DNA from: Crossaster papposus
Taxonomy: Eukaryota; Echinodermata; Asteroidea; Velatida; Solasteridae
Length of the DNA stretch: 64,000 nt
Assembly (NCBI GenBank): GCA_037893245.1
Contig: JBAIAA010000780.1
Coordinates: 248,001 to 312,000, forward strand
Reading direction: 5' to 3'
Part shown: positions 1-64,000 of the stretch, one piece after another
How positions within the stretch are numbered: the first letter of the stretch is position 1
How the letters are laid out: each line of letters begins with the position of its first letter
The notes under the pieces: generated by a model
The model's database searches: none
What the model was told of the DNA's origin: nothing
The model's input: the letters and a program-made list of their open reading frames with translations, nothing else
Made by a program: the position numbers and the translations under genes

Positions 1-3000
1 TGTATGCCTTTACGTTCCCCAGTGTTACCCAACTGTAAACAAAAAACTTGAAAATCGAGAATATTTTAAGTTTTAACGATTTTTTTTTTAAACAAGGCAC
101 AAATCAGCATGACCATTCCTACTGTACACAAAGCAACTTTGAGTGCAGCCCTCGCTGAGTGACCGTCAATGTTTACACTAGCCTAATTGCGGTCGTAAAA
201 CCGCAGATCTTTATCAGATCTTTATCAGCGCGGCGACGAACGTCAGGCGCTTTGAAGCCCGGGAAGTTCAAACTCCTTCTGTAGTCCTTTCTCTATAAGG
301 CAAACAATCCACGTGTCCTGTTTCAATCGCCGTAGTGCGTTATGCTTTTATCAGTTGTATATCCGAGATGCATACTCTGAAATTCCGAGCGTACGTAGGC
401 TATTATCTGCACACTTGACAGATGTAAAACCTCAACTAGAAAACACGGAGTATAGTTTTGAGAGTAGAAAATTATGTTTGGTTAAACAAAACGCGGGGTG
501 AGGGAAAGAGGAGGAGGTGAGAGAAAAGTAAGGGAGGAAGATCGGATTGGAGGATCTGCTGTGTCTAATTGTTGGCATACAAAAATACTGACAAAAAAGG
601 GTTACCAATCCATGGAACCCCAGTTTGCGACCCGCATCCGTTCAATTTCTCTATGCACATGGCGCCCTCTCGGGTCTCTACTCGCAGAGGTCGAGGAAGC
701 CGGACGTTGGTCGTGTTATTTGCACTGCAGCGCGTGAGGGCGCAAGATAAGAGACTGTCAGTGTTAAGTCTGGTTTCGTCATGGCATGGCGTTCCATGTC
801 TTCGCGTCTGTCCAGACCGATGGCCACCCGGGCCGTGTTTTACACCGCGGCGTGGCAGCAATCCAGGATTCAAGAGAGATCATTTCTGGGAAGGTTTTCC
901 ATCGCAGTAAAAGTCAATTGCGCTTGTGTTTGCGAGATTGGCCACCCGTGCTAGTTTGAGGACTCTTTCTTGGATTGTATGGAGAAATGAGGTAGGATCA
1001 AACCACTTATTTGATTTGGCGAAGCTGAAACTGAAGTACCCTCCTCGAAAAGGGGCGTGTCGAAATGGTTTATGGAGCCGAGCTCTGAGATAATTGTATT
1101 CTTATAAACGCGCAGGTATTCTTGTTTTACCTCACGTTTTGCCTTTGCTTCGGCAGAGTTTGGAATATGTCCCCAGGGTGCGCTAGCATGTAGGTTTGAA
1201 GCCTGCCATGCTTGGCGCCATAGAGCCTTCGTACCGAAGACCACAATTTGCGCGATAGGGAGTGGCCGCACTGATGCGTGGCAATGGAATGTGAGAGCAC
1301 CACAATGGTTTATCCATCGCCCCGGTCGGCCTACTTGTTGAACAATAGGGCCAGGAATGTGGGTTTAATAACACAGTTATTTTATTCGTGCTACTTAACG
1401 TTTGCATACGTTTTCAGCAATATATATATATATATATTCACCAGTAAGAGGTACATCTCCTATCGCATTTAAAGAAATTCACATTTGTATTGAATTCATA
1501 TAATGCATCTTTACGTATAAATTGCCATGCGAAGTGTACATGTCCATGCAGTATAATGCAGTTAGCTACATAACAGGCATATGCCGGTGTATGGGCATCC
1601 CTATAGCACGCATGTTTGTGCAGCTGTTTGTGCAGCTTTTCTATGATGTCCCGCTGGACACCTGTCGGCTTTTGTTTCCAAATAAATGTCCCCGACAAAT
1701 TCACTTATTTAATTTCTGGTTTTGGTAAGCGGGTAAGCTGTTTCTCCGTATTGAAATGCCGTATTGTGTTCTTTATGCAATCAGTGATCTTCGGTGATTT
1801 CTCTATTTCGGGGGGTGTTTTTCTACAAATCTGATTTTTAGGTTTATTTGAGACCTAGCGAGGATAGCAGTCCTATCGAACCCCCCTTCTGGTGTTAGGT
1901 GGGTATAATACACGTTTATTTACAAGAGCGACAAGCATTCCCTTCATAAACCTTTACCCAGCTGATTATAATGTATGTTCAGTTTTATTGGAATTCTGTG
2001 TTGAAATAATATATTTCCGCTACATATCTGTAGGAAAGCCCGTTTAATCTAAATGTTGGGACCCCGGTGCCATTTCATACTATGGGAATGAAATCCTGGA
2101 GGCTGGTGTGTGCTATCGCATTGTGCCAGTCAGATTGCAGCGTAGTCATTAATGAGGTACGCTGCGAAGTTTTGTGCGGGTTGACGGCCTCGTTGCCGCG
2201 AAATTTTACGAGGTTTTGTGTGCACGGAGGTGTGCCCCTCGGAATTAGGTCATGTTCTTTTTAACCGAAATGTTAAACAAAAAACAAATTAACTAGAATT
2301 GCGAAGTGTCTGTTTTTCAAATGGACCTAATTCACGTGAATTATATTGTATACACGTGCGTGTTGTTGCATAACTTTGCTTTATGCTCACGTTTTGCAGG
2401 TGATGTTTCTTTACGATAGTCAGAGCGCCACATGTTCTTGTCGAGCGCCTTTGCTCTGGTGTGGAGCAGGGGTTCCGACATGCGAATTACAGAGGTATCT
2501 TGAGTTTAGTATAGCAACGCATGTTTGATCAAGGTGCTAGATTGTTTTGGTATTGGAGGACAGTAGAATTGAGGCATTTATGTGCTTTTTGAGCGGCATT
2601 ATTTTGTGAGCCTACTTTTGGAATGGACGACATTTTGAGTGTTCGTAAGTGTTTGAGGTAAATAAAAGAACCACACATTTTGAAGATAGGTAACTAAATA
2701 ACATATCTTGTTTGTCTCCAAACTGTCGCATTCTTCTGCACAACTTGTTTAGTAAAGTAAACGGGTATTTTTTACCGACCACAAAATAAAATGTTGATGA
2801 AAACTTGAATAATCTCACTAAACAATAAAGACGATACTAGTATTATCACCTTTTTTGTTGCATACAAATGTCGCAAAAATAATTAACGGGAGACACGCAT
2901 ACGTAGCAAATAAAAGAGAGCACTTCCGGAAGGCTCTGCACAGCTGACTGCCCTGACTGACAGTAAATTCACACCTTGAGCAGCCATGTCTATTCATTGT

Positions 3001-4379
3001 AAATGGTTTAGTCTTGTGAATTCAACATTTTTATCGATTCAAAGGAAGAACAGGGCATGCAGTCACGAAATCCCATTTGCCGAAAAATAATTCAAATACT
3101 TTAGTTATGCTATGGTGATATGAGCCACATTGCTGCTGAGGCGTTTGATCCCTTTTCTTGTGTAATTATGTTATGTTTCGAGCAGGCTTACTTTTAACTG
3201 TGGTAATTCTCAAAGACTTGTTGTTTATCTCACTGGCAGGTGCAATAGATGGAGCTGCAAACGGAGTCTTGGCGTCTTTTGCCTGTAGTGATGCACACAC
3301 ATACGTACATTGAATCATTGCACGACAAGTAGTGCTGGTCGAGCAAGTCGCATGTTTTTGGTTGGGGAAATGTTAACTTTCGGATGTTAATTTGCAACAT
3401 TACGTGCAGGGTCGTAACATAACATACGGGTTTTTTCCCGTCGGGTTTAAAGTTGTGTAGTATTTGCGCCACCGTTGTCGAAAAGTCTCTTCGCAGTCTC
3501 GAGTATAGCAACCCGTGAACGGACGTCCTTTTCTCAGCTTAGCATAGTTCATTTGCGTTCTTTTCGCTGGCCTATGATGGCTAATTATGTCGCCCGATAA
3601 TAGAGTTGCGTGGCATACCGCCTTTTTATTTCGGTACAAACGCAGGTGAAAATAGTATTTGATGGCCAAAAGTCGGCCAGTCCGTCATTTTGCGAGTCGT
3701 GTCCAGTGACGGATATTTTGATATTGATAAAAAGGCATTTTAATATGAATTTGTTGTTGGTGCGGTCTATGTGCCTCATGTAGGTCAAAATATCGTACTA
3801 AAGATAATTTTGATAAAATTGCAGACGACTGTATTATTATAAAATGTAAGTACAATGTTTACTTTGTGTCTGGTATGAGATTTTAGTGCCAGGCCAGGTA
3901 ATCTAAATGACTTTGTAACATTAGATGATTCGGTCGCTTCTGTAGTTGGATTTGAGTTAGGAAATGACAGCTTATTTAGTGCCAAGGACGAATTATAATC
4001 TCTTGGTATATCAACGATATATTTAATTTAATTGCCTAAATTATAACGGTTATAATCTCATCAACCTCTGTAAAAATCTTGATTTGCATATTGTTAATGT
4101 ACGAACATGCAGATGGCGATTAAATCGTAGGCAGGGTTACCTGCAGTAGCTCAAGCACGAGTGTCTATGTTATCGTTTCCACTGAGCCGTTCCCTCAAAT
4201 TACAAATTATACTGTTGGTAATTTTGAAGGGTTCTTGTTGGTCAAACATAACCCAATTTCAGTTACCACTCAATTTAAATATGTGTCATCAGCAAATAGA
4301 TAGACGTAAGGAGCAAGTGCCAATTGTAGATACACAAACCACCACAAAAACTAATTGGGATTCGACTTTTTCTGTTTAA
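1..4379. other. Gene-free flank, no supported coding
   Basis: Only short open frames without coding character are seen. A TA microsatellite lies at about 1421-1436. The stretch 721-775 is nearly identical to 11936-11993 (shared core GCGCGTGAGGGCGCAAGATA), so it is a fragment of an unnamed dispersed repeat. I see no splice-supported exon, RNA gene or clear promoter. Confidence 0.5.
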
Positions 4380-5226
4380 TATACAAATGCATTTGATGAA
4401 GACGAAATTATGAAATTGCAAGCAAGTGGTAAAATATTAATCTCTGCAAATGGCACATTCTGATATGGGTGACATCACCAGTGACTTGTGCGCTCAATTT
4501 TTGAATTCTGCTTTTCAAACTAGAATAAGTAAACAGTGTGATATAATCCGTGGTTTAACAGTGACCGCTAAAATGCCAGATCTGAGTATTTAAAAACTAA
4601 TATGAGATTAACAAAATCAATTCGCCTGAAGCTCAAGCCAAACTTAAATATGTTAGAAAAAAAAAAAAATATATAAAAAATATAAGAAGCTCATCAATAA
4701 ACTAAACATGACTTTAGTACAAACTCAATAATAAAATAAGGACATATAGAGCACTACCCAAAGGAGTATTGGACAATTATTAATGATGCCAGCAATCAGG
4801 GTAAAGATAAACTGAGAAATGTTGCATTATAAGCATTATTTGAGTATTTAAAAAAAAAAAAATTGGGTTAGGTCCAACCGAAAAATATCATATCCAATGG
4901 CATTGATCCCAGAAAAATCGATCAATCGGTAAATGAGGAGACAAACAAGTGTTTCACTAGAATATGAAATTTTGGTCCAAATAAGGAAATCAGGAGATAA
5001 TAAAGCTGCTGAAGTTGATTTATTTATTAATGAATTTCTTTAACATTGTCCTGAGCCAATGGTCACACTTATTGTATCTCTGTTTAATTTGATATTAACT
5101 ACTGGTTTAATCCCAACATAATGGTGTATTGATGATGATCAAACCGCTATATAAAACAAGAAATGTTTCGCTTGGCGACGCTGATAATTATAGAGGAATC
5201 ACGCTGTTGAGCTGTTTGGATAATTT
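4380..5226 (+). pseudogene. Degraded non-LTR retrotransposon (LINE) reverse-transcriptase fragment
   Basis: Broken + strand frames resemble the start of a LINE reverse transcriptase. From about 4990 one frame reads SGDNKAAEVDLF, then HCPEPMVTLIVSLFNLIL. A second frame near 5130-5225 reads MIKPLYKTRNVSL and then DADNYRGITLLSCL, like the P-x-NYRGI-x-LLS block that LINE reverse transcriptases carry after the K-A-x-G-x-D block. Several in-frame stops and at least one frameshift separate them, so the copy is dead. Upstream text (about 4440-4860) is A-rich and even more decayed. The copy stops abruptly at about 5227, where the 53-bp minisatellite begins. The clade (CR1, Jockey or similar) cannot be decided from this piece. 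Confidence 0.72.
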
Positions 5227-5227
5227 A

Positions 5228-7305
5228 TTAGGGGAGAGGCAGGGCCATGAATATTGAGATTAAAACTTATGTTTGCTTGCCTGAAATCAGAGGCAGGGCA
5301 TGGAGTATTGAGTTTGTATTCCTGTCTGTTTGCCCGAAAACATAGGTGGGGCCTTGAATATTGGGATTGTATTTCTGTTCGCATTTCAGAAAACAGAGGT
5401 ATACGGGCCTTGAATTTTGTGATTGTATTCCTGTTTGCTTGCTTGAAATATGAGATGGGCCTTAATTATTGCGATTGTATTCCTGTTTTGCATATCAGAA
5501 ATCAGAGGTGGCCCCTTAAATATTAAGATTGTATCCCTGTTTGCATTTCAGAAAACAGAGGTGGGCCCTTGGATATTGAGATCGTATTCCTGTTTGCATT
5601 TCAGATAACAGAGGTGGGGCCTTGATTATTGAGATTGTATTCCTGTTTGCATATCAGACAACAGAGGTGGGGCCTTGATTATTGTGTTTGTATTCCTGTT
5701 TGCATATCAGAAAGCAGAGGTGGGCCCTTGAATATTGAGTTTGTATTCCTGTTTGAATTTCAGATAACAGAGGTGGGCCCTTCGATATTGAGTTTGTATT
5801 CCTGTTTGCATTTCAGATAACAGAGGTGGGGCCTCGATTATTGAGATTGTATTCCTGTTTGCATATCAGATTACAGAGGTGGGGCCTTGATTATTTGAGA
5901 TTGTATTCTGTTTGCATATCAGACAACAGAGGTGGGCCCTCGATTATTGAGTTTGTATTCTTGTTTGCATTTCAGAAAACAGAGGTGCAGCCTTGAATAT
6001 TGAGATCGTATTCCTGTTTGCATTTCAGAAAAGAGAGGTGGGCCCTCGAATATTGAGTTTGTATTCCTGTTTGCATTTCAGAAAACAGAGGTGGGCCCTT
6101 AGATATTGAGATTGTATTCCTGTTTGCATTTCAGAAAACAGAGGTGGGCCCTCGAATATTGAGTTTGTATTCCTGTTTGCATTTCAGAAAACAGAGGTGG
6201 GCCCTCGGATATTAAGATTGTATTCCTGTTTGCATATCAGACAACAGAGGTGGGCCCTCGAATATTGAGTTTGTATTCTTGTTTGCATTTCAGAAAACAG
6301 AGGCGGGCCCTCGAATATTGAGATTGTATTCCTGTTTGCATATAAGATTACAGAGGTGGGCCCTCGGATATTGAGTTTGTATTCCTGTTTGCATATCAGA
6401 CAACAGGGCTGGGCCCTCGAATATTGAGTTTGTATTCCTGTTTGCATTTCAGAAAACAGAGGTGGGCCCTTGAATATTGAGAATGTATTCCTGTTTGCAT
6501 ATCAGACAACAGAGGTGGGCCCTTGAATATTGAGTTTGTATTCCTGTTTGCATTTCAGAAAACAGAGGTGGGCCCTTGAATATTGAGATTGTATTCCTGT
6601 TTGCATATCAGACAACAGAGGTGGGCCCTCAAATATTGAGTTTGTATTCCTGTTTGCATTTCTGAAAACAGAGGAGGGCCCTCGAATATTCAGTTTGTAT
6701 TCCTGTTTGCATATCAGAAAACAGAGGCGGGCCCTTGAATTTTGAGATTGTATTCCTGTTTGCATTTCAGAAAACAGAGGTGGGCCCTTGGATATTGAGA
6801 TCGTATTCCTGTTTGCATATCAGAAAACAGAGGTTGGGCCTTGAATATTGAGATTGTATTCCTGTTTGCATATCAGACAACAGAGGTGGGCCCTCGAATA
6901 TTGAGTTTGTATTCCTGTTTGCATTTTAGAAAACAGAGGTGGGCCCTTGAAAATTGAGATTGTATTCCTGTTTGCATATCAGAAAACAGAGGCGGGCCCT
7001 CAAATATTGAGTATGTATTCCTGTTTGCATTTCAGAAAACAGAGGTGGGCCCTTGGATATTGAGATCGTATTCCTGTTTGCATGCCAGAAAACAGAGGTG
7101 GGCCCTTGAATATTGAGTCTGTATTCCTGTTTGCATGCCAGATAACAGAGGTGGGCCCTCGAATATTGAGATTGTATTCCTGTTTGCATGCCAGAAAACA
7201 GAGGTTGGGCTTTGATTATTGAGATTGTATTCCTGTTTGCATGCCAGAAAGCAGAGGTGGGGCCTTGAATATTGAGTTTGTTTTCCTGTTTGCATGCCCG
7301 TTAGC
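5228..7305. repeat. 53-bp minisatellite, about 39 units
   Basis: The unit contains TTCCTGTTTGCAT, then TCAGAAAACAGAGGTGGGCC, then TTGAATATTGAG. Spacing between successive TTCCTGTTTGC words is 53 bp. Units vary at a few sites (cat-ttcag, cat-atcag, cat-gccag; cccttga or ccctcga). The first units (5228-5540) are the most diverged. Because 53 is not a multiple of 3, open frames across it are short and shared by many units; I regard them as chance. Confidence 0.95.
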
Positions 7306-7517
7306 AATGAAAGGTCATGAATTTCAGGATCAAATTCGCATTGGTGGGCCCCAAGACCGACGAAGATCCTTCATAATCGAGCCGGAAATCTTGCTTGCAT
7401 CGCGCAAGCTTGGCGGCATGGTTATGGACATGAAATTGCTTATTTTGTCAAATCCTTAGACTGAACAAAACATGAATATTGAGATTGAATTCTAGTTTGT
7501 GGGCGGTAGGCAGATAA
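7306..7517. repeat. Decayed edge of the 53-bp minisatellite
   Basis: After the last clean unit, single unit-like words recur (AATATTGAGATT near 7472, GGCAGATAAC near 7509). A further diverged piece (GTTGAGATTTCAAATTGCCG at about 9672) lies on the far side of the fold-back element. This suggests the fold-back element inserted into an old, decayed part of the array. Confidence 0.55.
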
Positions 7518-7610
7518 CCCAGGTGAAAATTCCAGTTGAAACCAGTTGAACTGGACCAGTTGGGACCAGTTAAAACCAGTCGAACTGGTCTCAACTGGTC
7601 CAGTTCAACT

Positions 7611-7735
7611 GGGAATTGGTGACTGGTATTGAACTGGTTTAACTGGTTTAACTGGTATTGAACTGGTTTAACTGGTATTGAACTGGTTTAACTGGTATTG
7701 AACTGGTTTAACTGGCTTAACTGGTTTTGAAACCA
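7611..7735. repeat. 20-bp tandem repeat inside the fold-back element
   Basis: About five units of TATTGAACTGGTTTAACTGG, the last one degenerate. They share the ACTGGT word with the rest of the element. Confidence 0.85.
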
Positions 7736-8119
7736 AAAAACATCAATGAACGTTCTGATATATAACTGCGTGGAATTCCGTAATGAAATAATACCAATGG
7801 AATTTACTTATTAAACATTACTATAGGGGAAGTAGGTATACATACAATAATAACCTACTCTTATATATTACCTACTACATGTAAATACATACTACACACT
7901 TAGCCATTGCCGTTAGTTAGTTTTATACTACACTTTTTTGTCCACGACATAGTCACAGCTAGTTTTTATGAATAATGTCAAAATTTGAATACGAATGGAA
8001 TGTAATGGGAATTTTTAACTATGTTTGCACAAAAATATAAATTCAATCATGGAATCGTTTGAATAATTACATATAATGTCACAAAAGTGCATTTTTGGAC
8101 AAAATACCACAATTTAACA

Positions 8120-8995
8120 TCGACTATTGCAACTGGTTTTGCAACTGGTTTTTCAACTGGTTTTCGCAACTGCATGGTTTTTGCAACTGGTTTTTGCAAC
8201 TGGTTTTTGCAACTGGTTTTTGCAACTGGTTTTTGCAACTGGTTTTGGCGCAACTGGTTTTGGCGCAACTGGTTTTGGCGCAACTGGTTTTTGCAACTGG
8301 TTTTTGCAACTGGTTTTTGCAACTGGTTTTTGCAACTGGTTTTTGCAACTGGTTTTTGCAACTGGTTTTTGCAACTGGTTCTTGCAACTGGTTCTTGCAA
8401 TACTGGTTCTTGCAATACTGGTTCTTGCAATACTGGTTCTTGCAATACTGGTTCTTGCAATACTGGTTCTTGCAACTGGTTCTTGCAACTGGTTCTTGCA
8501 ACTGGTTCTTGCAACTGGTTCTTGCAACTGGTTCTTGCAACTGGTTCTTGCAACTGGTTCTTGCAACTGGTTCTTGCAACTGGTTCTTGCAACTGGTTCT
8601 TGCAACTGGTTCTTGCAACTGGTTCTTGCAACTGGTTCTTGCAACTGGTTCTTGCAACTGGTTCTTGCAACTGGTTCTTGCAACTGGTTCTTGCAACTGG
8701 TTCTTGCAACTGGTTCTTGCAACTGGTTCTTGCAACTGGTTCTTGCAACTGGTTCTTGCAACTGGTTCTTGCAACTGGTTCTTGCAACTGGTTCTTGCAA
8801 CTGGTTCTTGCAACTGGTTCTTGCAACTGGTTCTTGCAACTGGTTCTTGCAACTGGTTCTTGCAACTGGTTCTTGCAACTGGTTCTTGCAACTGGTTCTT
8901 GCAACTGGTTCTTGCAACTGGTTCTTGCAACTGGTTCTTGCAACTGGTTCTTGCAACTGGTTCTTGCAACTGGTTCTTGCAACTGGTTCGAATCT
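8120..8995. repeat. 13-bp minisatellite, about 65 units
   Basis: The unit is GGTTCTTGCAACT (left third GGTTTTTGCAACT). Two blocks of 15-bp variants are locally amplified: three GGTTTTGGCGCAACT (about 8241-8290) and five GGTTCTTGCAATACT (about 8395-8470). Since 13 units of any codon phase give 39 bp, the array stays open in all six frames and produces 280-335-codon pseudo-ORFs on both strands. These are an arithmetic consequence, not genes. Confidence 0.97.
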
Positions 8996-9658
8996 TGCCA
9001 CTGATTTTTGCAACTGGTATTGCGGAAGTCGAGGGGGGTGTTGGTTCTTGGCAATAGGTATTTTTAATAAATAAAGTTGGGGAAAATGTGCTGTCTGTTG
9101 ATTTTGTTGGGGATGTAATTAGACTTTTAAAGATGTTTTATTTGGTTCCTGTTCACTTGACCAGTTGGTACATGTAACTGGTTTCAACAATTGGTTTCAA
9201 CTGGTTATTGTTAATAAAAAAGACCAGTTCAGGGTACGTAACTGGTTCCTTCAACTGGTTTGAACTGTTTCCTGTTGTCGGCACAAGAATGACCAGTTGG
9301 TAACTGGTTCCTTCAACTGGTTTGTACTGTTTCCTATTTTCACCACAAGAATGACCAGTTGGTAACTGGTTCATTCAACTGGTTTAAACTGTTTCCTATT
9401 GTCGCCACAAGATTGACCAGTAAATGTTCCTACAACTGGTTTCAACTGGTTCCTATTGTCGCCACACAAATTACCAGTTGTAACTGGTTCTTTAACTGCT
9501 TACAACTGGTTTCAACTGGTTTTTGTTGAATCTGATTGAGCTACCAGTTGATGCCAGTTGATTCCATCACGTACCAGTTGGATACCAGTTAATTCCAGTT
9601 CAAAACAGTTGAAACCAGTTGAAGGTTTAACTGGTTTCAACTGGAATTTTCACCTGGG

Positions 9659-11501
9659 AAAGACATAAACGTTGAGATTTCAAATTGCCGTTTGCACGCA
9701 TGAAAACAAATGTAGGGCCTTCGACATTAGCTTCAATTGTTGGCTCTCATATCCCAAAAAAAAGCGAAGTGCCGTCGGTATTTGGAAGGAATTCCTTCTT
9801 TTTTTTTTTGTTCATGTCCCAGGGCTTACTCGGCACCGTGAATGTGGTATTCTTTTGCGCAAGCCACAAAACACAAAAGTTGTACGAATGTTGAGATTGG
9901 ATTCTTTTGGCGTGCCCTCTAACCCCCCCAAAAAAACTCCAAAAAACAAAAACTTTGCCTCGGCCGCATTCGGTTATTTTTGCGCCGATTCGCCCCCCCC
10001 CCCCCCCCCCCCTTTCGTGCAAATAACCACTCAGCTTATTTTATCCCATATGCAATTGCAGGTTACACTGGACGTCCACAAGCATAGGCGCCTGGAGCTC
10101 CTCAAGGTTTGCACTGAGACAGGCTTATGTTAACGTGCTTATGTTATGTCATTGCTCAGAAAATATATAGAGGAATTTGTTGTTTCCATGGTCGCCAATC
10201 CTGGCGAAAATTGCGTGTCAACGGGTTAGCAACTGTCCACAGATCCATTGGTTCAGCCGTGCTGCAAAACTGCTTGTTCCCAACGTATAGAGGGATCTAA
10301 TCAAACAGACGATGGAGCGCGCACGCACGCAAGTGGGTAAATGCCGTCAATAGGGGACGGGGCATTGTCCGACCGTCTTCCCTCTTTTGTTTGTACTCTA
10401 ACGTTTTCGGATGATCTCCATAGGATTTGCACACGAGTCTGAATCGGGGACCTTTGCGGAATAGGGGACCCCATTGTTCCCTTTGTCAATAGTCCCCTAT
10501 TTCAATCAAAAACAAACGCACGGACATCGTGGGGGGCCAGTAACCCTGTATTTCTATAGTATAGGATGTTAGCATCACATGGCCTTCCTGAGAATGAAAC
10601 AACTTTTTTCTTTATATTTGTATCTGTTAGTGTGTGTGAGGATGCCTGAGTGTGGTAATAACAATAATATCAACAAAATAAATAATAACAATGTTATTAG
10701 GGTAGGCATTGACCCACGGAGGGGAAATATGAGGAAATAAGGCGCATTGTGCATGCAACCCGGCGACGAGAAAAATCCCACACGCAGCAGTTATTTGTTC
10801 TGCGCATATTTGCGGATGTGTAAAGCTCATCTGCAAAATCAATTTATCAACTAAATAAACAGCTTTTAAGGTACGGGGAGGTCTTGTAGGTTTATTCAGA
10901 ACGCATTCCCCAGTTCCACGCTATTTTGCTTCCCGTGTTCGTTTGGCGTCTGCAAGTCTATCGAGATGTTCCCGAAAGCGAGGTTGGAGTCTAAGCCAGG
11001 TGTGACGACACGAGACCCCAGTAATATGCCCGTCATCGACGCTCGTTGGCACCGTGATGCAGGGGAAATGTGCTTGTAGGCCTATATTTTAGATATCTCA
11101 AAGGTCGTAATTGCGCCGGATGGTTCGAACTATCGCTCATTAGGTAGTATTCCTCGCCCTAGTAACTACCAGCTTTTGTGACCTCGACATGTAGGTCTTT
11201 CCGCCCTCTCGCCACTCGTGGTATCATACTGCATCGTGCAACTCCCAAATATCGGATTTTATATCCCGGGAGCTGGCCCTGCAGAATCGAAATTTGCACT
11301 CCATAGCTCCCGCTTCGGCCTATCCAGTTTGCATCGACAGTCCGAATGGCTACGCACGCCCCCGTCGTCGAGGGGCGACATACAATATAGGTTGGTTTTC
11401 TGTGCACGTTTTTCCACCGCGTCGGTCGAAACATACGTTAGTATTTACGGCAAAGCGCCATCAGATGGGCCCGGAGTTCTCCGCTTTACTGAATGGAAGT
11501 T
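9659..11501. other. Intergenic, no gene seen
   Basis: Contains a poly-C tract near 9990-10012 and otherwise unremarkable sequence. The longer frames here (for example 9672-10133) run through homopolymers and have no recognisable domain or splice context. Confidence 0.5.
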
Positions 11502-11757
11502 GACGTTCGGTACGCGTGACGTTCGGTACGCGTGACGTTCGGTACGCGTGACGTTCGGTACGCGTGACGTTCGGTACGCGTGACGTTCGGTACGCGTGAC
11601 GTTCGGTACGCGTGACGTTCGGTACGCGTGACGTTCGGTACGCGTGACGTTCGGTACGCGTGACGTTCGGTACGCGTGACGTTCGGTACGCGTGACGTTC
11701 GGTACGCGTGACGTTCGGTACGCGTGACGTTCGGTACGCGTGACGTTCGGTACGTGT
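11502..11757. repeat. 16-bp CpG-rich tandem repeat, exactly 16 units
   Basis: The unit GACGTTCGGTACGCGT is repeated 16 times with almost no divergence; the last unit has GTGT for GCGT. Each unit has four CpGs. It is followed at 11760-11800 by a short GGGTGAGGTAT repeat. The lack of CpG decay suggests either recent amplification or absence of methylation at this site. Confidence 0.97.
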
Positions 11758-11862
11758 GACGTGCCAAGGGGTTCGGGTGAGGTATGGGTGAGGTATGGGT
11801 GATATTGGGGCGAGATATTGCGAGAATGGGAGAGGCTTCGTATAGGCTTGGTTCGTAGCGAA

Positions 11863-11935
11863 GAATCTATCCCATATCTAAACCTAGTATCGATTCTGGA
11901 GCCCGAACAAAGCAGCAGTGCAATTAGGTTACTAT
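11863..11935. repeat. Direct repeat, copy 1 (73 bp)
   Basis: An identical 73-bp copy lies at 12179-12251, 316 bp downstream; both contain CCTAGTATCGATTCTGGAGC. The spacer carries the fragment shared with 721-775. The pair could be remnants of long terminal repeats or of a tandem unit; I cannot tell. Confidence 0.8.
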
Positions 11936-12178
11936 TTGCACTGCGGCGCGTGAGGGCGCAAGATAAGAGACTGTCAGTGTTAAGTCTGGTCGAGGAGTGG
12001 ATGAACGACAAGGTAAAGCAGGTCGGTACAAGTTATACATTATGTGTACTTCTTTATCTGTGCCCAGGTTCTAATGGACAGCAGCTGTTACAATATTTTT
12101 TTTTTTTTTTTTTTTTTTCTTCTCCTTTACCATCCACCCTCCAGATGTTTGTCTGTTCGGACTCTGGTTTCTATGCTC

Positions 12179-12251
12179 GAATCTATCCCATATCTAAACC
12201 TAGTATCGATTCTGGAGCCCGAACAAAGCAGCAGTGCAATTAGGTTACTAT
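12179..12251. repeat. Direct repeat, copy 2 (73 bp)
   Basis: Identical to 11863-11935. It follows a long T tract (about 12097-12118) that may be a reverse-oriented retroposon tail. Confidence 0.8.
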
Positions 12252-12899
12252 CCGCAGAAGACAACCTGAACCCGCCTGACGCGCATCAGCTAGCCGTTCG
12301 TTGGTATCAGAGGTGGCTCTGTTAACCAACGTATGATACTCAGGCTACCTGACATCGAGGTTCGATAAATAATCCCGTGCCTGGTGAACATGGTCATTGA
12401 ATTGGCAATAATAATGATGTCCTCTCCATTGCCGATTACCCTTTTTTGCAGTGTATCTGGATGAATGTTTATGTTGTTAATGACTTTGTGTAAGAATGTC
12501 AGTTGGTTGGTTTGTCCAACCCAACCTAGGACATTGTCCGAAAGCTCATCTTTTTGGCGACAGGTTTGCTATATATATTTATATATATTCTCGCATTTAC
12601 CAGTTTTGGGTGTGCCCCACATTAATATATATTTTTATATAAAGTATATATTTAGATATATATTCTCCATTTTATATATATACAATATAACTTTTAACAC
12701 TGTTGCTAAATTTTGCTAGGAAAGAAGCCAGGAATCGCCTCAGATTGCTTCTCAGAGCTTATAGAATCCAGTATTTCATGAATTATTCAGTAGTTTGGAT
12801 GAGAAGTTATGTTTAATCATCGGGATAAAACATGACGTCATGGCATTGTTGTTATTTAGTTAACAAATTACAATAAATCACTTAAAGAACAACTGTTGT

Positions 12900-12982
12900 C
12901 GAGCTGCTATACGTAGTGTAGTGGAAAGTGGGATGGGCTAAGGATCAAAGTTCCCTGGTTCGAATCCTGCTGTAGGTCACCT
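12900..12982 (+). repeat. tRNA-like sequence, probable SINE head or tRNA pseudogene
   Basis: A B-box-like GGTTCGAATCC lies at about 12958-12968 after an A-box-like GTAGTGTAGTGGAA. The 5' and 3' ends do not make a clean acceptor stem, so I do not call a functional tRNA. Confidence 0.35.
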
Positions 12983-13048
12983 CGTTTTTCCTAGTCGAAT
13001 TGATATCTTTGGAGTATCTTTAAAGGGAAACTCCACCCATAGTTTATA

Positions 13049-13424
13049 ATTGGCCATTTGCGTGTGGAATTTGAATAATATCTGGTACACTGACTTGTTC
13101 ACACAGCTTGGCACAGTTTACATTTAAATTACATTTAAATCCAGACCAAAGACACTGTTGCTATATCACTTGATTCGGGCAAACTTTAAGCTAGCAACCC
13201 CCGGCTCTGGAATGGTCTGGTGTCTTTGTACCATTCTCAACCATTGTGAACAATGTATTGGTGCTGAGCGTCTCTAACGTAACTATGCAAGAGCTTGCCC
13301 CGAATCACGTGATATAGCAACAGTGTATTTGGTCTGGATAATTTAAAGTCAAACTGTGCCAAGCTGCGTGAACAAGTCAGTGTTACCAGATATTATTTAA
13401 ATTCCACACGCAAATGGTCAATTG
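13049..13424. mobile_element. MITE with about 130-bp inverted arms
   Basis: The left arm begins ATTGGCCATTTGCGTGTGGA and the right arm ends with its near reverse complement CACACGCAAATGGTCAAT. Pairing continues through TGACTTGTTCAC / GTGAACAAGTCA and TGTTGCTATATCAC / GTGATATAGCAACA. A spacer of about 90 bp separates the arms. No coding capacity. Confidence 0.85.
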
Positions 13425-14722
13425 CATAAGGTTAACGAGTGTCATTTGCAATTGTGACTTGATTTTTATTTCATTTTTATCGGTTTCGGTAATTAAAACA
13501 GAGATTTTCTCGCACTGCGCTTACCGTCAAGCGAGCCGCCATTTTGTTCTGGTTTACGGTACATCCGAGATATTGTGACATAGTGTCTGCACCATCAGTA
13601 CGCGAAGCCCGATCGATAGCAGTCCTGCACGCGCAAGGAATGCAAGTGAACCCGTACGGCATAGTGTATACACAATGTGTACTGTACATGTGAAAGTGGG
13701 CTCAAAATCATACGGAGAAGGACCTGATGCCATAATTACTAGCTCACAGATTTTCTATTCTTCTCAGAAAATACAAAAATAAACGATAGTTTGTAGCGCG
13801 TCAAGTCGATATTCTGCACAGAAATGCAATACATGTACTCGCACTAGTCGGGCGCCGTACAACATAATGTAGTTGGCCGCGTCAAGGTGGGATACCAGTG
13901 CGAACAACAGGCAATAAAGCGACGTGCATTGAGGTGCAGACACTCCGTCATAATTTCCCGGGCGAGGCGGGAAATTTGAACAATATTATGGCCGCGCCCT
14001 ACTCCTGAATGGCAAGAAATCATGAATATAATAAGCGCATGTGTCGTTCTCGATAACAAATCAAAACAAATTCTCTGCGGAGTCAGTATGTTACCATATA
14101 TTCTTTTAGACTAGGTAAAATATTATTGAGCCTGGAATAAAAAAAAGAGACCTAGAACCTAAGTGTTAACTGAATAATTCATAAAATCTGCCTGGATTCA
14201 CCCCTGGATATTTTGTCCTGTGTAAAATGATGTAGGGCTGCAGATCTCGACTCAATGTGCGTAGTATTTTCTTCCGTGTAGAATCTTTGTAGGATTCTGT
14301 GTACTGTGTAGCGTGGTGTAGAATCTCTGTAGGATCTCGAATCTTTTCAAAGATCAGCTTTTTTTTTGGGGGGGGTGCACATTTCAATGTGTGTTTTCTT
14401 CCTCGTGCGTGTGGTTAATTCTCCTTTTTTTACCGTTCCTGGGGATTGTGTAAACTGTTTTGTGTGTAGAACTGTAGGATGTGTAATTCCTACAAAATAC
14501 ATGGTCAGAATTGCATCTACACTGGTGCACCATTGGTGAATTCACGTCAGGGCCATATGGTGCATCATTTGGGGGGAATAATTTGGACGGTCGTGCTGAG
14601 TAGTAATACTGGTCACTACACGTACTACACGGTTGGTAACCTGACTGCTATATGTATTAATGCTGGGCGCTCAACGCTTATACCATCGAATAGTCTGTGA
14701 CCCATTTTAATTGTACAATATA
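13425..14722. other. Intergenic, no gene seen
   Basis: No domain-bearing frame or RNA gene is recognised. From about 14180 the text shares short words with the 125-bp array further right (TGTGTAGAAT, GTGTAGGATT). Confidence 0.45.
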
Positions 14723-14872
14723 TACAGTCCCTAGTGGCATACACACGACTTTTATACCTTTTTCTAATAACAAAAATTATTGGTTAATTATGCACCTAAA
14801 TAATCTCATTTATAGGGTCTTATTATAGAAAAGGGTATAAAAGTCGTGTATACGAAAAACTAGGGACTGTAT
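14723..14872. mobile_element. 150-bp MITE, TACAGTCCCTAGT termini
   Basis: The left end TACAGTCCCTAGT and right end ACTAGGGACTGTA are inverted repeats; inside them CACACGACTTTTATACC pairs with GGGTATAAAAGTCGTGT. Termini with TA are compatible with a Tc1/mariner-type non-autonomous element, but no transposase is present. Confidence 0.8.
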
Positions 14873-15153
14873 ACAATTAACTAGGGACTGTATCCATTTT
14901 TATTGGTTAATTATGCACCTAAATAATCTCATCTAGATAGGGTCTTATAGAAAAAGGTATACCAGTCGTGTATACGAAAAACTAGGGACTGTATACGAAC
15001 AACTAGGGACTGTATACGAACAACTAGGGACTGTATCCATTTGTATGGGTTAATTATACACCTAAATAATCTCATCAATAGATAGGGTCTTATATAAAGG
15101 TCATGTATACGAAAAACTAGGGACTGTATACAATTAACTAGGGACTGTATCCA
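14873..15153. repeat. Partial tandem copies of the adjacent MITE
   Basis: The right part of the 14723-14872 element (ATTATRCACCTAAATAATCTC to the ACTAGGGACTGTA terminus) is repeated about twice more. The terminal word CTAGGGACTGTA also recurs alone every 15-20 bp (for example near 14985-15035). This is a MITE caught turning into a tandem repeat. Confidence 0.75.
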
Positions 15154-15179
15154 TTTTATTTTTCCTAAAAAAACTTACT

Positions 15180-16175
15180 TTATGGAGTATAGTGATTTCA
15201 TTCCCGTGTAGAATTTGTGTAGTGATTTGTTGTGCACGGGTCTATGGAGTAGTGAGTAGGGATTTCATTTTCCCTCCAAAAATTACTTTTTAGTTTGTAC
15301 ACGGTTCTATGGAGTAGTGATTTTATTCTCGTGTAGGATTTGTTGTGCACGGGTCTATGGAGTAGTGATTTTATTCTCGTGTAGGATTTGTGTAGTGATT
15401 TTTTGTGCACGTGTCTATGGAGTAGTGAGTAGGGATTTCATTTTCCCTCCAAAACTAACTTTTTAGTTTGTACACGGTTCTATGGAGTAGTGATTTTATT
15501 CCCGTGTAGAATTTGTGTAGTGATTTTTTGTACACGGGTCTATGGAGTAGTGAGTAGGAATTTCATTTTCCCTCGAAAAATTACTTTTTAGTTTGTACAC
15601 GGTTCTATGGAGTAGTGATTTTATTGTCGTGTAGGATTTGTGTAGTGATTTTTTGTGCACGGGTCTATGGAGTAGCATGGAGGAACCTTCTTATTCCTCC
15701 ATGGGAGTAGTGAGTAGGGATTTCATTTTCCCTCCAAAACTAACTTTTTAGTTTGTACACGGTTCTATGGAGTAGTGATTTTATTCCCGTGTAGAATTTG
15801 TGTAGTGATTTTTTGTGCACGGGTCTATGGAGTAGTGAGTAGGGATTTCATTTTCCCTCCAAAACTAACTTTTTAGTTTGTACACGGTTCTATGGAGTAG
15901 TGATTTTATTCCCGTGTAGAATTTGTGTAGTGATTTTTTGTACACGGGTCTATGGAGTAGTGCGTAGGAATTTCATTTTCCCTCGAAAAATTACTTTTTA
16001 GTTTGTACACGGTTCTATGGAGTAGTGATTTTATTCCCGTGTAGAATTTGTGTAGTGATTTTTTTGTACACGGGTCTATGGAGTAGTGAGTAGGAATTTC
16101 ATTTTCCCTCGAAAAATTACTTTTTAGTTTGTACACGGTTCTATGGAGTAGTGATTTTATTCCCTTGTAAGATGT
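15180..16175. repeat. 125-bp tandem repeat array, about 7-8 units
   Basis: Each unit holds TTTTAGTTTGTACACGGTTC, GGAGTAGTGATTTTATTCCC, GTGTAGAATTTGTGTAGTG and ATTTCATTTTCCCTC. Spacing of the TTAGTTTGTAC word is 173, 125, 161, 124, 125 and 125 bp. The 161-bp interval is explained by an inserted hairpin at 15676-15703 plus its 7-bp duplication. Confidence 0.92.
15676..15703. mobile_element. 28-bp hairpin element with 7-bp duplication, copy 1
   Basis: Arms CATGGAGGAA and TTCCTCCATG surround the loop CCTTCTTA. It is flanked by GGAGTAG at 15669-15675 and again at 15704-15710. Neighbouring units of the 125-bp array have a single GGAGTAG and no hairpin, so the uninserted site is visible in the same array: insertion added exactly 35 bp (28 + 7). 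Confidence 0.85.
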
Positions 16176-16820
16176 CGGAAATACGGTTCGAGTCATTGAA
16201 ATAGTAGGAGTAGGGCTTGTATACTACTCAACACATATGGGCAAATTCTTCCCCCCAAATCGTGCAGGGTATCGTCAGGGCAGTGTGGGCTGGTGACATT
16301 CCCCGAAATATGTTAGGTTAAGTATTGAGACTGGATGCCAGACCATAGAATTGTTTAGTATTATTAGACGTGTTTCAAGTCTTGATTGAAGTAATCGTAG
16401 ATTAAAAAATGGTCAGTGCCGCGCCTGTGGCAATCGGGCGGCAATTGGGCGGCAATATCAATCAAGTATATCTTTTGAAATTGTCCAAGAATGTCCCCCC
16501 GGCCCCCAGCGACCACTACTGTGCGTTTAATAGTACTGCGTTCCCACCGGTTGCGTTCCCGGCCTTTTTGGAGGGCGACGTAAAACTCCGTGCAAGACTA
16601 ACAGAATCGAATGTGGGCGCTTTAAATTTAATTTCCACAGCACATTTAACTAGAGAACGTAGAGCGCCGCAAGGGCAGCTCAGGCGCTGTCCAGCGTGGT
16701 CGCAGTAAATTATGTGTGATGAGCTGTTCCCACTGAACTTTTCAGCGTCCCTGGTAATAACTTACTGTGGCTGATGATGAGCGGAAACTTATTTCCGCGA
16801 CCACTTTATTTGGCCCTGTA
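16176..16820. other. Intergenic, no gene seen
   Basis: The 99-codon frame at 16409-16708 has no recognisable domain and no convincing splice context; I do not call it. Confidence 0.4.
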
Positions 16821-17207
16821 TAAGCCACTTTGGAGTTCCGACTGCGCATGTGCACAACAAGATTCAACAATTTTTCTCAAGGAGGTCAAGTGATACAAAC
16901 ACGGCAGACAAATGCACACAAGGCTATGGGGGACGTGGTAACCAAATCCGCATTTTTTACATTTTCTTGTGAAATCGAAAAAAATAAATAATATTTGTTC
17001 GAACAAAGGTTTGGCCACACAAAGCGGCTGAAAACACCAAAACGTAAACAAAAATATGTTATTTAGTAACTTTAAAACACGACGATCTCTTGAAATTTGC
17101 TGGTACCCCGCTATGCTTTTGCACGCAATCGATGAAATGTTTATATCGAAAGAAATATCGTCAAGGGAAAATGTGCGCATGTGCAGTTGGAATACCAAAT
17201 TGGCTTA
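16821..17207. mobile_element. 387-bp MITE, copy 1
   Basis: Ends TAAGCCACTTTGGAGTTCC and GGTATTCCAA-type inverted terminus ending TTGGCTTA. A second copy of the same length lies at 51269-51655 with only a few differences by eye (for example aaaGgtttgg for aaaAgtttgg). Both keep an open frame of about 120 codons on the - strand with Cys-rich text (KCKKCGFGYHVPH), but the near identity of the copies means this openness is not evidence of selection. Confidence 0.85.
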
Positions 17208-17341
17208 TCTCCGCCGTGGTACGTTGTCGTTGACATTGACAGGTACTGTACTGCCACTGGTATGAAGAACGTCGTCCAACCTGGGCTAGTATGTACCGCG
17301 CGTTCCGTACTTCCAACTGGATTTAAATTGGGAACTCTACC

Positions 17342-18450
17342 TAAAGCCCCAGTCCCACCGAAAGCCGGATACGCTGCGCTACGGATCACCCCGGATGCAC
17401 TACGGTTCATATCCAGGGTCATCCGGCCGGGAGTGGAACCGTAGCCAATCCGGGACCATCCGGGGGCATTCTCGCGGTCGGACATCCGGGAACTTCGTTT
17501 ATCTTCCCATAAAGTCTATTGTCGATCGGTTGATTTCAACAGGTGGCGCCCTGCGCTACGCAAGAAAGGGAGCATCGCGCGCACGGCGAACCACTCGAAA
17601 ATATGTCGTCACAAAATTCCTAAATCTAAAAAGAAGACCAACTCTCGTCGTATTTGAGGGCCAAAGGTGTTGTAGTAAATAATGAAAATAACAAAGAGCT
17701 TGCTGAGAAGGCATAGCGGGCCGAAAAGCTTGGTTTAGTGCAAAACTGCTCCCTTTTCTACCCATCATGCTTTGCGGGATCGCGATCAACAATAGACCTT
17801 ATTGTTTATGCACTTAGCGCAAAGGGGAAAATTTGAGGTTAAACGCATGTTGTTATGGACGGCTCGCCCCTTCGTGACGTCATGCCGACCGCGAGAATCT
17901 GTAGTACGTCCGGGAAGTCGAGCGTCACCCCGCATCAACATCTAGCATCCGGGGCGATCCGGATCCATCCCATCCGAAAAGGGAGAGGGGGGCTGCGGAG
18001 AACCGTAGTGAAACCGTAGTGTGACCGTGATGATCCGTAGTGTATCCGCAATAAACCGTAGTGCAGCGTAACCGTAGTGTAACCATGTTCATCCGGGATG
18101 AAACGGGAGTTGGTTCACACACGGTTTCAAACTTTTACTACGGTTCCACTACGGATGACCCCGGACACACTACGTACGGATCACCACGGATTCACTACGG
18201 TGTCACCACAGATGTGAACCGTAGTGAATCCGTGACCATCTGGGGTCATGGGGGAAAAACAGACTTGAACTGGGATGATCCGGGGCCATCCGTGGTGGAA
18301 CCGTAGTCAAACCGTAGTAGAACTGTAGTAGGACCGGGGAAACATGTCACTTTTTTTCGATTGCCTTCCTGGATGACCCCGGATCAAACGTCTGTTTCAT
18401 CCGGGGCCATCCGGGGCGATCCGTAGCATATCCGGCTTCAGTGGGCTTAA
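17342..18450. mobile_element. 1.1-kb inverted-repeat element rich in CCGTAGTG words
   Basis: The left end contains AAGCCGGATACGCTGCGCTA and CGGATCACCCCGGATG; the right end, read in reverse complement, has AAGCCGGATATGCTACGGAT and CGCCCCGGATGG. The words ACCGTAGTG / CACTACGGT and CCGGGGCCATCC recur many times inside, in both orientations. No transposase is recognised. Its right end is about 110 bp upstream of the first coding exon of the MGAT4 gene. Confidence 0.72.
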
Positions 18451-18569
18451 AGTCGCGGTACGTTAATCAAAAAAGTTGAATGAGGAAATAAGTATAACAC
18501 GGCTTTTATTAATATTAGTTTTGTACAATGTTTTTAATGAAAATGTGGTCTGTCTTTACAGCCGTCACC

Positions 18570-18590
18570 ATGGTAACATCTCAGACATGA
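18570..18590 (+). promoter_or_regulatory. Possible upstream ORF of the MGAT4 gene
   Basis: An ATG in strong context (TCACCATGG) opens six codons and stops at TGA 18588-18590. That stop overlaps the main start (ATGA, start A at 18587). The exon appears to begin at 18561 after TGTCTTTACAG, so the uORF would be in the mature mRNA. An overlapping stop-start could lower translation of the main frame or feed reinitiation; this is inference. Confidence 0.45.
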
Positions 18591-18698
18591 TGCAAGGAGT
18601 GAACATTAGAACTTGGAATCGGCTGCTCGTGGCTGCTGTTCTGATTCTCTTTGCTTTGAATATCTGGCTAGTTAGAACTCTTCTTAACTCTTCGTCAG
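18587..18698 (+). CDS. MGAT4: MGAT4 coding exon 1
   Basis: Residues 1-37: start Met, then the membrane anchor LLVAAVLILFALNIWLV. The acceptor TGTCTTTACAG ends at 18560, and the donor is TCAG/GTCAGT (phase 1). Confidence 0.88.
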
Positions 18699-21600
18699 GT
18701 CAGTTGAGAACAATTTAGTCATCTCTTTTATTTAATATTGTTTTTTTCCCTTTACCGACATATTGTGTTTAACCAGTTCGCACCGGGATTATTTTAACAT
18801 CACCGAGCCGAGGGGTGGGATTATTTTTAACAAAACTCGATCCGAAGTGGATTTAGGCAGATAGTGCCGAGAAGCACACCCACGCATTTTCGGCCTTGCT
18901 CGCTGCTGACAGACATTTCCGAACTTGAACTTGGCGTGTTTATGCGTCATCCATTTTGAATTTGGGGAAAACTTTGCGTTTATATACGTCATCCATCGCG
19001 AACTGGTTAAACAGTTTGCGTCGGAGGATATTTGTATGTGTATACGGGCAAAGTATTTAGGGGATTTAAAACGAATGACGGATAAACTCGGCACGAGCAA
19101 GGCCGGAAATATCTGTCAGCGACTTGCTCGCAGCGAGCAAGGCCGGATATAAAATTATCAGGGTGTGCTAACCACAGATTCCGGCCTGAACTCGTCTCAG
19201 AAAACCACTTTTGTTATTTAATTTAGTATGATGCACAAAAGGTTCATAAATGCCCATAAAACAAAGACATTGCCCTCAAAGATGGTTGAAACGCATAAGG
19301 TCTATACTCATTGTTGTTCTGAGTTCTGATAATTTTTGGGGGAAAACTACTCGGGAGGACTTGAGTAAGTTTGATAAATAATTTAACGTCAATCATTTGA
19401 CTTGGTAAGACCCCCCCCCCTCCCCCTGTGTATAAATCCAGTTGATTGTATTAAATATTTTGTTTGTTTTTGCTTCAGATCTTCAATTACTGGAAAGGTC
19501 TGACATTCTTAGAAGTTCGCACGCAAAAGAATATTCACAACAGCAGGTACACATTATTTTTGATATTTTTTAAGGGCAGAGCCAGAGATGATACTTGGGG
19601 GGGGGGGGGGGGGGGGGCCTGAGGGTTAGCGTTATGGGGACTTGTGTAAACTGAAATCTCTCTAATCTCAAACTCAGAACACTCTAAATTCAAAAATTTT
19701 CAGCATCACCCTAATTTGTCCTCTTCTTCATTTTCTTTCAATATACTCTAACCCAATTTTTCCTTGTTCTACCTTTACTGAAGACCCGACGCGCGAATAT
19801 GACCGAATATTCAAATATTTAAAATGGGCTAAATAAATTAAAAATATATTTTTTATTTTATACACCCCAACCTTTTCAAGACCTAAGTGACAGTCTAAAT
19901 TTTAATAGTGCTCATGCTGTTAAAAGACTTGGCTCAAAGGAAAGTAAAGTTTGAAGAAATAATTGTTATAAACAGTGTGTAAAGGTCATTGAACTCTCAT
20001 CGGTTACCAGGGGTCAGATAGGAATTGCCCCAATATCTTATATTTTTGGTGGTGGCTTGAAGACTTGTCATGCAAAGTTTGAGGATTTTATCACAAAGTG
20101 CACAATTCTGATCCTATAATGCCGCTTCACTAAATGGAATTATAGAGCGGTAATTTTTTAACGAATATTCAAATTGGCAAAATGCTGTTCGAATATTTGA
20201 ATAAGATTAAAACTGCTGCAAACTGCTTACTGGCTGGAATGACCTGAAATATACAAATCAAATAAGTTAAAAGGGCCTAATGTTTTGATATTAACAAGAT
20301 CTTCTTCAGAGACAGATCTTTGTTCGAATATTTGATTGATATTTGATATATTCGCAACAGCACTACTGTTGTTTCTGATCGTTAGTTAATCGTTTTTGGG
20401 ATTTTAGTATTGCACGATTTTCAAAGAAATTTACCAAGAAATACCTCCAAAACCAGTTCTTGGGTTATAATGACTGTTTGCGATTCAGGGTTGCGATTCA
20501 GTATTTCCCGAGGCCGAAGGCTGAGGCAAATAGGTCCCCCTTCTGGTCACTCACAGGCCCGAGGGGGGATAGACGTGCCCTAGTGACCGAATCATGCCAG
20601 TCCATATGTGTTTTATAACACAACTCGGTCCAAAATATGAAATAATCGTGATCCGATCTAGACGCGGTCATTTTTCATACTAAGATGAGCCTAGCAAAAC
20701 GATCTTGAGGGCGCTGTAACTAGTCAGAAATTTTAAGTCTATTGCCCGCTTCGAGAACTATTTCCTGCAAATTCACGGTGGCGCAAATCTCATGCATTAG
20801 CCTATATTAGTTAACCCCACGTGACCGTGTTTCAGCCAACCAGAATACAGAACTAGCAAAAGGTGTGTTATAATTGTATTTATTTTTATTTAGGGGGCCT
20901 ATGAAGGTTCTTTTAAATATATTCAAAACTTCTTTATTAGTATGACCCATCCAGTTGGTTTATATTTACTAAATTGATGTTAAAAATAAGAAAAATCGAA
21001 ATAAATATTTTTTCCAAATATTTAATTCATTGATTTTTGTGTGACTAAATTGCCAAAATCGTGTATCCCCGGCCGCCACACAGTGTACAAACAGTTTATA
21101 AACAATGGTCAGCTATTATGACAGCTAAACACACAGGCAGAAATTTACCAATCCCTGTGGGAATTCCTGTTTTATTAGATCTCTGTTGCAGTGTGGGTTT
21201 TAGACCAAGTCTGAGAAAGTTAATACATGTACATGTAGCTGTTTCATATGGTGGGAATGTATGAATGAGAACATGTTTGAGAATGTATGAGAATGTATGA
21301 GAACTCAGATGCTGAAAAAGGTTATTTATTATCATGAACAAAAAGAACAACACCAGGCTTATATAGCTAAAAATCACGATTTAAATCAACGTGATTGCAA
21401 TTGCCAAAACGAATTCCAGATCGACCTTGCAAAAACGAATTCCAGATCGACCTTGCAAAAATGAATTCCAGATCGACCTTGCAAAAATGTTTGTTGTATC
21501 CTAGATTTGTTTTCAGATACATGTTTCCCGCCAACAAAATTGCCTGTGACTTCCCATGTGCTGTGCTGTTACACATTATTGTTACACATTATTTCTATAA

Positions 21601-23563
21601 ACAGCTTCATTGTAATTGGGATTCTGCTGTTTGTATTGCAGGCTCATCAGGTCTTGTATCCTGACTCCAGGCCACAGCTGTGCTCTAGTTCCCCACACAT
21701 CGACAGGAATAAAGCCATTGTACTCGGACACCGCAAACGTACTAAAGGTACCGTAAATAATAATAATGGGCAATACACATGATTGAAGGGTAGATAGTTG
21801 TTTGACTAGTTTCCCGTGAATATCTTTTGAATTTGACAAACTACTGTACATACATGTATGTAGCTTGTTTCTGATTCGAAGAGTTAAGATCAACTGTCTA
21901 CCAAAATAAACCACACACACACACACCAAGGAGACAAAAGGGACACCATGGAACACCATGTCCTGTATCTCATATCTTGAATCAAATTGATACAAATCTT
22001 GTACCGGTATGAGTGTACAACTGTGGATGTACAAATGTTCCAACTCGTGTACAGACGTTAAAGGTAAAATGCCTCATTTTCAGATATCGACAATATTTAC
22101 TACCGAATTATTAAAAAACACCCTATTTATCAACACTAGTGCTATAAACACACATTCTCTTGAATTGTAGGAGGTGAGTGAACAATCACCTTAAACTTTG
22201 GTTAACTTTTTTAACCACCTTTTATTGCAACACCTAATTACAAATATGGACGGCAACAGAAGTTAGGAACTCAAAGTTGTTGTGCTCTAGTACAGTTTAG
22301 GGTGGAGGAAGAAGGAGGGGGGGGGGGTGGATTTTAATGGTTTTGGTATTAAGGTTGGGGATAGCTATTGGTCATTGCTAGTATTTTATTTATTTGCCCC
22401 GTCTTGCAGATTTCTTGACGATAGGAGTTCCAACAGTCAAGAGACATGAGCAGTCATACCTCAAGAAGACCCTCGATTCCATCATTCAGAGTACAAGCAT
22501 CCAAGAGCAATCCTTGGTAACTGTGGTTATATTCTCCGCCAACTTTGACGAGGAACTGAACAATCTCCTCAGAGTGGAACTGGAGTCCGCCTACCGGGAG
22601 CACTTTACCTCCGGCTTCATGCAGCTCATCACGGCTCCGAAATCGTTCTATCCTCCCTTGGAAAATCTCAAGCAGAATTTTGGTGACTCTAAGGAGCGCG
22701 TGTCATGGCGGGCCAAACAAGTCGTAGACTATGCGTTCCTGTTTAGTTACTGCCAGGGCCTGTCGGAGTACTACCTACAGCTAGAAGATGACGTCATCTC
22801 CTCCCCGGATTTTGTCTCGCTGATTAGGAACTACCTGGAGGTGGTGAAGTATAAAAAGTGGACGACACTGGAGTTCTCGGAGCTCGGCTTCATCGGGAAA
22901 CTCGTCCGTTCCAGTGAGCTTCCCAGGCTGACGCAGTTCATGCTTTTCTTTTACGAAGACCAGCCTGTTGACTACTTGCAGAAGTATTACAATCACTTGA
23001 ACGCCCAGGAGGGGACATTCCGGCATGCGCCGTCGCTCTTTCAGCATACCGGCACGAAGTCCTCGCTGAGAGATAAAGAACAGGAGCTGGTCGACCAGTT
23101 CTTTGAGGACAACGTGAGGAAGTACCATGGTGACAACCCACCGGCAGTGCTGTACAGCAGTATAGAAGCCTTCGGCATGTACACTCCTCAGCTTGCCTAC
23201 AGCTCCAAGCCGGGCCACTTCTGGGGGAAGACGCCCATCACTGGGGACACCTTCCTGGTGGTCTTTGAGTCACCGGCCCGCCTCTCTAGAGTCGTCATCG
23301 AAACGGGGTCGGAGAAAAACCCAGAGGATTACCTGCGGTCTGGAAAACTTGAAGCCAGCCCCGTGGTGATCATACACAGTCTAGACGGGACCCCCCGATG
23401 CGCAGATTATTATGGCATTGGCGGGTTCACGGATGGCAGATTGGACGTCGGCAACTTGGAGACAACTCTAGACTTCCAAACCACCTGTTTGCAGATAACC
23501 ATCACCAAAAGTCAGCAAAGTTGGCTATTGATCAGAGAGATCGCTGTGTGGGTTCACAGGTGA
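18587..23563 (+). CDS. MGAT4: Alpha-1,3-mannosyl-glycoprotein 4-beta-N-acetylglucosaminyltransferase (GnT-IV / MGAT4 family), 479 aa
   Basis: Complete coding sequence in four exons: 18587-18698, 19479-19546, 21642-21747 and 22410-23563. All junctions are GT-AG and phases match (1, 0, 1), giving 479 residues. The product should add a beta-1,4-linked GlcNAc to the alpha-1,3-mannose arm of N-glycans in the Golgi. Residues 13-29 form one hydrophobic anchor after a short N-terminal tail, as in a type II Golgi enzyme. The catalytic region starts near residue 96 (DFLTIGVPTVKR) and holds FGDSKERVSWRAKQ (186-199) and QLEDDV (219-224), the DXD-like metal/UDP-GlcNAc site. TLEFSELGFIGK follows. The C-terminal 130 residues (FWGKTPITGD onward) match the lectin-like domain of this family. 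Length fits MGAT4C-sized members better than MGAT4A/B; the paralogue is not decided. A 5' untranslated exon upstream of 18561 is likely but not seen. Confidence 0.93.
18769..19010 (+). mobile_element. TTAA-flanked MITE, AACCAGTTCGCGCC family, copy 1
   Basis: Begins TTAACCAGTTCGCACCGGG and ends ATCGCGAACTGGTTAA, a terminal inverted repeat of about 16 bp with TTAA at both ends. Other copies are at 24759, 48131, 56619, 59164 and 60853. TTAA duplications fit piggyBac- or Kolobok-type transposition. A diverged, partly inverted second copy continues to about 19200. Lies in MGAT4 intron 1. Confidence 0.85.
19479..19546 (+). CDS. MGAT4: MGAT4 coding exon 2
   Basis: Residues 38-60, stem region. Acceptor TTTTTGCTTCAG, donor CAG/GTACAC, ends in phase 0. 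Confidence 0.85.
19547..21641. other. MGAT4 intron 2, no further gene seen
   Basis: About 2.1 kb. It has a G tract of roughly 19 bases near 19599, AT-rich text, and a 26-bp triplicate near its end. No exon-like frame with matching phase is evident. Confidence 0.5.
21403..21480. repeat. Three tandem 26-bp units
   Basis: Units share GAATTCCAGATCGACCTT preceded by GCAAAAAC, and differ at one or two bases; a partial fourth follows. It lies in MGAT4 intron 2. Confidence 0.95.
21642..21747 (+). CDS. MGAT4: MGAT4 coding exon 3
   Basis: Residues 61-95 and the first base of 96; stem region with basic stretch GHRKRTK. Acceptor TTGTATTGCAG, donor AAAG/GTACCG (phase 1). Confidence 0.87.
22058..22125 (+). 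mobile_element. Fragment of the TTAAAGGTAGGATACACC MITE family
   Basis: Only the left end is recognisable: GTTAAAGGTAAAATG, then CAGATATCGACAATATTTAC and TACCGAATTATTAA. Truncated copy in MGAT4 intron 3. Confidence 0.55.
22410..23563 (+). CDS. MGAT4: MGAT4 coding exon 4 (catalytic and C-terminal lectin-like domains)
   Basis: Residues 96-479 and the stop codon in one large exon. Acceptor CCCGTCTTGCAG. It carries all recognised catalytic motifs, including EDD at 221-223. Codon use is clearly more GC-rich than the surrounding introns. Confidence 0.95.
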
Positions 23564-23847
23564 TTTCCCAATGGACCCTTCAAAAAGGTAGGTTACTAAT
23601 CAGGTGCATGATACAAGAGACGATTCGCGAGTCAATCCAAAAGTCGGGTCTGAAGTACATGTACTACGTACCGGTACATGTAACAATGACAAAGGAATAG
23701 CACCTAAAACTGACTGACTCTGCAATCAAGTTTGGCTATCTTTACTATAGAAAGTATCCTGAATCCATCAAAATCTCCCAGTTTTCAATATAAAGGTATC
23801 CTGAATCCGTTGAAATTTTCAAAAACAGGGGTATGGGTTTTGATGGA

Positions 23848-24352
23848 TTTAGGGGAGTAGTACACCATTGGTAATTGATTGAATAATCAACCTTAACCCT
23901 GCCAGATCCAGCACAGTCCATATGTGGTGACTGCTTTACCTTGCTGGGCTCTGCACACAAGTCAATGTGACAAAGTATGCAATATGTTGCGTCTGGCAGG
24001 GTTTCTAGCCAAAATACCCTGGAGGGTTAGGGTTGGGTTGGTTTGGAGGGTTGTATTTTATAGTAAATACCAAGGTATGACCTGTCCAAAGTTTCAAAAT
24101 CATGGATGCTGAGAAAAGCACGAAAAATGGCATTCATTTTCAACCGGTGTCGGGCAGTGTTTTTTTTTGCGATTGCTGTCCGGCAAAGATTTTTTTTATA
24201 TAATTCAATTTTTCGTAACAATTATATGTAGGGCAATCATTTTGCTGGATGCCTGCAATCAATATTTACTTTTTAAAAAGTAAAATATGACTTAATTTGG
24301 GAGTAAACATTTTCGATATCTGAAAAAGGTGTATACAATATCCTATCTTTAA
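23848..24352 (-). mobile_element. TTAAAGGTAGGATACACC-family MITE interrupted by a smaller MITE
   Basis: The text GTACACCATTGGTAATTG at 23859 and TCGATATCTGAAAAAGGTGTA at about 24313 are the two ends of the family. The interior is split at about 23893-24020 by an insertion with AACCCTGCCAG / CTGGCAGGGTTT inverted ends. Confidence 0.7.
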
Positions 24353-24758
24353 TAACAGTTCAAAAAAGCAGAAATGTGAGCATCTTCAATTTTATATAGC
24401 TACATGTATACTCTTTACAAAGGGTTATTTTGGAACTTTTTAATAATTTAAAAATCCCATTGATGTACAAACTAATGTATTTCATAGTTTGGGGATTTAT
24501 TTATGCTTACGGTACTACATGTCATTATATTTTATATTTATATTAAAATTACAATCAGTTTCGTGATTGCATAAGGTATGTGTAAAATTTGTTTCATCAT
24601 GTGTACATGGTTTGAATTGTATAAATTTGTAAAAACAGATAAAAAAATAAAAAATAAAATTATAAAAAAGGCCTAAAATCCTTATTTGTGTATTTTGTGG
24701 CAAACTTGACCGCCGTAAAAGTTAATAGAGCATGCAGTAGTTTAGCGAGTAGAAAGAT

Positions 24759-24913
24759 TAACGTATACACGCAAAGTTTTCTCCAGATTTAAAACCGTTG
24801 ACGCATAAACACGTCGCAAGCAAGGCTGGAAATGCGTGGGTGTGCTTCTCGGTACCATCGGCCTGAACCCTCCTCGGATTGATGTTAAAATAATCCTAGC
24901 GCGAACTGGTTAA
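24759..24913 (-). mobile_element. TTAA-flanked MITE, AACCAGTTCGCGCC family, truncated copy 2
   Basis: Right end TAGCGCGAACTGGTTAA is intact; the left end is decayed. Internal family words CATAAACACGTC and AGCAAGGC are present. Confidence 0.75.
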
Positions 24914-25023
24914 TGGAAAATTAAGTCGAATTCTGCTATGTTTCAATAAAGATTCACATACAAACTACTTCCTTTTTAGGCCAACCAATAATTACTTATG
25001 TTTTTACCCCACTGCCCCGTCGA

Positions 25024-26165
25024 TTAACCCCGAGTCCATCAAAATCCATTTCCTGTTTGAGGATTTTAGCGGATTCAGAATACCTCCATATTGAACAAAC
25101 TGGAGGAGTGAGATGGATTGAGGATTTGAAGCCTAGCGTTACTGCAGGAGTTTGATGGATACCTCCGTATTGCGGGTGTTTGGGGACTTGGATGGATCTG
25201 TTCAGGATTTTAACAGTTTTAACACCAGGTCTGTCACATGCTGTAGGTGCTAGGGGATGCGAGCATAACATTGACTGTGGCTTATTAGGCAACACAATAG
25301 ATCATGTCTAGTAAACAGTGCTTGACCCTGCTATAAAAAAGTCTGTCATGCTTTAAGTGCTGGGGAAGAGCAAATATGACCTTGTGAGTGGGGCTTCTGG
25401 CCTAAACAATGGATTATGTAAATAACCTATCAAGAAATGTGATATTAGACTTGCAGTGGCTGTGCCTTTACAGTGCCATAACCGAGCCCCCAAAAAATAT
25501 ATCCACTAGCAGTTGAACCATGTCAATTGTGTATTTTGATGGATCCTATACAGCAACACACATCACAATGTTCATGCGAGCATGCATGGTATCCTGGAAC
25601 CGAACTAGTCAGCACTGTAATTCTCTGCGTGTCTGTGTTCACCCCGGGCCACGAGGTACAACGCTCCATTCCCGTCTGGTAATTATAGGCTACCTATGCA
25701 TATTAATAGTAGAGTTAACATATTAAAATACTACTGAATCTGCAGTGGCTGTGCCTTTACAGTGCCATAACCGAGCCCCAAAAAAATATATCCACTAGCA
25801 GTTGAACCATGTAAATGGTGTATTTTGATGGATCCTATACAGCAACACAATTTTCATGCGAGCGTGGTATCCTGATGAATCCATCAGAGTCCACCAGAAA
25901 TTTAGGGGATGATTTTGATAACTCTATGGAGAAACACACTGCATTTTGTTGTATGCCAGCCTGGTATCCTGAATCCGCCAGAGTCCATCAACTTTTGCTG
26001 GTGGATTATAGATGGACTCGGGATATTTCCAGTATGCATACTGCAGGTGGAGTCTGATGGACTCACTCAGGACACCAGCAGTTTTTGCAAACCAAACTTG
26101 GTGGATTGTAGCAAATTCAGGATACTTTCTAGAAAAAGCAGTCAAGGGGTTGGGGTTAAAGTTCA
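25024..26165 (-). mobile_element. TTAACCCTAAC-family element, split copy
   Basis: 25024-25185 and 25862-26160 match, in order, the two halves of the element at 44090-44503 (shared words TGAGTCCATCAAAATCCATT, TGGATTCAGGATACC, AACACCAGCAGTTTTTGCA-like). About 680 bp separates the halves. That spacer contains a direct repeat of about 130 bp (25453-25595 and 25741-25873, core AGTGGCTGTGCCTTTACAGT). Confidence 0.6.
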
Positions 26166-26803
26166 ATAAACCCCATGCGTATTGTACGTGTCCTCCGTTT
26201 ACATCGCTACCTGAAGCGTAAACAAATTTAACAGAAGGTGTAGTACGAATAGTTCAATGTGCACGTACATGTATGCGTTGGTTTTTGAACAAGTGATTTT
26301 ATACGCATGTAGGACACATGGATTTTTGGCCTTGCATGTACTGTGGGTTTCAAAAACATTTAGTTTTACCTGGCAAGTTAAATTAAATCCACCATCATTC
26401 AATGAATCTTTAGTACTCGTACATTTATTCATTTTGCTTTTGTATAAACCTGAGTACATCACAACAATAAGCCAGTTTGGTTGTGCACCTTATTCCCAAC
26501 TAGTTTTTGCTGTGATTTGTTGTGGACTGAATAAAGTAAAAATCTTTCCTGTATGGCATTACAATATTCACTGCCTATTGAAATCAGTACAAGTGGTATT
26601 CATACTTTATTTTGGCCTTCTGCACATAACCAAACCTAATTTTCTGTGCCTACATTGTACGTGTACATTCATGATTGGCCGTTGATCAAAATGATTATCT
26701 TCTGATAGAAGTACATGTTCTGCTCCCTATTAACAAATTGCCAGTTCAGTAGACTACTTTTTGCATCAAGTTCTACCTGGCTATCGAAGTTGGCATTAAA
26801 GTA

Positions 26804-26990
26804 CAGTGGAACTCTGCTATACCAAACACAATCCTTGTCAGCCCCTGTATTTTATGTTAAAGAGTGATGAGGGTGGCTACTAGGTCGGAAGGCGAATTGA
26901 AAAATTGATACCGGATAGACCGGCGGCTAACGATCGATATACCAAACAAAATCTGGATCCTGAGATGTTCGTTATAGGAACGTTTTACTG
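26804..26990. mobile_element. 187-bp Tc1/mariner-pogo-like MITE in the 3' UTR
   Basis: Left end TACAGTGGAACTCTGCTATA and right end CGTTATAGGAACGTTTTACTGTA-type terminus are imperfect inverted repeats, flanked by TA (26802-26803 and 26991-26992). The CAGTGGAAC-type terminus recalls pogo/Tigger elements. Its edge lies two bases from the stop codon of the minus-strand gene. Confidence 0.7.
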
Positions 26991-26994
26991 TAGT

Positions 26995-27703
26995 TCATTT
27001 GCTTTGTATCTTTCGTAGTTGTGGCACCTTGCCAAATCTTGAGGTCTCTTTCATCATGGTGCGGTCTCTGCGCAGAGTCTGAGTCAAAGATTTCAGCATC
27101 TTATCTTTAGAGATGCTAATCTGGCATCGATTCAGCTGGGTGAAGGCTGATGGGATCCTGTATGGAGGAGGTGTCGTGGCCGTATCAAAGGGATTCAGGG
27201 AGATCTGTGATTCTGGGGCAGTCGCCTGTTGCCCTGGGCCATCCCCAGAGGACATCAGGGTCTTGGAGAGCTTCGGAGCCACTAGGCTAGCGGCAGTGAC
27301 TTCCAGTCCAGGAAAGGCTTCCTGCTGGTACTCGGCTGCCATCTGGCGATTGGCCTCCTCTAAGCACTGGGAGCAGGTCCTCCGGCCTAACACCTCGCAG
27401 TAGTGCAGATGAGAGTCTGTCTCTTGGTGGTTGCTCAGCGGCGGGGGCAAAATGTGGCGGTACCTATGGCTGGTCAGTAACATCTTCCCGCTCAGGCCGT
27501 TGTGGACCCAGTGGTACTCGTGGCTGATGTTGTTCGCTGTTGGTTGACGGAGTACGTGTCGACCTCTGCGATAGTTTGCACTGCCACTGATGTGTGGTAT
27601 AACAGGATGGCCAGTGATCTCTCTCATGTAGCCTTGTTCCCTCCTGAGGTGGATATCAGTCGCCTCTCTTGTCAAGAGGTCTCTATGGCCTGGTCTTGGT
27701 AAG
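26995..27703 (-). CDS. Unrecognised minus-strand gene, coding exon 2
   Basis: Residues 61-296 and stop. GC-rich compared with flanking introns, with no stop over 235 codons. Downstream of the stop, the 3' flank is a pogo-like MITE. Confidence 0.75.
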
Positions 27704-29642
27704 CTAAAATGGAGATACAAACAAAATTATACCTTTATTTAATTGTATTTGTTTGAAATCATCTATCGTTTATTTCTACATAAAGGTATACACCATTTGC
27801 AAACATCCCAAAACTAAACTAATCATTTAGTATGAAATACCAATACCTGTAATTGAATAATAGTCTGTGAAATCCCGGCACCCGGTGTGCTGTGGTTTTC
27901 AAGAAAAGTGAAATTGTGTATCAATTTCCAACGATTGGCGGCCGGTAATCATTGGAAAGAAAAATCACACACCCAAATTTATTAAACTTATTTAGTCCAC
28001 AATATATTTGTCATATGGTTACACAACCATGAATGGGTGCAAGTCCACTAATCTGGGCTCGTTCGTCTATAAATTGCTGTTTCGTCTAAAGGAAGTCAAG
28101 AAACCAGACTAACAGCATTTGTTATTGTCATGTACGGTATATAATTAGTTGTTCCTTATTACTTGTAAACAGCTCATTTAATAAATTGGGAGAGTGTTTA
28201 AAAAGTCTTTTTCTCCAACGATTGCCGGCTGGCAATCGTTGGAAATTGGATCAAAACTGTAAGCAGATCAGTGTCACAATATTTACTACACTGAACACAA
28301 ATATAAACGCCCACAAAAATAGTTATTTGTCTTGATTTGTAAACAACATTTGTGTCCATCTCTGCAGATGTTGGTGGAATCACTGCATCACTGAGCAATT
28401 CCCCACTGGCAGAGATGGACACAAATGTTTACAAATCCATTTTTTGGGGGCGTTTATATTTTTATTCAGTGGATATAACATGAATCCCCTAATTAACCCA
28501 TCCATTTTTGAAAATTACAGCAAAAGCAAATGGTGTATACTAATTAATGACAACCAAAACAGTGTATTTGCATTGATAGCTTTAAAAACAAAGTTCCGAT
28601 TAAGTTCTTTTGAAGTTTTCTATTGCTTGTTAATTCAGTGAAAACATGACTAGCTCAAACGTACACCTAATTAGTGGTGGGAGAAATTGAAGATTTCGAA
28701 ATCCAGATATCCTATTTGATTTCACCGGACTTCTTATCCAGATCACAATCATGCCAGCAAAAAGTGATGCGAGGTGCCACAAGAAATGCCCTCTCAATGA
28801 CTGGTAATAGTGGGGAGGAGTGACCACTGGGTCTTTACAAAAACACCTCAGAGCTGTGATGTGGGGGAAATGAATTATAGGTAGTATATACACCATTGGT
28901 AATTGCTTAAATTATCCTGAATAAGTGGATTTGGGGGGTTGTATTTTATTAAATATCGTTTAACTAACCTGTCCGACGTTTTACAATCGTGAATGCCAAG
29001 AAAAGCACGAAAAACAGCTTTTGTTTTCAACCGGTGTTGAGCAGTTATTCTTATGTTATTTATTTGTGTTTTTTTGTGATCGCGATTTAAAATAATTAAA
29101 GGATATCTAGCGCAATCATTTTGCTAGATGCCTAGAATCATTATTTACTTTCAGATGAGTAAGATATTTCTTAATAATTCGGTAGTAAATGTTTTCGATA
29201 TCTGCAAATGGTGTATCCTACCTTTAACTCACAAATAAGTGAAATGGGCAGGCTAATAATGAAACCACTAGTACAATCGGAGACCATGAAGCAAATTAAA
29301 AGATGTTACGATTATTTTCTTCAGCCTGTGTCACACCAAAATGGAAGACTAAACTTGTTGGGGTTGGTTTCGAATATTTGGTTTTCTAAATCGAAACCGA
29401 ATAGTGGAATTAAAACCGAATATTACAAAATTTGGTTTTAAATCCCAGCACTACACCTACCCATTGGAATCGTCGTTCTTGGCATAGATACTGTTAGAGT
29501 CCAGCCAGTTTCCTTTCTGCTGCTGTTGCTGGCTCGGATGCTGCCAGGATTTAGGGGTCTTGATCCAGGCTGGCTTACGGGAGTAGAAATGAAGCTCGGG
29601 CAGGCTGGCACGGCCGAGGGACTCGCGATTTGAAGACAGCAT
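26995..29642 (-). CDS. Two-exon gene for an unrecognised 296-aa protein
   Basis: Exon 1 (29642 down to 29461) starts MLSSNRESLGRASLPELHFY and ends at AATGG/GTAGGT in phase 2. Exon 2 (27703 down to 26995) follows the acceptor CTCCATTTTAG and begins with one base completing Gly61. Both sides of the 1.76-kb intron fit, giving 296 residues and a TGA stop. The protein is soluble-looking, with no signal peptide or membrane segment. It has a poly-Gln run in exon 1, a His/Tyr/Pro-rich middle (NNISHEYHWVHNGLSGKMLL, TSHRYRHILPPPL) and a pair CSQCLEEANRQMAAEYQ. The C-terminus is basic. I do not recognise the family; the short aromatic, Pro-rich style is reminiscent of ciliary or sperm microtubule-associated proteins, which is only an impression. 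TCTCTATAG just upstream of the ATG may be an acceptor, so a 5' untranslated exon is possible. Confidence 0.75.
28214..28243. repeat. Perfect 30-bp hairpin
   Basis: TCCAACGATTGCC pairs with GGCAATCGTTGGA around the loop GGCT. A weaker version with the same flank (TCAATTTCCAACGATTGG) lies at about 27925-27957. Both sit in the intron of the minus-strand gene. Confidence 0.8.
28311..28459. mobile_element. 149-bp MITE with about 65-bp inverted arms
   Basis: Ends ATATAAACGCCC and GGGGGCGTTTATAT. The arms include ACATTTGTGTCCATCTCTGC paired with GCAGAGATGGACACAAATGT, a perfect 20-bp match. The spacer is about 40 bp. Confidence 0.85.
28880..29227 (-). mobile_element. TTAAAGGTAGGATACACC-family MITE
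   Basis: Starts ATACACCATTGGTAATTG and ends GATATCTGCAAATGGTGTAT followed by CCTACCTTTAA; TTAA at 29224-29227. Located in the intron of the minus-strand gene, about 230 bp from exon 1's donor. Confidence 0.82.
29461..29642 (-). CDS. Unrecognised minus-strand gene, coding exon 1
   Basis: Residues 1-60 plus two bases of Gly61; includes PSQQQQQKGNWLDSNSIYAK. Donor AATGG/GTAGGT. Start Met chosen as first in frame after the possible acceptor. Confidence 0.72.
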
Positions 29643-32216
29643 CTTGCCTATAGAGATAAAGATAGCACAACAACTAAATTAACGTTTGCTCTTGTTTATC
29701 CTCCAACGCACTTTAATATGCATCCCCAAAAAACCTGTGTATTAAAGCACACTGCTAATTGGAAACCACTGCCATGCAGTGATCTGCCCTGATAGAGGGA
29801 GGGTTAAAGGAAATATACAAGTTATATTATTATAACCAAGAAATAAATTACTAAATTATCACAAAATACTTTACTGGACTGTTTGTGAATGGCAGTCTGA
29901 AGCATCCTGTAAAATAATGGCTCCTGGTGTGCCGACAACGTGTATTTTTGTATCAATTTCCCAGCATTGGGAAAAAATGACTTGAGACTTTTTTTGTTCT
30001 CGTGTACAACATTCTTCTGGGTTCCAATTAAACCCTATAAAAAGGCTATATTATACCCTAACCCTATACCCAAACACTATTTTGCGAAAAACCTTGTGGA
30101 GACCTATTCATCTATATTAAATATACCCAGTAGATGGAGACCTTTTGCCTCCCATTGTGTTCAGGAGTTCCACAGGGTACCAAAAGTCCAGCCATTTTTG
30201 TTGGGTGCGATTTTTTTTGCAATGCAATACGCATATAATTCATTAACATTTGTTGTACTCGGCATGAAACTATTCCAGAATATAAGTTACAAGATCTCGT
30301 TCCTGTGCTACCCGTGGTACCGTAGTAGACCGCGTACCGGCAGCTAGCCCAGAGCACCTTTATCAAATAAACGAGGTACCAATATCTGAAGGTAACCGTA
30401 GATGGATGTCTGCCAAGGAACATACAACGCTATGTGGTCGGCCCTGGGGGCATATATCCAAAAGAGGCCCAAACAATATATTATATGCTCTCGATCAAAC
30501 CATAGAAGTTGGAAGTACCACCTCAAACCATATGCATGGAGCTATAATGATGATCACACAGTAGACAAATTTTCCACTGCATCGTGCCCGCCATATCATG
30601 CAGACACCCCAAAATGTCCCCCACATAACAATTGGCCTGGTTCGACACTAAGTGCCATACAACCGCTGTATGGGATACTGTAATAGTATTACAGTATGGG
30701 AACTAGGATACAACAACAGGCGCAGGTCATCATCAGCATTTATGGTCGTGCTATTTGAAAGATAGTGTCAGAAGTCGTTACCTTGGCACCCATTGATTGG
30801 ATTGATTAGAGCGTGTCAATCCATTTTAATGGTGTAATAGGCGAAAACCGCACCATGTTAATGGTTGTGCATGGCCGGCCTAGCGTATAGTTCACCCTTG
30901 GCATAGCTTCCGGAATTCCGCCATGTACATACAGCCTGGAACTGGCAAATGTGGCTGATGCCCTCCAGATCGATGCCCCAATCCATCCACTCAAAGTTGT
31001 TGACCGTATAACAGAGAGCGAATGTATATAGCCCTTGATTTATCTGCACTCGATCTCCACATAATGTACATGTACATGTACATGTTTTCTACCGAATAAC
31101 CGAATATACATACCTGTACGGGTACTACCATAGAGAATGCTACCAACAATCTCAAACTAAACGATTATACCTGTATAAAATGTACAAGTAGTTTTTCACC
31201 CGAAGAGTGACCCAATTAATAGATCTAACAGGTATAGGTTTTGAACATTATTTGCATTTTGGATGGGCATGGAGCAATAAACTATGCCGGGATGGGCAAC
31301 GTTCGAATCGTTTGGTTTAAAACTATCTCGCTTGGAAAGAATTACGTTCGCGATCGCTTCAGGTTTATTAATTATATCCTCCCATCCAAGTCATTGGTTT
31401 GTAACGCAAACAATATACATCACAAATAAGTTTCCAGTTTGTCCACGCGCCCACGTTAATAAGGGAAAACAATTGTAATAAGTTGACGAAAAAACCCAAA
31501 ACATGGTGTTGCGATTAAAATAAATCGTCATGTACATGATGTAGGTTATACCATGGTTATACATGTAGTCAGTTTACTGCAATGAGCGATAATGGCGCCA
31601 TGGGTGATTGAAGTTCACAAATTCCCCTAAATTTAGGCACTGAATTATACTTTCCATTAAAGAGGGGGGGGGGGGGGGGGTTAGAGTTGAAAAGTGCAGG
31701 CAAGACGTGAAGTTTGTCTGAGGTACAATAAACTTCTGACCCAATATTGCGGAGGTCAAACTATGACCCTTGCTTGTGGGGTGCGCGGATGAAATTCACA
31801 TGACGACGCGGTACGGTATACGGTAGAAAATAATGCGCTGAGGATCTAGGAATGGGTGATGGGTGATGGTAAGAAATACTTTTGTTGCAAATAGTCGGTC
31901 GCACTAATAAGCGTCAACAAGTTGTATAAGTACTTGTTAACCCTTAACAATTATGTTCATAGTATTCAGTAGGATTCTAGGATTATTTTAAACATATCAT
32001 AGTATTTTAAAGTACTTTAAAATGCGCGATTTTGAAATGCGCATGAGAAAACAGATGGTGGCGCCCAGTCACCGTAATTTTGTCGCCATAATATTTCGTT
32101 TTGATATTTTTATAAGGAGAGAATTTGTTGCATATTGTGATTAATTTTGTGAAGCTTAAAATTGTATGTTAAGCTTGTTGACGCTTTGTTAAAGCTAAAT
32201 AGTATGACCCCCCCCC

Positions 32217-32251
<35 letters not shown>

Positions 32252-33992
32252 TATAGTTATAGCGGTAATAGTTATGTATATTGTTATGGTTTAAAAATTG
32301 ACTAACTGCAATGCTAAACAAATAAGGTTTAAATCTCCTAAAATTGTCCAAAGATAGGCTACCAGAATCCTGATATCTGCATGGATCTAGATAGATCAAT
32401 CTAAAAATGTAATGAAATCACCCTTGACCCATAACTAGCTACCAACCCACCAAATCCCCCCCCCCCCGTAATATCCTGCTAACAGCTAAACGTACAAACA
32501 AACAACAAACACAACCTCCTTGGCAGAGGCATAACCCAGATAATACACACCGCATCGTTGTGATTAGAGCAGTTGGTTTATAGACAGTTTGACGCGTACC
32601 GTAAGACCAGGTGTAAATGGTCGAAATCGACTCATCAAACACTCAAAAATCAGTACTTGTAGTAGTTTTGCCCCTGCAATAAATTCCATTCTGTAGTCGT
32701 TGAAACTTGAACGTCATTTGTTCTCTGTCTTGGAGGTATCTCGAATTGTATAGTCTATAATATTAGTCTATAGTCCCGCAAGGCTTTTTCGGGCGCCCAT
32801 AGTGTGCACGGTCGCTGAGCACGGTCAGTGGTCGGTTGCTAGGGGGATGAGGGGTACGGTACCCACACGCGTTGGGTGAAATGTGTAAATTGTATTGTAA
32901 TTGGTCGTTAGTGTATGAAACGCCAAAGAGTCATTTAATAAGACCATCGTACTTACTAATAAACTGGTTGGAAGTCGCTATTCCAGGGAGTATACATCCT
33001 GAGCCACGCAGAGTTTAACGGGCTCTCCAATAATTGTCGCCCTGAAACCCTGCGGACATTTGCAGCAATCATTAAACAAGCGGGCCAATACATGATATGA
33101 ACGTCCACCCCTGGTAAAATGACAATTTCTACCACTATACTTGATTTTATTGGCGTTTATGTAGCTTTTCAGTCTTTTATGTTTTTTTTATTCTGTATAA
33201 TATATAATAACAAAGCTTTGTTTCACGTTCTGTACGTTAATTTCTACAATTTTTCCGATTAATTTAAATTGTTACGTGGGAGGATGAACATTTGAGAGAA
33301 CACCTCAGATATCCAAGCGAATAGGCCAATAGACATGCGCATTGGGGTCGAAGTTGGTTCGCATGCCTTGGTTTTTTTTTTTTACGAACCCCAGCTTAGT
33401 TGTCTTTATCTCAGGCTTCATTCATACAGTTTAGTAATTGGCTGTAGCCTTAGACGGAGCCAAAGCCAGGGGTTTGGAAAACGGCCTTGGTCTGTTTGTA
33501 ACGGAGGCTCTGATTGGGCGCATGATTTTTTGCGCTAATAACCGGGATCTGGCCGAATGTCCGCAGGGCTTTGAGCGCTAGTAGAAAGCGCGTAAAGTGC
33601 TGCGTGGCTCAGGGTGGGGAGTATAGCAAAAAACAAGACTTTTTTGATAGTAGACGTGAGCAAAGCATGCGAACAATCTGACGACCAATTACCGGCTTGG
33701 TTTCAAGTATATACATACATTTCACGGTCATGACTAGCCTCATCAGCGATCAAAAAGTCCATCACCACTTCAAAAAGTCCATCACCGATTGCAAAACACA
33801 AAAGATGATCACCGATCGTGAAAGTGCAACACCATTTCGATGATCACATTACATTCCTCTTTGGCGTCCCAAACAAAACTCGTTCTGGCGCTCAAACGGC
33901 GGAAACGCCAACGGCACCAAGAAGGCAAGAACATTGCACTCGGAACAGGATCATATTAAATACCACCTGTCATCGAAGTTTTGCACGAACGA
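29643..33992. other. Intergenic, no confident gene
   Basis: Holds an ATGTAC run near 31065-31085, a G tract at about 31664-31680, and a C/A tract near 32209-32248. Frames at 29940-30347 and 30402-30683 have no recognised domain; text near 30400-30560 has some coding-like flavour on the - strand but is broken by stops. Confidence 0.4.
30858..31034 (-). pseudogene. Possible isolated exon or gene remnant
   Basis: One - strand frame reads QGLYTFALCYTVNNFEW, MDWGIDLEGISHICQFQAVC and TWRNSGSYAKGELYARP before a stop. The amino-acid mix looks protein-like, and GTGCAG at about 31035 could be an acceptor, although its pyrimidine tract is poor. No partner exon or family is recognised. Confidence 0.25.
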
Positions 33993-34000
33993 GTTTACAC

Positions 34001-34314
34001 CACTGACCTCTACACCTGGACGGACCATTGTCCATATTCTGCTGTGCTAACACTTGAAGTCAGCGCGAACTGGAAGTGCAACATGGCGGACCCGAGACGT
34101 CACTGCTGTGAGCCAATGAAATGTCCAGGTGTTGAGGTCAGCGGATTTATTCTGTACATTTTGTATTTATAAACATTACGTAATACGTATCGTACCAACA
34201 CCTGGGCATTTCATTGGCTCACAGAGTCACGTCGTGGTTCCGCCATGTTGCACTTCTCCGCATGCCGACTTCAAAATGAAACAATGATGATCTGTCCATG
34301 TATAGAGGTCAGTG
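34001..34314. mobile_element. 314-bp hAT-like MITE with perfect 8-bp duplication
   Basis: Termini CACTGACCTCTACA and (inverted) TATAGAGGTCAGTG. Flanked by GTTTACAC at 33993-34000 and 34315-34322. Subterminal arms also pair (CAATGAAATGTCCAGGTGTT with AACACCTGGGCATTTCATTG). The 8-bp duplication and CA...TG ends fit the hAT superfamily. Confidence 0.88.
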
Positions 34315-34429
34315 GTTTACACGGGTCAAAAACAGACCACCCGAAACCAGCCATTATGGGCACAGCGCCACCTAGCTGTGATATAAATAGATGGGAACGG
34401 GGCTTCAAGGTGACCGTGGAGTGTTCAAC

Positions 34430-34444
34430 CATGGAGGAAGGAAA
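34430..34444. repeat. Half copy of the hairpin element
   Basis: CATGGAGGAAGGAA follows TTCAAC; only one arm is present and no flanking duplication is visible. The same shortened text occurs at 37128. Confidence 0.45.
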
Positions 34445-34589
34445 ACTTACTTGGTAAAGAATCGTACTCCATGTACATGTACATCCCACGAGAAAAGCGT
34501 AGGGGTTTTGTTTATGGGGTTGGGCATTAATATTTTTGTTTTACCGCAAAACATTCCACTTTTTCGTGCACACGTGTATTTGGTCCAGT

Positions 34590-34609
34590 CATGGAGGAAT
34601 TCCTCCATG
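34590..34609. mobile_element. 20-bp perfect palindrome element, copy 2
   Basis: CATGGAGGAATTCCTCCATG, with no loop. Flanked by GTCCAGT at 34583-34589 and 34610-34616, a perfect 7-bp direct repeat unrelated to those of the other copies. Confidence 0.83.
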
Positions 34610-34761
34610 GTCCAGTCCAGTGGTTTGGGGGAATTTGACTCGCCGTGGGACGGACGTGGGTTCGAACCCCTGCTTGTGTTCTTGGGCAAGACACTTTGCT
34701 ATAATTGCCTTTTTTCACCCAGGGGTATTGTGTACCTGATGTGAAGGTAGAGACCACGTAC

Positions 34762-35318
34762 CACTGATCTCTACAAACTGGATAGGTCGATCGTACATTG
34801 ATGGGATAGCGAGCCGTGAGGTCACCGGCGGCCATGTTGGGATATTCAATACAATGCAGTAATCGCACGTGCGCGCACTAACATTTTCTAATTTTTTTTA
34901 TTATAAAACTGGCACTTTTTAGTGTCTGGATATAAAATTAAACCCCAAAGTTTAAGAATTTCCTTGATCCAAAAAACCTCGTTTTTCATTTTCCTATGGT
35001 TTGTGCATAAGGTTATAATGTTGGAAATGTTAAAACAAACTTTTGGTCTCATATCTTTTCCCGAAAATAGGGCTTTTTAATATTCAAACTTGGCGTATAC
35101 ATCTCATTATTGGGTGTTATTATGTTTAACTTAATTTTCCTAATCAAACTGGATTGTTTTTGCGACGTTAACTTCGTTTCCTGTGATATTAAATGAGTTT
35201 TCTCGGTCGTGCGCTATACAAACGTGTGTACGCCTGCAATGTTTTGCATATCCCAATATGGCCGCCAATGGCTTCACGTGCAGAGCCGCTCGACCTATCC
35301 AGTTTGTAGAGATCAGTG
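34762..35318. mobile_element. 557-bp hAT-like MITE with perfect 8-bp duplication, nested in a SINE
   Basis: Termini CACTGATCTCTACAAACTGG and its inverse CCAGTTTGTAGAGATCAGTG; inverted pairing continues through GGATAGGTCGA / TCGACCTATCC. Flanked by CCACGTAC at 34754-34761 and 35319-35326. Related at its ends to the 34001-34314 element. Confidence 0.9.
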
Positions 35319-35538
35319 CCACGTACACGCGTTGATCTTGAGCTGCAGCAGAAATGGTCTCGTTATAGTGGTGAACAGGAATAATAATAATTGTAAAGCG
35401 CTTTGAAACATTACATTGTAGGGGTATAAAGCGCTATACCTGTACATGTATACACTATGTATACACCAACAATTTTATTATGATCCAACGTACATTCAAA
35501 AAACAAAAAAGGGGAAATCCATCTTTCCGTTACGTACA

Positions 35539-35826
35539 TTTAAAGTTAGAATACACCATTTGCAGATATCTAAAAAATGTACAACCGAATTATCAAGAAA
35601 TATTACTAATTTAAAAGTAAATAATTATTCTAGGCATCCAGCAAAATGATTGCACTAGATATCCTGTAGGCCTAGTTGTTTACAAAAAAAATATAAAAAA
35701 AATAAGGAAAACAATTACGATCGCCAGACGGCGATCACGTGAAAAAGGAAACAAAAAAACAACAAGAACAACTGCCCGACGCCGGTTGAAAACGAACACC
35801 GTTTTTCTTCCTGTTTTCTCAACCTT
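35539..35826 (+). mobile_element. TTAAAGGTAGGATACACC-family MITE, 3'-truncated
   Basis: Begins TTAAAGTTAGAATACACCAT and keeps the internal hairpin GATCGCCAGACGGCGATC and the GCCGGTTGAAAACGAAC block, then loses similarity near 35826. Confidence 0.75.
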
Positions 35827-38003
35827 ATCAGACATTATTGGTCAGTACCGTGACCCCAAAAACAAAAAACCAAAAAAAACACAGCCCGGTTTATTAAAAC
35901 ACGTCTGCCAATACTCAATGGGATGGCTGAAATTGCTTCGCTGAAATATAAAATGGCTGAAATAGGACCCCTTTATGACCCCCTAGAAAACCCCAAACGA
36001 CCCCCATGGGGTCACGACCCCCAGGTTAAGAACCGCGGTCATACGAGCTAATAATATTTGTTTTCCCAACTATTTTTACATTTTAATTGATTAAAGGCTA
36101 ATAATATGCCTAATACAAGATTCACCGCTCAGCTAGTTTATACCTCTTGGCGGGACGCGTAATTTTTTTCATAGGAGGGTTAGGGCAGGGGGGGCGGAGG
36201 GGGGGCCCTTCGAGACTGTGATTGCGCAACGCTGACGTACCGTCCATTCTCAAAATAGGGGGAAACAATTTTCTCACGCGAAAAATAAAGAGTTTTTGGC
36301 ATCCAATCTTAACATCTTGTCTTTTGTAGTTGTAAAAGGTTGTTATTTACCTTAATGTTTATCATCCAATGACAACAATTGTATTGAAAATGAAAAAAGC
36401 AGTCGAAAAAATTAAGCGTTGACGTACCGTTGATGCGCGTGGAGATTGTGCACAAATACTCAAACGACGTTAACAAATACCTCCCCTAAAAAGGGCAATA
36501 ATAATCGATAAATTGTGAAAAATCGTGCTTTGACCCCACTCATTTTTTTCCATGGATACGTTAAAAAAGGATGTAGCAGTGATATACTGAATTTTTAAAA
36601 AAATCTGCCTGTGACCCCCTTGCGTTTTATCGTGTTGTTTTCGAACGAAAATGGCCGAAAATGACATCGCCCCAAAACAAATTCGTGTAGATCGTGCATG
36701 TGTTTCTGGCTTTGCGGACGTTGCATGAATCACTGAATTCGGAGAGCGATACACGGAGCAAATTTGTACGTGTTCCAATGGTACGCCGCGCGAGAGCGAT
36801 CTATACGTATTTACTGTGTGAGCTGTGCAGCTCTCGAGCGTGGAAGAATGAATGAGATACATTTCAACGTTGGTGGCGCACTTTGTTGGGTCCCCCCTCC
36901 GCCCCCCCCCCCCTGGGTTAGGGGTAATTATCATAAATGGGCGTATCTACACCACACGGAGTGGAAGACACTAGTTCTCAGATCCTTATTTTCAAGACCA
37001 AAATAGTCAATGAAAAATAGAGAGCGAATTCGAACACCAGTCAAACGATCTATAACCTAACCCATTATCCACTAAGCTATGAGAGGTCGACAGAAGCCGT
37101 TTTTCTTACCTCTGGGCTATGTGTAACCATGGAGGAAGGAAGGTGTAACTAGTTGAATGAGCAATAACAATGTAGCGTCATTGTTAAAACTACTGAGTAA
37201 TCATGACGCGAGGGGTCTAGAGCCGCCCATTTATTATTACCCCTAACCCTCCTAGGAAAAAAATTACGCTGGCGGGACCCTATTTTGAAGTCCAAATTAC
37301 AATAGGGTCTGAAAACCAGACTAATTATATGCGTCCGTGGATGCAAACCCCCCCCCCCCCCCCCCCCCGCTCTTTCGCGCAGAAAATGACGTCATCGAAA
37401 CACGCGCGATATATTGCGCCACGTGGTTTATCGACAAACCACGTGGCGCCCACCGCATGCACTAGCTGTCACGATCGCGCGCGCATTTCGTTGTTATCGT
37501 GCGGCGTGATGGTTCAACTTGTTGAGGCAGGGAAGGATGCGGCTGTTTTTCAAGGCGTTCTTGAAATGTATTGTATTTGTTACATAACTGTCATTCAATA
37601 GTATTCCAACTATGTTAAAGTTCTTGCCACGCACGCACACAATGCATTGGCGTGTCCAGGGGGGGGGCTTTGGGGGCTGAAGCCCCCCGCACGCGCGGAT
37701 CCCCCAAAAAAAAATGAAAGAGAAAAAAGAAGGAAAGGAGGAAAGAAAAAACGAAAGAAAAAACGAAAAAAAAAAAAATGATTTGACTCAGCCCCCCGCA
37801 GGAAAAAATCCTGCACACGCCTCTGCAATGGGGAATTATGAACCCAGCCATTCCACCGTATGCACGGGGTACGGTGGGACGTCCGTTAGGGCAGGACACA
37901 AACAACTCACCATTTGGACTGTTCCTGTCCCGCGCGTGTGTGGCCCGGCTGCGACAGGTCGAGACTGGGCGAGAACCAGGGCGACGTACAGGTACATATG
38001 CCT
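35827..38003. other. Intergenic, no confident gene
   Basis: Homopolymer-rich. It includes a poly-C tract near 37350-37368, a GA-rich stretch at 37714-37780, and the paired words GGCGTGTCCAGGGGGG (about 37649) and CCCCCCGCAGG...CACACGCC (about 37792-37820). The pair suggests an old repeat border. The 154-codon frame at 36470-36934 has no recognised domain. Confidence 0.4.
37128..37142. mobile_element. Shortened hairpin element with 7-bp duplication, copy 3
   Basis: CATGGAGGAAGGAAG between GTGTAAC at 37121-37127 and GTGTAAC at 37143-37149. One arm is intact and the other is lost, but the duplication is perfect. Either the copy decayed after insertion or a shortened form was mobile. Confidence 0.6.
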
Positions 38004-38530
38004 ACCATGTAGACCCAATAATTGGGGCGTTTTCACTCCTTTTTCGAATTTTGGATTTTGTCTGTCGTTCTACGCCCCAACCGTTGTAAAGCATGGTGCC
38101 AATTAAAAACGAAGTTGTGACCACAAAAGTTGACAAAAACATGCCAAATACTTGACAATGTATATTGGAAAGCGCACACTGGCTTCTATACATGTTAAAG
38201 AAGAACTATTATGGCTTTATTGGTACTCACGGTTATTTGGGGTTGCAAATCCGAGCAATTTTGACCATGCCTATAACGTCTAGGTCTATATAAACTATAT
38301 AAACTACATAGACGTCCCGACAGCACCCGACTCACATAAAGAGCACACTATGCGAAGACGGGGGACACGACAATGGCTTTTCTAGCGACCACCAACGACT
38401 GTTTTATGGTGCAAGAGCGTAGGCTTGCATCGCTGCACTGTATAGCGCGCATGCGTGTGCGCGCGTAGCGGAACTTGTACAAAATAATGCAAATTCGTAT
38501 TGAACCGGGCTAATTGCTGGCACACACGAT

Positions 38531-38777
38531 CAGGGGCCAATTTCACGGAGCTGCTAAGCACAAAAATGTGCTTAGCATGAACATGTGTCCTTGGTCAAAA
38601 CAAGGTTACAGACAAAATTTTCATGTGATCTTTATTGTTTTTGATTGATAATCGGCTGGTTTTTTGCTTAGCATAAAAAACACGTACAATTTTGGCTGAT
38701 AAATTGTTTTTAATGAGCAAGATGTTTTTGTGCTAAGCAAATTTTTGTGCTTAGCAGCTCCGTGAAATTGGCCCCTG
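38531..38777. mobile_element. hAT-like MITE at the axis of the palindrome
   Basis: Ends CAGGGGCCAATTTCACGGAG and its inverse; internal CTGCTAAGCACAAAAATGTG pairs with a similar inverted stretch near 38735-38757. A second copy is at 48591-48833. The flanks here are mirror images (ACACGAT / ATCGTGT), not direct repeats. Confidence 0.88.
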
Positions 38778-39320
38778 ATCGTGTGTGCCAGCAATTAGCC
38801 CGGTTCAATACGAATTTGCATTATTTTGTACAAGTTCCGCTACGCGCGCACACGCATGCGCGCTATACAGTGCAGCGATGCAAGCCTGCGCTCTTGCACC
38901 ATAAAACAGTCATTGGTGGTCGCTAGAAAAGCCATTGTCGTGTCCCCCGTCTTCGCATAGTGTGCTCTTTATGTGAGTCGGGTGCTGTCGGGACGTCTAT
39001 GTAGTTTATATAGTTTATATAGACCTCGACGTTATAGGCATCATTGTTTTTAAAAGCTGGTCAAAATTGCTCGGATTTGCAACCCCAAATAACCGTGAGT
39101 ACCAATAAAGCCATAATAGTTCTTCTTTAACATGTATAGAAGCCAGTGTGCGCTTTCCAATATACATTGTCAAGTATTTGGCATGTTTTTGTCAACTTTT
39201 GTGGTCACAACTTCGTTTTTAATTGGCACCATGCTTTACAACGGTTGGGGCGTAGAACGACAGACAAAATCCAAAATTCGAAAAAGGAGTGAAAACGCCC
39301 CAATTATTGGGTCTACCTAC

Positions 39321-39348
39321 CATGGAGCAACTAGTTTATTGCTCCATG
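39321..39348. mobile_element. 28-bp hairpin element with compensatory change, copy 4
   Basis: Arms CATGGAGCAA and TTGCTCCATG around loop CTAGTTTA. Compared with the other copies, G-to-C in one arm is matched by C-to-G in the other. Flanked by GGTCTAC (39310-39316, then an extra CTAC) and GGCCTAC (39349-39355). The other palindrome arm has the uninserted site GGGTCTACATGG. Confidence 0.8.
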
Positions 39349-39360
39349 GGCCTACATGGT

Positions 39361-41581
39361 TCGTACATGAGCTCGTGGTAAATGACGATTGTGAATTCAA
39401 ATTCAAATTAAAAGAATGCAGTGTATCCAACCGCCACTTTGTATTCATATTTTATCCCATTATAGGAAGGTCAGTCACACAGCAAAATAATAAACTTACA
39501 TGAATTTCGACTGAGTGGTGGCAGTGCTAAATTCTTTAGTCGTATTTAATAAAAATGTTTCCACTTGCGTTTATGAAGTTGCTTGAGTGCCTCCTTAAAC
39601 TTTAAACATGGAATTTTCACTCTTAAACCGGACTATCATATTAAGTCCAGTTCGAAGAGCAATATCTTATATGGTCTGGTTTCCTGAACAAGGCTGTTAT
39701 AGCCGCCAATGTCACGTGACGAAAATGGGCAGAAAGCTGCCCATTTTCAAAAATATCAGAAGTTTTATTGACAGTCGGTATCTTTTGCAATTTTCGGGTG
39801 TTTCCGGGAGTAAAGTGGTTGTAAGGTAAACAACGTTAACAAAATAAAGCGATAAATCATCTAGATTCTCTTTTTTGGTTTGCGTAAAATCGACACTCGC
39901 ATTGGCAAATATCAAGACCAGAAAAAATATAGTTTAACCATGGAGGAATTCTTATTCCTCCATGGTTTAACAAAACAAATTCAGGCGTTTAAGTGCCTTT
40001 TGGGGGAAAGCCGTTAAAATGTTAATTGCTGCATTTTCTAAAAATAGCTATGCAGTGTACAGTGTGTCATAATCTATTTTTGTCGCCGGCGGCTACCTGA
40101 CCTACAATTTAGACGTCTAAGACTGAGTATAAACAACATTGTCGGTTCAGGGAACCAGACCAGAGCGATATACATACAGGCCGTACCCGAATTGCTGACT
40201 TTTGCTGCGACTTCAGCCGTTGTTGTGCTGTCGCTATGGACGGTCATTGTCCGCCCTTAGCAACAGCATAGCAACGGCTGAAGTCGCAGCTAAAGCCAAC
40301 AATTATTGTCGATGAGGGAGGTTGGGTATTAGTCAGGGAATCAGACTGCTGACAGCCGTAAAGATAGCCACTGCCTATTCATAAAGACTTGGTGCAAACA
40401 TGTTTCCAATATTCAAATAAAAGTTTACTATGATAATAGTAATAATATACAAGGTATAAACAATGTGTTTTCTCCAGTTAGTCCGTGTTGTCCATGTACG
40501 GAATTATTCCCATTAAGTACAGTGAGCATCTTTGAAGTTCATTTATTTAATTAGGCCAAACAGAACAAATTGTGTGTTTACGATAAAGTCTTTAAAAAGA
40601 ATATAGGTTGGTATTAAGTTGGGAAATGATATTTTTATTTTTTTCATTTCAGTCCAGTATTAAATGTGAAAAATAATTGTTTGTGACAAATAATTGAAAC
40701 CATAGTGTTCATTTTAAATTATCAACTAGCAAAATGGCAATAACAAGTTTGATTTCGGCAATTTGGCCGCCTAATATCCAGGTAGGGAGAGTTACTGTAA
40801 GCACACCAATATTTTTGTTTGGCCTTACTCTTTACATTTTTCTTCTTTGTTTAGTGTTCAGATATGGCTATGCCAATTTTGGCGGAGGTTATGTATTTAC
40901 CCGTCTGTCGGGCTGTCTGTCTGTTTGTCTATTAGCAGGAAAAATTTGTGGATCGATAGCTTAATGGTTAGCAGAATCACCACCATGGACATTGGTGGCG
41001 CCATTTTTATGCCCAAAATTACCTCAGTTTGTGTGACCGCATCTAGTCATGGAATGTAACATACAATGGAATTTTTGTAAAAGCTCCAAACGTCAAAAAA
41101 GAAGAATTACAGGGTGTAGTTAACCTTAGAAAGTTTGGTTTGTAAAAATATCCTGTGGCCAAAAAAAGTTCTGGATTCCCCAAACAGCAATGCTGCCACT
41201 GGGTGTGTAAATTTCCCATATGTTTGTACACGTTATCAAATGATGTGGTCACAGTTTTTTTTAGCCAAAACAAGCATCATTTTAAGTAAATAAATACGAC
41301 TTCAAAATGGTGATAACTTAAGAACCGCTTGCCTATGAAGCTAGGGGACCTCTTATTTAATTGCATTTTGAAAGCTACAACTATCAAATCAACTTAAAAA
41401 TTTGATGAATCTACCTACTTATGGGTCAAAAATGATTCCATACAATTTTCAAAGTGATCTGGATCCAGATCAGGAATCTGGATCACTTTGAATGATTTTA
41501 TAACTTTGGCTTTGGGACGGAGGTCTGTGACCAATTAAGTGCCTTTTTTTTAAATTTCCTATTCTCATTAAAACATTGCAG
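39361..41581. other. Intergenic region upstream of the ABCC gene, includes one hairpin
   Basis: No confident exon. A 5' untranslated exon and promoter of the ABCC gene should lie here because coding exon 1 begins right after an acceptor (CATTGCAG, ends 41581). I cannot place them from sequence alone. Confidence 0.45.
39939..39964. mobile_element. 26-bp hairpin element with 7-bp duplication, copy 5
   Basis: Arms CATGGAGGAA and TTCCTCCATG around loop TTCTTA. Flanked by GTTTAAC at 39932-39938 and 39965-39971, a perfect 7-bp direct repeat. Confidence 0.85.
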
Positions 41582-41600
41582 GAACTGAGAAGTATACAGA

Positions 41601-42281
41601 ATGCTGTCATTAGAGTCACTGGTGGATTTGCAAGACTTGTTCCTTGACTGGATGTGCGGTGCTAATGCTACCACGCCTGATGGTGGACGCGACAAGCTCT
41701 TGGAAAACCCCAACCAATTCTCAGACCCCTTTCAGAGGCTTCTCCTGACCACCTGTCTTATGGACGCTCTGAAAGCCGTTCTCCATGCTCTGGCGATAAT
41801 CGCCTTTCTTTTAGCCCTGATCGGTACACGCTGCTGTTGTGCCACCCTCAAAGGCACCAGCAAGACCAGATACCTCCTGAATTTCCCCGGCCACGACAGA
41901 CGCTGGGTTTTCACATTTGTTCTTCTCGTTGTGTTGATGGGTGGCGTGGTAGAGGGCATTGTAACCGATACTGCATTCCGTCGCGATTCGGCGGTAAGAC
42001 TTAGTCGACCTCATCTGTATCTTTCTGACGCCTGTGCGACACTGGCTACCGTAGTGTCGATCATCTACAGTCATCAAATGGAAGTCTGGCGAAGGCCCCA
42101 GATGGCCTGGCTGCTGTTCTTCTACTGGTTGGTGTCAGTAGCTGTCGACTCGCTCCGCCTTGTACACCTTGCTTATCTCCAAATTGCGAAGTTGACAATT
42201 GTAACGTTTGATTTGACTGTTCTCGCGGCATCACTGCACGTTATCTTGTTCCTGAATGAAGTCAATGTTATAAGGTTGAAG
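41601..42281 (+). CDS. ABCC8/9: ABCC exon 1: TMD0
   Basis: Residues 1-227. Five hydrophobic segments are recognisable. Ends at NVIRLK with donor AAG/GTAAAG, phase 0. Confidence 0.92.
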
Positions 42282-45200
42282 GTAAAGTTATGGTAAAATC
42301 ACCCAAGCATCAGAGAAAATCTCCCTGAGCATAAAAAAGTTACAACTGCCAAACCATATTCAAATTCTCTCCTGGCTTTCAAGTAGAGTAGACCATTTGT
42401 GACCTGCCATGGCATATTGGAGAATAACCCCCACCTTTGATTATTTGAGTTTTTACACCGTAGTAAATATCAACTTTATTTCTGTAGCTCAATTAATTCA
42501 AAAGATATACCACAGGACAGTTGACGCGATCTTATTTTAGCGATCTCATTTAGAGAAAAAGGGCTTTAAAAAAAACATACTAGTTTGTGCCACCAACGGC
42601 AATGGAAAAAAGTCATTATTTTCCACTTTGGAGGGAACATGTAATTTTCCACAATAAAAATGCACATTGTGAATCTTTGATAACCTGGCAACTCAAAAAT
42701 ACAGAAAACTCTGAATCAATTTTGAACAGATTTGTTATTACATTATGTTATTCGATATTGAAGTTGGAGAACACTGTTTATGAATGAGAAAAATACAAGT
42801 TATTCCTTGATAATACTTTTTCTGTTGTGGCCCTTAATTGTGTATCCAGGAACTTGGATGATACCGAAATGGTATTCTTTCCTTCACTTTTTTTTTTATA
42901 ATCTATCTTCAAAAGAAGACAAGCATTGTACATTAAAAAAATATCTTGTGGTAAAGGAGAATCATCAATATAATTCAAATTTGTTTATACAAAATGTATT
43001 TTTTGTTTAACTAAAGATTATTTTCTGCAAGTCGCCAAGAGAAGACTCGAAAAGATCAGATGAGGATGCAAGTCCTACGGGTTTGGCGCTTCCATCGGAC
43101 CTCAAAGACCCTCGCATGCACTTCCTTGACGAACATTGCAGCACACTGTCTCGCATCACCTTCTCCTGGCTTGGCCCCCTCCTGAAGAAGGGTTTCCAAC
43201 GCCCCCTGGAAATGAGAGATCTTGGATCCCTTCCAGAGATTCACAGAGCGCGATTCAACCATGAGAGATTCACCAAAGTGCTTGAGGAAGAAAGGGTGAG
43301 TTAATAGTTTTCAGTTTCTCTTAATTGTCTGCGGACCTGTGGCCTTGCGTTTTGCAATTGAGACAAACTAAATTTAACCTAAATCAGCCCAGTTTTTCAA
43401 AACCCCATTTCATTAATTTCCATAATTTTAATTGGTTATGAGCTACAGTTCAAACTGGCTTGATACATCTGTAAATTACCATAAGGGTAAATTGCCGTAG
43501 CGCAGTCAACGTCGGACATTCTATTTTCACTATGTTCATCCAGTGGCCAAAATGAAATTTCAGCTAAAAAAAAAAACAAAACCGGCCAAGGTTGAAAAAG
43601 TTAAAATTGAAAGTCTGACATTGACTGCGCTACGGCGGTAGAAAGTAAGGCCCAAACAAAACTTGTAGTGTTAGGGAAGGTAGGGTAAATGAAAGCAGAA
43701 CTTATTTATTTGTTTGGCTTGACCACTACACCAACTTAAAGGTAGGATACACCATTGGTAATTGCTTGAATTATCATGAAAGGGTGGATTATTTGGGAGG
43801 TTGTATTTTATAGTAAATTTTGTTTAACTGACCTTTCCGAAGTTTTACAATCATGGATGCTGGAAAAAGTACAAAAATTGTTATTTGTTGTTAACCGGCG
43901 TCGGGCAGTGGTTCTTGTGGTATTTTTTTTTCCCTATTGCCGTCTAGCGATTGAGATTTTTTGTATATCAAATTCAATTTTTCGGAACAATTATAGGATA
44001 TTTAGCGCAATCATCTTTTAAATAAGTAAGATATTTTTTAATAATTCGGTAGTAAAAATGTTGATATCTGCAAAAGGTGCATCCAACCTTTAACCCTAAC
44101 TCCCTCACGGCTTTTACTAGAAAGTATCCTGAATCCACCACAGTCCGCCAATTTTGGTTTGCAAAAACTGCTGGTGTCCTGAGTCCATCAGACTCCACCA
44201 GTATGCATTCTGGAGAGATCCTGAGTCCATCATAATCCACCAGCAAAAGTTTGATGGACTGTGACGGATTCAGGATACCTATGTGGCATACAAAAAATTG
44301 CAGTGCGTTTCTCCATAGAGTCCATCACAGTCCATCACCTGAATTTCTGTATCCTGAATCCATCAAACTCCTGCAGTAACGCTAGGCTTAAAATCGTCAA
44401 TCCATCACACTCCTCCAGTTGTTCAATATGGAGGTATCCTGAATCCGCTAAAATCCTCAAACAGAAAATGGATTTTGATGGACTCAGGGTGGTTAGGGTT
44501 AATGGTCTCTACACAGCGACTGGTCTTTCAGTGGCTTTCTTCTGATCTTAAAGGAAACATGTAATAAGTAATTGTTTTGCTTAAATCATTGAAGTATAAT
44601 GTTGACAACAACATGTGTGTGGTTGTGTTTATTTTCTGTGATAAATTGGGGAAAATATTTTTTGACAATTTTGGTCAAACCACTTCGCCCCTCGAAGGGA
44701 AGCCTCATTAACATAAAACCTCGCAAGGGGTATGACGAAAATCGAGGCAGAGACTCGCCGCGCTGCTACCCGGCCTATCGTATACTGACTGCGCGCATTG
44801 CAACAAGTGTCCGTCTTTACATGGTTTTTCATTCTGAATCTGGTAAAAATACAACAGTTTTCGGTCATGCCGACTAGGTGTGTAGCTGCTAGGTGTAGCA
44901 AAACTACTAAGGATGAAGTAAGGCTTCATTTGTTTCCGGCTGATCCTAAATATCGGAGGATTTGAACAGCCAAAGTAAAGCTTACCAGAGCGAAGTGGCC
45001 CAGACAGGCATAGTGATTTTCGGCCCTCATTTTGAGCGGTCGTGCTTCGACTTGGAGCATCTAAAGGGACCCCATCTTTATCCTCGCTCGAGTCCGTGTC
45101 TGAATAAGAAATACTGTGATTTGAATCGGACGAATCAGTATAGTTTTCGTCGGATTCACCAAAAAACGAGTAAGAACTTTCACGATCGTCAATGTGAAAT

Positions 45201-48200
45201 TTGATTACCGTGCACAAAGCATACGCGATTTGTACAATGTGGGTGCATCAACACAGGACAATGTGCGTACGTGGCCACGCGTAGATGTCGCGTACCGACT
45301 ATCCAGAATTTGTCTGGGTGCTGCCTCGGTTTACGTCACTAATTTTTAGTGGCCGCAAAATTTAAAAAGGAGGGGTCAATTTTTTGACGGCAAATTACCA
45401 CACTAAATGTACAAATGTTTTTATTCACATTTAATACACATAAATCTATTATTTTAAAACAAAAATTGCATAATGAAAATGTTAGACTGCATGTTTCCTT
45501 TAATCCTGTAACAGAGAAGAGCCGCCCTTAGTGGGAGATGCCTGCAGCTGTGTCGAGTGTGCATGCGGGCCTACTGGTGGGACATTGTGACCACGGGAGG
45601 GATTCGCTTGGTAGCCGAGATGGCTCGCTTCATCGAACCAATCTGCATCAGCGGTATCGTTCTGTTTATCACCGAGAAAGACACTGAAAAGATGCTAAAC
45701 GTGAGCTCTACTGGAACAGCAGTGATTAAGTTTGGTCGAGATTTGTTTATATTTGTGATAAACTTTAACCCATACAAATATGTGACCTGTCATCACAAAA
45801 TGAGCGTAAAGTCGCACAGAGTGATTTCCCAGTACGGCCAGTCAAAGTCAAAATTTGAAGGGGTGGTCGATTTTGAGATTATATGGGTTTTTTTAAGACT
45901 AAATCCCCAACAATCAATTCCCAATTGTTCAGGACGATCAGATAAAAACAAAATTAGTTTTTGAGACAATTTTGACAATTTCTCGCAAGAAATGCCCGTT
46001 TTCTCATAATCTCTGTATTAAGACTCCAGACTAAAAAATAAAAAAATAAAAATATTGAGTATCAAACCTCTATTGGGAAGCTCTGGTTCCACATAATTTA
46101 GAAATACCCATATCTCAATTTTTGATTTTGCCGACTTTACGCTCATTTTGTGATGACAGGTCAAATATATATTAAATTGATGGATTCAACATTACGGTTA
46201 AAGTTCGTTGGTCGCACCACAGTAACATATCGTAGTTAGTTGCCGCATCATGAAGTGACGAATCTCGTGCACAAAACCAGTGGAAGATCTGTCACTTTGT
46301 TGTGTCAGTGGCAGAGCCATTAAATGTGACCTGCTCCCACGAAAACGGTGTAAAGTCGCGCTATGCTATATATTGAGTTATGATTAAAAATAGTCTATTT
46401 GACAGTAGGGAATCGTTTTTGGTTTTTTTGGCAACATACAATTCCCACATTTGGTTTCTTTCGAAATACCAACTACTAATTGACCTTTGGTCAATTATGC
46501 TACCATATGTAGAGAACTGTTAACTGTTAAGAATTGTATTTTAAGAACTTCAACTTCATTTACTAATTAAAAAGTAACTGGATTGTAAACTTTCAGGCTT
46601 TGAGTTCCAAATTTGAGTTTTGTAAAATTGCAATTTTTGTTGAAACAATTTTTTTTTTTTTTATCGGCATTCCATGTGCCAACTTCAGGAAGAGCCCCAT
46701 GTTCTTACCACCCAGGAATTCTTCTCCAATGGCTTTGTTCTGGTTGGCCTGATGTTCGTTGGCACTGTGTTTCGCTCACTGTGCATGGCCACGTACTGGC
46801 ACTGGACGGTTCTGCTGTCACGACATGCGTACAGTGCCATTCAGGTAATGGGAACAGTTAACAACTTCACCAAGTCCAGTAGTTGATCATAGGTGGAGTG
46901 TCGGAGTGTCGTGGCCGAGCGGTTAAGAACCCGGTTTTCTGTTCCGCAGAGCGTGAGTTCGAATCTCGGCCTCGACACTTGTGTCCTTAAGCAAGGCACT
47001 GAAACCACCATTGCTTCGTCTTTCGGATGAGACGTAAAGCTGTAGGTCCCGTGTATTGTATAATAATAATCATTATAATGCACGTAAAAGAACCCAGTAA
47101 CACTTATCGCTAAGAGAAGGGGTTCGCCGCCCCGGTGTTCCTGGCTAAATTGGGTCGATGTGGCCGGCTGCCAGAGGCGCCTTTACGTGCCACCCTCTCC
47201 AGGACAGCAGCAATGCTTTTAGGAGAGTACACCAAAGCAAGCAAGCAAGCAAGCATAGGTGACCAGCTCCACAAAAGAAATACATAAATCAAACTCTTGC
47301 ACACAAAAACAAATACAAACGAGAACACAGATTACAATGTACAGGTTCAAAACACCAAATGGCCGCGTCCGTGTTTAAACATTTCTCTGCAAAATAAAAG
47401 TTCACCGATCAAAATATAAAACTAATATAAATAAATAATAATTCTACATTTTGGGGAAAGTTGTAAAAACTGACGCGAATATTGACATCAAATTTGACGT
47501 CAATATTTCGCGTCAATATTTCGCAACTTTTGCGGAAAGTCGTGAAATATCACATCAATATTGACGTCAAATTTATGATATGCATAGTCCCTCCAGGACC
47601 ACTATAGGCAGTGGTTCTTATGTTGTTCTTTTTTGTAACGCACCACTTTTTAGGATATTTCTTTGTAGGATATCTAGCGCAATAATTTAGCTGGATGCCT
47701 AAAATGTATATTATCTTTCAGATAAGTAAGATACTTCTAAAAGGTTAATTTTTTTCTCTCGAGTTTGTGTTTTTGTGGCCGAGTATAGATTAAATAATCA
47801 ATATAAAAAATCGGTAAATTAGGTAAGAAATACGTTTTTTAGAGGCATTTTCTTTCTGCGTCTGCACAGCCAGAAATCTGAAAAGTCTGACGTAAACATA
47901 TGACGTCATTCATATGTGTGCCACCGTCTCCCAGAATGACTTCATATGTTTACATACAGACGGAGATTTGACCTCGCACTTTTCATATTTCTGGCTGTGC
48001 AGGCGCAGAAAAAAAAAAATGCCTAGAAAAAACGTATAAATTTACCCAATATTTGTGTTAGTTATTATTTAATCTATACTATGCCACAAAAACACAAAAA
48101 AACGAAGAGAAACAATCTTTGAGTTCCCCTTTAACCAGTTCGTGCCGGGATTATTTTAACATCACCGAGCAGAGGGGCAGGATTATTTTTAACGAAACTC

Positions 48201-51200
48201 GATCCGAAGTCAGTTCAGGCCGATAGTGCCGGGAAGCACATCCACGCATTTCCGGCCTTGCTCGCTGCTGACAGACATTCCCGAACTTAAACTTGGCGTG
48301 TGTATGCGTCATCCGTTTTGAATTTGGGGGAAAACTTTGCGTTTATTTACGTCATCCGGCGCGAACTGGTTAATAATTCGGTAGTAAATTGGTTAGATAC
48401 CTTTCGTGTAATCGCAATAAAAAATAATATCAAACGGTTTTATTTCATCCGGCCTCCCAGTGTACGGTCACATGGGCAGATTTTTAAGCACTTGTCTCTA
48501 CTATCTGTATGTTTGATGGCCTGATGAAATCTAAAAGGTGTTTAACAGGCCTTATTTGTATTATCCGTTGTGCATACTTTCAGCTATAACCTGGGGCCAA
48601 TTTCATAGAGCTGCTAAGCACAACAATTTGCTTAGCCCAAAAAGTCTTGCTCATTAAAAACAGGTTACCACCCAAAATTATGTGTTTTTCATGCTAAGCA
48701 AAAAACTGCTGATTATCAATCCAAAACAATAAAGATCACGTGCAAATTTGGTCTGCAACCTTGTTTTTGCCAAGGACAGATTGTCATGCTAAGCACATTT
48801 TTGTGCTTAGCAGCTCTATGAAATTGGCCCCTGCCCATATTTTTCCAAAACGCAATAGGAGATTTGAAATAGTTTTTGTGTTCTTTAAACAGACTGTCGT
48901 GTACGAGAAATCTCTGCATCTGAGGACATTCTGCCACGGCAAAGGCTCGCTGCATGTCGGCCAGATCGCCAATCATATGTCAACCGACGCTGATAATATC
49001 TTTGAATTTTTCATGTCGATGCACCAGCCGTGGATCTTGTCGACACTGGTAAGTTTCGTGATTCTTTGTAAGAAACTTTATACTTTGGCTTAAAAAATGA
49101 CACCATGACACAATGCATCCTGCCAAATTGACTGATGCAATTTTCCTTCAGAATTCTTCTTCAAAATTGTGTGAAGATGATTTTGGAAGGTTAGGGTTTG
49201 TAGGCGTTCACAACTACTAAAATGCCTTAAAGGGTCCGAGAAATGTGGTTTTTATTAGTTTAAATGAAAGATTATAACTTATTGAGTGATTTTCAGTTGA
49301 TAAAAGTTTTATTTTTGGGTAATTAATATGAAAACAAAATAATAAAGTGCTTTGGGGGACCGGCCCCGCCCCTAGAATGGTAGCTTATTAACATGTAAAA
49401 TTTGCATAATGGTGACGTATGTTCGGGAAGACTTTGACGTCGCGACCAGCGTGCCCGTGCATGCATGCATCATGTGCCACGCGTATCGATGCAAAATCAT
49501 TCAGTCGATTGTCGACTGAAGTTATTGTCAAAGGAATAGTGGAATTATATCTTCTTCAGATGTAGGACCTGATGATACTGCGGATATTTCGTCCGATTCT
49601 GTGGAATATGCGCTCCGCGGCCCTGAACTGTCGTCTTCACTCACCATTAGCCTCTGTCATGACCTTTCTAAAAGGTCAACGCGAGGAAAATTGTTAAAAT
49701 GGCGGCGCTTACCAACAGCAACACGTGTGTCGTCGATGTCAGAACTTTATGGCTTACGACGGAGCTCTAAAGGCTGTGGTTATTTCGAAAGGATAAATCG
49801 TAGGCATAAGGCTAAATGTCATCCAAAACCGTAAAATTACGAAAGAGAAAGAAACAGCGACTGAAAAAATGGTCAGTTTGTGAAAGCGTGCTGCGCTATA
49901 AACGTACGTGCGTAGCTAGCAGATGTCAGACAAGTCGACCGTTGAGACAACTCGCCCGTTGAGACAACTCGCCCGTTGAGACAACTCGACCTTTGGGAGA
50001 GCTATAGCTGTACTTCGACGTTTACATTGTTTATAAACAGTTAATGTTGGGCCGACTTTCCTCATGCAATGTTGCCATACTTCTTTGTTGACAAACTGCA
50101 AATTCATTGTACCTTTACCATGTTAATGTTATTAATGCTTGCTATTTACCCTCTGTTAACAATTTAGGTGTAAGCTTAGTCCGAAAAAAACACCAAAACG
50201 GTGGCGTCCAGAAATTGTGCACACAATTGACCGAGTGCTCCCTAATTGGTCGTGGCGCAATTGAATAATTCTTGAAAAATTCAAGTTTAATATTTACGAA
50301 CTTCTTTTAATGTCAGGTTTCAGTCAATAAAAGGGTAAAATATTACTAGATTTCACAGGCGTCTGTACATTTAATGTGACAGTATTTAAAACTGATTTTT
50401 AAATTAACATTGCAGGATTAGGAATGTTGAGGTTTAACGTCCATATAGTAATTATGTGAACCAAGTGCTTGTGTGTAAAGCCCCAAATTTATATTTGATG
50501 TCAAAAAATAATTAAAAATACAAAAATAATATTGCTTGTACATGTATCAAGTTGTATGAATTGGCCCCAGAATTTGTTTACTGTATGGCATTCAAATATG
50601 GCTTTCAAATAAAGCTTCAGTTCAGTGCCACTGAATTTTTTGTTTTGTTTAAATGTTAATTGGGCCTAACCGGTTTTCTAAGGAGCATAAATACACGGCG
50701 GGTCTTTTCAAGTGCAGGAAAGAAAATCTAGTTTTATGATTGGCCATTTTTTATTAAGTATTTCCCCGCAATTCACTAAATATCTGTTGTCTTTCCTCCA
50801 TGGTATAGCTACTTACGTTAGTCTTACGCGAGAGCTCGGAAGCCATATTGACAAATTTCCGCAAAACGCCCTCTTCGGTTGATTTTCGTCATTTCATGAC
50901 AGAGGCTAATGTCTGAACAAAATCTGCTGCGTGCGTATACATGTGCATGGCATCTCGCATGTACATGTAGATGTACATTGTACATGTACATGTACATTGT
51001 ACATGTATTTACGTACGCGAATCGCATGCTGCACGCACGCCGTGTCCAGACGTATTGTCAGGTACCAGACTATAATTTTGTTTCTTTTTGGCGGTTGCTG
51101 AATGTTCGTCACGAACAGCGCTACCATTTGTCAGTGTTTGAACATGTTAATGAGGGGGCCAATTACATTTACGGTGATTAACCCCAATTAATGTCATTTT

Positions 51201-54200
51201 ATACAATTTTATCACCCCTGGTCTTGTTACTTACACACCAAGGCACATTTTAAATTATTAAACAGCAATAAGCCACTTTGGAGTTCCGACTGCGCATGTG
51301 CACAACAAGATTCAACAATTTTTCTCAAGGAGGTCAAGTGATACAAACACGGCAGACAAATGCACACAAGGCTATGGGGGACGTGGTAACCAAATCCGCA
51401 TTTTTTACATTTTCTTGTGAAATCGAAAAAAATAAATAATATTTGTTCGAACAAAAGTTTGGCCACACAAAGCGGCTGAAAACACCAAAACGTAAACAAA
51501 AATATGTTACTTAGTAACTTTAAAACACGACGATCTCTTGAAATTTGCTGGTACCCCGCTATGCTTTTGCACGCAATCGATGAAATGTTTATATCGAAAG
51601 AAATATCGTCAAGGGAAAATGTGCGCATGTGCAGTTGGAATACCAAATTGGCTTATTCTCCTCGAAAGGTCTGCGTAGAACCTTTAACTTCAGGCAGGTA
51701 TAAACTAAGAATAAACACTAAAAGTTCCAAGAACACTGACAAGAAGTATTTAACGTTCGCACAGCGTGGCTGGTGAAAAAACAAGATGGCTGACTAGCGT
51801 CCCTAATTTGCAGAGCCAGTTATTTACAAAGTACCTATTTTGCATAGGTCAAATTTGAAATAGGCACGACAGGTTAAATTCAGTCTACTTATATTACATA
51901 GGGCTAGGTTTCATAAATAGAGATGGGGAAAGTGGTAACAAAAAAAGCATACAAACTGAGAAAAAACTGAAACGTTTCTTTAGTTGGTATTAAATCTGTA
52001 CAAACATTTGATATGCAGGGAGTCCTTACAATGACGCTATTGTTCATGAAGCTAGGAGCCTCAGCCATCCTGTGCATCATTCTCATGGCTGCTGCCCTCT
52101 TTGTTCACCTCAAGATTGCCTGCTGGTCTGCGAAGATCCAGAAACGAGTCATGGTAACGTATTTTATCGATAAAGGATCAAATCATTAAAGGTGGGATAC
52201 ACCATTGGTAATTGCTTGAATTATCATGAATGTGTGGATTTGGGGGGTTGTATTTTATAGTAAATATCGTTCAACTGACCTGTCCGAAGTTTTACAATCA
52301 TGGATACTGAGAAAAGCAAGAAAAACATCGTTCGTTTTCAACCGGCGTCGAGCAGTAGTTCTTATTTTTTTTTTTTTTTCCGCTATCGCGGTCCGGTGAT
52401 CGTGAATTTTTTTTTTAATTCAATTTTTCGGAACAATTACAGGATATGTAGCGCAATCATTTTGCTTGATGCCTACAATTATTATTTACTTTCAAATAAG
52501 TAAGATATTTCAGAATAATTTGGTAATAACATTTTTGGATAACCGTCCAAGGTATTCTGGCTAAAAACCCTGCAGTCTGCATCATTTGTCAAAGTGACAA
52601 CCCTGCTAAGTGCAGCGAGATTCATCAGGTCAAACTGCCTCAGAGTCTCTGGTCACCTAGCACAGCAGAATCCATCTCTGGCATTTTTCAACCCGGATTA
52701 GTTTTAATAGTCTAAAGCCGTGTTCGCACTGGACTTTTTTTTTGGAAGGTTTTACTGAGACGATGGTAAAATAAAAAGTGGTCAAATGTTACCACTGTTC
52801 GCACTTGGACTTTCGACACGGGAAAATTTTACCGAGACCGTGGGAGAAGTAGCCAAGCTGTCATTATAATGAGGGCGCTTTGCGTGACCTTTTTGCATTG
52901 ACCCCGGTGTACCCATTCGCGATCGTGCGCGCGCTTTTTTTTTCGATCAAATCATTGACGCCATGCCATCGTACGTACGGTATTGCATTCGTTGTCGTGC
53001 TTTCTTTCGTCGTAAGACACGTTGACATGCTTTATTATCATTTTGAAATGATGCACTGGTAGCACCAATCAAACTTCCGACTGTATCAATAATAATATCT
53101 GCCATAATATTGACCAAAGGAACCCCAACTCTACGTAATCTTTTTGCAAAACCACGTGCGAATGTGATCACGATGCGATTTGCATGTATCAGCGTGCCCG
53201 CATGTAAACAATGCAAAGAGCGCATGCGCAGTGCTTTGTATAGCGTGACCTTGCACTGGAGGGCCGGGTGGACGTTTTCCTGGGACGCTTTTACCGAGTC
53301 GCGCTGTTCGCACTGGACTTATCGTCTAGGGAAAAGTGACCAGGGCTGTTTTCCCGGGCAGCAGTTGGCTGGTAGAAGTACCCACTGGACTCGGGAGAAG
53401 TACCTGAGAGGAAAACGTCCTAGGCTGTCCGCACTGGACTTAAAATGGGAAAAGGACCCATCGTCTAGGTATGCTTTATCATTTTAAGTCCAGTGCGAAC
53501 ATGGCTTTAGAGTGGTCATTATAAATGCACTGGTGTTGACAGCTCAATGCCTCAAAGTGCATCAGACTCATTACCTGATGCACTGTGCTGTAATACGAGT
53601 ACATTCTAAATCAAACCCATGGCATCTTTGCCATCTTTTTACCTGATGCACTGTGATGCGTCTCATGGCAGGGTTAACTAAGTGACAATCTTATTCATTT
53701 ATTTATGAATTCATTTGTTTGTCAACTGTTATTTATTTATTTACTTACTTATTTTGTTCATGTTCTTGTGGTTTTTGTTTTATTTGTGTATGTTTGTTCT
53801 GGTCAAATCAATAATATTATTAATAGCATAACTTGTTTGCATGTTTAGAATGGAATGATACAGCTAAAAAAAAGATAGCGTGAACATTTCCAGAACCACC
53901 AGGCATAGGTAATCCTGTGTTATGCAGATAATATGCAAAGCAGAAGTAGGGTCCCCTCCAATCAGGAGTGAGGACGACAAACTTTTAACCAATGAGGTTT
54001 GCTGTATCCAACTTTGTTTTTACATATTTATAGGTAGTATACACCATTTGCTTTTGCTGTAATTTTCAGAATTTGGTAGATTTGACAATTATAGTTTTAA
54101 AGTTTTGTTTATGGCTGCTAGGAAAAAATTCCTGAAAAAAATGTTTGCTTCTAGTCTGTTTCCCTGACCCTACTTAAAGGTAGGATACACCATTTGCAGA

Positions 54201-57200
54201 TATCGGAAATTTTTACTACCGAATTATGCTGAAATATGTTACTTATTTGAAAGTAAATAATGATCGTAGCATCAGCAAAAGGATTGCGCTAGTTATCCTG
54301 TAATTGTTACAAACAAATTAATTTTATAATTTTATAAAAAAAAGGACAACAAAATAACCACTGCCTGATGCCGGATGAAAACGAAAACGAACGCCGTTTT
54401 ACTTGCTTTTCTTAGCTTCCATGGTTTGTAAAACTTCGGACAGGCCAGTTAAATGATATTTACTATAAAATACAACCCCCCCCAAAAAAAAAAAATCCAC
54501 CCAATCATGATAATTCAATTACCAATAGTGTATCCTACCTAAAGATGAAACATAAAATGTAGACTTTGGGTAATACGCCTTATTCACAGGGTGGCCATCT
54601 TAAATTGAAAGGGAAGTAAAATCTTCGTCTTTGGAACTTGCAAATAGAAATGAAAATAATGTAATATAGTTAATTAAAAATTAATACCAGTCTGCTCTAA
54701 TGGATAATTGAAAATTTGCGATTAATGATACGCTAACGTTTCAAGCTACATTTAAAACACAAAATTGAATGCGAGGATTGGAACGCATAAATAGTCTGGT
54801 ACCATCAAATTTAACGATTTTGTTGCAATGTCACGCACGCACATGGCCATCGTTAGAAATTTGTTCACAAAATTCACCTTTATTGAAAATGACAACGCAC
54901 CAGGTGCCAAGATTTCAAAGGATGCTTTACTATTATTCACTTACAGTCAAGTACATGTAAGGTGCAGTGTATTTCATAATAATTAAGTAGTTGAGTTTTG
55001 AGGTTTGCAAATGTTGCATATTACCTATATAAAACATACAGATGGCGACTTCTCACATTATAGTACTCGAGGCTAAAGCCCATGTTGCACCAACTATACA
55101 ACAGTAAACAAAAATAAAACTGATATCACCTGATTTTGCAGCTTTTCTCGGATGAGCGTCTTAAGAAATGCAACGAGCTGTTCCAAGAAATGAAACTGCT
55201 GAAGCTCTACGGCTGGGAGAAACTGCAGTGTAAATCCATCAACGAGGTCCGGTCTAAGGAACTGTGGGAATTACTTAAGATTAACTGTCTCCTGGCAGTA
55301 TCAGGTATGGCGCATTATCAATTTCACTTAAACTTTGTGGCAGCAGTGTTGATGTCGACATTTCCCTGCGACGTTTCCCTGCGACGTTTCCCTGCGACGT
55401 TTCCCCGCCGACGTTTCCCCGCCGACGTTTCCCCGCCGACGTTTCCCCGCCGACGTTTCCCCGCCGACGTTTCCCCGCCGACGTTTCCCCGCCGACGTTT
55501 CCCCGCCGACGTTTCCCCGCCGACGTTTCCCCGCCGACGTTTCCCCGCCGACGTTTCCCCGCCGACGTTTCCCCGCCGACGTTTCCCCGCCGCCGTTTCC
55601 CCGCCGACGTTTCCCCGCCGACGTTTTCCCGCGACGTTTTCCCGCGACGTTTTCCCGCGACGTTTTCCCGCGACGTTTTCCTGCGACGTTTCCCCGCGAC
55701 GTTTCCCCGCGACGTTTAAGCGACATTTTCCCCCGATTTTTTTTTTATTTTAGTATTTAAAAATCAGCACCTGAAGTTGGCCATACATAAAAAATAGTTC
55801 TAAATCGATTCTGAGTTTTCTGTATTTTGGTGTATCCAAGGTAAACAAGATTCCCACTGCATTTTTATTGTGGACAAATTACCCCGTTGGTGGCACAAAG
55901 TCGTAGTTCTTTTTTTCAAAGCTCTTTTTTTCAAAATGAGATCGCTATTAAAAGTTTGCTATTAAAAGTGTGACTATATCGTCGACTAGTTACTAATGCA
56001 AAAAAATATTGGTAGTCACGACTGTCCATTTTTAAATAGTTGACTAAATAGTTGACTATGCCGCGACTAGTCACCATGCTGCGACTAGTCATCATTAGCT
56101 GGTTAGCTCGTTTTTATCGAAATGAGATTGCTATTAAAAGTATGGTGGTGCACTCTCAACTTTCCTGTGGTATTTCTTTGGAATTAATTGAGCTACTTAA
56201 CTTACTTTAGTTTAGTATCATTCGAAAGAGTTACTTTAAAGGTAGGATACACCATTTGCAGATATCGAAAATATTTACTACCGAATTATTAAGAAATATC
56301 TTGCTCATTTGAAAGTAAATAATGATTCTAGGCATCCAACTAAATGATTGCGCTAGATATCCTGTAATTATTTTAAAAAATAGAATTTTATAAAGACAAA
56401 TTCGCGATCGCCGGACGGCGATTGCGAAAAAACAAAGATAACATAAGAATAACTGCTCGACGCCGGTTAAAAACAAACGCTGTTTTTCGTTCTTTTCTCG
56501 GCATCCATGATTGTAAAACTTCGGACAGGTCAGTCAAACGATATTTACTATAAGATACAACCCCCCAAATCTACTCATTCATGATAATTCAAGCATTTAC
56601 CAATGGTGTATCCTACCTTTAACCAGTTCGCGCCGGGATTATTTTAACATCACCGAGCTGACGGGCGGGATTATTTTTGACGAAACTCGATCCGAAGCAG
56701 GTTCAGACTGATAGTGCCGGGAAGCACACCCACGCATTTCCGGCCTTGCTCGCTGCTGACAGAGATTTCCGAACTTGAACTTGGCGTGTTTATGCGTCAT
56801 CCGTTTTGAATTTGGGGAAAACTTTGCGTTTATATACGTCATCCGGCGCGAACTGGTTAAACGAAAATCCAAGGTGGGGGTTATTCCCCATTATGCCATG
56901 GCAGGTCACATATGTGACCTGCTCCAACAAAACCCGTACAAAGTTTAACATTTTGGTTTTTCAGATTTTTTTTTTTTCAAATTCTCTAGGTTCTCAGCTT
57001 TAAAATGATGTATCATTTACATATGTACCTCCCGACCTATCTCCCCTGAGGAAAGGATTTAGTGATGAAACCCCAACAACCTAATTATGAGAGAAACAGC
57101 TTTTAAGTTCAGAAAAGCGTATTATTTCTATACACAATTGTTTCACAACATCGACATCAACAAATACTTTTGGGTGACAGGTTATGTTCAAATTTAAGTA

Positions 57201-60200
57201 GATTGTAGGATAATAGGTCATGATTCAGAAAAACCCAAAACCTAAAAATGGTAAATTCCACCTTGAAATGACTTCACGAGTGCATTGTAATAAAACACAT
57301 TGTGCGACTTTGTCCGGGTTTCATTGGAACAGGTCACATATATATGACACACATATATCTAATTTGACTACAAAAATGTTTTATTGTGTCCAGCTTGTTA
57401 TTGAGGAGTCTTTCCTTTTCTTTATCCACAGATCATGTGACCTACATCTTTCCCTTATTTGTTACACTGACTGTAAGTGAAGGCTGAGGTTTGTTGTGTG
57501 TTTTGATTTTGTGTGTGTGGTGATTTATGGTTAATAGTTAATAATAATAAGGGATATTTATAAAGGGCCCGTATCCACCAATAAATATATTCACTGCCTT
57601 GACGATAACGGCCTTTGTAGATTATGCATCGTTATTCAGCACAAGATTGTTAAAATCTAGGAAATCTAGTAACGTTACTGAGACTGGTTCCGTAAAGATT
57701 ACATGCCACAGACTACATGTCTACGAGGCGGGTTCCAGAGGGAATATTTGGTGCTACCAGAAAAGAATACCGCACGGCAGCGAGCTGGATACTCACGATG
57801 TCACCAGGCAGCTTAACATTTTTACTTTCCGGGCGTGCGGCGAAATCGGCCAATGACTCACTCAATTTGCTCATGAATATTTATGAGGTGTAGTAATATT
57901 GCAATACTGAAACAATGCAAAGAAGCAACAATGTGTTTGCAACAAACCTTCTTTTTTTTTGCATGTATTTTGTCAACTGACTGGGTTTTTTAAGTCGAGC
58001 AACGAACGAGTTCTGTAATGGAAGAGCAGCAAAAATGAATGAAAAATAAAAATAACATGTGCTGTGAATTCACCAAATTTAAACACATTTCAACTAAGGC
58101 GAATTTCGCAGCGAACCTTTTTTTTGACGTCACATTCGCTTCGCAGTCGCGTGAAGTATAAACCAGCCTTAAGCGTGAGCCTGGGGCTACCGCAGAGAAT
58201 GGCTGCCCTAGGGTTAGTTGTCTCATACTTCATTGAGCAGTAACTGTTGGTTGCAGGTGTTTGCTTCCTACACAATCCTGAGTGGTGAACTGCTGACTCC
58301 TGACGTGACCTTCTCGTCCATCGCCCTCTTCAGCATTGCCCTGACGGTCATCTCCAAGTTGCCTTCTGCCCTGGTGGCTTACGTCAATGCGTTGATCAGC
58401 TCACGGAGACTACAGGTTGGTTGAAGGCAGGATCAATTTGGATTTGATGCATTTTGTTTCCAATGGCAACATCTATCTATATGTTCCAGGACTCTCCGTG
58501 TGCCGGTCTGTTTGTTTGTCTGTCTGTCTAGAAACGCTGGCATAGTTTGATGTTGAAAATCGACTGCTGTATCGCTCAGGACCCAAGAGTGTGCAGTGTC
58601 ATGTGTGGAGTTGTTTTAGATTTTCAAACAAGCTGCAAAAAAACCCAGCAATACCGGAGGCCTAGACCTGCAAACAAGGCGGACTGCTATGCACTGCTCC
58701 TATCTAAATACACTGTAAAGTACCACCAAATTTGCGGCGTCTACCAGAGGCCAAGGAATTAGCTTGTTCCGAACAGGCACATTTGAACGGCCCCTGCACT
58801 AATCACTCTAAATCCAGTGAAGAATTACAGTTTTAGCTCGATGGATATTACACTTTTAGAGAAAACAGTGACAGAGCATAATATGCACGTGTGTATAGGC
58901 GTGTGTGACTAATGCGACTATCGTCGACTAGTAACCAATGCTATAAAGTATTGGTGGTCAAGACTTTCAATTTCTAAATAGTTGACTATCTAGCCGCCGT
59001 GCCGCGGCTAGCCGCCGTGCCCTTGCTAATCGTCGTGCTGCGGCTAATCGCTGTGCCGCGGCTAGTCATTTAATGTTTTTCAATCCTACCAGCTTGATCT
59101 CGGGACACTAAAAAAACAGTGATCCAAGTAATTGATTGATGTTGATCTAACGAGAAGAGGTATTTAACCAGTTTGCGCCAGAGGATGTATAAACACAACG
59201 TTTTTCCCAGATTCAAAACTATTGACGCATAAACACGTCACAAGCAATGTCGTAAATGTCTGTCAGCAGCGAGCAAGGCCGGAAATGCGTTGGTGTCCTT
59301 CCCAGCACCATCGGCCTGAACCCGCCTCGGATCAAGTTTTGTTAAAAATAATCCCGCGCCTCGGCTCAGTAATGTAAAAATAATCCCGGCACGAACTGGT
59401 TAATAATGTAACTAGTTGTGCCTAATCGACTAATCGTGACTTTTTATTGCAACTAGTCGTCATTATTGAAATTTACGTCTAACTGTATATTAAAAACAAT
59501 ATGAAAGTTGGGGATCGGGTACAATCTTGATTTCTTTACAGCAAGCAAGACCGAATACATTTCAAGGGGTGTGTGATAAGTACAAATACGATCTTAAAAT
59601 CCAACTAAGATTTTCGCTAATTTGGTTGAGTTAAATGTTTGCATTAAATGCAATTATTCCTTCATCATGCCTCAAAGGAAATGAGCATCTCAAAATACAA
59701 AAAAAAGCAAACTTGTATTCAAATAATATTCAAATTTCAAATGAATCATAAACTGACTATAGTTAATACTACATTTGTTTTGGTAAATGAACGAAGAAAT
59801 TGACTGGAGTGGGATTTGAACCAGCAACCTCCAGATTGCCGTTTCGGTGCTCTACCAACCGAGCTATCCACCCCTATGTTGGCAGTTTTCAAAATTTGTC
59901 AATTTTTTTGTGTGTATATATTTGAGACTGTTAGGGTCAATAATAATGCGCACATAACTCATACAATTGTTACAATCATGACACGTACAACACATTTTGC
60001 TCAATTGAAAATGTTTTTTTTTCACCCTGTCTCAGGACTTTTTGTCTGCCCCAGAGGTTGAGAAGAGGTGCCAGGATGGATCAGACGACATAGATGATGC
60101 AAGACCGTACTCTGTGTATGAAGATGTGAGAGTAAGTCAAGCATAATCTTCAGCACACAGCACACAGCACACAGCACACAGCACACAGCACACAGCACAC

Positions 60201-63200
60201 AGCACACAGCACACAGCACACAGCACACAGCACACAGCACACAGCACACAGCACACAGCACACAGCACACAGCACACAGCACACAGCACACAGCACACAG
60301 CACACAGCACACAGCACACAGCACACTGCACACCGCACACCTTTCCAATTTGCCCAGTTTGCCGGATCATCACACCATCGGACGTTCGTATCGGAGAGGT
60401 GTGCGCTGCAAATACGCGAGGCATTCTGGCAAAATTAGACGGAGTTGGCCACAGTCCATAATGAGGACAAATGCAAAAACCTAGACCAAAAAACTAGCAT
60501 CTGTTTATTTTCAAAAATACAAAAATCGTAACTTTAATTGCCTTTTTCTCAGTATTTTACTTGGATGACAAATTGTGATTTAGAGGATTACAGTCTGTCA
60601 CAACGATACAATTACATGTGATATACATATATGTAGCGAATACCACAGTTTACCTCTTTCTTATTCCTTTTTATTTTCCCGTGCAACGCCGCGTACTTTA
60701 GCTAGTGTGTAAAATAAAGACACATCCCTGAATAAATACATTGTATGAGGTTTGCCAGTATTAAACGAATGTTCAAAACGGCTCATCACGGGCCTGTATG
60801 TGTAAACGCCGAGCCGAAGACAAGGGCATTAACACGTCCATTAACACACACATTAACCAGTTCGCGCCGGATGACGTATATAAACGCAAACATTTCCCAA
60901 AATTCAAAACGGATGACGCATAAACACGCCAAGTTCAAGTTCGGAAATGTATGTCAGCAGCGCGGCACTATCAGCCTAAACACGCTTCGGATCAAGTTTC
61001 GTTAAAAATAATCCCGCCCGTCGTCTCGGCGTTGTTAAAATAATCCCGGCGCGAACTGGTTAATACTGGCCAACCACACATTTATTCCCATTCATGAATA
61101 CCTTTTCTGGTAAAATACGTGAAATCAAGTCAACAAAAAAGTTTTCAACTATTTTGTTGAACATTTATATACTTTATGTTTTGTAAAACGTCCCTCTTGC
61201 TAAGTTTATGGTATGTTCCTCGTTCGCGTGATCGGGCCGGGAGGTAAGCTAACTCCTAATATGGACACTGGCGCGCATCCCGCGTACTGCACGATGTTAT
61301 GGAGATCGCAAGCTGCCGGTACAGCGTGAATGAAATACGGACTCGTTTGTGGTATTGCGCATGCCTTGTGAGAATTCTACCAATAAAACGGTAAAGCGAC
61401 TAGATTTCACCAGCCTTCAAATTTCATGTGACACTGGAAAAGTGTTTCAAATCAGCCAGCTGGTCTTTATCATTTGTTAAAAACCGGCCACGTGACAGGC
61501 TCTCGACCAATAGAAATGGGTAAACTGTCCAGTTTGTTCAACAATATTGGTTTCTATAGGATTTGATTCATTGTCGAAACATGGGTTCGCCATTTCAATT
61601 CTAGCTTTGGAATTGACCTGTGCCAATAACCAGGGGCATTCAATTCTTTAGGCTCAAAATACTTTATTTGATTGCTTTGCAGGCATTGGATGACATGACC
61701 ATCAAGCGCAGCCGGCGTTTTCTGGGCCGCCGCAATCGTCGCGAGAGTGACAAGAGAGATCTCCTCCCGGCCACGCCCCATCCCCTTAACTGGGACCCAA
61801 GCCCCTCCCCATCCTCTACGTCACAGAGCGAAGACAGTGATAATAAGAGGAATGGCTTAGATGGTTTGCCTAGCAACGTGGCCGTCAAGGTAACAAATCA
61901 TCGCATCGATAAAGCAGGGCAAATCATGAAACATGTATTGATAGCTGTACAATATTCTTATGAAACATTTGAAACAAAATAGATCCCTAAATATTGGGAT
62001 CCAAAAGGGTGACAAAGGGCTATAAAGTCGAAATGTTCATTTGTTGGTATATTTTCGTATATTTTAGGAAAATAATACATGTACATCATCAGCTTTAAAA
62101 TAATGCCAGACTTGCATGGATTCACAGGGTCAGTACTCTACAAGTAGCTCAACTTGTGAAATGTGTACGCGAATTTTGTAAAGTATTGTTAGATTTGTAC
62201 GGATTTCGAAACTGATTGCTCCCAGAAAAAAACATAAATTTCTAAAAACAATAATACAAAATGAACAACCAACTGATTTTTCTAAAGTTTGGTACCTCCT
62301 ACAAACTTTACAGCCTGTTTGTTGTGAACAGTCACACATGCTATGGTCTACTGTTCCTTTACCACTAAAGCTGAAACAGAATGCTTACCCAGAACTTATC
62401 CTCAGTAATATTGTGACCTGTCACTACAAAATGAGAGTAAAGTCGCACGATGTGATTTGGAGATATGGCCATCCAAAGTCCAAATATGAAGGGGTGGTCA
62501 ATTTTGAGATTTTGCGTAATTTGGATAGCCCAAGTCCTCCTCTACATATTCCTATTTTTCGGGTAAGATCAGATGATCGAAAACCTTTTAAATTACGCGA
62601 TTTTGCGTAGTGTTTGCATAGTTAGTGTTTGGTTTAAGATGTTTAAAGTAAGTTTTCTCACAAACACGTTTTGTGAAACCCACGACTTTCTAGAGCGCTG
62701 TAAACAGTATTTATCACAAACCCCCAAGTGTTATATACCATTGGAAAGCTCTCTTTCTGCAGAATTTGAAAATACCAATATCTCAATTTTCAGTATTTTC
62801 GATTTTACACTTATTTTGTGATGACAGGTCACATATGCTGTTGCAGCGTTTGTTTTTGCATCTCTCAGTGATGACTTTTATAGACAGATGACACAAGCAG
62901 TTTCCTAACTCTGGAAAGCCTGCAAAAGGCTGGCTTTTTAAAATTTATGCTTGAAAGGCTGTAGAAGGAATTGAACAAAAAATTGAACACTAACTTTTTC
63001 AGATTATACATGTCAGGATCTTTTAACTTTGTGGTTCCTACTCTCCTTAGAGCTAATATTAATTTACTCATTTTCTGCAATTGTTTCACCTGTTTTTTTC
63101 TACCTGTGTAGATTGAGAATGGTAGCTTTTCCTGGGCTCTTAACAGCAATGTACCAGTGATATCCAACATCAATGTAGACATTCTTGCAGGTAATAAAAA

Positions 63201-63887
63201 CATGCTAAAATTATTAACTGTATTCATTATTCAGCGGGGTTTTTTTGCAGAATTTTTTTTTGTTTATTAATGGTTGACTGCTGCAAAGAGTTGACGTATG
63301 TAGTTTTGTGGACGTTTGTGTGGTACCTTTAAAAGTAGGATACACCATTTGCAGATATCGAAAAATCTTGCTACCGAATTATTAGGAAATATCTTACTTA
63401 TTTGAAAGTAAATAATGATTGTAGTCATTCAGCAAATTTGCGTTAGATATCCTGTAATTGTTCCGAAAAATTGAATTTTATAAAAAAGCGATTGCGAAAA
63501 AACAAGAACATAAGAAACACTGCCAGACGCCGGTTGAAAACGAATGCCGTTTTTCTTGCTTTTCTCAGCATCTACGATCATAAAAGTTCGGATAGGTCAG
63601 TTAAACGATATTTACTATAAAATACAACCTCCCAAATCCACCCATTTCCTGACAATTCATACAATTTTAATGGTGTATCCTACCTTTATATGCTCTTTCC
63701 ACTGTTTTATTTATGTTTTGTAGTCTAATTGGTAGGATTCCAAGAGGTGTTACTTTAATGTTCTGAGATATTTGTTGGCAGGAAAGTTGACGGTGGTAAT
63801 TGGGCCTCTTGGTGGTGGTAAATCGTCGCTTGGCCAAGCCATCCTGGGAGAAATGAGAACACTATCTGGCTCTGTGAAATTCAAAAA
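41601..63887 (+). CDS. ABCC8/9: ABCC8/9-like sulfonylurea-receptor-type ABC transporter, 5' part (about 810 aa in window)
   Basis: Thirteen coding exons with GT-AG borders and fully matching phases encode residues 1 to about 810; the gene continues past the right edge. SUR proteins are ABCC members that act as regulatory subunits of Kir6 potassium channels at the plasma membrane. Exon 1 is a TMD0: Cys19 and Cys52 (context CLMDAL) match the SUR1 Cys pair (context CFVDAL), sequon Asn22-Ala-Thr lies between them, FPGHDRRWVFTFVLLVVL parallels SUR FPGHNLRWILTF, and NEVNVIRLK parallels VEVNVIRVR. Exons 2-10 give the L0 linker and TMD1. Exon 11 is a 69-residue Ser/Arg-rich linker. Exon 13 carries Walker A GPLGGGKSS (782-790) in KLTVVIGPLGGGKSSLGQAI. 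The start Met is the first after an in-frame TGA at 41586. Paralogue (ABCC8 or ABCC9) and channel pairing are not decided; no Kir gene is in the window. Confidence 0.93.
42440..42760. repeat. Dispersed intronic repeat, copy 1
   Basis: Shares, in inverted orientation, TTGTGCCACCAACGG, CCACAATAAAAATGCA and AAATACAGAAAACTC with 55760-56215 in a later intron of the same gene. Ends are not clear. Confidence 0.65.
43032..43295 (+). CDS. ABCC8/9: ABCC exon 2: L0 linker
   Basis: Residues 228-315. Contains STLSRITFSWLGPLLKKGFQ and EMRDLGSLPE, the usual ABCC entry to TMD1. Acceptor TTTTCTGCAAG, donor AGG/GTGAGT. Confidence 0.93.
43736..44093 (-). mobile_element. TTAAAGGTAGGATACACC-family MITE
   Basis: TTAAAGGTAGGATACACCAT at the left and GGTGCATCCAACCTTTAA at the right. 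Its right TTAA (44090-44093) is also the left TTAA of the next element. Confidence 0.85.
44090..44503 (+). mobile_element. TTAACCCTAAC-family element
   Basis: Ends TTAACCCTAACTCCC and GGGTGGTTAGGGTTAA, imperfect inverted repeats with TTAA at both borders. The interior is filled with variants of ATCCTGAATCCATCA in both orientations. A split copy lies at 25024-26165. Confidence 0.75.
44552..45499 (+). mobile_element. 948-bp TTAA-flanked element with THAP remnant (Kolobok-like)
   Basis: Ends AGGAAACATG and CATGTTTCCT, flanked by TTAA at 44548-44551 and 45500-45503. It carries a broken THAP-type zinc-finger ORF. TTAA duplication together with a THAP domain is the combination known for the Kolobok superfamily. 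The element lies in ABCC intron 2 and its right end is 12 bases from the last base before exon 3. Confidence 0.72.
44867..45204 (+). pseudogene. Broken THAP-domain ORF (transposase N-terminus)
   Basis: ATG 44867 opens MPTRCVAARCSKTTKDEVRL followed by HLFPADPKYRR: the THAP start, Cys pair (C-x4-C) and F-P. A TGA (44963) replaces the expected Trp, and after about 16 further codons the frame shifts. The other frame then gives IFGPHFERSCFDLEHLKG, matching the THAP C-x2-H-F end except that the Cys position reads Phe. One stop and one frameshift mean it is not functional. Confidence 0.72.
45515..45700 (+). CDS. ABCC8/9: ABCC exon 3: start of TMD1
   Basis: Residues 316-377, RRAALSGRCLQLCRVCMRAY onward, with a hydrophobic helix ending ICISGIVLFITEK. 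Acceptor TAATCCTGTAACAG directly follows a transposon end; donor AAC/GTGAGC. Confidence 0.92.
45778..46168. mobile_element. TGTGACCTGTCATCAC-family MITE, copy 1
   Basis: Ends TGTGACCTGTCATCACAAAA and its inverse TTTTGTGATGACAGGTCA; the arms continue through TGAGCGTAAAGTCG / CGACTTTACGCTCA. A second copy sits at 62410-62836 in the same gene. Confidence 0.85.
46689..46844 (+). CDS. ABCC8/9: ABCC exon 4: TMD1
   Basis: Residues 378-429. Includes FFSNGFVLVGLMFVGTVFRS and ends HAYSAIQ. Acceptor CCAACTTCAG, donor CAG/GTAATG. Confidence 0.92.
46896..47253 (+). mobile_element. Full-length tRNA-derived SINE with target-site duplication
   Basis: Flanked by CATAGGTG at 46888-46895 and 47254-47261. The head (about 46904-46977) folds like a tRNA with GTGGCCGAGCGGTTAAGA (Ser/Leu-type D arm), GTTCGAATCTC B box and GTGTCG/CGACAC acceptor pairing. 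The body has GGATGAGACGTAAAGCTGTA and GGTCCCGTGT; the tail is (CAAG)n. The tRNA part is a SINE head, not a tRNA gene. Lies in ABCC intron 4. Confidence 0.88.
47737..48134. mobile_element. Fold-back MITE with about 180-bp arms
   Basis: GTGTTTTTGTGGC at the left pairs with GCCACAAAAACAC at the right; CTGCACAGCCAGAAAT pairs with ATTTCTGGCTGTGCAG, and AACATATGACGTCATT with AATGACTTCATATGTT. The right end CCCCTTTAA shares TTAA with the next element. Confidence 0.8.
48131..48373 (+). mobile_element. TTAA-flanked MITE, AACCAGTTCGCGCC family, copy 3
   Basis: TTAACCAGTTCGTGCCGGG to CCGGCGCGAACTGGTTAA. Abuts a fold-back MITE on the left and a host MITE remnant on the right, sharing TTAA with each. Confidence 0.88.
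48591..48833. mobile_element. CAGGGGCCAATTTCA-family hAT-like MITE, copy 2
   Basis: Same family as the palindrome axis (38531-38777): GGGGCCAATTTCATAGAGCT at the left, AGCTCTATGAAATTGGCCCC at the right. No clear target-site duplication. Its right end is 60 bp from ABCC exon 5. Confidence 0.88.
48893..49048 (+). CDS. ABCC8/9: ABCC exon 5: TMD1
   Basis: Residues 430-481, with GQIANHMSTDADNIFEFFMS matching the GQ-x-NL-x-DT-type block after TM7 of ABCC proteins. Acceptor TTCTTTAAACAG, donor CTG/GTAAGT. Confidence 0.93.
49227..51260. mobile_element. Composite transposon remnant, possibly Kolobok-like
   Basis: Left border TTAAAGGGTCCGAGAAATG. Text near 49370-49420 (CGCCCCTAGAA, TTATTAACATGTAAAA) resembles 44685-44715 of the THAP-bearing element. 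49636-49705 is inverted relative to 50815-50925 (shared CATTAGCCTCTGTCATGA). A frame at 49601-49834 has no recognised domain. No matching right terminus was found. ATGTAC-rich text lies at 50938-51005. Confidence 0.45.
50793..50802. repeat. Half copy of the hairpin element (TTCCTCCATG)
   Basis: One arm only, in the inverse orientation. No flanking duplication; could be chance. Confidence 0.3.
51269..51655. mobile_element. 387-bp MITE, copy 2
   Basis: Same length and nearly the same sequence as 16821-17207, 34 kb away. In ABCC intron 5. Confidence 0.87.
52019..52153 (+). CDS. ABCC8/9: ABCC exon 6: TMD1
   Basis: Residues 482-526. Hydrophobic LGASAILCIILMAAALFVHL, then AKIQKRVM. Acceptor TTGATATGCAG, donor ATG/GTAACG. 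Confidence 0.92.
52186..52540 (-). mobile_element. TTAAAGGTAGGATACACC-family MITE, one end lost
   Basis: TTAAAGGTGGGATACACCAT at the left. Similarity runs to GGTAATAACATTTTTGGATA near 52540, where the far terminus is missing. Confidence 0.8.
52713..53511. mobile_element. 0.8-kb inverted-repeat element with internal copies of its own terminus
   Basis: Ends CTAAAGCCGTGTTCGCACTG and its near inverse CAGTGCGAACATGGCTTTAG. The terminal word GTTCGCACTGGACTT recurs inside near 52798, 53309 and 53427, as does CGTCTAGG (53325, 53462). No transposase is recognised. Confidence 0.8.
54174..54540 (+). mobile_element. TTAAAGGTAGGATACACC-family MITE
   Basis: TTAAAGGTAGGATACACCAT to GTGTATCCTACCT. Internal CCGGATGAAAACGAAAACGA block present. 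In ABCC intron 6. Confidence 0.85.
55142..55304 (+). CDS. ABCC8/9: ABCC exon 7: TMD1 intracellular loop
   Basis: Residues 527-580 and one base. Contains LFSDERLKKCNELFQEMKLL and KLYGWEKLQ, the KLLKLYAWE-type motif of ABCC proteins. Acceptor TGATTTTGCAG, donor TCAG/GTATGG (phase 1). Confidence 0.94.
55356..55720. repeat. 13/14-bp minisatellite near the exon 7 donor
   Basis: About 26 units: GACGTTTCCCTGC at the left, GACGTTTCCCCGCC (14 bp) in the middle, GACGTTTTCCCGC (13 bp) at the right. It starts about 50 bp after the exon 7 donor. C/T-rich on the sense strand, with one CpG or more per unit. Confidence 0.95.
55760..56215. repeat. Dispersed intronic repeat, copy 2, with a nested insertion
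   Basis: Inverted relative to 42440-42760. The part 55975-56110 interrupts it and consists of GTCGACTAGT / TAGTTGACTA words also found at 58912-59075. Confidence 0.65.
56236..56622 (+). mobile_element. TTAAAGGTAGGATACACC-family MITE, complete copy
   Basis: The cleanest copy: TTAAAGGTAGGATACACCAT to ATGGTGTATCCTACCTTTAA, with the internal hairpin GATCGCCGGACGGCGAT. Its right TTAA is shared with the next element. Confidence 0.92.
56619..56860 (+). mobile_element. TTAA-flanked MITE, AACCAGTTCGCGCC family, copy 4
   Basis: TTAACCAGTTCGCGCCGGG to CCGGCGCGAACTGGTTAA, 242 bp, abutting the preceding MITE at a single TTAA. Confidence 0.92.
56911..57342. mobile_element. TGTGACCTG-type MITE (variant)
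   Basis: Left TATGTGACCTGCTCCAACAA, right end in inverse TATGTGACCTGTTCCAATGA; subterminal AAACCCG(T/G)ACAAAGT pairs. It shares only the TGTGACCTG tip with the 45778 and 62410 copies. Confidence 0.75.
57432..57472 (+). CDS. ABCC8/9: ABCC exon 8: 41-bp micro-exon of TMD1
   Basis: Completes Asp581, then HVTYIFPLFVTLT (582-594). Acceptor TTTATCCACAG, donor ACT/GTAAGT. Phases 1 to 0 fit both neighbours, and the text fills the expected transmembrane stretch. Confidence 0.88.
58257..58415 (+). CDS. ABCC8/9: ABCC exon 9: TMD1 end
   Basis: Residues 595-647: VFASYTILSGELLTPDVTFS, then SIALFSIALTVISKLPSAL. Matches the last two helices of TMD1 in ABCC members. Acceptor TGTTGGTTGCAG, donor CAG/GTTGGT. 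Confidence 0.94.
58912..59460. repeat. CGACTAGT-word repeat interrupted by a TTAA MITE
   Basis: 58912-59075 and 59404-59460 are built from GACTAGT / ACTAGTC-like words (also at 55975-56110). The interruption is the MITE at 59164-59403. Confidence 0.65.
59164..59403 (-). mobile_element. TTAA-flanked MITE, AACCAGTTCGCGCC family, copy 5
   Basis: TTAACCAGTTTGCGCCAGAG at one end, CCCGGCACGAACTGGTTAA at the other. Confidence 0.88.
59808..59876 (-). repeat. tRNA-like sequence, probable decayed tRNA or SINE head
   Basis: On the - strand: GGGTGGATAGCTCGGTTGGT, AGAGCACC and GGTTCAAATCCCACTCCA. The D arm and T loop are recognisable, with a GGC triplet at the anticodon position, but the T and anticodon stems have mismatches. 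Not called as functional. Confidence 0.45.
60036..60131 (+). CDS. ABCC8/9: ABCC exon 10: linker start
   Basis: Residues 648-679, DFLSAPEVEKRCQDGSDDID, acidic. Corresponds to the FLSSAE-type block after TMD1 in SUR. Acceptor CACCCTGTCTCAG, donor AGA/GTAAGT. Confidence 0.9.
60151..60340. repeat. 7-bp microsatellite/minisatellite (CAGCACA)n next to the exon 10 donor
   Basis: About 25 perfect heptamers (60151-60325) followed by a few imperfect ones. It begins 19 bp after the donor. The perfect 7-bp period keeps all frames open on the - strand, giving a Cys/Val/Leu pseudo-ORF. Confidence 0.97.
60853..61073 (-). mobile_element. TTAA-flanked MITE, AACCAGTTCGCGCC family, copy 6
   Basis: TTAACCAGTTCGCGCCGGAT to CCCGGCGCGAACTGGTTAA. 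An internal deletion removes about 20 bp near 60960. Confidence 0.9.
61683..61889 (+). CDS. ABCC8/9: ABCC exon 11: Ser/Arg-rich linker before NBD1
   Basis: Residues 680-748: IKRSRRFLGRRNRRESDKRD, a Pro/Ser stretch (DPSPSPSSTSQSEDSD), then NVAVK. Acceptor GATTGCTTTGCAG, donor AAG/GTAACA. The basic RRES and serine/acidic SQSEDSD are plausible kinase sites by inspection only. Not conserved text that I can align to SUR1. Confidence 0.88.
62410..62836. mobile_element. TGTGACCTGTCATCAC-family MITE, copy 2
   Basis: TTGTGACCTGTCACTACAAA at the left and TTTTGTGATGACAGGTCACA at the right. Longer and more diverged than 45778-46168. Confidence 0.82.
63112..63190 (+). CDS. ABCC8/9: ABCC exon 12: NBD1 first strands
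   Basis: Residues 749-774 and one base: IENGSFSWALNSNVPVISNI then NVDILA. The Trp is the aromatic residue that ABC proteins use to stack the adenine. Acceptor CTACCTGTGTAG, donor GCAG/GTAATA (phase 1). Confidence 0.92.
63329..63688 (+). mobile_element. TTAAAGGTAGGATACACC-family MITE
   Basis: TTAAAAGTAGGATACACCAT to ATGGTGTATCCTACCTTTA. It fills most of the 591-bp intron between exons 12 and 13. Confidence 0.88.
63782..63887 (+). CDS. ABCC8/9: ABCC exon 13: NBD1 Walker A
   Basis: Completes Gly775 and gives 776-809 plus two bases: GPLGGGKSS is a full Walker A (G-x-x-G-x-G-K-S-S). GEMRTLSGSVKF parallels GEMQKVSGAVFW of SUR. Acceptor TTTGTTGGCAG, donor AAAAA/GTAAGC. The rest of the gene is outside the window. 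Confidence 0.94.
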
Positions 63888-64000
63888 GTAAGCACTTACT
63901 TGATTGAAGCGCGAATCTTACTGGCAAAATTGGCTAACGTTGCACAACAGATAAGCTTAGAGTATTCCATAGGAAACTTTATTTGGTTTATCTTGATAGT

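Follow-up and report, generated by a model that had tools for sequence, protein, structure and literature searches.

Short hairpins in the genome of the starfish Crossaster papposus as probable excision footprints of P-superfamily transposons

Background

In a 64-kb stretch of Crossaster papposus DNA (the window), hairpins of a few tens of base pairs are enclosed by direct repeats of 7 bp. Do such hairpins move by themselves, as an ultra-short mobile element, or do they mark places that a longer transposon has left? The preliminary description favoured the former. Their most probable origin, argued below, is as excision footprints of P-superfamily cut-and-paste transposons, not as jumping units. 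The features of the window are listed with labels that follow this reading (TSD, target-site duplication).

15669..15710, no strand assigned: footprint A; TSD GGAGTAG (15669-15675), CATGGAGGAACCTTCTTATTCCTCCATG (15676-15703), TSD GGAGTAG (15704-15710)
31261..31296, plus strand: footprint F, lopsided; TSD GGATGGG, CATGGAGCAATAAACTA (17 nt of one end), TGCCG, TSD GGATGGG
34423..34446, plus strand: one-sided remnant; GTTCAAC, then CATGGAGGAAGGAAAAC (17 nt of a different end type), beginning at 34430
34583..34616, no strand assigned: footprint C; TSD GTCCAGT, CATGGAGGAATTCCTCCATG (34590-34609), TSD GTCCAGT
37121..37149, plus strand: footprint D, lopsided; TSD GTGTAAC, CATGGAGGAAGGAAG (37128-37142, a shortened copy), TSD GTGTAAC
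37999..38005, plus strand: left TSD of footprint E, TGCCTAC, now separated from its hairpin by the foldback element
38001..39324, no strand assigned: foldback element including its direct repeats (body about 38010-39315); ends TAGACCCAATAATTGGGGCG, 9-bp direct repeat CCTACCATG
39321..39355, no strand assigned: hairpin of footprint E, CATGGAGCAACTAGTTTATTGCTCCATG (39321-39348), and right TSD GGCCTAC (39349-39355)
39932..39971, no strand assigned: footprint B; TSD GTTTAAC, CATGGAGGAATTCTTATTCCTCCATG (39939-39964), TSD GTTTAAC

Hairpins and flanking repeats in the window

The hairpins in the window are far above chance. A scan blind to the motif (equal arms of 8, loop of 0 to 20) was run for flanking repeats of each length from 4 to 11 bp and returned 2, 3, 0, 3, 0, 1, 0 and 0 matches, respectively, and the three at 7 bp were the hairpins at 15676-15703, 34590-34609 and 39939-39964, with no others. 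The sequence CATGGAGGAA was matched 15 times with at most one mismatch, compared with a mean of 3.7 in shuffled sequence, and none of 100 shuffles reached 15. A looser scan, flooded by tandem repeats and used solely for locating sites, gave no excess of CATG beside any 7-bp repeat: the CATG-led count was 14, and all 256 tetramers averaged 18. A degenerate motif scan returned 17 rows (permuted-arm control: mean 4.4, maximum 30 in 60 permutations); as the control reached 30, matches such as 18247 and 43242 were dropped.

Five hairpins had initially been described, each with its own 7-bp repeat. This holds exactly for those at 15676, 34590, 39939 and 37128. At 39321 the proposed pair was GGTCTAC/GGCCTAC, but GGTCTAC (39310-39316) is the end of the foldback element and does not touch the hairpin, whose own pair is TGCCTAC (37999-38005) and GGCCTAC (39349-39355), with one mismatch. 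The site at 31268-31289, with exact GGATGGG repeats, is an addition to the five.

Genome-wide occurrence and target-site duplications

The 1.02-Gb genome contains 1713 strict hairpins with an inner gap of 0 to 20 nt, compared with 63 whose gap is 21 to 50 nt (many of these, among the matches listed, are compound), and the motif read backward gave none. Hairpin size thus drops off abruptly near 2 x 20 nt, and the near absence of inner gaps above 20 nt speaks against the hairpin as a mobile unit.

TSD and junction statistics cover 50 listed sites out of the 1713. Flanking 7-bp repeats were exact at 34, had one mismatch at 5 and two or more at 11; exact repeats of 5, 6 and 8 bp occurred once each. 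Mispaired flanks matched in 159 of 98,038 comparisons (0.16%). An excess of 7-bp repeats across the genome had been named beforehand as a test of the preliminary description, and it was found. The repeats are, as had been proposed, duplications of differing targets, so the sites mark transposition events. The consensus of the 50 listed sites is G-T-T/N-N-A-A-C, which is GTNNNAC-like.

Junctions and retained ends

Each hairpin interior can be read as 10 to 20 nt of one transposon end joined to 10 to 20 nt of the other. On the minus strand, footprint A reads as 18 nt of one end and 10 nt of the other, and the hairpin of footprint E as 17 nt (CATGGAGCAATAAACTA) and 11 nt. Four end types were recognized: CATGGAGGAATAAGAAGG, CATGGAGGAATAAGAGCAGA, CATGGAG[GC]AATAAACTAG and CATGGAGGAAGGAAAACAGA. 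Among the 50 listed sites, 16 junctions show microhomology, 13 are blunt and 21 contain filler. The lengths retained at the 100 ends are two-peaked, with 17 to 18 nt at 38, 19 to 20 nt at 5 and 10 to 11 nt at 32, where 10 nt is the floor of the search and the end templates are 18 or 20 nt long. The base following the 20-mer CATGGAGGAATAAGAGCAGA is C, C, A, A, T and T in six distinct contexts; these differ, so there is no shared continuation beyond 20 nt.

Some sites have lost one end. In footprint F (31268-31289) the second end is gone and the GGATGGG repeat is exact on both sides; TGCCG may be filler. Two further one-end scars (L097 and L101) have imperfect TSDs. The remnant at 34430 has no adjoining partner copy of GTTCAAC and is perhaps a footprint with a deletion reaching into the right flank.

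These observations suggest the following course of events. An element longer than the hairpin, whose terminal inverted repeats start with CATGGAGGAA or CATGGAGCAA, would insert, preferably at a G-T-N-N-N-A-C-like target, and duplicate 7 bp of it. On excision, the two strands would be cut by the transposase at different places, one where element and flank meet and its partner about 18 to 20 nt within each end. Up to about 20 nt of terminal repeat would thus stay on each flank as a single-stranded tail, and the cell's end-joining machinery would trim and ligate these tails to give TSD, 10 to 20 nt, a microhomology, blunt or filler join, 10 to 20 nt and TSD. Since one tail is the inverted repeat of the other, such a scar would form a hairpin, with a loop that differs according to how the tails were joined. 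We infer both where the stagger lies and its polarity. Fixed-length TSDs of differing targets surround the scars, the tails are capped at about the stagger length and vary below it, and all three kinds of join occur alongside one-sided loss, as in P excision footprints. The arms do share an origin, as had been supposed. If the unit that moved was larger than the hairpin, the lack of room for transposase binding would no longer be an objection.

The hairpin itself might instead be a minimal inverted-repeat element of 20 to 38 bp that depends for its movement on a P-like transposase acting in trans. Units so small are indeed flanked by exact 7-bp TSDs, and an identical blunt 28-bp junction (18+10) recurs with other TSDs at four of the 50 listed sites (L006, L007, L022 and L034) as well as at 15676 in the window. 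Such recurrence, expected of a copied unit too, counts against footprints. Tandem TSD-hairpin-TSD-hairpin arrays, found among hairpins with gaps of 21 to 50 nt (for example, C689:1113281-1113407), also fit a moving hairpin, but repeated rounds of insertion and excision at a single preferred target would produce them as well. Although some junctions recur, the interior is not conserved as a unit: it varies as truncations of two longer ends would, with blunt, microhomology or filler joins between them, and unlike copies. Furthermore, lopsided scars without one end retain their TSD (exact at 31268, imperfect at L097 and L101), and a 20-bp unit lacks the internal binding sites that, according to PMC7776569, Drosophila P transposase uses. 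Self-movement of the 20- to 28-bp hairpin, as originally proposed, is therefore improbable.

A related scenario combines both processes, with hairpins left by excision being re-mobilized by a P-like transposase that would accept two abutted ends of 10 to 20 nt as a complete substrate. The smallest scars would then hop and amplify as elements of 20 to 34 bp, and arrays would grow by reinsertion at one target. This we consider quite improbable.

P transposases and the search for donor elements

Tnp_P_element (PF12017) has 71 matches in the starfish genome. In one open stretch of 702 aa, four P-transposase domains were detected, and its similarity to the P transposase structure 6p5a reached 1.1e-25. 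A P-type transposase comprises HTH, RNase H parts, a GTP-binding insertion and THAP; no THAP domain was found in the four transposase frames scanned. The end CATGGAGGAATAAG is identical to the P element's CATGATGAAATAAC at 10 of 14 positions. From these similarities, the hairpin ends and P transposases may be linked, and we infer that a longer element formerly stood at each site and was cut out by those or related transposases.

The 20-mer end, the longest of the end types, occurs 453 times in the genome. Nine of these places, in four distinct contexts, were read and none was an intact element; all nine were footprint-like, one of them decayed. Two more had already been counted as hairpins. 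Inverted 20-mer ends 4.4 kb apart (C13:608165 and C13:612576) were rejected as an intact element because the outer flank is identical on both; they look like a one-sided footprint within an inverted duplication. In 30 of the 71 transposase loci, scanned from exact CATGG, no match to CATGGAGGAA had zero or one mismatch; matches with two were present in most of the 30, at fixed positions within repeated copies. No recognizable end was found in a 6.8-kb stretch near a P transposase match, or in the 1.6 kb 3' of one open transposase frame (C164), which contains a start-oriented CATGGAGCAA. Transposase copies almost identical to one another are present on C164, C725 and C793. The window holds no credible long element with CATGGAGGAA-type ends and 7- or 8-bp TSDs; near-matches at 34430-39964 and 37128-39964 arise from look-alike targets.

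That none of the nine places showed a long donor is a point in favour of the self-moving hairpin, and also of excision footprints from a non-P cut-and-paste superfamily with 7-bp TSDs and a long stagger. Neither a 7-bp TSD nor ends starting with CA are restricted to P elements. However, the similarity of the ends, the target consensus and the presence of transposases all indicate P, and a 17-nt stagger is described in PMC7776569 as atypical and distinguishing P; a non-P source is thus unlikely.

Short palindromes often serve as binding sites, and some footprints ride inside other repeats (L101-L103; L097, L098, L104 and L105), but it is scarcely credible that the hairpins are host palindromes, whether protein-binding sites or repeat units, with flanking repeats that arose by chance: at 34 of 50 sites the 7-bp repeats are exact, and they differ between sites, compared with 0.16% exact matches in mispaired controls.

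Comparison with known systems

For P-superfamily footprints the closest parallel is a Pol theta study of P excision in Drosophila melanogaster (PMC2895639), dealing with end joining of 17-nt tails. The junctions it describes consist of TSD, up to 17 nt of CATGATGAAATAACATA, microhomology, a blunt join or an insertion, up to 17 nt again and TSD. The starfish hairpins share the truncated repeat tails between TSDs, the junction classes, the CATG start and the recurrence of junctions. They are not those of the Drosophila P element proper, since the TSD is 7 bp, not 8, and at least one end type keeps 19 to 20 nt, not 17 (tails are about 18 to 20 nt overall). Also, the Drosophila junctions come from a laboratory assay, whereas the starfish scars stand in a genome assembly.

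A 7- or 8-bp TSD with a palindromic target is common to the P superfamily and the starfish sites. Galileo, a Drosophila member, has a 7-bp TSD and the palindromic target GTANTAC/GTATTAC (PMC4168063), close to the starfish G-T-N-N-N-A-C, but differs in its long terminal repeats. Zebrafish Pdre2/THAP9 provides a P-like transposase outside insects and short terminal repeats starting with CAT (CATACCTGTCAAC), although its TSD is 8 bp and its end sequence is different; in S2 cells, larger deletions of flanking sequence followed excision by zfTHAP9 (PMC10983969). P-MITEs of Anopheles gambiae are likewise non-coding units with P-type ends and TSDs (8 bp), in which P-element 5' and 3' sequence is kept around a central region (PMC1562414). 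In contrast, what the starfish hairpins share is confined to about 20 nt at each end.

Implications

P excision junctions are known from laboratory assays, and a natural genomic counterpart is offered here: one genome with more than 1000 places that resemble repair junctions formed in nature from a small number of related end types. Literature on the motif, P elements, echinoderms, footprints and scars contained no such report among the matches listed. The scars allow direct reading of the stagger (about 18 to 20 nt, compared with 17 in Drosophila) and of how often joins are of the microhomology, blunt or filler kind. If donors are rare or gone, as the small sample only hints, a P-element invasion would be recorded today mainly in its scars. 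Repeat annotation that ignores units below about 50 bp would miss them.

Foldback element and other features of the window

The arms of the foldback element are 92 to 100% complementary. From both flanks, it appears to have landed at the left edge of the footprint E hairpin and, being inserted into that footprint, would be the younger of the two. A 7-bp TSD for this element was rejected because its longest direct repeat spans 9 bp. The window also contains an MGAT4 exon match and a sub-threshold match to an ABC-transporter TMD0.

The short hairpins in the window are most likely excision footprints of P-superfamily elements, that is, scars made up of a target-site duplication (TSD), two truncated transposon ends and a second TSD. 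The preliminary description had taken the 20- to 28-bp hairpin itself to be the mobile element. The sites concerned, named by their first position, are as follows.

15676, 34590 and 39939: perfect hairpins with exact 7-bp repeats on both flanks
37128: shortened copy with an exact 7-bp flanking repeat
39321-39348: hairpin (footprint E), with right TSD GGCCTAC at 39349-39355
31268: lopsided site with a single arm and exact 7-bp repeat GGATGGG

Hairpin sites in the window

The first description of the hairpins and their 7-bp repeats is confirmed in part, with two amendments: site 31268 was added, and the left repeat claimed for 39321 proved to belong to an adjoining foldback element. When the foldback is skipped over, the flanks of 39321 read TGCCTAC and GGCCTAC. 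A motif-blind scan of the window (both arms of length 8, loop no longer than 20) was made for each flanking-repeat length from 4 to 11 bp and returned, in that order, 2, 3, 0, 3, 0, 1, 0 and 0 matches; the three 7-bp matches were exactly 15676, 34590 and 39939. A lone CATGGAGGAA lies on the minus strand at 50793-50802, followed by AGACAACAGATATTTAG; no partner repeat was found there, and it is either a chance match or a decayed end.

Genome-wide distribution and target sites

The strict pattern CATGGAGGAA-N(0-20)-TTCCTCCATG, which is its own reverse complement so that both strand counts give the same sites, occurs at 1713 places in the assembly (1,023,315,904 bp) and its backward control at none; these are places rather than independent events, as some sites are carried in larger repeats, and repeat counts are lower bounds. 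With N(21-50) there were 63 places in the assembly, many of those listed being compounds of two footprints. Two loci, L029 and L030, have flanks in common. Single footprints were also copied within larger repeats, with one context shared by L101-L103 and another by L097, L098, L104 and L105. Because of such copying, end counts overstate independent excisions.

The genome-wide excess of 7-bp repeats, on which the earlier claim had been staked, is present. Among all 50 strict sites listed (contigs C1 to C17, not a random draw), the 7-bp flanking repeat was exact in 34, had one mismatch in five and two or more in 11, compared with matches in 159 of 98,038 draws of mispaired flanks. Exact repeats of 5, 6 and 8 bp occurred once each. 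The target consensus of the 7-bp repeats at these sites is G-T-T/N-N-A-A-C.

Interiors of the hairpins

A hairpin that was itself mobile would be expected to hand down its interior whole. Each of the 50 interiors instead reads as a join between two ends, for which reason we have replaced the mobile hairpin with excision footprints. End types are few (CATGGAGGAATAAGAAGG, CATGGAGGAATAAGAGCAGA and CATGGAGGAATAAACTAG, with CATGGAGGAAGGAAAACAGA rarer). Scored against the first three only, junctions at the 50 sites comprised 16 with microhomology, 13 blunt and 21 with filler, and some longer fillers may be further end types. Of 100 ends, 38 retained 17 or 18 nt, five retained 19 or 20 and 32 retained 10 or 11, within a floor of 10 set by the search and a ceiling of 18 or 20 set by the templates. 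Independently of the templates, the base following the 20-mer end type was C, C, A, A, T and T in six distinct contexts, while A followed its 19-mer in six of ten contexts, a pattern that fits a limit of about 20 nt. The 18-mer of the first end type was followed by A in 12, T in 10 and C in four of 26 contexts. One-ended scars also occur, with an exact second TSD at 31268 and an imperfect one at loci L097 and L101.

The best remaining argument for a hairpin that is itself copied and moved is the recurrence of one blunt 28-bp junction (at four of the 50 sites and in the window), as a copied unit would also give, together with tandem arrays of TSD and hairpin. In one array (C689:1113281-1113407) a 20-bp hairpin, present at least four times, alternates with 7-bp GTGATAC, the same throughout, as if insertion and excision had been repeated at one target. 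We give junction recurrence little weight because particular Drosophila P junctions were also found repeatedly, in up to 14 isolates (PMC2895639).

Comparison with the P superfamily

The hairpin sites share their anatomy with the excision junctions of the Drosophila P element. There, donor ends keep 17-nt 3' tails, and recovered junctions run from one TSD to the other through two truncated tails, which meet by microhomology, in a blunt join or across an insertion (PMC2895639, Tables 1-3); PMC7776569 terms the 17-nt stagger atypical and lists it among the distinguishing features of P. The tails here start CATG, and 10 of 14 positions agree with the Drosophila tail; for this one chosen comparison, the chance of such agreement is about 3e-4 if all bases are used equally. 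Galileo, which belongs to the P superfamily, likewise has 7-bp TSDs, and its targets, GTANTAC or GTATTAC, are similar to the 7-bp targets found here (PMC4168063). Unlike in the Drosophila element, the TSD is 7 bp and retained ends reach 20 nt. The scars function like Drosophila P-element excision repair and as a set are transposon footprints, not Drosophila P itself; what is unusual is their number and the longer retained ends. No report of such scars emerged from a literature search, mostly of non-subscription sources.

P transposases and the search for a donor

P transposases are present in the genome: the assembly has 71 matches to PF12017, against none in 14 control genomes (kind unstated). 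Near-identical copies are found among the matches, and some have long open frames (824, 765, 756 and 734 aa). In one frame, a 702-aa stretch has a P-type HTH, the two parts of the RNase H domain and the GTP-binding insertion; this stretch also matches the known structure of the Drosophila transposase (6p5a, 1.1e-25).

For the 20-mer end there are 453 places in the genome (230 + 223). All nine read over 50-61 bp were footprint-like (one decayed; four distinct contexts), none being an intact element; two further places (L017 and L049) were already known as hairpins, and the rest may include intact ends. In 30 loci around transposase matches CATGGAGGAA was absent with fewer than two mismatches and present with two in most. 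No recognisable end was seen in a 6.8-kb stretch or in the 1.6 kb 3' of one P transposase frame. Within that 1.6 kb, a start-oriented CATGGAGCAA, preceded by GGATGGGC, lies at position 818 of locus L096, about 0.8 kb 3' of the P transposase locus. It is from the anatomy of the scars and their company, rather than from a donor element, that we infer excision by a P-type enzyme.

Neighbouring elements

about 38010-39315 (38001-39324 with repeats): foldback element, near-perfect 1.3-kb palindrome with ends TAGACCCAATAATTGGGGCG
34001-34314 and 34762-35318: short elements, one in each interval; their terminal repeats read CACTGA(C/T)CTCTA and their 8-bp direct repeats GTTTACAC and CCACGTAC

The foldback adjoins the left edge of footprint E. 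Its direct repeat is 9 bp at most (CCTACCATG), which would presumably suit a Mutator-like foldback. The two short elements we take to be possibly hAT-like MITEs. Long repetitive stretches with many frames open lie at 8047-9137, 6184-7370, 11461-12032, 55281-55760 and 60022-60493. The intervals 22382-23563 and 41589-42296 hold an exon for an MGAT4-type glycosyltransferase and a match to ABC transporter TMD0 that falls below the threshold.
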